Positions 1 through 34,643 of a DNA stretch of 34,643 nt are shown here, one piece after another. The stretch is from Fimbriimonadaceae bacterium (GTDB lineage: Bacteria > Armatimonadota > Fimbriimonadia > Fimbriimonadales > Fimbriimonadaceae), in NCBI GenBank assembly GCA_023957775.1, contig JAMLGR010000022.1, positions 1 to 34,643 of the forward strand. The letters run 5' to 3'. The notes beneath the pieces were generated by a model. The model had not been told where the DNA came from. It did no database searches and saw only the letters and a list, made by a program, of their open reading frames with translations. How positions within the stretch are numbered: the stretch's first letter is position 1; each line of letters starts with the position of its first letter. The position numbers and the translations under genes are program-made.

Positions 1-32
1 GCAAGGCGACGAGCAAGCTCGCGCACTCCCAC
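1..32. repeat. Partial copy of the dispersed REP-like palindromic repeat
   Basis: The first 30 or so bases match the right arm of the repeat unit tandemly arrayed at 13895-14750 and seen again at 12018-12050 and 12171-12200. The core is GCGACGAGCAAGCTCGCGC, which contains the small palindrome GAGCAAGCTC. The copy is cut by the window edge, so its other arm is not visible. It lies just upstream of the first gene and is non-coding as far as can be seen. Confidence 0.8.
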
Positions 33-88
33 AAGGCGCTCGCGTCTACCATCGAATGCTGACGATGTACGCTAGCCCCGCAACCCCG

Positions 89-103
89 TACACTGGGCGT
101 ATG
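89..103 (+). promoter_or_regulatory. -10 element giving a leaderless start
   Basis: TACACT at 89-94 is followed by 6 nt and then the ATG at 101. A transcript starting about 7 nt after a -10 hexamer would begin on this ATG. No Shine-Dalgarno sequence is present. This decides the start at 101 over the in-frame ATGs at 56 and 65. No good -35 is visible. Confidence 0.6.
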
Positions 104-2815
104 GCACGCCTCTGGACCCTGACGCTGATGGCCTTCCTCGCCGCCATGGCGGGCGCGCAACTGTCCAAGCCCGAAAGAACGGCTCTCGAGCACGTCCTCT
201 ACCTGGGGAACATGGGGTTGTCCGACCTGGATTTCGAGAAGCGCATCTTCAGCCCTCCCATGCGGCCGGAGCTTGTGGATCTTGCCCTGGATCACCCCCT
301 GCAGGCGGCCGATGCTTTGATGGCACTTCACGCGGACTCCGGCAAGGGGGAGCTGTCCACGTTGCTGGACCTTGCCCGGCGCCGCATCTTGGGCGATGTG
401 CCCGACGTGCGCCCGCTGACGATCCAGCCGACTCCCATGAACGATCCCGGGCTTCCCGCGTCGTTGCGAGCGCCGATCGAACGACTGGCGCTCAACGTCG
501 CGCAGGCCAACGCGGACGTGCGCACGGCGTTGGAGAAACTGGACGCCGCCGAGCAGAGGTACCTGATCGAGAACCTGCCGGCATGGGCGACCGAGGAGCC
601 GAGCGTCAAGTTCGACTTTTCACCGAATCCCCGACCCGACCAGGCCAAGATTCTGGAGTTGGTGGGGCGCATCGACCTTCCGCTGATGCGCCGCGCGGCC
701 GTGATGCTCGCGAAGAGCGTCGAGGACGCCGCCCAGGCGCTGCGCGCCGTCGTGCGCGACGAGCCGCCTTTCACGGGCGTCGTCCGGTTCACGGCCTATG
801 GGCTCAAAGTCGTGCTCGGCGGAGTGGACGCCACGGTCCACACGGATCGAGACGCGATGCTCACGATCGATCTGGGCGGCAACGATCGGTACACGGGGCG
901 CCACGGCGCGGGCCCCGGATACGCGTCGGTGCTGCTCGATCTGTCGGGAGACGACGTGTACGACGTGCCGGATCTGAGCGTGGGGGCCGGGCTTCTCGGC
1001 ATCGGGCTCGCCTACGATCTGGGAGGCAACGACGGGTACCGCGGCAAGTCTCTGGCGTTCGGCGCGGGCCTCGCCGGCGTCGGCGCGTTGGTGGACGAGG
1101 CGGGCAGCGACACGTACTCCGCCTCGACCCTGGCGCTTGGTTATGGGCAACTTGGCGAGGGCATCTGCCTCGATATCAAGGGCAACGACGTCTACTCGGT
1201 CGCGCTCGGCGGGGAAGGGGCGGCCCGAACCGCGGGAGTCGGGTGGCTCGTCGACCGTGCGGGAAGCGATATGTATAGGGCCGGTGGCCTTATTCTGAAT
1301 GCTCCCCTGTTTGCAGACGTGTACTATTCGAACGCTCAGGGCTACGGCTCGGGATACCGTGAGGACACGGGCGGATTGGGAGGCGGCGTGGGTCTGCTGA
1401 CCGATCACGGAGGCGACGACGCCTACCTCGGGGAGACCTATTGCCAAGCGGCAAGCTACTGGTTTGCCATTGGATCCCTGTACGATTCGGGTGGCCACGA
1501 CACATACAGTGCGTACCACTATGCCCAGGCCAGCGCGATGCACGCGTGCGGGGCGTTCCTGTTCGACCTCGCCGGGGACGACGCGTACGCGGTGAAGGTC
1601 GGTGCGGCGCACGCGATCGGCCACGACTACGGCGTGGCGATGCTCCTCGACCGCGCGGGCAACGACGTGGTGGCGGGCCGGGACAGCCGACCCGGCACGG
1701 GCAACGCCAACGGCTTGGGTGTGTATCTGGACATGCAGGGCGACGACCGTTACTTCGGCCCGCCGGCGGCGGGCAACGGGGCTCGGGGTTCTGGCTCGTT
1801 GGGCGTGTTCGTCGACGCGACGGGATCGGACCGATACGCCGAGGGGTTGGAGGACGGGGCCGCGCGGGTCGGCGAGACGTGGGAGGTCGCGCTCGACGAG
1901 GAGGGCGTGGCCGTGTCGGGTGGCGGGCAGACTCCGGTGCCCACCCGCCCCTCGCCGACGCCGGGCTCTGCGCCTCTGGCGTCGCCCAACGAGCTGGAGG
2001 CCATCTACGAGAAGGCCACCCAGTGGGGCGTGGGTACGGCGCAGGAGGAGGTGGCCGACAATCTCGATCGCCTCGTCGCCATGGGGCAGCCCGCGCTGGA
2101 GTGGATGTTGCGGAACAAGCTGAAGGCCGCGACACGGCTGCACATCCGCGCGTTCGTCCACGTCGTCGGCGCGCTCGGCGGCACGGGTCGGTCGATGCTT
2201 GCCCCCTACGTCGCCGATGCGGACGACGACGTGGCCCGGGTGGCTCTGTCCGTCGCGATCGACGCGCACGCCACCGAAGCGGGGCAGTACCTGGGCCAGG
2301 CCTTGAATCGACCGGCGTTGGCCCGGTTGGCCGCTCGCGCCGCTGGAGCCTTGGGAGCGAAGGAAGCGTTGCCGGAACTGATGCCGCTCGCCGCCTCGAA
2401 GGATCGCTTTCTGGCGCTTGCGGCCGTCGTTTCCATGGCTCAGATCGGCGATGTCCAGGCGCTCGGGACGGGGCAGTTTCTCCTCACGTCTTCCGATCTG
2501 CCGATCCGGAAGGCCGCTGTGGGCCTCGTCGCCAAGTTCCCCCAGCAGGCGCTGACGATCGCAAAGACGCTGATCGAGGATCCCAACGAGAAGTCGGCGC
2601 GGACCGGTGTCGAGCTGCTCGCGGCCGTCGGTTCCCCCGAAGCGATGCAAGCCGCCGGCGCGGCGCTCTCGGATCCGCGACCCGGTGTGCGCGTCCAGGC
2701 GCTGCTCGCCGTGGACGGCCGCTGCCCCGGCGCTTTCCACCCCAAACTCGTCGAACTTCGATCCGATCCCAGCGAAGCCGTGCGCGCTGTCGCCAAAAGA
2801 ATCAAAGGCTCCTGA
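101..2815 (+). CDS. Secreted protein with 12 D-x-x-G-x-D-x-Y repeats and C-terminal HEAT-like repeats
   Basis: I do not recognise a named family. The 904-residue product begins with a signal peptide (MARLWTLTLMAFLAAMAGAQ), so it is exported. Residues 20-250 look helical. Residues about 255-585 hold twelve repeats of roughly 25-40 residues, each with a turn such as GGNDRYTG, SGDDVYDV, AGSDTYSA or QGDDRYFG, then a glycine-rich stretch (GAGLLGIGLAYD). The pattern recalls stacked beta-strand or calcium-binding repeats but is not the canonical RTX nonapeptide GGxGxDxxx. A Pro/Thr linker near 613-630 leads into alpha-helical Ala/Leu/Val-rich repeats resembling HEAT repeats, running to the C-terminus. 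The start at 101 was chosen because it opens the signal peptide and sits 6 nt after a -10 hexamer. A scaffold or surface role is a guess. A heptamer array follows 8 nt after the stop. Confidence 0.85.
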   Translation: MARLWTLTLMAFLAAMAGAQLSKPERTALEHVLYLGNMGLSDLDFEKRIFSPPMRPELVDLALDHPLQAADALMALHADSGKGELSTLLDLARRRILGDVPDVRPLTIQPTPMNDPGLPASLRAPIERLALNVAQANADVRTALEKLDAAEQRYLIENLPAWATEEPSVKFDFSPNPRPDQAKILELVGRIDLPLMRRAAVMLAKSVEDAAQALRAVVRDEPPFTGVVRFTAYGLKVVLGGVDATVHTDRDAMLTIDLGGNDRYTGRHGAGPGYASVLLDLSGDDVYDVPDLSVGAGLLGIGLAYDLGGNDGYRGKSLAFGAGLAGVGALVDEAGSDTYSASTLALGYGQLGEGICLDIKGNDVYSVALGGEGAARTAGVGWLVDRAGSDMYRAGGLILNAPLFADVYYSNAQGYGSGYREDTGGLGGGVGLLTDHGGDDAYLGETYCQAASYWFAIGSLYDSGGHDTYSAYHYAQASAMHACGAFLFDLAGDDAYAVKVGAAHAIGHDYGVAMLLDRAGNDVVAGRDSRPGTGNANGLGVYLDMQGDDRYFGPPAAGNGARGSGSLGVFVDATGSDRYAEGLEDGAARVGETWEVALDEEGVAVSGGGQTPVPTRPSPTPGSAPLASPNELEAIYEKATQWGVGTAQEEVADNLDRLVAMGQPALEWMLRNKLKAATRLHIRAFVHVVGALGGTGRSMLAPYVADADDDVARVALSVAIDAHATEAGQYLGQALNRPALARLAARAAGALGAKEALPELMPLAASKDRFLALAAVVSMAQIGDVQALGTGQFLLTSSDLPIRKAAVGLVAKFPQQALTIAKTLIEDPNEKSARTGVELLAAVGSPEAMQAAGAALSDPRPGVRVQALLAVDGRCPGAFHPKLVELRSDPSEAVRAVAKRIKGS

Positions 2816-2823
2816 CCAGAGCC

Positions 2824-2851
2824 GATTCCCGATTCCCGATTCCCGGTTCCC
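2824..2851. repeat. Heptamer array (GATTCCC x3 + GGTTCCC)
   Basis: Three perfect GATTCCC words and one variant lie in a strict 7-bp register, starting 8 nt after the stop of the preceding gene and ending just upstream of the carA -10 candidate TATCCT (2863-2868). This is a member of the GA-NNNN-C heptamer family found throughout the window. Confidence 0.9.
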
Positions 2852-2883
2852 CTCCCAAATGGTATCCTCAGCGCCGGCAAACG

Positions 2884-3987
2884 TTGACACGCACACTCAT
2901 CCTGAGCGACGGGACGGTGATCGAGGGAAAGCCACTCGGCGCCGTCGGCCAGACGACCGGCGAAGTCGTCTTCAATACCGGCATGACGGGCTATCAGGAG
3001 ATCCTGACGGACCCGAGCTACGCCGGGCAAATCGTCCTTTTCACCTATCCCTTGATCGGCAACTACGGCATCAACGCCGACGATTTCGAGTCCGACAGAC
3101 TCCAGCCGGCCGGGATCATCGTGCGGGAGGCCTGCGAGACGCCGTCCAACTGGCGTTCCGCCAAATCGCTCCACCAGCTCCTCGACGAGCGGGGCGTGGT
3201 CGGCATCCAAGGGGTGGACACGCGCGCGATCACCAAGCGCATCCGCAGCGGCGGCGTCACCATGGGCGTGATCACGAGCGGGTCTCCGGACGAAGCCCTC
3301 GCCAAACTCCGCGCCGCCCGTCCGTACGACGAATCGGATTTCGTGTCGAGCGTCACCACGCGCATCCCTTACGCGTGGGGCTATGCCGGCCGCGAGTCGA
3401 TCGAAGACCCGAGCACATCGTTCAAGCACCGGCTGGTGGTCCTCGATTGCGGCCTCAAATTCAACATTCTCCGCCGGTTCGCCGCGGCGGGATGTCGTTC
3501 GATCGTGCTGCCTGCGACGACCCCCGCCGATGAGGTTCTCGCATGGAATCCCGACGGCATCCTGCTCTCGCCGGGGCCGGGCGACCCCAGCCGCCTCGAG
3601 CCCGTCATCGAGACCGTGCGCCAGCTCTTGGGGAAGAAGCCGATCTTTGGAATCTGCCTGGGGAACCAGATGCTGTGCCACGCGATCGGAGGCAAGACGT
3701 TCAAGCTCAAATTCGGGCACCGAGGTTCCAACCACCCCGTGAAAGACCTGCGCACCGGAACGGTGACGATCACATCGCAAAACCACGGGTACGCCGTCGA
3801 CCCGGACTCGCTCGAGGGAACGGGCGCCCAGGTCACGCAGCTTAACCTCAACGACGGGACCGTCGAAGGCATCGAGGTGCCCGAGCTGCGCGCGAGCAGC
3901 ATCCAGTACCACCCCGAAGCGGCACCCGGACCCTGGGACAGCCGACCCTACTTCCACCACTTCGTGGAAGAGATGGCGCGCGGGTAG
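2884..3987 (+). CDS. carA: Carbamoyl-phosphate synthase small (glutaminase) subunit
   Basis: CarA hydrolyses glutamine and channels ammonia to the large subunit for carbamoyl phosphate, the precursor of pyrimidines and arginine. The 367-residue product has the usual length. The N-terminal half carries the CarA signature (LSDGTVIEG, GEVVFNTGMTGYQEILTDPSY, GVDTRAITK). The C-terminal half is a class I amidotransferase with the nucleophilic Cys at about residue 258 in GICLGNQMLCHAIGG and the His/Glu pair in YHPEAAPGPWDS. The start is a TTG at 2884, the only start that fits the family N-terminus (TTG-ACA-CGC-ACA-CTC). A possible -10 (TATCCT, 2863-2868) lies 15 nt upstream, implying a leader of only about 9 nt. 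The carB genes follow after an intervening GH97 gene on the same strand. Confidence 0.97.
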   Translation: MTRTLILSDGTVIEGKPLGAVGQTTGEVVFNTGMTGYQEILTDPSYAGQIVLFTYPLIGNYGINADDFESDRLQPAGIIVREACETPSNWRSAKSLHQLLDERGVVGIQGVDTRAITKRIRSGGVTMGVITSGSPDEALAKLRAARPYDESDFVSSVTTRIPYAWGYAGRESIEDPSTSFKHRLVVLDCGLKFNILRRFAAAGCRSIVLPATTPADEVLAWNPDGILLSPGPGDPSRLEPVIETVRQLLGKKPIFGICLGNQMLCHAIGGKTFKLKFGHRGSNHPVKDLRTGTVTITSQNHGYAVDPDSLEGTGAQVTQLNLNDGTVEGIEVPELRASSIQYHPEAAPGPWDSRPYFHHFVEEMARG

Positions 3988-3991
3988 GGGC

Positions 3992-4026
3992 GGGAATCGG
4001 GAGCCGGGAATCGGGAATCGGGAATC
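3992..4026. repeat. Heptamer array (GGGAATC x4, GGGAGCC x1)
   Basis: Five in-register 7-bp words start 4 nt after the carA stop. They fill nearly the whole carA-GH97 gap and end 12 nt before the GH97 -10 hexamer, so they occupy the place where a -35 would be. Confidence 0.9.
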
Positions 4027-4038
4027 GGTGGGAGACAG

Positions 4039-4053
4039 TAACATCGATCCATG
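4039..4053 (+). promoter_or_regulatory. -10 element giving a leaderless start
   Basis: TAACAT at 4039-4044, then 6 nt, then ATG at 4051. No Shine-Dalgarno is present. The arrangement predicts transcription starting on the start codon of the GH97 gene, so that gene probably has its own promoter although it lies between carA and carB. Confidence 0.6.
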
Positions 4054-6012
4054 GGCATCGAGTGGGCGTTGATTCTCCCCGCCTTGCTGGCCGCTGGCAC
4101 CTTCCCGGGCACCGAACTGGTCTCCCCGAACGGCAACCTCAAGGTCCGCGTGAACTTGCCGGAACAAGCCACGTGGTCGCTCGCCGTCGGAGGGAAGGAA
4201 CGCCTCGGGCCCTGCCGATTGAGCCTGACTGTCAAAGGCTTCGGCGACCTCTTCGCCGGTGCGCGCGTGTTGGATCAGCGGCGAAGGACGGTCGACGAGC
4301 GGATTCCCGTGCTCTTTGGGAAGGCCTCCGAAGCGCGCAATCACTTCGAAGAGCTTCGGCTCCAGTTGGCGGGCGCGGGCGGGATGCGGGTCGACGTCGT
4401 GTTTCGGTGCTTCGACGACGCCGTGGCGTTTCGCTACGAGATACCCGAGCAACGCGAGTGGTCCTCGGTGACCGTGGCCGATGAGCGCTCCACTTTTGGG
4501 GTCCTCGATCGGCCGACCGCGTACGTCCAGTACCTGGAGAACTTCACCACGTCCCACGAGCATCCGATCGCGGCCGTCGCGTCGGACGCGATTCAGGCGG
4601 ACACGCTGCTCGACACCCCGCTGACCCTGCAGTGGAGCGACGGGACGTGCCTCTCCATCACCGAGGCGGCCCTGAGGCACTACGCGGGCATGTCGCTGAT
4701 GCGCAGACCCGGGCGCGCCCCCTGCGAACTCGCGAGCGAGCTTTCGCCCCGTCCCGATGGCGACAAGGTCGTGCGCGCACTCCCGATGGCCTCGCCCTGG
4801 AGGGTGGCGCTCGCGGGCGCCTCCGCGCGGGCCCTGCTCGAATCCCAGACCCTCTACTGCCTGAACGACCCATCGGAGATTGGCGACACGTCTTGGATCC
4901 AGCCGGGAAAGATGACCTGGTCGTGGTGGAACGGCTACCTGTACGACGCGCACCCAACCCCGCCGATCCTCGGGCTGGAGATGCAGAAGAAGACGATCGA
5001 CTTCTGCGCGGACAACGGCATCCTCTACCACGACGTGGTCGCCGACGAACGGGACCAGCCGTGGTACCGGCAAGTCCGCCCAGGGCTTTTCCCGGGACCC
5101 GGAACCGACGTGACGCAGGTGCGCGCCGATTTGGACCTGCCCGCCGTGCTGGCCTACGCGAAATCGCGGGGGGTTCGCCTGTGGACCTGGGTGCACCAGG
5201 GCGCCCTGAGGGGCCGGGTGGAGGAGGCCTTCGCCGCGTTCGAGAAAATGGGCTGGAGCGGGATGATGGTCGATTTCTTCGATCGGGACGACCAGGAGAC
5301 CGTCGAGTACGCCGAATCGATCCTCAAAGCGGCCGCCAAGCACCACATCCTCATTCATTTCCACGGCATGTACAAGCCCACAGGCTGGCAGCGCACGTTC
5401 CCGAATCTGATGAACCACGAGGGTTCCCGCAACCTCGAATACATGAAGTGGGGCGACACGTGTCCGCCCGAGCACACGCTGCGGGTGGCGTTCACCCGAC
5501 TGGTCGCGGGTCCGATGGACTACCACCTCGGAGGGTTCCGCTCGGTCCGCCGGGATCAGTTCCAACCGCACAACGTGGGGCCGAACGTCTTGGGAACGCG
5601 TTGCTTCAACCTCGCGCTCTATGTGTGCATCGACAACCCGACGCCGATGGTTGCGGACTACGCCGCGGCCTACCTGGGCCAGCCTGGCTTCGAGTTCGTG
5701 AAGGACGTGCCGACCACCTGGGATGAAACCCGCGTGCTGGCCGCGGATATCGGCGACGTGCTGGTCATGGCCCGCCGCAAGGGCCGCGCCTGGTACCTGG
5801 GAGCGATCGGCGCCAACGGCCCGCACGACCTCGATCTCGACCTGGGGTTTCTTGGTCCGGGCTCGTTCCACCTCGATTCGTGGCGAGACGGACCCGACAC
5901 CCCCAACGACCCCAACACCCTCGTGCGCGAGTCCCGAACCGTGCAGGGAAGCGGGCGGCTGAAGGTGCATCTCGCACCCGACGGCGGCTTCGTGGCGAAG
6001 ATTTCGCCGTAG
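4051..6012 (+). CDS. Glycoside hydrolase family 97 protein (alpha-glucosidase/alpha-galactosidase type)
   Basis: The 653-residue product has a signal peptide (MGIEWALILPALLAAGTFPG), so it is exported. The N-terminal beta-sandwich has the GH97 start SPNGNLKVRVN and DDAVAFRYEIP. The central barrel has PGKMTWSWWNGYLYD, GMMVDFFDRDDQE near residue 406 and NLMNHEGSRNLEYMKWG. A small C-terminal beta domain follows. Family knowledge: GH97 contains both inverting alpha-glucosidases (SusB type, calcium-dependent, catalytic Glu) and retaining alpha-galactosidases with an Asp nucleophile. The VDFFD segment lies where the retaining nucleophile is expected, but I cannot settle the mechanism by eye. Its place between carA and carB has no obvious metabolic logic. 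It has its own -10 hexamer and is flanked by heptamer arrays on both sides, which suggests insertion or rearrangement in a formerly contiguous carAB. Confidence 0.9.
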   Translation: MGIEWALILPALLAAGTFPGTELVSPNGNLKVRVNLPEQATWSLAVGGKERLGPCRLSLTVKGFGDLFAGARVLDQRRRTVDERIPVLFGKASEARNHFEELRLQLAGAGGMRVDVVFRCFDDAVAFRYEIPEQREWSSVTVADERSTFGVLDRPTAYVQYLENFTTSHEHPIAAVASDAIQADTLLDTPLTLQWSDGTCLSITEAALRHYAGMSLMRRPGRAPCELASELSPRPDGDKVVRALPMASPWRVALAGASARALLESQTLYCLNDPSEIGDTSWIQPGKMTWSWWNGYLYDAHPTPPILGLEMQKKTIDFCADNGILYHDVVADERDQPWYRQVRPGLFPGPGTDVTQVRADLDLPAVLAYAKSRGVRLWTWVHQGALRGRVEEAFAAFEKMGWSGMMVDFFDRDDQETVEYAESILKAAAKHHILIHFHGMYKPTGWQRTFPNLMNHEGSRNLEYMKWGDTCPPEHTLRVAFTRLVAGPMDYHLGGFRSVRRDQFQPHNVGPNVLGTRCFNLALYVCIDNPTPMVADYAAAYLGQPGFEFVKDVPTTWDETRVLAADIGDVLVMARRKGRAWYLGAIGANGPHDLDLDLGFLGPGSFHLDSWRDGPDTPNDPNTLVRESRTVQGSGRLKVHLAPDGGFVAKISP

Positions 6013-6015
6013 GAC

Positions 6016-6043
6016 GACCGACGACAAACGACCAACGACCAGC
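6016..6043. repeat. Heptamer array of four different in-register words
   Basis: GACCGAC, GACAAAC, GACCAAC and GACCAGC follow one another without spacing, 3 nt after the GH97 stop. All share GA-NNNN-C but none is identical to its neighbour. This shows that the frame rather than one sequence is conserved. Confidence 0.88.
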
Positions 6044-6090
6044 CGAAGCATGCGCGCCCGCGCCCGCATCTGTCACAATCTCTCCTTGGA

Positions 6091-7812
6091 ATGAAGGTCC
6101 TCGTGATCGGCAGCGGCCCCATCGTCATCGGACAAGCCGCCGAGTTCGATTACGCAGGCACCCAGGCGTGTCGCGCGTTGCGGGAAGAGGGCCACGAAGT
6201 CGTCCTGATCAACAGCAACCCCGCGACGATCATGACGGACTGGGAAATCTCCGACGCGCTCTACATCGAGCCCCTGACCCCCGAGTTCTGCGAACGCGTG
6301 ATCGAGCGCGAGCGTCCCGACGCCCTCCTTCCAACCTTGGGCGGCCAGACCGGCCTCAACCTCGCCACACAACTGTCGGACCGGGGAACGCTCGACAAGT
6401 TCAACGTCAAAGTCCTGGGCACGCCGCTCACCGCGATCAAGAAGGCGGAGGATCGAGAGCTGTTCCGCGCGCTGATGCGGGAGATCCGGGAGCCGGTGCC
6501 GGAGAGCTTCATCGTCGAGACGCCCGAGCAGCTCGAAGCGATCCTGCCGGTGATGGTCCCCGACGGCGACGGACGCGAGATCGAATTCCCCTACCCGCGC
6601 ATCGTCCGCCCGGCGTTCACCTTGGGCGGCACGGGCGGCGGCATCGCCAACACTCCCGAGGAGCTTTGGGAGATCGGCTTGAAGGGCCTGCAGCTCTCGA
6701 TGCGGAGCCAATTGATGGTGGAGCGCTCGCTCTTGGGGTGGAAAGAGGTCGAGTACGAGGTGATGCGCGACGGCGCGGGCAACGTGATCACCGTCTGCAA
6801 CATGGAGAACCTCGACCCGATGGGCGTCCACACCGGCGACTCCATCGTCGTCGCTCCCAGCCAGACCCTGAGCGACATCGAGTACCACATGTTGCGCACC
6901 GCGAGCCTGAAGATCATCTCCGCGCTCGGCATCGAAGGCGGCTGCAACGTGCAGCTCGCGGTGAACCCCGACTCTTTCGACTACTACATCATCGAAGTGA
7001 ACCCGCGCGTGTCGCGCTCCTCGGCCCTGGCGAGCAAGGCCACGGGCTATCCCATCGCCCGGGTCGCGGCGAAGATCGCCTCGGGCAAAACGCTCGACGA
7101 GATCGCCAACCAGGTCACGGGGACGACCCAGGCGTGCTTCGAGCCCGCGCTCGACTACTGCGTCGTGAAGATTCCGCGATGGCCTTTCGACAAGTTCACC
7201 ACGGGCGATCGTTCGCTGTTCACCCAGATGAAGGCGACCGGCGAAGTGATGGCGATCGATCGCACGTTCGAGTCGGCCCTGCTGAAGGCGATCCGCGGCC
7301 TCGAAGTGCGTTCGAAGGACCTCCGGCACGTTCGGTTCCAGGGAGGGCCCGAGGCCGAGCCGATGACCGACGAAGCCCTGCGCGCGGCGATCCAGAAGCC
7401 CACGGACGAACGCCTGTGGGCGCTTGCGGAAGGGCTGCGGCGCGGATGGGGCATTGCCGAGGTCCATCGCCTGAGCCGGGTCGACAACTGGTTCCTCGAG
7501 AAGATCTGGAATCTGGTGGCGCTGGAGATGCGCATGGTCCGCGCCGGCACGACGCGCAGCGCGCGGGGCCGCCAGGGAATCGAGGTTTCGAACCTGGTCT
7601 ACGACGCGTTTCTCCTGGGTTTCTCCTCGCCCACGATTCTCTCCCTGCTCGGGGCCGCGACCCAAGACGCGTTCGGCGAGTTTGTGAGGAAGGAGGTCGA
7701 TCGCCTGAAGGTGCAACCGGTGTTCAAGATGGTCGACACGTGCGCGGGCGAGTTCGAGTCGAAGACCCCTTACTACTACGGCACCTTCGAGGAGGAAGAC
7801 GATGTGGTTTGA
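6091..7812 (+). CDS. carB1: Carbamoyl-phosphate synthase large subunit, N-terminal half
   Basis: This half makes carboxyphosphate and then carbamate from bicarbonate, ATP and ammonia. The 573 residues correspond to the first ATP-grasp unit plus the oligomerisation domain of a normal CarB of about 1,070 residues. Visible motifs are [24 protein letters not shown] (pre-ATP-grasp), [33 protein letters not shown], the ATP-grasp segment ending [22 protein letters not shown], and the helical linker domain from about residue 400. It ends with a natural stop at the domain boundary. The partner half starts 87 bp downstream on the same strand. CACAAT (6074-6079) is a weak -10 candidate 11 nt before the ATG. 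Split CarB is known in some archaea and in Aquifex-type bacteria, so this need not be a broken gene. Confidence 0.95.
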
Positions 7813-7815
7813 AGG

Positions 7816-7843
7816 GTTTGTGGTTTGTGGTTTGTGGTTTGTG
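7816..7843. repeat. Heptamer array (GTTTGTG x4)
   Basis: Four identical 7-bp words begin 3 nt after the carB1 stop, inside the carB1-carB2 gap. The word fits the frame G-NNNN-T with G instead of C in the last place. Its reverse complement CACAAAC recurs after the biotin carboxylase stop near 17993. Confidence 0.9.
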
Positions 7844-7844
7844 G

Positions 7845-7897
7845 GGGAGGATTCCCCTTGCCCTTCCGGGGGAGAGGGGGCAGGGGGTGAGGGGCTC
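7845..7897. repeat. G/C-rich intergenic repeat in the carB gap
   Basis: This G-rich stretch pairs a CCCCTTGCCC-type arm with a GGGGGCAGGGG-type arm around a CCTTCCGGGGG core, so it can fold on itself. The translated string GERGQGVRG, produced by such sequences, appears in spurious ORFs of many bacteria; that recollection was not checked here. Its right end supplies the purine-rich run GAGGGG (7889-7894), 5 nt before the carB2 ATG, which can act as its ribosome binding site. Confidence 0.55.
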
Positions 7898-7899
7898 CG

Positions 7900-9606
7900 A
7901 TGAGCACCGTCCTGGTCCTGGGTTCCGGACCCATCCGCATCGGGCAGGGGATCGAGTTCGACTACTCGTGCGTGCACTGCGTGTGGGCGCTCGAGCGCAT
8001 GGGGCACCGCGCGGTGATCGTGAACAACAACCCCGAGACGGTCTCCACGGACTTCGACACGGGGGATGGTCTCTACTTCGAGCCGGTCACGCTCGAGGAC
8101 GTCCTCGACGTCGTCGCGCACGAGAAACCCGTGGGCGTCGTGGTGCAGTTCGGCGGGCAGACGGCGATCAACCTTGCCGAGGGGCTCACCGCGAACGGGG
8201 TCCAGGTCCTCGGGACGCCGACCGAGGCGATCTCCGCCGCGGAGGATCGGGACCAGTTCGAGCACCTTCTCACGCGGTTGGGGATTCCCAAGCCTCCGGG
8301 CCGGGCCGTGCGCTCGCTGGAAGAGGCCGTCGTGGTCGCTCAGGAGATCGGGTACCCCGTGCTCGTGCGTCCGAGCTTCGTGCTTGGCGGCCGCGCGATG
8401 GAGATCGTGTTCGACGAGGCGCACCTGCGCGGGTTCTACTGGGAGGCGGACGAGGCGAACCCGGGCCAGCCGGTGCTCGTGGACAAGTACGTGCTGGGCA
8501 CCGAGGCCGAGGTGGACGTGATCTCCGACGGCGTCGCGACCCTGGTGCCCGGCATCATGGAGCACGTGGAGCGCGCCGGGGTCCACAGCGGCGACTCGAT
8601 GGCGGTCTATCCCCCGGTGGGGCTCACGCCGGACGTGCAGGGGCAGATGGTGCGCAGCGCCTGCCGACTCGCCCGGGAACTCGGCGTGAAGGGGCTCATG
8701 AACATCCAGTTCGTGATCGCCGACGATGCCGACGGCAAGCCCACGGCGTACGTGCTCGAGGTGAACCCCCGAGGATCGCGCACCGTGCCGTACCTCAGCA
8801 AGGTGACGGGCATTCCGATGGTCGATCTTGCCACGCGCTGCATGATGGGTGCGACGCTCGAGGAGATGGGCTACGGCAGCGGCCTCTGGTGGCCCGGCAC
8901 CGACACCGTTGCCGGTGTGCCGGGGGTTTCCATGGAGGCAGGCGGGGCCGCCGTTCCCCCGAAGGTCCCGGGCCGCGTCTATCCCGAAGCGCTCTTCGAA
9001 AAGGGCTCGCCCGAACTCCCCACGCCTCGGTTCTATGCCGTCAAGGCGCCGGTGTTTTCCTTCCAGAAGTTGGGTCGGGTTGAACCCAGCCTGGGACCGG
9101 AGATGAAGTCCACCGGCGAGGTCCTCGGCGTGGACTTCACGTACGAGTCGGCTCTCTACAAGGCGATGGTCGCGAGCGGCATCGTGTTCAAGGGAAGGGG
9201 TCGCGTGCTGCTCACGGTGCAGGACTCCGACAAGCAGGCCGCCGTGGAGATCGGGCGAAAGATGGCCGCGTCGGGGTTCCAGTTGAACGCGACCGGTGGA
9301 ACGGCGCGCTGCCTGCGCGAGGCCGGGGTGGAGTGCGAGTCGCTGAACAAGATTTCCGAAGGATCGCCCAACCTGCTCGACACGATCCTGCGGGGTGAGG
9401 TCAGCCTGATGGTCAACACGCCCAGCCCCGACAAGGTGGCCGAGCTCGAGGCGGCGCGTATTCGACGCGCGTGCATCGAGACCGGCGTCGCGTGCGTGAC
9501 GAACATCGACACCGCCGCGGCGCTGGCAAGCGCGCTCGGCGTCTTCGCCGAGCCGAAGCAAGCCTCGTGTCTCCGGCTCGACGAGTACCTCCAAAGCCGG
9601 GAATGA
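7900..9606 (+). CDS. carB2: Carbamoyl-phosphate synthase large subunit, C-terminal half
   Basis: This half phosphorylates carbamate to carbamoyl phosphate and carries the allosteric MGS-like domain. The 568 residues begin with a second copy of the pre-ATP-grasp motif (VLVLGSGPIRIGQGIEFDYS), continue through NNNPETVSTDFDTGDGLYFEP, the ATP-grasp (RPSFVLGGRAMEIV, EVNPRGSRTVPYLSKVTG), and end with an MGS domain (LLTVQDSDKQAAVEIGRKMAASGFQLNATGGT). The ATG at 7900 has an SD-like GAGGGG 5 nt upstream, unlike most genes here, which fits translation from a shared carB1-carB2 mRNA. The last codons and the stop lie in the first copy of a 61-bp tandem duplication. The C-terminus Gln-Ser-Arg-Glu-stop is repeated in the second copy. 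Confidence 0.95.
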   Translation: MSTVLVLGSGPIRIGQGIEFDYSCVHCVWALERMGHRAVIVNNNPETVSTDFDTGDGLYFEPVTLEDVLDVVAHEKPVGVVVQFGGQTAINLAEGLTANGVQVLGTPTEAISAAEDRDQFEHLLTRLGIPKPPGRAVRSLEEAVVVAQEIGYPVLVRPSFVLGGRAMEIVFDEAHLRGFYWEADEANPGQPVLVDKYVLGTEAEVDVISDGVATLVPGIMEHVERAGVHSGDSMAVYPPVGLTPDVQGQMVRSACRLARELGVKGLMNIQFVIADDADGKPTAYVLEVNPRGSRTVPYLSKVTGIPMVDLATRCMMGATLEEMGYGSGLWWPGTDTVAGVPGVSMEAGGAAVPPKVPGRVYPEALFEKGSPELPTPRFYAVKAPVFSFQKLGRVEPSLGPEMKSTGEVLGVDFTYESALYKAMVASGIVFKGRGRVLLTVQDSDKQAAVEIGRKMAASGFQLNATGGTARCLREAGVECESLNKISEGSPNLLDTILRGEVSLMVNTPSPDKVAELEAARIRRACIETGVACVTNIDTAAALASALGVFAEPKQASCLRLDEYLQSRE

Positions 9607-9713
9607 GGCGGCGTCCCGGGTGCCGCGCCCGCTGGACGGGCGTGCTCACGCTCAAAGCCGGGAATGAGGCGGCGTCCCGGGTGCCACGCCCGCTGGACGG
9701 GCGTGCTCGCTCC
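9592..9713. repeat. 61-bp tandem duplication across the carB2 stop, with REP-like hairpin
   Basis: Bases 9592-9652 and 9653-9713 are near-identical copies. Each holds the last four codons and stop of carB2 and then a palindrome (CACGCCCG, loop CTGGA, CGGGCGTG; the first copy has a G where the second has A). The same hairpin with loop CTTGA occurs at 12102-12122. As stable stem-loops directly after the stop, they may terminate or stabilise the carB mRNA. The gap to the next gene (9607-9740) contains nothing else. Confidence 0.9.
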
Positions 9714-9740
9714 CGCTGAGTTTTCGTGGCACCCCCTCTG

Positions 9741-11954
9741 CTACGGAACTGGCGGTGGGGGTGGGACTTGCCTGCCCACTTCGCCAATGCCCAGGAACGG
9801 GAGCATGCCCTTCTTGAACTGCTCCACGCGCTTGGCGATCAGGGTCTTGAAGTCCGCCGGGAGGTTCTCGATGGCGATCGGGGTGGCCTTGGGATCGTGG
9901 GCGTCGTCCTGCAACAGCCGGTCCATGAACACGCTGGGGCCGAGGGCGAAGCTGAAGTCGAGCTTCTTGCGCTGCCCGACCCGCACTTTGTCCAACTGGG
10001 GCATCATCGAGGCCACGGCTCCGAAATTGGGATCCTGTCGGAACATCTCGAACAGTGCCAACTCGTCGACGCCGAGCGCGCCGCGCAGGAGCGCGGATTC
10101 CATCACGCCGCCGCCCGGTGTTTCCGGGGAGTTCGCGAGCACGACGATGGGGGCGTTGGTGAGCTGCATGGTCACGCGGCCCGCCGCCGGCAGTCCCGTC
10201 GGCATCACCTCGGTGGGCTCCTCGCGAAAATCTTGGGTCTGGCCGGGCATGAACGCCGCGACCATCTCCATGAAGTCGCCGCTGTCGGGCTTCTTCGGGC
10301 CGATTCGCAACTTGGCGTCGCTGCCAAACGCCATGGCCGCCACGAAGTTCCGTTGCTGAATCGAGAGATTGGGCAGGGGAATGGCTTCGCCGCGCGCCAA
10401 GAGATCCCGTTGGCCCGGTGTCAGCGTCGAGTAGAAGCGCAGCATGTCCCAATCTTGGGGACCCGCCATTCCGCTCCCCACGCTGTTCGGCGCGAAGAGC
10501 ATGAGGTGCAGCATCGCGCCCGGCGTCTCCATCGGAGGTTCGGCGGCGAGCGCATACGATGCCAGGTCGTCGAGGGAGGGCACCCCTTTGGTCTCGCTGA
10601 CACCGATCAACTTCGCGAGCGCGGCGCGGGGCACGCGGATCGTTCGGTTCTCAGCGGGCCTTGCCGGCCGCAGGACTAGCCAACCGTCCGCGATGCCACC
10701 TTGGGTCTCGTCGCCCTTCAAGAACTCTTCGAGCGCCCGGCCCACCGTCGGCTTGGAGTTGGCCACAAACAGCCGCGTGAACTCGCCGAGGCTGTCCGGC
10801 AGCGCCGCTACCAGTTGCAGGTCCTTCATCTCCGCGATGGCCAGCAGCGTTTCGGAGGGAACGAACGACAGGGGATCGTGCTCGTCCGGCCGCAGCAGCA
10901 GCGCCCGCAGTTCGGGACTCATCTTCATGCTGAACGTCCCGCCTCCCATGCCCAATTGGCCGAAGAGACCCGCCAGCTCCTTCGTGGTCTTGCTGAACTC
11001 GATCGGTCGGGGATCGGGATCCGGCTTCTCCTTCTCCTTCTCCTCGCTCCCCTGAGCGCCGGGAATGGCCATGGCCATCTGCTCGAACATCGCTGTGTTC
11101 GTCATCAGCGAATCGGAACCGGAGAGGATGACCTTGCCTTGGGCGTTGAACAGCCGCAGCTCCACGGTGAGGGTGTCGAACAACGACTGCCGCGAGCCCA
11201 CGAGCAGGGCTTTGACGGGTGCATCCGTGACGGGTTTCTGGCGCGATCCCATCATCTTCTCCGCGAACTCCATGGCCTTGCGCTGCTCATCGGTCATCGC
11301 CTCCTGGCCCATCGACTCGCGGATCTGGGACGCTTCCGCGTTGTGGGCGGCGACGTACTCTCCGAGAATCGCGGAGGTGTTGCGTCCGAGCGGCAGTTGC
11401 ATGCGGGTGGGCGCGGTCGAGTAGACGACGCGCTCGCCCCGCTGAAGGGTCGCGAGCCGACTGACGTCGATGCCGGCCAGGAGTTGGGTGATCGCCTTGG
11501 CCGCGGAGTCGCCCGAACTGAAGAAGGGCATCGAAAAACCCTGCTCCTCCTCGGCATCCCCCTTGTCCTTCTTTTGGAGCGCTTTGACACGCTCCGCGAT
11601 CTGCTTGCGAAGGTTTGCGATCCGCTGCTCCCGCTCCGTCCGCTCTTCGATGCTCCGGGCGGCGTTCGCGGTCACGAGCCGGAACCCGTCACCCTCCGCC
11701 TTCCAATCGCAAGAGGTCACCTCGGCGATGCGCTTGAGCACGTCGTTGAGCACCGCGTCCTTGACCCGGATCACCACGATCTCATCCGCCGCCGCACCCG
11801 CCACCACGAGGGGAACGCCGGTCTGCGCCGAGAGAAGAGGCAACAGGACGCGCGTCGGCGCCGCGACGTGGCTGAACGTCACTTTCTGGGCGACGTCCTG
11901 GGCACCGACAAGCGAGGCGGCCAAAAAGACCGCAACGAGCACGAAAGACTTCAT
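9741..11954 (-). CDS. Large exported protein of unknown function with an N-terminal STN-like domain
   Basis: The 737-residue product has a clear signal peptide (MKSFVLVAVFLAASLVGAQ). Residues about 22-95 (VTFSHVAAPTRVLLPLLSAQ, then VVIRVKDAVLNDVLKRIAEVT) have the pattern of the secretin/TonB short N-terminal (STN) domain, in which a small set of mature residues forms two beta-alpha units. The rest does not match a secretin. It has a charged helical stretch (EERTEREQRIANLRKQIAER), long Ala/Leu-rich regions and a proline tail (PPPPPVP). I see no catalytic motif and no transmembrane segment after the signal. The start is the ATG at 11954, not the upstream TTG (11963), because it opens the signal peptide and lies 8 nt after TAATAT. 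A periplasmic or envelope role is inferred only from export. Confidence 0.8.
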   Translation of the reverse strand: MKSFVLVAVFLAASLVGAQDVAQKVTFSHVAAPTRVLLPLLSAQTGVPLVVAGAAADEIVVIRVKDAVLNDVLKRIAEVTSCDWKAEGDGFRLVTANAARSIEERTEREQRIANLRKQIAERVKALQKKDKGDAEEEQGFSMPFFSSGDSAAKAITQLLAGIDVSRLATLQRGERVVYSTAPTRMQLPLGRNTSAILGEYVAAHNAEASQIRESMGQEAMTDEQRKAMEFAEKMMGSRQKPVTDAPVKALLVGSRQSLFDTLTVELRLFNAQGKVILSGSDSLMTNTAMFEQMAMAIPGAQGSEEKEKEKPDPDPRPIEFSKTTKELAGLFGQLGMGGGTFSMKMSPELRALLLRPDEHDPLSFVPSETLLAIAEMKDLQLVAALPDSLGEFTRLFVANSKPTVGRALEEFLKGDETQGGIADGWLVLRPARPAENRTIRVPRAALAKLIGVSETKGVPSLDDLASYALAAEPPMETPGAMLHLMLFAPNSVGSGMAGPQDWDMLRFYSTLTPGQRDLLARGEAIPLPNLSIQQRNFVAAMAFGSDAKLRIGPKKPDSGDFMEMVAAFMPGQTQDFREEPTEVMPTGLPAAGRVTMQLTNAPIVVLANSPETPGGGVMESALLRGALGVDELALFEMFRQDPNFGAVASMMPQLDKVRVGQRKKLDFSFALGPSVFMDRLLQDDAHDPKATPIAIENLPADFKTLIAKRVEQFKKGMLPFLGIGEVGRQVPPPPPVP

Positions 11955-11968
11955 TCCAACCAATATTA
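11952..11968 (-). promoter_or_regulatory. -10 element giving a leaderless start
   Basis: On the minus strand TAATAT (11968-11963) is followed by 8 nt and the ATG at 11954. The short distance predicts an mRNA that begins at or one base before the start codon. Confidence 0.6.
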
Positions 11969-12017
11969 CGCGGATTGGATCGAGAGGATGCGCTCATGTG
12001 CCGAACAAGTTCGGCGG

Positions 12018-12238
12018 GGGCAAGGCGACGAGCAAGCTCGCGCACTCCCAGAACGAAGGACGAAGGACGAAGGACGAAGGACCAACAACCAATAGGGGTG
12101 CCACGCCCGCTTGACGGGCGTGCGGCGTGGCGTGTCGAATCCGCGGCGGACTCGCGGCAAGCCGCTCGGGGCAAGGCGACGAGCAAGCTCGCGCACTCCC
12201 AGAACGAAGGACGAAGGACGAAGGACCAACAACCAGAC
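12018..12238. repeat. Non-coding repeat cluster: two REP-like arms, two GAAGGAC arrays, one hairpin
   Basis: The 284-bp gap 11955-12238 has no gene. Two direct repeats (from 12018 and from 12171) each start with the REP arm containing GCGACGAGCAAGCTCGCGC, followed by heptamers GAAGGAC (four at 12055-12082, three at 12206-12226) and CAACAACCA. Between them are the hairpin CACGCCCG-CTTGA-CGGGCGTG (12102-12122) and, at about 12150-12169, an inverted copy of the middle of the 136-bp repeat unit (CTCGCGGCAAGCCGCTCGGG). The gap therefore combines three repeat families. Confidence 0.85.
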
Positions 12239-13000
12239 TCAACGTCTCGCGCGCCAGGCCCCTAGTGCGAGGAACGTTGCGGCCCCGGCACAGTCCAGCA
12301 CCACATCCCATCCGCTGCCCGTACGGCCCGTGGCGGTGAGTTGCCGCACCTCGTCCACCAGGGCGGAAGCGAGCGCGACCAGGATTCCCGCTCCCAGCGC
12401 AGCCGCGACCGTCGCGCCCCCGACGCGCGCGGCGCGCCACGCGAGCCAAGCGACCGTCCCGTAGAAGGTGAAGTGCAGCGACTTGCGCAGCCAGAACACC
12501 GCGTTTTCCGCCGTGGCGCGGTCCCATCCCAGCACGCGCATCACCTCGTCGATCCACGAACCGTTGCCGCCGCGCTCTCCGCTGAAGAAAGCGACCAGAC
12601 ATCCCACGGCGCACACGACCAAGGCCCAGGCCAGCGGAGATCCGCCCTTCCGGAGCACGTGGAACGCCACCAGGAGGAGTCCGACTCCGAGACACATCCA
12701 CAAGACGCCCAATCCCAGATGCAGGACCTTGGCGGTCGTGTCCGAGACCCGCGACATGTCGTTCGAGTAGATGAAGGCGAGGAAGAGAGCGCACAGGTGG
12801 GCCGCCAAGAGCGGAAGGCGCGCGGGCGATTCCCGGATCTTGGGCGCCAGACCCAGTGCGACCGCCACGACCACCGCGTAGGCCGGGAGAATCCAGATCT
12901 GGGTGCTCACGCCGGACAGGCCGAGTTGCACGACCAGCACCGCTCCGAACGAGCCGAGCGTCGCCGCGAATAGGATGAGGGGGCGGAGCCAGCGTCGCAC
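12239..13000 (-). CDS. VanZ-like integral membrane protein
   Basis: The 253-residue product is very hydrophobic, with about seven predicted membrane segments. Its C-terminal third matches the VanZ-like pattern: a helix with RKSLHFTFYGTVAWLAW, then ALVDEVRQLTATGRTGSGWDVVLDCAGA, corresponding to the DE-x-x-Q ... GR-x-x-x-x-x-D segment of VanZ proteins. VanZ of enterococci gives low-level teicoplanin resistance, but most chromosomal homologues have no known function, so no resistance role is proposed. The start is a GTG at 13000, chosen because CATAAT ends 5 nt upstream. The gene diverges from surE with 62 bp between the start codons. Confidence 0.8.
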   Translation of the reverse strand: MRRWLRPLILFAATLGSFGAVLVVQLGLSGVSTQIWILPAYAVVVAVALGLAPKIRESPARLPLLAAHLCALFLAFIYSNDMSRVSDTTAKVLHLGLGVLWMCLGVGLLLVAFHVLRKGGSPLAWALVVCAVGCLVAFFSGERGGNGSWIDEVMRVLGWDRATAENAVFWLRKSLHFTFYGTVAWLAWRAARVGGATVAAALGAGILVALASALVDEVRQLTATGRTGSGWDVVLDCAGAATFLALGAWRARR

Positions 13001-13011
13001 GAAGCATTATG
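12998..13011 (-). promoter_or_regulatory. -10 element giving a leaderless GTG start
   Basis: On the minus strand CATAAT (13011-13006) is followed by 5 nt and the GTG at 13000. It faces the surE promoter region, where TAACAT at 13038-13043 is the best -10 candidate and leaves a leader of about 12 nt before the surE ATG. Confidence 0.55.
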
Positions 13012-13062
13012 GTCCGCCGTCCCGCGTCGCGACCAAGTAACATGCGCGCATCCCAAAACACC

Positions 13063-13818
13063 ATGCGTATCCTGATCACCAATGACGACGGCCTGCGCGC
13101 GCCAGGCATTCTCGCCCTCGCGGAAGCCGCGCGGCGGCACGGCGAAATCAAGCTGGTCGCCCCCGACTACGAGCGGAGCGCCTGCGGGCACGCGATGACG
13201 CTCCGCGATCCCCTCCGCGTCCGGCCATCCACCGTCGAGGGGTTCGAGGCCTACGAGGTCAATGGTCTGCCAGTGGATTGCGTCAACGTCGGTCTGACCG
13301 TCGCATGGCCTGACGGGTGCGACCTGGTGCTCAGCGGCATCAACAACGGCCCCAACCTCGGCTTCGACGTCACCTACTCCGGCACGGTCGCCGGAGCGAT
13401 GGAGGGGACGATCAACGGCATCCGCTCCCTCGCGATCAGCATGGCGGTCTTCGTCAGCGACGCGCCCTGCCATTACGAGACGGGCCGACGCTGGGTCGCG
13501 GAGAACTGGGACCTCCTCGTGGGCGCGCCCGCCAAGGAGCTGACGTTCCTCAACGTGAACATCCCCGCCGTCGACTTCCCCGAGCTGCGGGGGCACAAGG
13601 TCGTGGGCATGGGACAGCGCGTGTACCAGGACCGGGTGGAAGTGCGCGAGGACCCGTGGGGCCGCCCCTACTACTGGCAGGGAGGCGTCGTCGTGATGGA
13701 CCGCGACCAGCCGGGCACCGACGTCAACGCGGTGAGCGACGGCTTCGTCTCGATCACCCCCGTCACGCTCGATTGGACCGACCACGCGCACGTCGAGACG
13801 CTGCGGCGCCACTTCTGA
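13063..13818 (+). CDS. surE: 5'/3'-nucleotidase SurE
   Basis: SurE removes phosphate from nucleoside 5'- and 3'-monophosphates in a divalent-metal-dependent reaction. The 251-residue length is typical. The N-terminus MRILITNDDG supplies the metal-binding Asp8-Asp9. SACGHAMTLRDPLRV and SGINNGPNLGFDVTYSGTVAGAMEG are the conserved loops that complete the active site. The ATG at 13063 is preferred to an in-frame upstream codon at 13009 because it gives the family N-terminus. In many bacteria surE sits beside pcm or rpoS; here it stands alone, divergent from the VanZ-like gene and followed by the long repeat array. Confidence 0.96.
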   Translation: MRILITNDDGLRAPGILALAEAARRHGEIKLVAPDYERSACGHAMTLRDPLRVRPSTVEGFEAYEVNGLPVDCVNVGLTVAWPDGCDLVLSGINNGPNLGFDVTYSGTVAGAMEGTINGIRSLAISMAVFVSDAPCHYETGRRWVAENWDLLVGAPAKELTFLNVNIPAVDFPELRGHKVVGMGQRVYQDRVEVREDPWGRPYYWQGGVVVMDRDQPGTDVNAVSDGFVSITPVTLDWTDHAHVETLRRHF

Positions 13819-13894
13819 AGGGGTGGGCGCGGGTTTCGCGCAGAGGGGTAGAGGCGCACGGAGTGAAGGCACTGGTTGCCCGAAGGGTGCCGCG

Positions 13895-14750
13895 CATAAC
13901 GTGGGAGTGCGCGCGCTTGCGCGCCGCCCTGAACCCGAGCGGCTTGCCGCGAGTTCCGAAGCGCCGGGCGAGCCCGGCGGAGCCAAGGCGACGAGCAAGC
14001 TCGCGCACTCCCAGACTGGCCGCCATCGTGCATAACGTGGGAGTGCGCGCGCTTGCGCGCCGCCCTGAACCCGAGCGGCTTGCCGCGAGTTCCGAGGCGC
14101 CGGGCGAGCCCGGCGGAGCCAAGGCGACGAGCAAGCTCGCGCACTCCCAGACTGGCCGCCATCGTGCATAACGTGGGGAGCGGGGCAGGCGCTTGCGCGC
14201 CGCCCTGAACCCGAGCGGCTTGCCGCGAGTCTCCCGGAGGCGCCGGGCGAGCCCGGCGGAGCCAAGGCGACGAGCAAGCTCGCGCACTCCCAGACTGGCC
14301 GCCATCGTGCATAACGTGGGAGTGCGCGCGCTTGCGCGCCGCCCTGAACCCGAGCGGCTTGCCGCGAGTTCCTAGGCGCCGGGCGAGCCCGGCGGATGCA
14401 CGGCGACGAGCAAGCTCGCGCACTCCCAGACTGGCCGCCACCGTCACGTGGGAGTGCGCGCGCTCGCGCGCCGCCCTGAACCCGAGCGGCTTGCCGCGAG
14501 TTCCGAAGCGCCGGGCGAGCCCGGCGGATGCACGGCGACGAGCAAGCTCGCGCACTCCCAGACTGGCCGCCATCGTGCATAACGTGGGAGTGCGCGCGCT
14601 CGCGCGCCGCCCTGAACCCGAGCGGCTTGCCGCGAGTTCCTAGGCGCCGGGCGAGCCCGGCGGAGCCAAGGCGACGAGCAAGCTCGCGCACTCCCAGACT
14701 GGCAAGCTCGCGCACTCCCAGACTGGCACGCTCGCGCACTCCCATGGGGG
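13895..14750. repeat. Six tandem copies of a ~136-bp multi-hairpin repeat
   Basis: The 939-bp gap 13819-14757 is non-coding and mostly this array. Units begin near 13895, 14031, 14167, 14310, 14442 and 14578 (periods 136, 136, 143, about 132, 136). Each unit opens with GTGGGAGTGCGCGCG and closes with the near-inverse CGCGCACTCCCA, so its ends form terminal inverted repeats of about 27 bp. Inside are GCGGC-TT-GCCGC and CGCCGGG-CGAG-CCCGGCG stem-loops. The array ends in three shorter copies of the right arm (AAGCTCGCGCACTCCC, about 14682-14743). Units differ by a few substitutions and one 7-bp insertion. This is the layout of a BIME/REP cluster or a tandemly amplified small inverted-repeat element. 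Open frames across it are artefacts of its GC content. Confidence 0.92.
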
Positions 14751-14757
14751 CTCGCGC

Positions 14758-15237
14758 CTATTTGGGGAGCAGTTTGGCTTCCCGCAATGCCTCTTCGAAG
14801 CCCAGGCGGTCCTCTTCGCTCTGGAACGCGCGGTCCGGCAGGGGAATGAACCCCATGGGCGAGACGAACAGGAGCAGGTACTCGTGGAAGCGGCGCGCCT
14901 TGAGCAGTTGGGAGAGGGCCACCCGCCCGTAGGACCCGTCCTCGACGTGCGTCTCCAGGGTCTCGCCGTCGAATCGGACCGTGCGCGTGAGGGTCACCAG
15001 GCGGCCCGTTCGGCCCTTCACCCCGCCGCGGCTCGACAGCAGCACGAACAAAGGCAGGTACACGATGCCGAACACGCCCAAGGCCTGCAACTCAAAGCTC
15101 CTTCCGAAGATCAGGAGCGCCGAGCCGAGGATCACCAGCGCGAGCCCCATCCAGCGCGTTCGGTACATCTGCCAGTTGGCCTGAAGGGTCGCGAACTCCT
15201 TGGTGGTGAACGCGAACGGCTTCGATTCGAAGGTCAC
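14758..15237 (-). CDS. YcxB-like membrane protein (second of a pair)
   Basis: The 159-residue product has two adjacent hydrophobic segments at about residues 25-65 (WMGLALVILGSALLIFGRSF and LQALGVFGIVYLPLFVLL). A cytoplasmic beta-rich domain follows, ending FVSPMGFIPLPDRAFQSEEDRLGFEEAL, the pattern of the YcxB-like C-terminal domain. Function is unknown in the family. The GTG start at 15237 overlaps the stop of the upstream gene by 4 bases (GTGA), so the two are translationally coupled. The pair has the same two-helix-plus-domain build and looks like an old duplication. The start was set by the GTGA overlap. Confidence 0.75.
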   Translation of the reverse strand: MTFESKPFAFTTKEFATLQANWQMYRTRWMGLALVILGSALLIFGRSFELQALGVFGIVYLPLFVLLSSRGGVKGRTGRLVTLTRTVRFDGETLETHVEDGSYGRVALSQLLKARRFHEYLLLFVSPMGFIPLPDRAFQSEEDRLGFEEALREAKLLPK

Positions 15238-15701
15238 CGCGCCGCCTCCAACCACTCGTCGAATTGAAGCCGGTCCGCTTCGCTTTCGAACGCGTTCAGG
15301 GGCACGGGAACGAAACCCAGACCGGACAGCCGCAACACCAGAAACCCCTGGAAGCGGGCCACGCGCCGGACCGCCCCCGTGCGCAGCTTCCATCCGCCGC
15401 CGTCGGCGCGGTGGAAGCGCAACAGATCGGGGCCGGCCTCGAGGAACACCTCGTGGTCGAAGCGCTTCCCCTGGCGGATGGCCGCGATCACCCCTCGGGC
15501 GGGAATGGAGATCGGCCAGAGCACGGCGGTCATCCCGAACACCTTCGCCATGGGGTGGTCGAGCAGCAACAACGTCCCGACCCCGAACGCGGGGACGATG
15601 CCGACGATCCACCAGAACCGCCGCACGTACTCCTCGGCGGCCAGGTACGCCAGGGACGCGCGCGAGATGCGGTAAGGACGCGTTCGCAGAGGCTCCGCCA
15701 C
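15234..15701 (-). CDS. YcxB-like membrane protein (first of a pair)
   Basis: The product (155 residues from the GTG at 15701) has two hydrophobic segments (FWWIVGIVPAFGVGTLLLLD and VFGMTAVLWPISIPARGVIA) and a C-terminal domain ending LGFVPVPLNAFESEADRLQFDEWL. That ending closely parallels its downstream neighbour and identifies the YcxB-like type. The start is uncertain. The GTG at 15701 has CACAAT ending 5 nt upstream, the local leaderless pattern. An ATG at 15725 or GTG at 15737 would add 8 or 12 residues and would bring the coding region to within 14 bp of, or almost touching, the divergent hydratase start at 15740. Confidence 0.72.
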   Translation of the reverse strand: MAEPLRTRPYRISRASLAYLAAEEYVRRFWWIVGIVPAFGVGTLLLLDHPMAKVFGMTAVLWPISIPARGVIAAIRQGKRFDHEVFLEAGPDLLRFHRADGGGWKLRTGAVRRVARFQGFLVLRLSGLGFVPVPLNAFESEADRLQFDEWLEAAR

Positions 15702-15727
15702 GTCCGATTGTGGCCGATCCCGCATGC

Positions 15728-15742
15728 CATACTTCACGCATG
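15728..15742 (+). promoter_or_regulatory. -10 element giving a leaderless start
   Basis: CATACT at 15728-15733, then 6 nt, then ATG at 15740, without Shine-Dalgarno. On the opposite strand CACAAT (15712-15707) sits 5 nt before the GTG at 15701. The two start codons of this divergent pair are therefore only 38 bp apart. Confidence 0.6.
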
Positions 15743-16495
15743 CTTCGCGTCGAGTCCGAAGGCCCGGTCGTTCGCGTCACCCTCGATCGGCCGGACGTGC
15801 GCAACGCGTTCAACGACGAACTTATCGCCGCTCTGGACGACACGTTCGCCTCCCTGGCGCCGCAGACAAGGGTGGTCGTGCTGGCCGGGGAAGGCAAGTC
15901 CTTCTGCGCGGGCGGGGATCTGCACTGGATGCGCAAAGCGGCCGCCTACACCGAGGAGCAGAACTACGAGGACGCGCTCCTCCTGGCCCGGTTGTTCGAG
16001 CGCATCGCCCACTGCCGAGCAGTGACGATCGTGCGGGCGCACGGCGCGGCGTTCGGCGGCGGATGCGGCCTGGTGGCGGCCGCCGACATCGCCCTCGCCG
16101 CGGAAGGGACCCGCTTTTCGTTCAGCGAGGTGCGGTTGGGATTGATCCCGGCGACCATCTCGGCGTTCGTGGTCCCCAAGATCGGCGTGGGGCACGCGCG
16201 CGCGCTGTTCGCCACAGGCGAGGTCTTCGACGCGCACCACGCCGTGCAGATCGGACTCGTGCACGCCGTCGCGCCCCGCGAGCACCTCGAAGCCATCCTC
16301 CAATCGAAGATCGAAGCGGTGCTGAACGCGGGCCCCGAAGCCGTCGCCCAAGCCAAGCGCCTCGCGCTGGAGGCGCCCCTCTCCATCGAGGAGTGCGCGC
16401 GCCGCCTCGCGCGGGCTCGCGCGGGGGCGGAGGGCACGGAGGGGGTCGCGGCGTTTCTGGAGAAGCGCAAAGCGTCGTTCGCGGTGGGCCCGTGA
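15740..16495 (+). CDS. Enoyl-CoA hydratase family protein, methylglutaconyl-CoA hydratase-like
   Basis: A crotonase-fold CoA hydratase of 251 residues. Visible motifs are DRPDVRNAFNDELI, the oxyanion-hole segments KSFCAGGDLHWM and HGAAFGGGCGLVAAADI, and FSEVRLGLIPATISAFVVPKIG. The combination of D-L-x-W-M and E-V-R-L-G-L-I-P-A-T-I-S is typical of methylglutaconyl-CoA hydratases (LiuC/AtuE) of leucine and isoprenoid breakdown. Its 4-base overlap (GTGA) with a downstream LiuD-like biotin carboxylase repeats the liuC-liuD gene order and supports that reading. A general fatty-acid enoyl-CoA hydratase remains possible. A 4-helix tail (LSIEECARRLARARAGAEGTEGVAAFLEKRK) is normal for the family. Confidence 0.88.
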   Translation: MLRVESEGPVVRVTLDRPDVRNAFNDELIAALDDTFASLAPQTRVVVLAGEGKSFCAGGDLHWMRKAAAYTEEQNYEDALLLARLFERIAHCRAVTIVRAHGAAFGGGCGLVAAADIALAAEGTRFSFSEVRLGLIPATISAFVVPKIGVGHARALFATGEVFDAHHAVQIGLVHAVAPREHLEAILQSKIEAVLNAGPEAVAQAKRLALEAPLSIEECARRLARARAGAEGTEGVAAFLEKRKASFAVGP

Positions 16496-17985
16496 TCCGA
16501 AAACTGCTGATCGCGAACCGCGGCGAGATCGCCGTTCGCATCGTGCGCGCCGCCCGCGAGTTGGGAATCCGCACCGTGGCTGTCGCCAGCGAAGCCGACG
16601 CGGAGGCCCTTCACGCACGCCTCGCGGACGAGTGCTTCCCGATCGGCCCCTCCGAGCCCACCGCGAGCTATCTCGATGCCGAGCGCTTACTCAGAGCCGC
16701 CCGCGAAACAAACGCGGACGGCATCCATCCCGGATACGGGTTCCTCAGCGAGCGGGCGAGCTTCTCCCAGGCGTGCAGCGACGCGGGGCTCGTGTTCGTC
16801 GGACCCTCTCCGGCCGCCATGCGCAAGCTGGGGTCGAAGATCGACGCCAAGGCGCTCGCCGTCGAAGCCGGCGTTCCGATCACGCCCGGGTTCTTCGAAG
16901 CGGGCGCCGACGCGGGACGGCTGAAGGCCGCCGCGGCCGACATCGGCTACCCCGTCATGCTCAAGGCCTCGGCGGGGGGCGGGGGCCGCGGAATGCGCGC
17001 GCTGCTCGACCCCTCGCAGTTCGACCGCGAGTTTGAACTGGCCTCCGAAGAGGCGCTCAAGGCGTTCGGCGATGGGTCGATGATGGTCGAGAAGCTCATC
17101 GAGCGACCCCGCCACGTGGAGGTGCAGCTCCTGGCCGATGCGGCGGGCAACGTCGCGTGCCTCTTCGAGCGCGAGTGTTCGATCCAGCGGCGGCATCAAA
17201 AGCTCGTCGAAGAGTCTCCGGCACCCGCCTTTGACACCCACCCCGGGCTGTGGGGCCCGATGCGCGACGCCGCCCGCAAGCTTGCCCTCGCCGCGGGTTA
17301 CACCGGAGCCGGCACCGTGGAGTTCATGGTGGACGAAGCGTCCGGCGAGTTCTACTTCCTGGAGGTCAACGCGCGCCTGCAGGTGGAGCACCCGGTGACG
17401 GAGTGGGTGACGGGAGTGGACCTCGTCCAGTGGCAACTTCGGATCGCGTCCGGCGAAACCCTCGTGCTCCCGGAGCCCCTGCTTCAAGGCGATCGAACCG
17501 TGCTCGGCGGCTGCGCCATCGAGGCGCGGATCGTGGCCGAGGATCCCGCGCACGCGTTCCTGCCCTCGATCGGCCGTATCCTCGCCTGGGCCGAACCGCA
17601 GGCACCCGGGGTGCGCGTGGACACGGGGTTCGGGCCCGGCGCCGAGGTCACGCGCTACTACGATTCGCTGATCGCCAAGGTGATCGCCCACGCGGAAACG
17701 CGCGATGCCGCCATCGCGCGTCTGAGGGCCGCGCTGCTCGACTTCCACATATTGGGCGTGCGGACCAACATCGCGTACCTGCTCGACATCCTCGACCACC
17801 CGGAGTTCCGCGCGGGCAGAATCGACACGGGATTCCTCACCCGCGAGTTCGCCGAGTGGCGCCCCTCCGACGAGGTGCCCGCCGAACTGGCTGCCCTCGT
17901 GGAAGCCGCAGAAACACAGGAAACGACAAGGTCCCACACTCCCCAGAAGGGAGCGTGGGACCTAGGCGATTCCTGGCGCGGCTAG
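16492..17985 (+). CDS. Biotin carboxylase subunit (acyl-CoA carboxylase alpha, MccA/LiuD-like) lacking the biotin-carrier domain
   Basis: Carboxylates biotin with bicarbonate and ATP. The 497-residue product has the full biotin carboxylase unit: IRKLLIANRGEIAVRIVRAA, GIHPGYGFLSE, the glycine-rich ATP loop KASAGGGGRGM, HVEVQLLAD, ERECSIQRRHQKLVEESPAP, and FLEVNARLQVEHPVTEWVTG. The following region (VRTNIAYLLDILDHPEFRAGRIDTGFLTREF) resembles acyl-CoA carboxylase alpha chains. Those usually continue for about 160 residues to a BT domain and a biotin-bearing M-K-M segment, both absent here. The reading frame ends in a low-complexity tail that crosses a strong hairpin (17929-17963). It needs a separate carrier protein; accB at 20539 is one candidate. 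The start is a GTG overlapping the hydratase stop. It could serve acetyl-CoA carboxylase (AccC) or methylcrotonyl-CoA carboxylase. Confidence 0.88.
   Translation: MIRKLLIANRGEIAVRIVRAARELGIRTVAVASEADAEALHARLADECFPIGPSEPTASYLDAERLLRAARETNADGIHPGYGFLSERASFSQACSDAGLVFVGPSPAAMRKLGSKIDAKALAVEAGVPITPGFFEAGADAGRLKAAAADIGYPVMLKASAGGGGRGMRALLDPSQFDREFELASEEALKAFGDGSMMVEKLIERPRHVEVQLLADAAGNVACLFERECSIQRRHQKLVEESPAPAFDTHPGLWGPMRDAARKLALAAGYTGAGTVEFMVDEASGEFYFLEVNARLQVEHPVTEWVTGVDLVQWQLRIASGETLVLPEPLLQGDRTVLGGCAIEARIVAEDPAHAFLPSIGRILAWAEPQAPGVRVDTGFGPGAEVTRYYDSLIAKVIAHAETRDAAIARLRAALLDFHILGVRTNIAYLLDILDHPEFRAGRIDTGFLTREFAEWRPSDEVPAELAALVEAAETQETTRSHTPQKGAWDLGDSWRG
17929..17963 (+). terminator. Strong stem-loop inside the 3' end of the biotin carboxylase gene
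   Basis: AGGTCCCAC pairs perfectly with GTGGGACCT. After one A-C mismatch, CTCCC pairs with GGGAG around a 5-nt loop (CAGAA). That is 14 pairs in 35 nt. No U-run follows, so it is not a classical intrinsic terminator. It lies 20 nt before the stop codon. It may block 3' exonucleases or mark a junction where the original C-terminal domain was lost. Confidence 0.6.
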
Positions 17986-17986
17986 C

Positions 17987-18006
17987 CCAAACCACAAACC
18001 ACAAAC
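17987..18006. repeat. Short heptamer array (CACAAAC type)
   Basis: Two full CACAAAC words (17993-17999, 18000-18006) are preceded by a degenerate CCCAAAC (17986-17992), immediately after the biotin carboxylase stop. On the minus strand this reads as GTTTGTG words directly after the pilin terminator hairpin, giving it a U-rich tail. Confidence 0.8.
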
Positions 18007-18007
18007 C

Positions 18008-18033
18008 CGGAAGGTCGCATAGCGACCCTTCCG
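18008..18033 (-). terminator. Terminator-like hairpin after the pseudopilin gene
   Basis: CGGAAGG-TCGC pairs with GCGA-CCCTTCCG with a single bulged base and a 3-nt loop, directly next to the stop of the pilin gene. Reading the minus strand, the hairpin is followed by GGTTTGTGGTTTG, a T-rich run made of the GTTTGTG heptamer. This resembles an intrinsic terminator whose tail is supplied by the heptamer array. Confidence 0.6.
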
Positions 18034-18987
18034 CTAGAAGTCGCGGATGTCGGCGACGCACGTGCCGGGAACGCCGTGCATGTCCCCGAAGTTCGGGTAG
18101 CTGCCCGGGTGCCCCACGCACTCGAAGTCCTCTTCCCGCTTCGGATACCGGTCGATCCCACACCGGGCCATCGTTGCCGCCGGCACGTGGATCGTCCAGT
18201 CGTAGTAATTCGGACGGACCTGGCGCTCGTACGCCGTGTAGTTCGCGCAGTTCGCTTGGACGGGCCCGCCGGTCGGCATGCCCTTGTAGTTGTGGAACTT
18301 CACGTGGCCGTCGGCGAACGAGAAGGACATGCCCTCGCCTCCGTGGCGCGGCCACACTTCCCACTTGTACCAGTAGTCGATCCACCCGCCCGTGGTCTCC
18401 GTCGAGTTGAACCGCCTCGGCATGTACCCGTCGGTGTACGCGATCGTGTCCACCGGCTGCGGGACCGCGGACTCGCTCATCGGGGGATAGTTGCGGGTGA
18501 CAAGCCCGGAGGGGGCCGGATTGAGGACCATGCCGAACAACCCGATGTTGAAGTTGTAGGCCGAATAGCGGAAGGTGCCCATGGGCCGGCACGACGGGCA
18601 GCGCGTTCGAATGAATTGGAAGAGGCTTCCCGCATAGTTGTTGTGCGCGAAGTCGCCCGCAATGTCCTGGCCCTTCGTGCCCTTGGGATAGCTCGGGCAT
18701 TGGAGGATCCCGGCGTCCTTGCGATAGTCGGCCGTCAGGTCGTGGGCGAAGAAGACCACGCCGGTCGTGCGGTTCCCTCCAATGCCGATCGGAAAGACCG
18801 AGTCGTTGTCCGACACGTACATGAGAGTGGACAGCACATGCTGGCGCAGGTTGCTGATGCACGCGACCTTGCGCGCGCTCTCCTTGGCCTGGGCGAACAC
18901 TGGGAAGAGAATCGCCGCAAGGATCGCGATAATCGCGATGACGACCAGTAACTCGATGAGCGTAAACGCCCGCTTAGAACGCAACAT
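18034..18987 (-). CDS. Prepilin-type N-terminal cleavage/methylation protein (pseudopilin-like, DUF1559-type)
   Basis: The 317-residue product starts with a class III signal: [21 protein letters not shown]. Prepilin peptidase would cut it just before F-T-L-I-E, leaving an N-terminal membrane helix. The rest is a secreted domain with [12 protein letters not shown], several Cys, and a late [20 protein letters not shown]. This H-...-DGH segment is typical of the abundant pseudopilin-like proteins of Planctomycetes, Lentisphaerae and Armatimonadota. Their job is not established; surface display or secretion is assumed. No other pilus gene lies nearby. Unlike most genes here it has a clear SD (AAGGGGG, 18998-18992) 4 nt before the ATG and a leader of about 38 nt after TACAAT (19038-19033), suggesting high expression. 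Confidence 0.92.
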
Positions 18988-18991
18988 GAAT

Positions 18992-19038
18992 CCCCCTTGG
19001 AGTGCCGAGCACCCGTTAGAACTACGGAGCCCATTGTA
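18992..19038 (-). promoter_or_regulatory. -10 element and strong Shine-Dalgarno of the pseudopilin gene
   Basis: On the minus strand TACAAT (19038-19033) would start a leader of about 38 nt that ends in AAGGGGG (18998-18992), 4 nt before the ATG at 18987. It stands out as a leadered start among many leaderless ones. No convincing -35 was found. Confidence 0.55.
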
Positions 19039-19055
19039 CGACAACTTTGCAAAAT

Positions 19056-19093
19056 CGTTGGTCACGACAAACGACAAACGACCAACGACGCTC
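19056..19093 (-). terminator. Terminator-like hairpin built from heptamers after the aspartase/fumarase gene
   Basis: Right after the stop, minus-strand words GAGCGTC, GTTGGTC, GTTTGTC and GTTTGTC lie in 7-bp register, followed by an inverted GACCAAC. CGTTGGTC pairs with GACCAACG around a 16-nt loop made of two heptamers, and ATTTT follows. This has the form of a weak intrinsic terminator. On the plus strand the words read GACAAAC, GACAAAC, GACCAAC, GACGCTC (19066-19093). Confidence 0.65.
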
Positions 19094-20489
19094 ACATTCC
19101 GGGAATGCCGGGCTCGGTCAAGTTCGCAGGGTCGAGCGCCTTCTGCAGCGTCTCCTCGTCCAAGAGCCCCTTTTCCCGCACCACCTGGGGAATGGTCTTC
19201 TTCTCGGCGAGGGCCGTCTTCACGACGTCCGACGCCGCCTTGTAGCCGACATACGTGTTGAGCGCCGTCGCCAGGGATGGCGAGGTTTCGGCGTAGTGGC
19301 GGCACTGCTCTTCGTTGGCGGAGATGCCGCGCACGCAGTTCTCGGTGAACGTGTGCAAGGTGTTGGTGAGCACCTGCAGCGCGAACTGGGACGCGAAAGC
19401 CATGCCGGGCATCATCACGTTCAGCTCGAGCTGGCCGGCCTGGACGCTGCAGTCGATCGCATGGCACTGGCCCAGGATTTGGTAAAGGACCAGGTTCAGG
19501 TTCTCGGCCATCGACGGGTTGACCTTGCCCGGCATGATGCTCGAACCCGGCTGCACCGGAGGCAGCACGATCTCGGCAAGTCCGGTCAGCGGTCCCGAGC
19601 AGAGCAGGCGCAGGTCGTTGGAGACGCGCGTCAACTCGAGGCAAAGGATACGCAACCCAGCCGCCAGGGCCGCCATCGGGAGGTTGCTCTGCATGGCTTC
19701 CCGAAGGTCGTCCGCGGGCCGGAAGCCGATGCCCGTGGCCTCCACCAGGTTCGCAACGGCCTTGGCGCGGTAGTCGGGGTGCGTGTTGAGCCCCGTCCCC
19801 GCGGCGGATCCGCCGATCCCCAACTCCTCGAGTTCGTAGGCGGCGTGCTCCAACCACTTGCGCGCCTTGCGCACGGCCGCCGCATACGCCGCGAACTCCT
19901 GTCCCAACCGGATCGGCACGGCGTCTTGTAGGTGGGTGCGCCCGGACTTCAGCACGTGGTCGAACTCTCGCCCCTTGTCCTCGAGCGCCCCCGCGAGCAC
20001 GTCCACGGCCAACAGCTGGTCCTCCAGCATCAGGCGGGACATGATCCGCATGGCGGTGGGGAACGTGTCGTTGGTCGATTGGCCGTAGTTGGGATGGTCG
20101 TTCGGGTTCACCCGCGTGTAGGTGCCTTTCGAGCCGCCGAGAAGCTCTTCCGCGCGGTTGGCCAGCACCTCGTTGCAGTTCATGTTGAAGCTCGTTCCCG
20201 CGCCCATGTGGAACACGTCCACGGGGAACTGGTCGCGCAGACGCCCGGCGAGGATCTCGTCCGCGGCGCTCACGATCGCGCCGCCGATTTCGCGGTCGAG
20301 GAGCCCCAGGTCGGTGTTCGCCTGCGTGCACGCCTTCTTCAGCAGAATGAAGGCGTCGATCATCTTGGGATGCTCGGTGAGGCCGCTGATCTGGAACAGT
20401 TGCCGCGACCGCTCGGCCTGGCTTCCCCAGTAGGCGTCCGCAGGCACTCTCACTTCGCCGAGCGAGTCCTTTTCCACGCGAAATTCCAT
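19092..20489 (-). CDS. Aspartase/fumarase-family lyase, probable aspartate ammonia-lyase (class II fumarase possible)
   Basis: The 465-residue product belongs to the class II fumarase/aspartase superfamily. These enzymes add or remove water or ammonia across the fumarate double bond. The signature loop [15 protein letters not shown] is present, as are [38 protein letters not shown] and [21 protein letters not shown]. The Q-S-T-N substrate motif matches aspartases (E. coli fumarase C has Q-S-S-N), and G-A-G-T-S-F-N-M-N is also aspartase-like. The start [14 protein letters not shown] fits both. I prefer aspartase but cannot exclude fumarase without phylogeny. The start is well fixed: TAAACT (20501-20496), 6 nt, then ATG. 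The gene diverges from accB with 49 bp between start codons. Confidence 0.9.
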
Positions 20490-20541
20490 GCTCCGAGTTT
20501 ACCGGTCGGCTCTTGGCGGAATCCCCCATAATAGGGGGGTG
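20487..20541. promoter_or_regulatory. Divergent leaderless promoter pair (lyase / accB)
   Basis: Minus strand: TAAACT (20501-20496), 6 nt, ATG at 20489. Plus strand: CATAAT (20527-20532), 6 nt, GTG at 20539. Only 49 bp separate the start codons and neither gene has a leader or Shine-Dalgarno. RNA polymerase binding to the two promoters should compete, which could couple the expression of the two genes. Confidence 0.65.
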
Positions 20542-20982
20542 CAGGAGTTCAAAGATCGGATCGACGAACTCGCGCAGCTCATGCGCGAATTCCACCTCGC
20601 CGAAGCCACGCTCCAAGGCGAGGATTGGAAGATCGCGTTGCGGCGCGGGCGACGCAGCGACGCGCCGACCGGCGATCTGGGTCAGCCGCTGCTGCTGGAC
20701 TTCGAGCCCCATGCGCCCGTGGCCGCGCCCGAGCCCCAGGCCCCGACGGGGACGCCGGTGAACAGCCCGATGAACGGCATCTTTTACGCCACGCCGAGCC
20801 CGAACACGCCGCCGTTCGTGCGCGAAGGGGACACGGTCAGCGCCGGGCAGGTCGTGGGGCTGATCGAAGCGATGAAGGTGTTCAACGAGATCACCGCCCC
20901 CTTGAGCGGTACGGTTCGGAAGGTGCTCGTGGAGAGCGGTCAACTCGTGCAGCCCGGCGAGCCGCTGATGATCCTCGAGTGA
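20539..20982 (+). CDS. accB: Acetyl-CoA carboxylase biotin carboxyl carrier protein
   Basis: The 147-residue BCCP carries the biotin that shuttles carboxyl groups in fatty-acid synthesis. The N-terminus is helical ([20 protein letters not shown]), and a Pro/Ala linker ([14 protein letters not shown]) leads to the biotinyl domain. That domain has [19 protein letters not shown], which includes the thumb typical of AccB, and the biotinylation site EAMKVFNEI with Lys113. The start is the GTG at 20539, set by CATAAT plus 6 nt; upstream in-frame codons lack support. accC is not adjacent, though a biotin carboxylase without a carrier domain lies 2.5 kb upstream. The stop overlaps the next start (GTGA). 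Confidence 0.94.
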
Positions 20983-21827
20983 ACACCGTCCGCGTCGCGT
21001 CGGTTCAGGCGGCGGTCGTCTACAACGATCCGGACGCCAACGCGGCCTACGCCGTCGGCCGCCTGCGCGAGCTGGCGACCCAGGGGGTGCAGCTCGCCGT
21101 TTTTCCCGAGGCGTTCCTCACCGGCTACTGCGTGGACTCCGCGGAGGAGGCGCGCCGCATCGCGTTTCCCGTGCAGATCGAGGGTGACGTCCTGGTTCGC
21201 GGTCCCGAGGCCTTCGAGACGATCCGGCGCGAAGCCGCCGCCCTCCGGATGCACGTCGTTTTTGGATTCGCCGCCCGGGACGCGCGCGGGGTGTTCAACG
21301 CCGCCGCGCTGATCGAGCCGGACGGCCGCGCCCGGGTGTACGTCAAGACGCACCTTCCCGAGCTGGGGCTGGACAAGCACGTCGTGGCCGGCGATTCGCT
21401 GCCGGTGTTCGACACGGCGCTTGGGAAGATCGGGATCCTGATCTGCTTCGACCTCAGGCCGCCGGAGCCGATGCGCGTGCTGGCGCTCGAAGGCGCGGAC
21501 CTGGTGGTCCTTCCGACGAACTGGCCCGACGGCGCGCAGATCTCGGCTCAGGTGCTCAGCGTCGCGCGCGCCGTCGAGAACCGCGTCGCCTTCGTCTCCT
21601 GCAACCGCTTCGCGCCGGAGAACGGCACGACGTTCATCGGCATGAGCAGCATCATCGACCCGCTGGGGAACGTGCTGGCCATGGCCGGAGGCGGGGAAGA
21701 GGTGCTCGTCGCCGATCTCGACCTGGACCTCTCCCGCCAGAAGCGGGTCGCCACGATCCCCGGCCAGTATGAGTGGACCGTCTTCGAGTCCCGCCGCCCA
21801 GAGCTTTACTCACCGCTGGTGCGGTGA
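20979..21827 (+). CDS. Carbon-nitrogen hydrolase (nitrilase superfamily amidase)
   Basis: The 282-residue product has the catalytic triad of the nitrilase superfamily: Glu44 in FPEAFLTGY, Lys123 in VKTHLPELG and Cys156 in [10 protein letters not shown]. These enzymes hydrolyse or transfer amide/nitrile C-N bonds. The substrate cannot be read from sequence; omega-amidase, N-carbamoyl amidase and deaminated-glutathione amidase are among the family options. The GTG start overlaps the accB stop by 4 bases, so it is translated with accB. There is no evident functional link to fatty-acid synthesis. A pair of heptamers begins 5 nt after the stop. Confidence 0.9.
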
Positions 21828-21832
21828 GTCTC

Positions 21833-21846
21833 GTTTATCGTCTATC
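21833..21846. repeat. Two heptamers between convergent genes
   Basis: GTTTATC and GTCTATC lie in register in the 17-bp gap between the amidase stop and the opposing gene. The second word overlaps that gene's stop: on the minus strand it gives TGA followed in frame by TAG, so the array supplies tandem stop codons. Confidence 0.75.
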
Positions 21847-22543
21847 AACGATCCACGACTCTTTCCATCCTCACCTTGACCTGCTGAACCGGGACCTGCT
21901 GCTGGCCGGGGAGCGATCCGCTGACCACGCCCTCCATCTTGTTCAGCTTCGAAGTGGCGGTATCGAGCCAGATCTTGGCGTCCACCTTCATCGGCTGCGA
22001 CGCCTCGCCTTGCGTGATTTCGAGCTTGGTCACCAGCACCGCCACGCCGTCGGCGACGCTCTGGAGCGTGACCGTGCCCTTGGTCTTGCCCTGGGGATCG
22101 TCGATCGCGACGGGCACGCCGACCTTCATCTCCTTGTCGGTCATCACGCCGCCGAACCGCCCGAAATTGAGCATCATGCCCATGCCGCCGCGCATGCCCC
22201 CGCCGGGCGCGCCGGTCGAGCCGCCGATAGGAACGCCGCGGTTGTTCACGCGCTGGAGGGTCGCCGGAGGGGCGGGCGGATTCATCGTGTTGCCCATCGC
22301 GTTGACGGTCATGTCCGTGACGGCCGTCTCGAGGTCGGCATCGCCGTTCTCGTACACCTTCTTCACGGTCTGCGACATCTTCATCGAGATGTCGAACGGC
22401 CCCATATCCGACTCGATCGCGATCGCCATCGAGTAGGCGTCGGATTCCCCGACCTTGTACGTACGACCGAACTTCAGCCCGTCTTGGGCCGCCCACGCGC
22501 CGACCATCAAGGCGGCCGCCAACAAAACAAATCGAGTTTTCAT
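21845..22543 (-). CDS. Exported protein of unknown function (DUF6263-like)
   Basis: The 232-residue product has a signal peptide (MKTRFVLLAAALMVGAWAAQ). The mature part is beta-rich (FGRTYKVGESDAYSMAIAIE, ISMKMSQTVKKVYENGDADLETAVTDMTVN), with a glycine/proline/methionine-rich insert (GAPGGGMRGGMGMMLNFGRF) near residue 110-130. The first part resembles the DUF6263 family of envelope proteins, whose function is unknown; I give this match from memory of the pattern. The start at 22543 has only a weak -10-like TACCAA 6 nt upstream. It is separated from mqnC by an inverted set of heptamer arrays, so the two need not be one operon. Confidence 0.75.
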   Translation of the reverse strand: MKTRFVLLAAALMVGAWAAQDGLKFGRTYKVGESDAYSMAIAIESDMGPFDISMKMSQTVKKVYENGDADLETAVTDMTVNAMGNTMNPPAPPATLQRVNNRGVPIGGSTGAPGGGMRGGMGMMLNFGRFGGVMTDKEMKVGVPVAIDDPQGKTKGTVTLQSVADGVAVLVTKLEITQGEASQPMKVDAKIWLDTATSKLNKMEGVVSGSLPGQQQVPVQQVKVRMERVVDR

Positions 22544-22580
22544 ACACCGTTGGTACGGGCGGAAGGGCGCGGGGGTTACC

Positions 22581-22660
22581 GGGAGTCGTCTATCGTCTAT
22601 CGTTTGTCGTTTGTCGTTTGTCGGGGAGAGTTCCGGACGACAAACGATAGGCGATCAACG
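22581..22660. repeat. Two opposed heptamer arrays forming an inverted repeat
   Basis: Plus-strand words at 22581-22622 are GGGAGTC, GTCTATC, GTCTATC, GTTTGTC, GTTTGTC, GTTTGTC: three different words in exact 7-bp register. After a 15-nt spacer, the opposite strand carries GTTTGTC, GCCTATC and GTTGATC next to the mqnC stop. The two arms can pair over about 13 bases (GTCTATCGTTTGTC against GACAAACGATAGGC). This is the richest heptamer locus in the window. Confidence 0.88.
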
Positions 22661-22661
22661 A

Positions 22662-23744
22662 TCAAACGACTTCATACCGCGTGTTGCGGCGTTTGGGCAC
22701 GTAGCCCGCTCCTTCGATGAGCCGCTCGAACTCGTGCGCGTCCAGGATGAACTTGTTGCCGGCGGCGGACACGACGTTCTCCTCGATCATCACCGATCCG
22801 AAATCATTGGCGCCGTAGCCGAGCGCGAGTTGGGCGATCTTGGGGCCCTGCGTGAGGATCGACACCTGGAAGTTGTCGATGTTGTCGAGGAACAGCCTCG
22901 ACACCGCCACAGTGCGCAGATAATCGAAGCCCGACGCCTTGTGCGGGATGGGGAGCTGGGTGTCCTCGGGTTGGAAGTTCCAGGAGATGAACGCGCGGAA
23001 CGGCTCGCACTCGTCCTGCAGATCCCGAATCCGCCCCAGGTGCTCGACGCGGTCTTCGAGCGTCTCCACATGGCCGAACATCATCGACGCCGTGCTGCGG
23101 ATGCCGAGCGCCGAGGCCGTGCGCATACACGCCAGCCACTCGTCGGTCGTGTCCTTGTACGGCGCGATGATCTTGCGCACGCGGTCCACCAAGATCTCGC
23201 CGCCGGCGCCGGGGATCGAGTGCAATCCCGCGGCCTTGAGTCGCGCAAGGCACTCGTCGAGGCGAAGTTTGGAGATGTGCGCGATGTAGATGATCTCTGC
23301 GGGGCTCAACGCGTGCAGGATCACCTCGGGGAACTGCTCCTTGATCTTCGCGAAGATGTTCTCGTAGTAGTCGATCTTCAGCTTCGGGTTGAGGCCGCCT
23401 TGGAACAGGATCTCCGTGCCACCCTTGTCCACGGTGTCGCGCACCTTGTCGAGGATGCTCTCGTCCGAGTGCACGTACCCCTCGTCGTCCCCCGGCACCC
23501 GGTAGAACGCGCAGAACTTGCACCGCACCCAGCACACGTTCGTGTAGTTGAGGATGCGCCCGACGATGTAGGTGACCGTGTTGCCCGGCACCCGCCGCTG
23601 GCGCTGCACGTTCGCAAGCGTCGCCAGTTCGTTGAGGTTCGGGTGCCGATACAGTGCCATGGCATCGGCCGCATCCAGTCGTTCGCCCGCAAACACCTTG
23701 TCGGCGATGGAATCGATCGTGGAAGGGGGAGCGACGGTGGACAT
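22662..23744 (-). CDS. mqnC: Radical SAM cyclic dehypoxanthinyl futalosine synthase MqnC
   Basis: Catalyses the radical cyclisation that makes cyclic dehypoxanthine futalosine in the futalosine route to menaquinone. The 360-residue product has the radical SAM cluster motif Cys71-x3-Cys75-x2-Cys78 (NYTNVCWVRCKFCAFYR) and MqnC-type segments GGTEILFQGGLNPKL, LHSIPGAGGEIL, TASMMFGHVET and FISWNFQPEDTQLP. The closest alternative is the paralogue MqnE (aminofutalosine synthase); the Q-G-G-L-N-P and W-x-F-Q-P-E-x-T motifs favour MqnC. TAAAAT (23759-23754) lies 9 nt before the ATG. No other mqn gene is in the window. The last two codons overlap the neighbouring heptamer array. Confidence 0.9.
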   Translation of the reverse strand: MSTVAPPSTIDSIADKVFAGERLDAADAMALYRHPNLNELATLANVQRQRRVPGNTVTYIVGRILNYTNVCWVRCKFCAFYRVPGDDEGYVHSDESILDKVRDTVDKGGTEILFQGGLNPKLKIDYYENIFAKIKEQFPEVILHALSPAEIIYIAHISKLRLDECLARLKAAGLHSIPGAGGEILVDRVRKIIAPYKDTTDEWLACMRTASALGIRSTASMMFGHVETLEDRVEHLGRIRDLQDECEPFRAFISWNFQPEDTQLPIPHKASGFDYLRTVAVSRLFLDNIDNFQVSILTQGPKIAQLALGYGANDFGSVMIEENVVSAAGNKFILDAHEFERLIEGAGYVPKRRNTRYEVV

Positions 23745-23759
23745 ACCGCCACCATTTTA
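23742..23759 (-). promoter_or_regulatory. -10 element with near-leaderless start of mqnC
   Basis: On the minus strand TAAAAT (23759-23754) is followed by 9 nt and ATG at 23744, giving a leader of zero to three bases. No Shine-Dalgarno is visible. It lies in the 47-bp gap after the HAD hydrolase stop, so mqnC probably has its own promoter as well as read-through from the operon upstream. Confidence 0.5.
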
Positions 23760-23791
23760 CTTGACCTGAGCCTTCCGGGCCCCTCGCGTGC

Positions 23792-24583
23792 CTACCTCAA
23801 ACCAAGAAGCGGCAGCAGCTCTCGAAGGTCCCCGATCACCGCGTCCGGGTGTGGGGCGTCGACGGGCTTCTCCTCGGGCCGGGGCGAATCGCCGTCGGCA
23901 CTGGGCGGAACGTCCGACGCGCGCCGCACCCAGACGGCGTGCCACCCGGCCTCGAGGGCGGGGCGGACGTCGTGGCCGTAGCTGTTGCCGACAAACAGGA
24001 TCTGGTGCGGCTCGCAACCCACCGCCTCCCGCGCCCGCTCGAAGACGGCCGGCACGGGCTTGCCCTCGCCCATCTCCCCCTCGATGAACACGTGGTCGAA
24101 GAACTCCTCGATGCCGAGGGTCGCCAGCTCTTGGCGCTGCACGTCGGCGGGACCGTTCGTGATCACCCCCAACGGATAGTGCTTGCGCAGGCGCTCCAAC
24201 ACGCCCCTCACCCCGTCGAACAAGGCCAACGCTTCGTCGCGGGCCTGGCCGTACGCCTCTCCCAGGCGCTCGGCGAGCGCCGCATCCTCGATGCCGCCTT
24301 CGGCGAGCGCGAGCCGCATCTGCTCGGCCCGCGTGGGTCCCCCGCTCTTGAGATACACCGGATACCACGCCGAATCCTTGAGCGCGGGCCCGAACTTGCG
24401 GAAGGCTCTGGCCCACAGCGAGAGCATCTGCTCCACGCCGACTCCGGCGGGCCGGTGCGCTTCGAACGCCCGGCGCAGGCCGATCTTGCACGCGTCCCAG
24501 TACGCGCACAAGGTGTCGTCCAGGTCGAAATAGATGGCGCGCACGTCGCCCAGCGGCGCGGGCTCGGGGGATCGGGCGGTCAT
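23792..24583 (-). CDS. HAD-superfamily hydrolase (subfamily IA)
   Basis: The 263-residue product has the HAD motifs in order: motif I IYFDLDDTL (nucleophile Asp20, acid/base Asp22), a helical cap with KIGLRRAFEAHRPAG, motif II PLGVITNGPADVQRQEL, motif III Lys in GKPVPAVFERA, and motif IV ILFVGNSYGHDVRPALEAG. These enzymes are usually small-molecule phosphatases; the substrate cannot be told. The G-N-S replaces the usual G-D-x first position of motif IV, with the later Asp in G-H-D available. The ATG shares one base with the trpS stop (TGATG), so it is the last gene of the lysA operon. Confidence 0.88.
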   Translation of the reverse strand: MTARSPEPAPLGDVRAIYFDLDDTLCAYWDACKIGLRRAFEAHRPAGVGVEQMLSLWARAFRKFGPALKDSAWYPVYLKSGGPTRAEQMRLALAEGGIEDAALAERLGEAYGQARDEALALFDGVRGVLERLRKHYPLGVITNGPADVQRQELATLGIEEFFDHVFIEGEMGEGKPVPAVFERAREAVGCEPHQILFVGNSYGHDVRPALEAGWHAVWVRRASDVPPSADGDSPRPEEKPVDAPHPDAVIGDLRELLPLLGLR

Positions 24584-25587
24584 CAGCTCAGTCCCATCGC
24601 CGCGCGCACCTCGGCCATCGTCTTGGCGGCGAACTCGCGGGCCTCGCCCGCTCCCTCCTGGAGAATCTGCTCCACGGTCGCGTCGTCCAACTGGCTGCGC
24701 CGCTCGCGAATCGGCCGAAGCGTCTCGTTGATCGCCTCGATCAGCTCGCGTTTGTTCTGCATGCACCCGCGCTCGCCGCGCCGATCCTCCTCCCACTGCT
24801 GCTCCCAGTTCGGGGAGTAGATCTTCAGGTACTGGCACACGGCGCAGCCTTCGGGGATTCCGGGATCGGTCAGGCGCAGTTTGGTGGGCGTCGTGAACGC
24901 GTTCTTGATCTTCGCGGCGGTCTCGTCCTCGGTCTCGTTCAGGTAGATGCAGTTGCCGTACGACTTGGACATCTTCCGCAGGTGTCCGTTCTCGTCGGCG
25001 TCGAGCCCGGGAAGCTTGGATCGCAGCTCGTCCTCCAAGATGATGTTCGCGAACTCGGGAAACACCTCCCCGTACAGGCGGTTGAAGCGACGCCCGATCT
25101 CCCGCGACACCTCGAGGTGGGGCGCCTGGTCCTTGCCCACGGGCACCCCGAACGGCTTGTACAACAGGATGTCCGCCGCCTGGAGGACCGGATAGCCCAA
25201 CAGGCCGTACGATTCGCGCTCCACGCCGACGGTCTGCGCCTTCTCCTTGTAGGTGGGAACCCGCTCGAGCCACCCCAGCGGGGTGACCATGCTGAGCAGA
25301 AGGTGCAACTCGGCGTGCTCCTTCACGTGCGACTGGATGAACACGGTCGACCGCTCCGGGTCGATGCCCGCCGCGAGGTAGTCCTTGGCCACCTCGCGGG
25401 CGTTGGCCGCGATCGCCGAGGGGTCCTCCGCCATGGTTGTGAGCGCGTGCCAATCCACGACGCAGCAGTACAGCTTGTACTCGTCCTGCAGGGCCACCCA
25501 GTTGCGCAGGGCACCCTCGTAGTTCCCGATGTGAAGCTTCGGGTTGGTGGGCTGCATGCCGCTGAGAAGTCGTCTTTGCTCGCTCAT
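24583..25587 (-). CDS. trpS: Tryptophanyl-tRNA synthetase
   Basis: Class I aminoacyl-tRNA synthetase that charges tRNA-Trp. The 334-residue product has the family length. The HIGH-type motif is KLHIGNYEG (His19-Asn22) after LLSGMQPT, and the KMSKS motif is RKMSKSYGNC near residue 205. DWHALTT and YPVLQAADILLYK are tryptophan-pocket signatures. The ATG at 25587 follows the stop of the M50 protease gene by one base, and the stop overlaps the HAD gene by one base, so translation is probably coupled through the operon. Confidence 0.97.
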   Translation of the reverse strand: MSEQRRLLSGMQPTNPKLHIGNYEGALRNWVALQDEYKLYCCVVDWHALTTMAEDPSAIAANAREVAKDYLAAGIDPERSTVFIQSHVKEHAELHLLLSMVTPLGWLERVPTYKEKAQTVGVERESYGLLGYPVLQAADILLYKPFGVPVGKDQAPHLEVSREIGRRFNRLYGEVFPEFANIILEDELRSKLPGLDADENGHLRKMSKSYGNCIYLNETEDETAAKIKNAFTTPTKLRLTDPGIPEGCAVCQYLKIYSPNWEQQWEEDRRGERGCMQNKRELIEAINETLRPIRERRSQLDDATVEQILQEGAGEAREFAAKTMAEVRAAMGLS

Positions 25588-25588
25588 A

Positions 25589-26254
25589 TCAGAAGGGGAC
25601 GCCTGTGAAGAACCGAAAGGTCGCGCGCACGGCCGGGAAGATCACCGCCCCGAGGATCGGCGTTCCGCTGAACTGCCCGATCAGGATCAGGGCGATCAGG
25701 GCCGTCGTTCCCACGCGGCGGTTCCAGATGTACCACCTCACCCGGGTGGGCTCGGGGAGGAACGTGCCGAGCAACCAGTGGCCGTCCAGCGGCCCAAGGG
25801 GGACGAGGTTGAAGAAGCACAGCGAGAGGTTGATCAATACGCCGTAGGTGAAGAGATCTATCAGGAACAGGGCCGCGCCGCCCGCGTGTTGGAGCCCCCC
25901 CGCCACGCCCAACCGAAGGAACACGGCCCACACGGCCGCCTGAAGGACGTTCGATATCGGGCCGGCCGCGACCGCCGCGAAGAAGTCCCATCGCGGGTTC
26001 TTCATCTTGCGGGGGTCCATCGGGGCCGGCCGTCCCCAGCCGATGCCGAAGCCGGTCAGCGACGTGAAGAAGATCATCATCGTCCCGAGCGGCTCGAAGT
26101 GCTTCGTGAGGTTGAGGGTGACGCGTCCGTACATCGCCGGCGTGGGGTCGCCCGCCGCGTCCGCCATCTTGCAGTGCGCGTACTCGTGGAGGCCGATCGC
26201 CAAGAAGATCACGATGGCGATCGCCGCGATCGTTTCGGGAGGGGGAATGTTCAA
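25589..26254 (-). CDS. Site-2 protease family (M50) membrane metallopeptidase
   Basis: The 221-residue product is an integral membrane zinc protease of the compact, SpoIVFB/YwhC-like type without a PDZ domain. The zinc-binding HEYAH lies at residues 23-27 within the first membrane helix, and the third ligand is in NLVPLGPLDGHWLL, the N-x-x-P-x-x-x-x-D-G motif. These proteins often sit next to trpS in bacteria. The start is a TTG at 26254 overlapping the lysA stop by 4 bases (TTGA), which fits both coupling and the normal N-terminus. Its substrate is unknown. Confidence 0.92.
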   Translation of the reverse strand: MNIPPPETIAAIAIVIFLAIGLHEYAHCKMADAAGDPTPAMYGRVTLNLTKHFEPLGTMMIFFTSLTGFGIGWGRPAPMDPRKMKNPRWDFFAAVAAGPISNVLQAAVWAVFLRLGVAGGLQHAGGAALFLIDLFTYGVLINLSLCFFNLVPLGPLDGHWLLGTFLPEPTRVRWYIWNRRVGTTALIALILIGQFSGTPILGAVIFPAVRATFRFFTGVPF

Positions 26255-27585
26255 GCGGGGCTCTCCAAATCGTCCGGGACGGTCTCGCGCGCGAACATCT
26301 CGTCCCACGCATCGCGCCTCTGGACGACGGTGCGCGTTCCATCCGGCCGCAGCAGCACCGTCGCGGGCCTTGGATACCGGTTGTAGTTGCTCGCCATCGA
26401 CGCGTTGTACGCGCCGGTGCAGAGGACCTGCAGCAGGTCGCCCGCGGCCAGGTCGGCGGGCAGCGAGACGTCTTCGAAGAGCTGGTCCGTCTCGCAGTGC
26501 TTGCCGCTCACGGTAAAGGGCGCCTCCGGAAGGGCCACCCCGGGACGGTCTGGCGTTCGCGCGACGCGCTCGACCGTGTACTTCGCGCCGTAGAGCGCGG
26601 GACGGGGGTTCTCGCTCAGCCCGCCGTCGACGCCTGCGTACGTGCGGGTGCGACCCTCGCCGATGGGGACGGTCTTCACGACGCCCACGGTGTAGAGGGT
26701 GACGCCCGACTCGGCCACCAAGCTGCGGCCAGGCTCGTGCACCAGCAGGGGCTCGAGACCGGAGCCCTCCAATCCGGCGCGCACCGCGCCGGCGACGAGC
26801 TGGCAGTACGGCTGCACGTCCATAGGTTCGTGGTCGTCGAGGTAGCGCACGCCCAGTCCGCCTCCGACATTGAGCGTGCGCGTCTCGTACTTCAACTCCG
26901 CCTTCATCCGGGCCGCGAACCGCGCAAGCGTTTCTCCACCCGAGCGTTGCGCCTCGGGGTCGAGCAGTTGGGAGCCGACATGGCAATGGAAACCCGCCAC
27001 GTCCAGACCGAGTTCCAGGCACCGGGCAAGGGCCCGCTCGGCCGAGCCGTCGGCGATGTTGAAGCCGAACTTGGTGTCGGCCTGGCCCGTGGAGATCTTG
27101 TGGTGGGTCACGGGGTCCACTCCGGGGGCGAGCCGCAGCACGCACTCGGGCCGGACGCCCAACTCCCGCGCAAGGGTGTGGACCGCTTCGATCTCACCGA
27201 AATGGTCGATCACGATCTGCCCGATTCCCGATGCGAGCGCGAAGCGGAGTTCGCCGAGAGACTTGTTGTTGCCGTGAAGGTGGCACCGCGACGCCGGCAC
27301 CCCGGCCGCGAGCGCGCCGCGCAGCTCGCCTTCGCTGGCGACATCGACGAGGCAGCCTTCCGCGTGCGCGATGGCGAGCACCGCGAGCGTCCCGTTGGCC
27401 TTCGACGCGAACGCGACCTCGGTGCGCGGGTACGAAGCCTCCAAGGCGCTGCGGTAGGCGCGGATGCGAGCGCGGAAGTGGCGCTCGTCCAGCACGTACA
27501 ACGGCGTCCCAAACTCGGCCGCCAACGCGCGGGCAACCGGTTCCGACAAACGGAACCGCGTGTCCAGGCGAGGGGAACTGAGCAT
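26251..27585 (-). CDS. lysA: Diaminopimelate decarboxylase
   Basis: Converts meso-diaminopimelate to lysine with pyridoxal phosphate. The 444-residue product has the PLP-lysine Lys62 in VAFASKANG, HLHGNNKS, the glycine-rich phosphate loop VGGGLGVRY, and the substrate-side Cys in GKHCETDQLFEDV, all typical of fold-type III diaminopimelate decarboxylases. The ATG at 27585 lies 7 nt after CATAAT and gives the normal N-terminus. Upstream in-frame codons would extend into the divergent dxr gene. It is the first gene of a four-gene minus-strand operon. Confidence 0.96.
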   Translation of the reverse strand: MLSSPRLDTRFRLSEPVARALAAEFGTPLYVLDERHFRARIRAYRSALEASYPRTEVAFASKANGTLAVLAIAHAEGCLVDVASEGELRGALAAGVPASRCHLHGNNKSLGELRFALASGIGQIVIDHFGEIEAVHTLARELGVRPECVLRLAPGVDPVTHHKISTGQADTKFGFNIADGSAERALARCLELGLDVAGFHCHVGSQLLDPEAQRSGGETLARFAARMKAELKYETRTLNVGGGLGVRYLDDHEPMDVQPYCQLVAGAVRAGLEGSGLEPLLVHEPGRSLVAESGVTLYTVGVVKTVPIGEGRTRTYAGVDGGLSENPRPALYGAKYTVERVARTPDRPGVALPEAPFTVSGKHCETDQLFEDVSLPADLAAGDLLQVLCTGAYNASMASNYNRYPRPATVLLRPDGTRTVVQRRDAWDEMFARETVPDDLESPA

Positions 27586-27652
27586 GGAGAGGATTATGGC
27601 AGGGAACGGGAGTCGGGAATCGGGAATCGGGAACGGTAACATCCCTGCTGTG
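27583..27652. promoter_or_regulatory. Divergent leaderless promoter pair (lysA / dxr) around a heptamer array
   Basis: Minus strand: CATAAT (27598-27593), 7 nt, ATG of lysA at 27585. Plus strand: TAACAT (27637-27642), 7 nt, GTG of dxr at 27650. The whole space between the two -10 hexamers is filled by the heptamer array at 27608-27635, so both -35 regions lie inside it. This is the one clear case of an array between two start codons rather than next to a stop. Confidence 0.65.
27608..27635. repeat. Heptamer array in the lysA-dxr divergent promoter
   Basis: GGGAGTC, GGGAATC, GGGAATC and GGGAACG are in 7-bp register, preceded by a 6-bp degenerate copy. They occupy the -35 positions of both divergent promoters. 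Confidence 0.88.
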
Positions 27653-28759
27653 AAACGGATCGTGGTTTTGGGCTCGACGGGCAGCATCGGGCGCCAGACC
27701 CTCGATATCGTCCGCCGGCATCCGGACCGCCTCCAGCTCGTGGGGCTCGCGGCGGGCTCGAACGCCGAGGCGCTGCTGGCCCAGGGCGGGGAGTGGCCGG
27801 GGGTGCGGTTGGCGCTCCATGCGCCCCACCCCGATCTTCCCAGCGGCATGGAAGCCCTCGTCGAGATGGCGACCGCCCCCGATGTGGACCTCGTGGTGGT
27901 GGCGGTGGCCGGCGTGATCGGGCTGCTGCCCACGGTCGAGGCCATCCGTGCGGGCAAGCAGATCGCGCTGGCGAGCAAGGAGGTTCTGGTTGCGGCGGGC
28001 GAGTGGGTGATGCCGCTCGTTCGCGAGCACGGAGTCGTGTTGACGCCGATCGATTCCGAACACAGCGCCCTCTTCCAGTGCCTCCAGGGCTATCGTCCCG
28101 ACCAGGTGGACGAGCTGATCCTCACGGCGAGCGGCGGACCGTTCCGCGGCTGGACGCGCGCGCAACTCGAGGCCGTGACCGTGGAGCAGGCCCTGAACCA
28201 CCCCACGTGGCGCATGGGCGGGAAGATCACGATCGACAGCGCCACGATGATGAACAAGGGGCTGGAAACGGTGGAGGCGCGATGGTTGTTCGACGTGCCC
28301 GTCGACCGCGTGCGCATTGTCGTCCACCCGCAGAGCATCGTGCACTCGTTCGCCCGGCTCAACGACGGAAGCGTGCTCGGCCAACTCGGCTGGCCAGAGA
28401 TGCGCCTCCCGATCCAGATCGCCCTGCTGCATCCCGAGCGCAAACCCAACGACCTGCCTCCATGGAACCCGGTCGACACGCCCACGCTCACCTTCGAATC
28501 GCTAGACGAGTCCACGTTCCGCTCTCCCTCGCTGGCCCGAGAGAGCGTTCGGATCGGCGGCACGATGCCGTGCGCGATGAACGCCGCCAACGAATGGGCG
28601 GCCAACGCGTTCCTGGAAGGCCGCGTCCGGTTCCTCCAAATCCCGGAGATTGTGGAATCGGTGATGGAACGGCACGAACCCTGCCCCGTGACCCTTGAGG
28701 CCCTTCTGGAAACAGACCGGTGGGCGCGCCAGACCGCAGAGGACCGTGCCGAATGTTGA
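27650..28759 (+). CDS. dxr: 1-deoxy-D-xylulose 5-phosphate reductoisomerase
   Basis: Second enzyme of the MEP isoprenoid pathway: NADPH-dependent conversion of DXP to MEP. The 369-residue product has the NADPH loop VLGSTGSIGRQTL, LASKEVLVAAGEW, the substrate/metal residues in PIDSEHSALFQ, TASGGPFRGW, the flexible-loop segment NHPTWRMGGKITIDSATMMNKGLE and HPQSIVHSF. The start is a GTG at 27650, set by TAACAT plus 7 nt and by the family N-terminus. rseP follows after a repeat-filled 161-bp gap; dxr-rseP is a common bacterial gene order. Confidence 0.97.
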   Translation: MKRIVVLGSTGSIGRQTLDIVRRHPDRLQLVGLAAGSNAEALLAQGGEWPGVRLALHAPHPDLPSGMEALVEMATAPDVDLVVVAVAGVIGLLPTVEAIRAGKQIALASKEVLVAAGEWVMPLVREHGVVLTPIDSEHSALFQCLQGYRPDQVDELILTASGGPFRGWTRAQLEAVTVEQALNHPTWRMGGKITIDSATMMNKGLETVEARWLFDVPVDRVRIVVHPQSIVHSFARLNDGSVLGQLGWPEMRLPIQIALLHPERKPNDLPPWNPVDTPTLTFESLDESTFRSPSLARESVRIGGTMPCAMNAANEWAANAFLEGRVRFLQIPEIVESVMERHEPCPVTLEALLETDRWARQTAEDRAEC

Positions 28760-28767
28760 GACCCCCA

Positions 28768-28880
28768 TTGAGCCCGTTACGTGAAACCCTCCGCGCCTCT
28801 GCGCCTCTGCGTGAGACCCCCATTGCGCCCTTTGCGTGAAACCCATTGCGCTTCTGCGTGAAACCCTCCGCGCCTCGCCA
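28768..28880. repeat. Imperfect tandem repeat in the dxr-rseP gap
   Basis: The gap 28760-28920 has no gene. It holds four imperfect copies of a short unit built on GCGTGAAACCC, CATTGCGC and CCTCCGCGCCTCTGCG (GTGAAACCC or a variant at 28781, 28811, 28836 and 28858). Similar sequences occur between genes in many unrelated bacteria and give spurious A-E-A-Q-R-R peptides; that comparison is from memory. After it, GAAGGAG (28901-28907) lies 13 nt before the rseP ATG, far for a ribosome binding site. Confidence 0.75.
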
Positions 28881-28920
28881 CCCGAAACCAAATGCCCCTC
28901 GAAGGAGTTATGAGTAGAGC

Positions 28921-30009
28921 ATGCTGATCGTTCTCACCGCCGTCACGTTCCTTGTGATGATCTCCCTGCTGGTCGCCGCCCACGAGTACGGCCATTTCCT
29001 GTTCGCACGCCTGTGCGGGATGGGGGTCGAGGAGTTCTCAATCGGGTTTGGCAAGGGGAAGTGGGTCTACAAGGTCAAAGACGGCACCGAGTTCACGGTT
29101 CGCCCGCTTCCGCTGGGAGGCTTCGTCCGGATCAAGGGCATGGTGCCCGAGGAGGACGGCAGCGAAGTGGACATCCCCGGCGGCTTCTACAGCAAGCCCC
29201 CTGCGCAGCGCCTGCTCGTGCTGTTCGCCGGGCCGTTGTTCAGCATCCTGGCGGGCGTGCTGATCCTGATCGGCCTGTTCCTCAGCGTTCCGCGGCATCC
29301 GCTCAACGAGCCGGTGCTCGGAATGGTGCTCGAGGGCAAGCCCGCGGCGCAGGCCGGACTCCAAGAGGGCGACCGCATCCTCTCCGTGGACGGACAGCCG
29401 GTGACGACTTGGTACCAGCTCGTCTCCTCCGTGCGCGACAAGCCGGATCAGAAGCTGGCGTTCGTCGTGGACCGCGCCGGCAAGCGCTTCGAGACGTCGG
29501 TGAAGACCTATGTGAACGACAAAGAGACGCCGGTCCTCGGTCCCGACTTGGAGCCCACCAACGAGCGGAAGAAGCAGGCGATGATCGGCGCGGCTCCCTC
29601 GGCGCGTCGGAGCACGGTGCCCGAAGCCGTCGGCGAGGCCGTCGTGTTCCCGTTCGAGATGGCGGGGGGCATGGTGCATGCATTCACCTCGACCAAACGC
29701 TTCAAGGAGGAAATCGGCGGCCCGATCTCGATCGTCACCGCGACGAGCGAGCAGGTGCAGCGCGGTGTGGCCGACGTGATCCTGTTGGCGGGCCTGCTGA
29801 GCATCTCGCTGGGCATCTTCAACCTCCTGCCCATCCCCGGCTTCCTCGACGGCGGGCAGATGGTCGTGGCGTTCATGGAGCTGCTGCGCGGAGGCCGCCG
29901 CCTGAGCATGCGGACGCAGTCCTACCTCTCCGGTCTCGGCTTCACGATACTGGTCGTGCTGATCGTCAGCGTGTTCGCCGTCGATATTGGAAGGTTGGGA
30001 GGCAGGTAG
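28921..30009 (+). CDS. rseP: RIP metalloprotease RseP (site-2 protease)
   Basis: Membrane zinc protease that cleaves anti-sigma factors or other membrane proteins within the bilayer. The 362-residue product has HEYGH at residues 21-25 in the first membrane helix, the conserved beta segment FSIGFGKGKW and LPLGGFVRIKGM, a single PDZ domain at about residues 130-205 (GMVLEGKPAAQAGLQEGDRI), and the third zinc ligand in NLLPIPGFLDGGQM. At least three membrane helices are visible. Its position after dxr is the usual one. The ATG at 28921 gives the standard N-terminus; the start signal is unclear (SD 13 nt away, TATGAG 6 nt away). A heptamer array begins 3 nt after the stop. Confidence 0.96.
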   Translation: MLIVLTAVTFLVMISLLVAAHEYGHFLFARLCGMGVEEFSIGFGKGKWVYKVKDGTEFTVRPLPLGGFVRIKGMVPEEDGSEVDIPGGFYSKPPAQRLLVLFAGPLFSILAGVLILIGLFLSVPRHPLNEPVLGMVLEGKPAAQAGLQEGDRILSVDGQPVTTWYQLVSSVRDKPDQKLAFVVDRAGKRFETSVKTYVNDKETPVLGPDLEPTNERKKQAMIGAAPSARRSTVPEAVGEAVVFPFEMAGGMVHAFTSTKRFKEEIGGPISIVTATSEQVQRGVADVILLAGLLSISLGIFNLLPIPGFLDGGQMVVAFMELLRGGRRLSMRTQSYLSGLGFTILVVLIVSVFAVDIGRLGGR

Positions 30010-30012
30010 CCC

Positions 30013-30040
30013 GCCTCACGCCTCACGCTTCACGCTTCAC
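30013..30040. repeat. Heptamer array (GCCTCAC x2, GCTTCAC x2)
   Basis: Four 7-bp words in register begin 3 nt after the rseP stop and run to 2 nt before the -10-like CACAAT (30043-30048) of the next gene. On the minus strand they read GTGAAGC and GTGAGGC, a GC-ended variant of the G-NNNN-TC frame. Confidence 0.85.
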
Positions 30041-30042
30041 GC

Positions 30043-30057
30043 CACAATAACACCATG
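30043..30057 (+). promoter_or_regulatory. -10-like element, leaderless start of the TauE-type gene
   Basis: CACAAT at 30043-30048, then 6 nt, then ATG at 30055, without Shine-Dalgarno. The hexamer is weaker than others here but the spacing is the same. Confidence 0.5.
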
Positions 30058-30414
30058 CAGATCGTGTGGTATGCGCTGATTGGCGCCGTTGCGGGAGTGG
30101 GCGGGGGGTTCTTCGGCATCGGAGGGGGCGTGATCATCGTGCCAGCCATGATCCTCCTGTTGGGGTTCGACCAGAAGCTCGCGCAAGGCACGTCTCTGGT
30201 GGCCCTGCTCGCGCCCGTCGGTCTGCTGGGCTTGATCAACTACTACCAGGAGGGCAAGGCCAACCTCGTGGCGGGGGCGTGGATCGCCGTGTTCTTCTTC
30301 ATCGGCGCGTTCTTCGGATCCAAAATCGCCCTCAACGTGGATGAAACGCTGCTCCGGCGCATCTTCTCTGTGTTCCTCTTCCTCGTGGCCTTGCAGATGT
30401 TCTTCAAGAAGTAG
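30055..30414 (+). CDS. Half-size sulfite exporter TauE/SafE family membrane protein
   Basis: The 119-residue product starts with the TauE/SafE signature GAVAGVGGGFFGIGGGVIIVPAM and has four membrane segments. Full-length TauE/SafE proteins have about 250 residues and two such halves in inverted topology. This one has a single half with a natural Lys-Lys C-terminus, so it would have to dimerise. Single-half TauE proteins are known in bacteria, so it is probably not truncated. The substrate cannot be told (sulfite, sulfoacetate or another organic anion). It is followed after 20 bp by an oxidoreductase gene with its own -10. Confidence 0.88.
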   Translation: MQIVWYALIGAVAGVGGGFFGIGGGVIIVPAMILLLGFDQKLAQGTSLVALLAPVGLLGLINYYQEGKANLVAGAWIAVFFFIGAFFGSKIALNVDETLLRRIFSVFLFLVALQMFFKK

Positions 30415-30422
30415 GAGGCGGG

Positions 30423-30437
30423 CATAATGAACCCATG
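30423..30437 (+). promoter_or_regulatory. -10 element giving a leaderless start
   Basis: CATAAT at 30423-30428, 6 nt, ATG at 30435, inside the 20-bp gap after the TauE-type gene. Confidence 0.6.
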
Positions 30438-31430
30438 CTTCGCGTGGGAATCCTCGGCGCCGGCGGAATGGGAAACGTCCATGCGCGGCAGTACCGGAAG
30501 ATGCCGGATGTCGATCTGGTCTTCTTCGACCCGGACGAGGCGCGGCGGGCCAAATTCCAAACGACCTGGCAGTGCGCTCCCGTCGATTCCGAAGAGGACG
30601 TGCTTCGCGGGTGCGACGTCGTGGACGTCTGCCTCCCCACCGATCGCCACCTCGAGTACGGGCTGAAGGCGATCTCCGAGGGCAAGGCGGTGTTCTTGGA
30701 GAAGCCGATGGCGGGCTCGCTCGACGACGCCGCCCAACTCATCGAAGCCGCCGACCGCGCGGGAGTTCCGATGATGCCCGGCCAGGTGGTCCGGTTCTTC
30801 CCCGAGTACCGAGAGGGACGCCGCATGGTGGTCGAGGGCGCCGTGGGCCGGCCCGCCGCCGCCCGCACGCGCAGAGGCGGACTCGCCCCGATGGGCGGAG
30901 CGGAGAACTGGTTCATGGACCACTCGCGTTCGGGCGGGGTGCTGCTGGACCTTGCCGTGCACGATTTCGACTGGCTGCGGTGGACCTTGGGAGAGGTGGA
31001 CTCCCTCTACGCCCGAAGCCTGGGCGCGACGACGGGGAAGGGGCCCGACTACGGCCTCACCACGATGAGCTTCGAATCGGGGGCCGTGGCGCACGTCGAG
31101 TCGACCTGGATGGACCCGTCGGGCTCTCGAACCACGTTCGAGGTGTGCGGGAGCGCAGGCATGATCGAATTCGACAGCCGCAATACGCCGACCGTGCGCA
31201 CCCACCTCGCGCCCCCGAAGGAGGGCGATCCCCCGCGACGGGGCGGCAACGAGGCCCCCCTGACTCCGACCGACGATCCCTACTACCGCCAGCTCAAGGG
31301 GTTTCTGGACGCCGTGCGCAGCGGCACCCCGCCCCCGGTGAGCGGCTACGATGGCTTCATGGCCGTCAGCCTGGGCTTGGCCGCGCTGGAGAGCGCCCGC
31401 ACCGGCAAAGTCGTCGTACCCGCAAGGTAG
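30435..31430 (+). CDS. Gfo/Idh/MocA family oxidoreductase
   Basis: NAD(P)-dependent dehydrogenase of sugars, inositols or related polyols. The 331-residue product begins with a Rossmann loop (LRVGILGAGGMGNVHARQY), followed by DVVDVCLPTDRHLEY and KAVFLEKPMAGSLDDAAQLIEAA, which carries the conserved E-K-P of the family. The C-terminal beta-sheet domain has GGVLLDLAVHDFDWLRW, with the His-Asp pair near the active site. The exact substrate is unknown. A heptamer array begins 6 nt after the stop. Confidence 0.93.
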   Translation: MLRVGILGAGGMGNVHARQYRKMPDVDLVFFDPDEARRAKFQTTWQCAPVDSEEDVLRGCDVVDVCLPTDRHLEYGLKAISEGKAVFLEKPMAGSLDDAAQLIEAADRAGVPMMPGQVVRFFPEYREGRRMVVEGAVGRPAAARTRRGGLAPMGGAENWFMDHSRSGGVLLDLAVHDFDWLRWTLGEVDSLYARSLGATTGKGPDYGLTTMSFESGAVAHVESTWMDPSGSRTTFEVCGSAGMIEFDSRNTPTVRTHLAPPKEGDPPRRGGNEAPLTPTDDPYYRQLKGFLDAVRSGTPPPVSGYDGFMAVSLGLAALESARTGKVVVPAR

Positions 31431-31436
31431 GAGCCC

Positions 31437-31508
31437 GACAAACGACAAAGGGAATCGGGAGACGGGAATCGGGAATCGGGAATCGGGAGTCGGCGGGAGA
31501 CGGGAATC
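31437..31508. repeat. Mixed heptamer array (GACAAAC then GGGAATC words)
   Basis: The array begins 6 nt after the oxidoreductase stop with GACAAAC and then switches to GGGAATC, GGGAGAC, GGGAATC (x3) and GGGAGTC. It continues with degenerate copies to 31508, a few bases before the TTGACA of the next promoter. Two word types of opposite orientation meet in one array, which links them as one family. Confidence 0.9.
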
Positions 31509-31518
31509 GGGGGTGGGG

Positions 31519-31557
31519 TTGACATTACTCAGTGAAGGTAATAAAATACCTCTCATG
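31519..31557 (+). promoter_or_regulatory. Perfect sigma-70-type promoter with leaderless ATG
   Basis: TTGACA (31519-31524), a 17-bp spacer, TAAAAT (31542-31547), 7 nt, then ATG at 31555. This is the only complete consensus promoter in the window and it fixes the geometry used to read the others. Its A/T content is clearly higher than that of its surroundings. Confidence 0.85.
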
Positions 31558-31950
31558 AGTACATCGGGCCAGTCGGGCGTTATTGCTTCTTATCGGCAGT
31601 TGGACGTTTGGAACCTGTCGATGGACCTTGCTGTGTCGGTCTACGAAATCACAAAGTTACTTCCCAAGGATGAGCAGTTTGGGCTTTGCAGCCAGATGCA
31701 ACGGGCGGCGGTGTCGATACCCTCGAATATCGCCGAGGGCAATGCTCGGGGGTCTCGAAAGGAGTACGCGCGCTTCATCTCGATCGCCATCGGGAGTCTG
31801 AGCGAACTCACAACGGTCCTCCAACTTGCACGCGTGCTCGACCTCCTCCCAGAGGACCCCGCTCTCACAGAAAAGTGCAGAAGAGTCGCCGAGATGCTCA
31901 TCCGCCTTCGCCAAGCCCTAGAAAAACCCCCCACCAACTCCCGTCAATAA
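31555..31950 (+). CDS. Four-helix bundle protein (23S rRNA intervening-sequence protein family)
   Basis: The 131-residue product matches the small S23/IVS-type four-helix bundle family: SYRQLDVWNLSMDLAVSVYEIT, FGLCSQMQRAAVSIPSNIAEGNARGSRKEYARFISIAIGSLSELTTVLQLA. First seen in ORFs inside intervening sequences of 23S rRNA genes, the family is now known mostly from free-standing genes and has an unestablished role. It forms pentamers and has been proposed to interact with nucleic acids. Codon use is less GC-rich than in the neighbours and its promoter is a perfect consensus, consistent with recent acquisition. It ends convergently with the next gene, overlapping by 7 bp. Confidence 0.9.
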   Translation: MSTSGQSGVIASYRQLDVWNLSMDLAVSVYEITKLLPKDEQFGLCSQMQRAAVSIPSNIAEGNARGSRKEYARFISIAIGSLSELTTVLQLARVLDLLPEDPALTEKCRRVAEMLIRLRQALEKPPTNSRQ

Positions 31951-34577
31951 CCCCCGACTCCCGACTCCCGTCCCCCCCGACTCCCGACTCCCGATTCCCG
32001 TCCCCCCCGATTCCCGATTCCCGACTCCCGTCCCCCCGATTCCCGATTCCCGACTCCCGTCCCCCTCACCTCCAGCACCGCGGTCTGCACCGTGTCGCCG
32101 ACCGTGAGGCGGACGAGGAACTCTCCGGTGTCGATGCCGCCGCCCCTTCGTCCCGCGCCGGCGCGGCGGAGGTTCCAGTTCACCGTGTTGATCCCCGCGT
32201 CCTTGCTGGCGCGCGGGGTGGCGATCACGTTGCCCTCGATGTCGAGGATCTCGACCTTCACGTCGCCCGCGGGCACGGTCTTGAGATAGTAGGAGATCGA
32301 GGCGCCGTAGGTCGGATTCGGCGCGGTGTACCGCTTCATGCCGTTGAACGCGTCGAACATGTTCTGGTAGAAGCTATACGCCAGCGCGGGGTCGGGGTCG
32401 AACAGGTGGACGTCCTCCTCCCGCACCTTCGCCGTGAGCTGGCGCAGGGGCGAGATGTTCGTCACGAACACGCCGCGGCCGTGCGTGCCGACCACGAGGT
32501 CGCCGTCGCGCGGATGGATCACCAGGTCTTGGCACGCGGTGGTGGGCATCCCGTTCATGAACCGGTTCCAGCTCTTGCCGCCATCGAGCGACACGTGAAG
32601 GCCCGTCTCGGTGCCCACCACGAGGAGGTCGGGGTTGATCGCATCCTCCCGGATCACGGAGACCTCCTCGTGAGGCAGATTCCCCGCGATCGAGCTCCAC
32701 GTCTTCCCAAAGTCGGTCGTCTTGTACACGTACGGCGTGGTGTCGTCCTCGCGGAATCCGGTGATCGTCACGTACGCGGTCCCCGCGGCGTGCGAGGAGG
32801 CGACCACGCGGCTGATCCACCACTCCTTCGGCGCGTCCGGCAGATTCTCGTTCACCTGCGTCCAGTTCACGCCGCCGTCCTGCGACACCCACACGTTGCC
32901 GTCGTCGGTCCCGGCCCAAAGCACGCCGATCTTCACCGGCGACTCGTCGATCGTCGTGATCGTGCAGTGGGGAACGTTCCCCTTGATCTTCTCCTCGTGC
33001 TGGGTCGTGAGGTCGGGGCTGACCGTCGCCCACGTGTTCCCGCGGTCCACGGACCGGTACAGCTTGTTGCCTGCCCAGTAGAGGGTCTTCGCGTTGTGCG
33101 GCGAGAGGAAGAAGGGCGACATCCAGTTCGCTCGCTGCCCCTGCTCGCGCGGCCGAATCGAGCGGCTCGTGCGCGTCTTCGCGTCGAACCGGGTGATGCT
33201 GCCGAACTGGGACGACGTGTAGATCGTGTCGGGGTCCTCGGGGTCGGCGATCGAGTAGAACCCGTCGCCGCCGCTGATCGCGATCCAGTCCGAGTTGGCG
33301 ATGCCCGAAGGCACGCGCGAGCGCGACGGGCCGCGCCAGGCGCCGTTGTCCTGCAGTCCGCCCATCACGTTGTAGGGCACGGCCATGTCCACGCTGATCG
33401 CGTAGAACTGCGGAATGGGAAGGTTGTCGATGAACTCCCACGTCTCGCACCCGTCGTAGGTCTCGTACAGGCCGCCGTCGTTGCCGAGGAACTGGTGCTT
33501 GCTGTTCGCCGGGTCGATCCAGAGGGCGTGGTGGTCCACGTGGATCTGGCGGTCGATCCCGCCCTTGAACGTCTTGCCGCCATCGTCGCTGCGCGAGCAG
33601 TTCACGCCCACGACCGTGACGTTCTCGGGATCGTTGGGGTCGACGAAGATCTTGCCGTAGTAGGACCCTCCGGGAACGTTCGAGGTGCCGGGGCGCGACC
33701 AGTTTTTGCCGGCATCGTCCGTGCGCCACACCCCGATGCCGCGCGGCGTCGTCGTGATGATCGTCGCGTAGACCGTCGAGGGCTTCAGCTTGGGAATGGC
33801 CAACCCGATGCGTCCGAGGTCGCCCTCCGGCAGCCCTTGGGTGAGCTTTGTCCACGTCTTGCCCGCATCGCTGGTTTTGTAGATTGCGGAGCCGGGTCCG
33901 GTCTCCCGGATGTTCCACGCCCTGCGGAGGCGGTCCATCGAGGCCGCGTAGAGCACCTTGGAGTCGGCAGGGTTCGCGACGATGTCGATGAACCCGGTCG
34001 TGTCGTTCTCCCCCTCGAGAACGCGCGTCCAGGTCACGCCGCCGTCGGTGGTTTTGTAGATGCCGCGCTCGCCACCGGACCGGTAGAGCGGGCCTTGCGC
34101 CGCGACGTACACCGTGTTGGGGTTCTTGGGATCGATGGCGATACGCCCGATGTGCCAACTGTCCCGCAGGCCCATGTTCAGCCACGTCTTGCCGCCGTCG
34201 ACCGACTTGTACACGCCGTCGCCGTAGTGGCTGGACCGTTGGTTGTTGTTTTCGCCGGTGCCGACCCAGATCGTGTCGGGATCGCTGGGCGCGATCGCCA
34301 CATCGCCGATCGAGATGGTGGGATTGCGGTCGAAGATCGGTGTCCACGTCGTGCAGTTGTTGGTGGTCTTCCACAGGCCGCCGTTCGACGCCGCGACGTA
34401 CACGGTTCCCGGTTGGGCGGGGTGGGCCTCGATGTCCACCACGCGTCCCCCGGTCACGGCGGGCCCCAGGTTTCGGAACTCGAACGGCTTGAGGAGGTCG
34501 GCGTCCGAAGGACCCGACTGCGCAACGACGAAGGCGCTAGCCAAAGCCAGCGCCAGGGTGGACACGGTTCTTCCCAT
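31944..34577 (-). CDS. Secreted Asp-box (BNR/sortilin-like) beta-propeller protein
   Basis: The 877-residue product has a signal peptide (MGRTVSTLALALASAFVVAQ) and at least nine Asp-box turns of the form S-x-D-x-G-x-T-W, for example SVDGGKTWLNM, TTDGGVTWTRV, TSDAGKTWTKL, SQDGGVNWTQV and SLDGGKSWNRF. This is the arrangement of sortilin/VPS10-like and sialidase-type propellers (probably two propellers), followed by a small beta domain (GDVKVEILDIEGNVIATPRA). No sialidase active-site set was recognised, so enzymatic activity is not claimed. Such proteins are abundant and exported in Armatimonadota, Planctomycetes and Bacteroidetes. The natural C-terminus appears to be near TAVLEV. The last ~38 residues are a translated heptamer array. 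An alternative start is the GTG at 34580. Confidence 0.88.
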   Translation of the reverse strand: MGRTVSTLALALASAFVVAQSGPSDADLLKPFEFRNLGPAVTGGRVVDIEAHPAQPGTVYVAASNGGLWKTTNNCTTWTPIFDRNPTISIGDVAIAPSDPDTIWVGTGENNNQRSSHYGDGVYKSVDGGKTWLNMGLRDSWHIGRIAIDPKNPNTVYVAAQGPLYRSGGERGIYKTTDGGVTWTRVLEGENDTTGFIDIVANPADSKVLYAASMDRLRRAWNIRETGPGSAIYKTSDAGKTWTKLTQGLPEGDLGRIGLAIPKLKPSTVYATIITTTPRGIGVWRTDDAGKNWSRPGTSNVPGGSYYGKIFVDPNDPENVTVVGVNCSRSDDGGKTFKGGIDRQIHVDHHALWIDPANSKHQFLGNDGGLYETYDGCETWEFIDNLPIPQFYAISVDMAVPYNVMGGLQDNGAWRGPSRSRVPSGIANSDWIAISGGDGFYSIADPEDPDTIYTSSQFGSITRFDAKTRTSRSIRPREQGQRANWMSPFFLSPHNAKTLYWAGNKLYRSVDRGNTWATVSPDLTTQHEEKIKGNVPHCTITTIDESPVKIGVLWAGTDDGNVWVSQDGGVNWTQVNENLPDAPKEWWISRVVASSHAAGTAYVTITGFREDDTTPYVYKTTDFGKTWSSIAGNLPHEEVSVIREDAINPDLLVVGTETGLHVSLDGGKSWNRFMNGMPTTACQDLVIHPRDGDLVVGTHGRGVFVTNISPLRQLTAKVREEDVHLFDPDPALAYSFYQNMFDAFNGMKRYTAPNPTYGASISYYLKTVPAGDVKVEILDIEGNVIATPRASKDAGINTVNWNLRRAGAGRRGGGIDTGEFLVRLTVGDTVQTAVLEVRGTGVGNRESGGRESGIGNRGGRESGVGSRGGRESGVGGY
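31951..32060. repeat. Heptamer array with ~30-bp higher-order period, inside the 3' end of the Asp-box gene
   Basis: GACTCCC and GATTCCC words in groups of three to four are separated by CGTCCCCCC-type spacers at about 31969, 31999, 32029 and 32058, giving a superimposed period of 29-30 bp. The opposing gene reads through the whole array before its stop, adding a tail of repeated R-E-S-G and N-R motifs. Confidence 0.9.
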
Positions 34578-34622
34578 CACAGGGACTACTTCGGCGGAGC
34601 GGGAGCGGGTTCCTTTGGGGGC

Positions 34623-34643
34623 GTTGGTCGTCTATCGTTGGTC
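34623..34643. repeat. Heptamer array cut by the window edge (GTTGGTC, GTCTATC, GTTGGTC)
   Basis: Three words of two kinds in 7-bp register fill the last 21 bases. It lies upstream of the start of the Asp-box gene and may sit behind the stop of a gene outside the window. Confidence 0.85.

What the first reader, a model, noticed from the sequence alone, without database searches (positions are those of the whole stretch)
2824..34643. A window-wide family of intergenic heptamers sharing the frame G-NNNN-TC, with different words joined in register
Arrays of 7-bp words occur in nearly every larger intergenic gap (2824, 3992, 6016, 7816, 12055, 12206, 17987, 19057, 21833, 22581, 27608, 30013, 31437, 31951, 34623). 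At first sight they are unrelated microsatellites. Written on one strand, nearly all read G + four variable bases + TC: cores GGAA, GGAG, TCTA, TTTG, TTGG, TTTA, TCGG, CTGG, TTGA, CCTA, TCCT. Side variants end in TG (GTTTGTG) or GC (GTGAAGC). Unlike words follow each other without losing the 7-bp register: 22581-22622 has three kinds and 6016-6043 has four kinds in four words. Slippage of one sequence does not explain this; a conserved frame with exchangeable cores does. Heptanucleotide tandem repeats (STRR) are known in cyanobacteria, but a shared frame with mixed words is not something I know to be described.
Basis: partly seen in the sequence, partly recalled or inferred. Interest (0 to 1): 0.85.

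Follow-up and report, generated by a model that had tools for sequence, protein, structure and literature searches.

The report
Seven-base repeat arrays behind stop codons
This bacterium carries hundreds of short arrays of seven-base words, often placed directly behind the ends of genes; such repeats are known in other bacteria, but here several word families each keep some letters fixed and vary others, which simple copying slips do not readily explain.

Summary
The arrays are real and far above chance: in the window GNNNNTC x3 occurs 22 times against 1.4 expected; genome-wide x4 occurs 241 times against 5 for the reversed pattern. Seven is by far the strongest period.

B (GTTTGTC, GTTGGTC, GTCTATC...) keeps G1, T6, C7 and varies the core; A (GGGAATC, GGGAGTC...) keeps GGGA--C; C, D and E have other fixed columns; related genomes use other words. 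D/E joins keep register; A/B joins are few (3 of 8 in register).

A stronger rule is placement: in 49 of 82 tandem gaps the array starts within 7 nt of the upstream stop codon (15 expected). Most opposite-strand neighbours converge. Modal length is 31-32 nt.

GGGAATC repeats with similar placement, convergent pairs and four-unit preference were published for Xanthomonas (Rehm 2015) as quadruplex formers. Family B has no G-tracts yet lies behind stops, so quadruplexes cannot be the general reason. Two arrays of a related genus were absent in all 11 relatives examined at each site. I judge this a new variant of known heptanucleotide repeats: young, locally built arrays in the tolerant slot behind genes. 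Why columns are fixed stays open.

The parts
2822..2851 (-). family A array (GGGAATC x3 + GGGAACC), 6 nt after the stop of the gene ending at 2815
3991..4028 (+). family A array (GGGAATC/GGGAGCC), 3 nt after the stop of carA (2884-3987)
6013..6041 (-). family B array, four different words (GTCGGTC, GTTTGTC, GTTGGTC, GCTGGTC), directly after the stop of the GH97 gene (4051-6012)
7815..7844 (+). family C array (GTTTGTG x4), 2 nt after the stop of the CarB N-terminal half, before the CarB C-terminal half
12050..12092 (-). family D array (GTCCTTC x4), inside a dispersed repeat unit
12201..12235 (-). family D array (GTCCTTC x3), second copy of the same dispersed unit, 3 nt after a stop
17988..18007 (-). 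family C array (GTTTGTG), 2 nt after the stop of a biotin carboxylase-type gene (16492-17985), convergent gap
19064..19089 (-). family B array (GTTGGTC, GTTTGTC x2), 2 nt after the stop of a fumarase-like lyase gene (19092-20489, minus)
21826..21846 (+). short family B array (GAGTCTC, GTTTATC, GTCTATC); its first word overlaps the end of the gene ending at 21827
22581..22623 (+). family B array with one family A word first (GGGAGTC GTCTATC x2 GTTTGTC x3); far arm of an inverted pair
22635..22662 (-). family B array (GTTGATC, GCCTATC, GTTTGTC) at the stop of a CofH/MqnC-like radical SAM gene; convergent partner of 22581-22623; RNA of the minus strand (22575-22665) folds at -32.2 kcal/mol, z -4.1
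27607..27633 (+). family A array (GGGAGTC, GGGAATC x2); my gene caller ran a minus-strand ORF (26251-27687) over it, so its setting is uncertain
30012..30042 (-). family F array (GTGAGGC/GTGAAGC; GCCTCAC/GCTTCAC on +), 2 nt after the stop of an M50 peptidase gene (28921-30009)
31436..31511 (+). two minus-strand GTTTGTC-type words followed by plus-strand family A words (GGGAATC, GGGAGAC, GGGAGTC), a divergent junction, 5 nt after the stop of a GFO/IDH/MocA gene
31950..32065 (-). family A arrays in a ~30-bp higher-order repeat (GGGAATC/GGGAGTC/GGGGGAC); lies in the 3' end of a called minus-strand ORF (31944-34565) next to the convergent ORF ending at 31950
34623..34643 (+). family B array (GTTGGTC GTCTATC GTTGGTC) running off the window end

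Best explanation
These are heptanucleotide tandem arrays that arise recently and repeatedly in particular lineages. Each is built unit by unit at its own site, most likely by repeated 7-nt misalignment of a DNA 3' end during synthesis (slippage). They survive mainly in the slot directly behind a stop codon, where an insertion breaks neither the gene before nor the start signals of the gene after. Within a word family, some columns must match for the next realignment to work and stay fixed, while the remaining columns drift among a few letters. Shown: the period, the fixed columns, the stop-proximal placement, the preference for convergent neighbours, and species-specific presence at two sites tested in a related genus. 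Inferred: slippage as the building process, the anchor meaning of the fixed columns, and tolerance as the reason for the site.
For: Seven is by far the strongest period. No clear excess of shared four-word strings between A arrays: 125 sharing pairs observed, 104.7 +- 12.5 with words shuffled within arrays, 157 +- 33 with a Markov null; B three-word strings 8 against 5.5 +- 2.3 and 11.2 +- 4.7. This argues against block copying and for local unit-wise growth. Fixed versus variable columns are the same across independent arrays (A mismatch rates .01 .01 .02 .08 .46 .38 .03; B 0 .06 .15 .45 .27 .02 .01). Stop-proximal start in 49 of 82 tandem gaps against 15.1 if uniform, and 29 of 47 against 7.7 even with 40 bp reserved before the start codon. 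The same preference in G084 with other words: 4 of 11 tandem gaps against 0.3. Two G084 arrays are absent behind the same gene in 11 of 11 relatives examined at each site. Long arrays up to 169 nt with local higher-order repeats. Reverse transcriptase domain RVT_1 not found in array-rich drafts G084, G098, G131, G136.
Against: Plain slippage predicts falling copy numbers. Family A peaks at four words (gap runs 2: 8, 3: 6, 4: 26, 5: 9), and 31-32 nt is the modal length overall (34 of 167). Slippage does not by itself predict the small vocabulary of A, the convergent neighbours (10 of 10 among longer runs within 80 bp), or the strand bias of B and E behind stops (11 of 12 and 9 of 9 with the G/T-rich strand in sense). 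Fixed columns could equally be protein or RNA contacts. The same main word, GGGAATC, in distant Xanthomonas (PMC4692102) is unexplained.
Confidence: 0.45

Rival explanations
1. Binding arrays: each heptad is read by one protein (or RNA-binding) subunit that binds cooperatively to contiguous heptads, as the ribbon-helix-helix ParB/Omega protein does on plasmid pSM19035. The fixed columns are the contacts; register and about four units are needed for cooperativity.
For: Column-specific conservation and the small vocabulary of family A; modal length about four heptads; mostly direct or convergent arrangement. In the pSM19035 system four or more contiguous WATCACW heptads are needed, in direct or inverted order (PMC9499535 passages).
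Against: Six word families in one genome; vocabularies change between genera of one family; arrays are absent at two sites in relatives; many lie between genes that look like one operon. A divergent junction exists at 31436 in the window and two wider divergent pairs elsewhere. Omega_Repress (PF07764) found in 0 of 21 genomes, but the control was silent too, so that is uninformative.
Confidence: 0.23
2. G-quadruplex elements: arrays act by folding into four-stranded G structures in DNA or mRNA, which need four G-tracts, hence four units (the reading of Rehm et al. 2015).
For: Family A is the GGGAATC repeat whose oligonucleotides fold as quadruplexes in vitro (PMC4692102); family A peaks at four words; family E also has G3 tracts.
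Against: Family B has no G-tract, yet starts <=7 nt behind stops in 9 of 16 tandem gaps (3.7 expected) and shows the strand bias that Rehm describes, while family A here shows none (31 of 57 outward, 16 of 29 sense at stops). Lengths of 31-32 nt are also common in B, C and D.
Confidence: 0.1
3. RNA-level 3'-end element: the arrays, directly behind the stop, act in the mRNA (shield the 3' side, form hairpins as inverted pairs, or modulate re-initiation or termination).
For: Stop-proximal placement; G/T-rich strand in sense behind stops in 56 of 78; inverted pair at 22581-22662 folds at z -4.1. Xanthomonas repeats are mostly transcribed (PMC4692102).
Against: Arrays sit in four consecutive gaps around carA, GH97 and the two CarB halves, probably one operon, so a terminator role is unlikely there; convergent pairs are a minority of arrays (10 pairs); no array at two orthologous gene ends in relatives.
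Confidence: 0.13
4. Telomerase-like addition by a reverse transcriptase at broken ends, giving heptads with the G/T strand extended outward and convergent fusions.
For: Outward orientation overall (94 of 145, p=0.00045); convergent neighbours 10 of 10 among longer runs; B arrays end in GTTTGTC in 15 of 23 and begin with it in 4 of 23.
Against: No RVT_1 match in four of the most array-rich genomes of the family, which are drafts. Orientation is absent in A and weak in C and D. It does not explain the position next to stops. Divergent junctions exist.
Confidence: 0.03

Closest known systems
GGGAATC / GGGNATC repeats of Xanthomonas and GGGGA(C/T)T repeats of Nostoc (Rehm et al. 2015, PMC4692102; abstract, sections 10, 13, 16 and passages read)
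   Same: Same main word as family A; period 7; mostly intergenic; very near or overlapping stop codons; convergent inverted pairs (Xanthomonas); preference for four units; heterogeneous units with conserved and variable positions; length and sequence variable between relatives.
   Different: Here four further word families without three-G tracts (B, C, D, F), and E with them, lie in the same place; B has a conserved G----TC frame. Family A here lacks their strand bias; its variable columns are 5 and 6 (they report positions 1-4 and 6 conserved). [quoted passage not shown] the two G084 sites tested here are not shared with the 11 relatives examined at each.
TAACTGA direct repeats of Beggiatoaceae, cyanobacteria, Bacteroidetes (MacGregor 2015, PMC4679880; abstract and sections 3, 8, 10 read)
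   Different: One favoured word, related heptamers rarely repeated in the main genome; mostly just upstream of start codons there. Here mixed vocabularies, mostly behind stop codons.
Long simple sequence repeats with 7-nt units (Mrazek et al. 2007, not read; known through PMC4679880 and PMC4692102)
   Same: Seven is the most abundant unit length among longer units in most genomes; polymerase slippage proposed.
   Different: Fixed columns, a multi-word vocabulary and stop anchoring are not mentioned in the parts I read about it.
parS heptads (WATCACW) of plasmid pSM19035 bound by RHH ParB/Omega (PMC9499535, passages read)
   Same: Contiguous heptads with fixed and degenerate positions, direct or inverted, four or more needed.
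   Different: Plasmid centromere overlapping promoters, one word type, a known protein; here hundreds of chromosomal sites and no protein identified.

Membership tests
Heptanucleotide simple sequence repeats (SSR/LSSR) | Tandem 7-nt units beyond chance, period 7 dominant | tested here: met
Heptanucleotide simple sequence repeats (SSR/LSSR) | Copy-number polymorphism by whole units between strains | not testable with these tools
   One genome per species is held; no strain pair. Rehm report length variation between Xcc and Xac (PMC4692102).
Heptanucleotide simple sequence repeats (SSR/LSSR) | Variation among units random in position | tested here: not met
   Mismatches concentrate in specific columns in each of families A-E (chi-square p from 3e-10 to 3e-168; F not tested). 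Randomness is not a formal requirement of the class but is what simple slippage plus mutation predicts.
GGGNATC quadruplex repeats (Rehm et al. 2015) | G-tract heptamer units, at least four tracts | tested here: met
   Family A: 69 of 167 arrays, many with four or more GGGA words. Not met by B, C, D, F.
GGGNATC quadruplex repeats (Rehm et al. 2015) | Near the stop on the sense strand, or upstream of the start on the antisense strand | tested here: inconclusive
   Stop-proximal yes (A: 20 of 31 tandem gaps <=7 nt, 5.2 expected); strand bias absent in A (16 of 29 sense), present in B and E.
GGGNATC quadruplex repeats (Rehm et al. 2015) | Folds as a quadruplex | not testable with these tools
   Published CD data for (GGGAATC)3GGG and (GGGAATC)4 only (PMC4692102).
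TAACTGA-type repeats (MacGregor 2015) | Single favoured heptamer just upstream of start codons | tested here: not met
   Several word families; 5 of 82 tandem-gap arrays lie within 7 nt of a start against 49 behind a stop.
RHH-ParB/Omega heptad sites | Cognate Omega-type RHH protein | tested here: inconclusive
   PF07764: 0 of 21 genomes, control silent.
RHH-ParB/Omega heptad sites | Four or more contiguous heptads, direct or inverted | tested here: inconclusive
   Modal length 31-32 nt and 10 of 10 convergent opposite-strand neighbours among longer runs, but shorter arrays and a divergent junction at 31436 also occur. A resemblance only.

The most novel reading that the evidence does not exclude
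Bacteria possess a directional, sequence-directed process that writes seven-base units one after another at gene ends. Fixed columns act as its recognition register, and a small exchangeable set of letters fills the rest. The G/T-rich strand tends to be extended away from the gene, and two such extensions can meet as convergent arrays: a telomere-like unit addition without a recognisable reverse transcriptase, with a vocabulary that is reset in each lineage.
Probability: 0.08. Interest if true: 0.88.

Novelty: new variant of a known kind. Interest (0 to 1): 0.52.

Why it matters
The standing explanations of bacterial heptamer repeats are polymerase slippage and G-quadruplexes. One genome with several word families lets both be tested against each other. 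A family without G-tracts has the same site preference, so quadruplexes are not the general cause. Column-specific variation is not what random mutation of slipped copies predicts. If a protein or a special synthesis process reads the register, it could be widespread: arrays of family B words occur in records that I assign by title to at least fifteen bacterial phyla, a third of them in ORFs by a rough call (28 of 84). It also gives genome annotators a reason to expect repeat DNA directly behind stop codons.

Tried and rejected
One frame for all words: rejected, because fixed columns differ by family and by genome.

Chance: rejected.

Block copying of arrays between sites: no clear excess of shared multi-word strings. 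The exception is the D arrays at 12050 and 12201, which ride on a dispersed repeat.

Reverse transcriptase / telomerase-like origin: no RVT_1 match in array-rich G084, G098, G131, G136; matches in 20 of 85 family genomes, among them array-rich G000, G122, G127 and, weakly, G085.

Orientation rule for all families: the first sample of 1.23 Mb gave 60 of 88 outward in all and 20 of 31 for A; the larger sample gave 31 of 57 for A, so I dropped the claim for A. Cross-phylum orientation is not significant (24 of 38, p=0.14), though 13 of those 38 lie within 10 nt of a stop and 1 within 10 nt of a start.

Convergent-only rule: one search found 10 of 10, but it needed runs of two words (three for B). 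The window itself has a shorter divergent junction at 31436, and one search has two divergent pairs 114 and 126 bp apart.

Closed vocabulary: clear for A; B is looser (14 of 20 distinct words occur in one array only).

Array causing the CarB split: rejected. In the listing many family relatives have a separate N-half ORF of similar size, and most order-level relatives an open frame of about 1,100 codons.

Omega-type RHH protein: no match, but the control was silent too.

Limits: my gene caller is a home-made hexamer model. Its first version chose antisense ORFs and was replaced. Start codons may be wrong, and 27607-27633 and 31950-32065 were counted as 'in CDS' because a called ORF runs over them. 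Four-word preference is clear for A only; in B, C, D, E the run counts are small. Detection by lag-7 identity misses short and very mixed arrays.
Full report
Observation. The listed arrays are at the stated positions. Three consecutive GNNNNTC words occur 22 times in the window against 1.40 expected from 100 dinucleotide shuffles, none of which reached 22. In the host genome (3.51 Mb, 27 contigs; window = contig 22) four consecutive words occur 118 times on one strand and 123 on the other, against 2 and 3 for the reversed pattern. In 291 genomes of the phylum the pattern is uneven: 185 have at least one match, a few have many (G131 249, G000 241, G136 166, G071 129), the two other members of G136's genus have 4 and 5, and in some genomes the reversed control is the frequent one.

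Sampling. Arrays were detected without assuming a word, as runs of identity at lag 7. Lag 7 gives 167 arrays; lags 5, 6, 8, 9, 10, 11, 12 and 13 give 3, 20, 9, 46, 4, 3, 24 and 4. 20 of 167 lie mostly in called coding sequence, some perhaps through over-extended gene calls. In the first sample gaps were 8.5 percent of the DNA and held 89 of 106 arrays.

Word families. Six families account for 165 of 167 arrays: A GGGAATC-type 69, C GTTTGTG-type 31, B GTTTGTC-type 24, E GGGCCTT-type 18, D GTCCTTC/G-type 17, F GTGAGGC-type 6. Mismatch rates between adjacent words, column by column, are: A .01 .01 .02 .08 .46 .38 .03; B 0 .06 .15 .45 .27 .02 .01; C 0 .03 .05 .22 .04 .11 .02; D 0 .12 .33 .14 .06 .01 .35; E .24 .01 .07 .09 .22 .03 .03 (F not tested). 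So each family has fixed and free columns, the same ones in arrays at different loci. G----TC as a frame with free core is right for B only.

Vocabulary. In A, GGGAATC occurs in 63 arrays, GGGAGTC in 42, GGGAGAC in 20, GGGAAAC in 11, GGGGGAC in 10, GGGACTC in 7, GGGAACC in 6, GGGAGGC in 4. Of 34 distinct words among 516, 19 occur in one array only, 10 of them one step from a common word, and several of these come from arrays read out of phase. B is looser: five common words, but 14 of 20 distinct words occur in one array only (91 words in all). A arrays do not clearly share four-word strings more than shuffled ones do (125 against 104.7 +- 12.5; Markov 157 +- 33), so they are probably built locally and not copied as blocks.

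Register between families. D and E words follow each other in register (e.g. C4 169050, C4 84884, C3 4477; one constant spacing, 13 nt, in 5 of 5 cases, which is two units less the one-base offset between my D and E word starts). A/B junctions on one strand were found 8 times, 3 at exactly 7 nt. In G084 (same family, another genus) register-keeping is more striking: long arrays drift through many words, e.g. 116730-116990 and 9636-9739 of its contig 1.

Placement. In tandem gaps 49 of 82 arrays start no more than 7 nt behind the upstream stop codon; 15.1 are expected if position in the gap were uniform; 5 lie within 7 nt of the start. Reserving 40 or 60 bp before the start codon for expression signals leaves 29 of 47 against 7.7 and 22 of 35 against 7.5. 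Each of the six families shows the excess, F with only three cases. In the window 8 of 10 arrays in tandem gaps begin 0-6 nt behind a stop. Ten window genes next to arrays were checked with Pfam; all ten match, and several match a C-terminal domain that ends close to the stop (GH97_C to residue 651 of 653, FumaraseC_C to 459 of 465, CofH_C to 359 of 360), so those stops are real. Arrays lie in four consecutive gaps around carA, a GH97 gene and the two CarB halves, which speaks against a terminator role there. In G084, 4 of 11 tandem-gap arrays are stop-proximal against 0.3 expected, and three more lie 4 nt or less from, or overlapping, a stop in other gaps. 35 of those 84 arrays have more than one word, counting end words added by the looser G....TC rule.

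Orientation and length. The G/T-rich strand points away from the nearest gene in 94 of 145 gap arrays (p 0.00045), strongly in E (15 of 16) and B (18 of 23), not in A (31 of 57), C (16 of 27) or D (9 of 16); F 4 of 5. Neighbouring word runs on opposite strands within 80 bp are convergent in 10 of 10 cases (at least two words, three for B). Against this, the window has a shorter divergent junction at the start of the array 31436-31511 (two minus-strand B words, then A). The listing of lag-7 arrays within 150 bp in the first sample had 6 convergent and 2 divergent pairs, the latter 114 and 126 bp apart, one of them on either side of what looks by eye like a tRNA gene. Modal array length is 31-32 nt (34 of 167; A 14, B 7, C 7, D 5, F 1, E 0), and A peaks at four words. 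The convergent pair at 22581-22662 can form a strong hairpin (-32.2 kcal/mol, z -4.1).

Turnover. For two stop-proximal arrays of G084 the region in front was matched strongly in 17 and 15 of 19 other genomes of the genus. Loci were returned for the 11 best each, and none of these 22 has a heptad array in the 230 nt behind the stop (one stretch is shorter). The arrays are therefore probably young at these sites, and vocabularies differ between genera.

Known work. Rehm et al. 2015 (PMC4692102; abstract, sections 10, 13, 16 and passages) describe GGGAATC repeats in Xanthomonas and GGGGA(C/T)T repeats in Nostoc: intergenic, near or over stop codons on the sense strand, antisense upstream of starts, 70 and 75 convergent pairs in two Xanthomonas genomes, four units preferred, quadruplex folding in vitro, function open. 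Family A and the placement rule are thus known. MacGregor 2015 (PMC4679880; abstract, sections 3, 8, 10) describes TAACTGA heptamers, notes heptamers mixed with them in Microcystis, and cites Mrazek 2007 (not read) for seven as the most abundant unit and for slippage. Passages of PMC9499535 describe plasmid parS heptads that need four or more contiguous units. The listings of seven searches showed no paper on several heptamer families with fixed columns in one genome; the library is open-access only.

Interpretation. The quadruplex reading cannot be general, since family B has no G-tracts and has the site preference, the strand bias and the common length. A reverse transcriptase is unlikely to be needed, since array-rich G084, G098, G131 and G136 have no RVT_1 match, though they are drafts and other array-rich genomes do have one. 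Plain slippage explains the period, the local growth, the long arrays and the turnover, but not the fixed columns, the small vocabulary of A, the four-unit peak or the preference for convergence. A heptad-reading binder explains those but not the many word families or the rapid change. I commit to slippage-like unit-wise growth in the tolerant slot behind stop codons, with fixed columns as a realignment register, at 0.45; a binding array is the main rival at 0.23. The step from fixed columns to realignment register is inference only.

Noticed in passing
6091-7812 and 7900-9606 (+): CarB is split into an N-half ORF (573 aa) and a C-half ORF (568 aa). In several family relatives the N half is also a separate ORF with the C half elsewhere, while most order-level relatives show one open frame of about 1,100 codons.
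   Followed up: partly
8, 12027, 12178, 13990, 14126, 14269, 14405, 14537, 14673 (+): A dispersed repeat containing GACGAGCAAGCTCGCGCACTCC: 9 copies in the window, 30 in 2.03 Mb of the genome. Two copies carry the D arrays; six lie in a ~136-bp tandem block at 13894-14703.
   Followed up: partly
9683 and 12100 (+): A second dispersed element, GCCACGCCCG-loop-CGGGCGTG (partly an inverted repeat), 100 pattern matches over both strands in 2.03 Mb.
   Followed up: no
28788-28873: Repeats of the type TGCGCCTCTGCGTGAAACCCAT (22 nt), similar stretches in long gaps of other contigs.
   Followed up: no
family B arrays of the 2.03 Mb sample: Polarity: the last word on the G/T strand is GTTTGTC in 15 of 23 arrays, the first word in 4 of 23; no such polarity was evident by eye in the B arrays of other phyla.
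   Followed up: partly
G000:C21:15548-16177: One reverse transcriptase domain (RVT_1, E 1.6e-39, open frame 518 aa) in the host genome; type not determined.
   Followed up: no
G084 contig 1, 116730-116990 (L279:16730-16990): A 261-nt array that drifts through many heptamers (GCTTTCT, GCCTTCT, GCTCGCG, GTTCTCG, GTTCCCG) without losing register.
   Followed up: partly

Follow-up and report, generated by a model that had tools for sequence, protein, structure and literature searches.

The two heptamer-built hairpins found in the window (the whole 34,643-nt stretch of Fimbriimonadaceae DNA analysed here) are, with a probability of roughly 60%, IVP-less copies or derivatives of an element similar to the intervening sequence (IVS) of 23S rRNA genes, with the opposed heptamer arrays as its terminal arms. 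A full element would consist of a G-rich heptamer array, a gene for the 23S rRNA intervening-sequence protein S23p/IVP and a C-rich inverted heptamer array, and the hairpins at 19055-19088 and 22586-22661 would be forms that lost, or never had, the IVP gene.

The first hairpin follows the stop codon of a fumarase-family lyase gene, which reads at 19092-19094 on the minus strand. On that strand, the 5' arm TCGTTGGTC (19088-19080) and the 3' arm GACCAACGA (19063-19055) form a perfect inverted pair of 9 bp around a loop of GTTTGTC heptamers, GTTTGTCGTTTGTCGT (19079-19064), and TTTT (19054-19051) comes after the 3' arm. RNA folding gave -18.0 kcal/mol and z = -3.2, which was equalled by one of 200 shuffled sequences. 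The facing arms, the heptamer loop and the T tract had all been pointed out in the preliminary description, as had a six-word array facing a three-word inverted array. The latter was found as an array of five to six words at 22586-22622, which makes a long stem with the inverted array at 22637-22661; the joint fold of 22586-22661 has z = -4.1 on the minus and -4.4 on the plus strand, so the folding expected of both sites was borne out. No S23p/IVP ORF was detected at the 19055 or the 22586 site. The features of the window are listed below.

Table. Features of the window discussed in the text
Feature	Position	Strand	Basis
GGTTTGT array downstream of pilin-like gene (plus-strand CAAACCA)	17988-18006	-	sequence
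Non-heptamer hairpin directly past stop of pilin-like gene	18008-18033	-	sequence; fold z -1.2
TTTT past 3' arm of hairpin	19051-19054	-	sequence; absent from terminator-scan listing
Opposed heptamer hairpin past fumarase stop	19055-19088	-	sequence; fold z -3.2
Fumarase/aspartase-family lyase (Lyase_1, FumaraseC_C)	19092-20489	-	Pfam
Heptamer array, CGTCTAT x2, CGTTTGT x3	22586-22622	+	sequence
Opposed arm CGACAAA CGATAGG CGATCAA, abutting stop of MqnC/CofH-like radical SAM gene	22637-22661	+	sequence; inverted partner score 17.5
Left arm of IVP element, GGGAATC heptamers	31456-31492	+	sequence
Promoter-like TTGACA-17-TAAAAT just upstream of IVP gene	31519-31547	+	scan; only such match in 15000-34643
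S23p/IVP four-helix-bundle gene (PF05635, TIGR02436; like XCC0516, PDB 2gsc)	31555-31950	+	profile/structure matches
Right arm, CCCGACT/CCCGATT heptamers, inverted relative to left arm	31953-32058	+	sequence

A sample of 435 kb (the window plus twenty 20-kb stretches) from the 3.5-Mb genome was searched for similar arrays. It contains 59 period-7 segments, against none in Markov sequence and 0-11 for other short periods. When genes are called after training on Pfam-supported ones, 60 arrays fall in intergenic sequence and 11 in coding sequence, and periods 6 and 9 show no comparable excess in intergenic gaps; such an intergenic excess over other periods is that of the heptameric simple sequence repeats of Xanthomonas and Nostoc. 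Extrapolation suggests a total of about 480 arrays for the genome, and the commonest word in the sample is GTTTGTC. Arrays are present in 46 of the 229 gaps. Where the neighbouring genes are co-directional, arrays lie a median of 6.5 nt from the upstream stop and 72.5 nt from the next start. Of 32 stop-proximal arrays, 24 are G/T-rich in the sense strand. An inverted partner is present in 11 of the 46 array-bearing gaps (2-3 expected) and absent from 35. A perfect inverted repeat of at least 9 bp is present in 10 of the 37 short gaps with an array (0.6 expected) and in 16 of the 142 remaining ones (3.6 expected). We also considered whether GTTTGTC arrays are followed by a conserved GGGG junction, and rejected this: of 19 sites genome-wide, only six have the junction, and at only three does the inverted arm that was tested lie within 60 nt.

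Repeats of other kinds were observed as well. Approximately six tandem copies of a GC-rich 136-bp unit with internal palindromes (GCATAACGTGGGAGTGCGCGCGC...) occupy 13894-14703 of the window, and GGGAGTGCGCGAGCTTGCTCG, which is similar to this unit, adjoins heptamer arrays at 12053 and 12204. Repeats of the CTTTGCGTCCTTTGCGTGAAACCC type are located at 28788-28873 of the window and in L112 (8251-8649), L113 (10513-10720) and L117 (17784-17928), and several of them directly adjoin GGGCCTT heptamer arrays.

The window also carries an IVP gene between complementary ends, as an IVS does, and the preliminary description had not connected the opposed arrays with such genes; the window copies are intergenic, however, and not inserted within a 23S rRNA gene. 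The encoded protein has matches to TIGR02436 and to the Xanthomonas campestris structure 2gsc, and this four-helix bundle (PF05635/TIGR02436) is encoded at 31555-31950 and at neither 19055 nor 22586. The 3.5-Mb genome has three strong PF05635 genes, including that in the window, and each of them is enclosed by inverted heptamer arrays, with a different word in each case: GGGAATC, GCGGTTT and CCTTCGT/GGGCCTT. Since an inverted pair is met in about 4% of random gaps, as we estimate from the gap survey, this is not a matter of chance. The words GGGAATC, GGGCCTT and GCGGTTT are also met at sites of the genome without IVP, and we infer that the arrays at such sites are part of one system with the IVP elements. 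The right arm (31953-32058) reads as the C-terminal coding end of a long convergent minus-strand ORF (31944-34577), and the array appears to have turned into coding sequence of this ORF. A weaker IVP-like match (30 bits, in a frame of about 190 aa) without a heptamer array was noted at 1501-1710 of L127 (G000:C14:33714), and similar weak matches recur in relatives. IVP proteins also weakly match Avd of diversity-generating retroelements.

The association between IVP genes and heptamer arms is strong. We compiled 91 IVP loci from Fimbriimonadaceae and other Armatimonadota, and the left arm of each was compared with the reverse complement of its own right arm (score at least 12). The arms are complementary in 65 of the 91 loci, whereas 3.3 would be expected from swapped pairs and seven were obtained in direct orientation. 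Arrays reach a density of 399 per 100 kb in the 100 nt next to the IVP gene. Farther out in these loci, at 200-1100 nt, the density is 3-9, which makes for a concentration of about 50-fold at the gene; in other loci, 11 arrays were found in 1.03 Mb. Both IVP flanks show peaks at lags 7, 14, 21 and 28 that are absent from sequence at 550-700 nt, with lag-7 values of 0.33 and 0.34 compared with 0.244 at that distance. In the 120-nt flanks, the best period is 7 in 67 cases and 14 in 21, any other period accounting for at most 10, and 61 flanks have none; 173 of 179 control flanks have no period. The polarity of the elements is fixed, the left arm being G-rich (GC skew +0.28) and the right arm C-rich (-0.24; controls 0.00). 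The words vary from element to element (TTTAGCG, GAGTCTT, AGTGGTC, GAGAGTA and others), which means that the arms match each other within one element and not a common consensus. Judged by period-7 arrays alone within 200 nt, 29 loci have arrays on both sides, 21 on one side and 41 on neither. Some IVP elements have arms with periods of 8-11, and period-8 or period-10 arms (e.g., TGTTGGCG and GTTCGGATTA) were observed in L182, L184, L172, L239 and L255, the last being a Gemmatirosa copy whose apparent period-8 arms were judged by eye; hence, the repeat unit is not of strictly constant length.

Tandem heptamers located between genes, the heptamer STRRs, are known from heterocystous cyanobacteria; the plasmid arrays considered here differ in flanking IVP genes, usually on both sides. 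A heptamer array accompanies each of the nine cyanobacterial plasmid IVP genes that were examined; seven genes have arrays on either side, and the other two on the left only. Their sites lie between ribonucleotide reductase genes, between cas6 and cas4, and beside transfer genes. In an Azospirillum plasmid, another IVP copy (L256) has heptamer-like ends and lies in what we take to be a 23S rRNA gene. Relatives were compared at one site of Nostoc plasmids, the gap that separates a TraM-like gene from the next ORF, and full, empty and IVP-less states all occur there. It is empty in L261, L262 and L266 (a gap of 51-52 bp without array), full in L254 and L264, where IVP lies between AGGGAAC and GTTCCCT arrays, and occupied in L263 by opposed arms of similar words without IVP. 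Different content, namely AATTCAA-type arrays, is present in L267 (opposed) and L268 (one array detected); these arrays adjoin GACGCTGCGCGTAGCTTGCTTC-type repeats where sister plasmids have IVP elements, and the IVP gene is absent. Full and empty states are also seen at the nrdB/nrdA site, in L249 and L265, respectively. No clear target-site duplication was seen when empty and full states were compared at the two plasmid sites that show insertion, the terminal words vary between elements, and no transposase was found. The Calothrix plasmid pair L250/L260, considered as a case of transposition, turned out to be one duplicated region.

Comparison of closely related copies shows how the arms change. 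Two full Nostoc plasmids (C052 and that of N. edaphicum) have seven versus six copies in the right arm and differ by one base in the left arm, with no mirror change. In the orthologous trio L203/L207/L208, changes in one arm are also unmirrored in the other. Compensatory changes in both arms, which the preliminary description expected of related strains, thus did not appear in this trio or in the plasmids, the places away from the window sites where they were sought. Independent change of the arms is the outcome that the preliminary description had named as refuting its terminator reading. Over long times the two arms of an element stay matched, but over short times each drifts on its own. This suggests that one arm is now and then rewritten from the other, and not that selection acts on the stem base by base.

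An IVS-like element would account for these observations as follows. Insertion would take place mainly just past stop codons, and the IVP-less forms would be part of the 3' untranslated region, mostly a few bases past the stop, with the G-rich arm transcribed ahead of the other. The transcribed arms would pair into a stem, at which the transcript may be cut or trimmed, by analogy with the action of RNase III on 23S rRNA intervening sequences; such cutting would make an insertion past a stop codon little harmful. On the same analogy, the stems of this genome are presumably RNase III substrates, and any effect that they have on termination would be incidental. Against this reading, the 435-kb sample alone has 60 intergenic arrays while the 3.5-Mb genome has three IVP genes, the single arrays in 35 of 46 array-bearing gaps could be independent of IVPs, 41 of 91 IVP genes are without a detectable period-7 array within 200 nt, some arms have periods of 8-11, and neither a target-site duplication nor a transposase was found.

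Alternatively, the arrays might be ordinary heptamer microsatellites, generated by slippage and fold-back copying in weakly selected gaps, which IVP elements prefer or where they are tolerated. That most array-bearing gaps are unpartnered would fit this origin, as would the rapid change of words and copy numbers and the genome-wide heptamer repeats of Xanthomonas and Nostoc, for which no link to IVP was noted (PMC4692102). However, microsatellites would not be expected to show the roughly 50-fold enrichment at IVP genes in loci where arrays are otherwise rare, arms that match each other or a fixed polarity, and the empty Nostoc sites offer no array for an IVP to enter. We therefore regard this origin as unlikely, though it is the strongest competitor.

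The preliminary description took the opposed arrays for interchangeable arms and tails of intrinsic terminators. Part of this stands: the pairs lie at gene 3' ends, are opposed and fold stably, and a stable hairpin downstream of a stop, as in an intrinsic terminator, is present at both 19055-19088 and 22586-22661. The TTTT past the former hairpin also agrees with termination. A GTTTGTC array was found past the fumarase gene in none of 29 relatives, one of which has an array of an unrelated word there; several relatives have a GC-rich hairpin, unrelated in sequence, past the same gene, so a 3' hairpin may be useful at this position and 19055-19088 may serve as one. Unlike intrinsic terminators, however, the heptamer hairpins are generally without a U tract. 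The four T of the 19055 hairpin fall short of five in the eight positions after the stem, and the scan did not list it; moreover, 19051 is the only site with a T run among the paired sites read. A hairpin followed by at least five T in eight occurs at two of 48 array-bearing versus eight of 169 array-free 3' ends, i.e., with no excess at the former. Opposed pairs are also found between divergent genes (L114, 8294-8367; L120, 6628-6691), where there is nothing to terminate and hence no need for a terminator, and the arms vary independently among orthologues. The suggestion that a heptamer array supplies the U-rich tail of the pilin terminator failed, since the hairpin there is not built of heptamers, has z = -1.2 and is followed by GGGTTTGTGGTTTG, in which no U run exceeds three. 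On the T-tail test and the divergent sites, we reject a general terminator role; as a class, the heptamer pairs behave unlike intrinsic terminators, the terminator reading is mostly not supported, and the use of arrays as interchangeable terminator parts is improbable. G-quadruplex regulatory elements, proposed for the Xanthomonas GGGAATC repeats with the identical word and a similar position relative to genes (PMC4692102), are a very improbable explanation, because the commonest word, GTTTGTC, and many IVP arm words lack GGG runs, and quadruplexes thus cannot account for the common architecture.

The IVS-like reading finds its closest parallels in published 23S rRNA IVSs. In those of Coxiella and Leptospira, as here, an S23p/IVP gene lies between complementary ends, and in Coxiella the ends are inverted and cut by RNase III and three GACAGAT heptamers, variable in number between strains, stand directly before the S23p gene (PMC4990558). 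Heptamers and an S23p gene therefore already coexist, unremarked, in the published Coxiella IVS. The present elements differ in lying between protein genes, in their long many-word heptamer arms and in IVP-less copies that are far more numerous. With the Xanthomonas GGGAATC and Nostoc GGGGA(T/C)T repeats they share intergenic heptamer arrays, GGGAATC being one of the word families here as well, and differ in having many unrelated words; the Xanthomonas GGGAATC arrays lie near stop codons, the G-rich strand being the sense strand, and include 70 opposed pairs in Xcc, and neither a link to IVP nor a general association with mobile elements was reported (PMC4692102). REPIN/MITE-type elements (e.g., PMC3116915) are likewise short, palindromic, intergenic and of high copy number; here, however, there is no conserved core, no link to RAYT or transposase was found, and the tandem-array arms have matched but free wording. 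No paper joining heptamer repeats with S23p/IVP was found in the literature searched.

More tentatively, and with less than an even chance in our view, heptamer arrays and S23p/IVP genes might make up one widespread selfish system, in which the IVP protein would recognise or help to make the arrays, the arms would be periodically rewritten from each other, and the heptamer repeats of Armatimonadota, Xanthomonas and Nostoc would be gene-less copies. The Xanthomonas S23p homologue forms a pentameric ring (PMC4990558). If the IVS-like reading is true, such hairpins should be taken for terminators or riboregulators only with caution, and two long-standing puzzles, what S23p intervening sequences do and how they spread, and why several phyla have so many intergenic heptamers, would become a single question, that of whether the S23p ring acts on heptamer arms.
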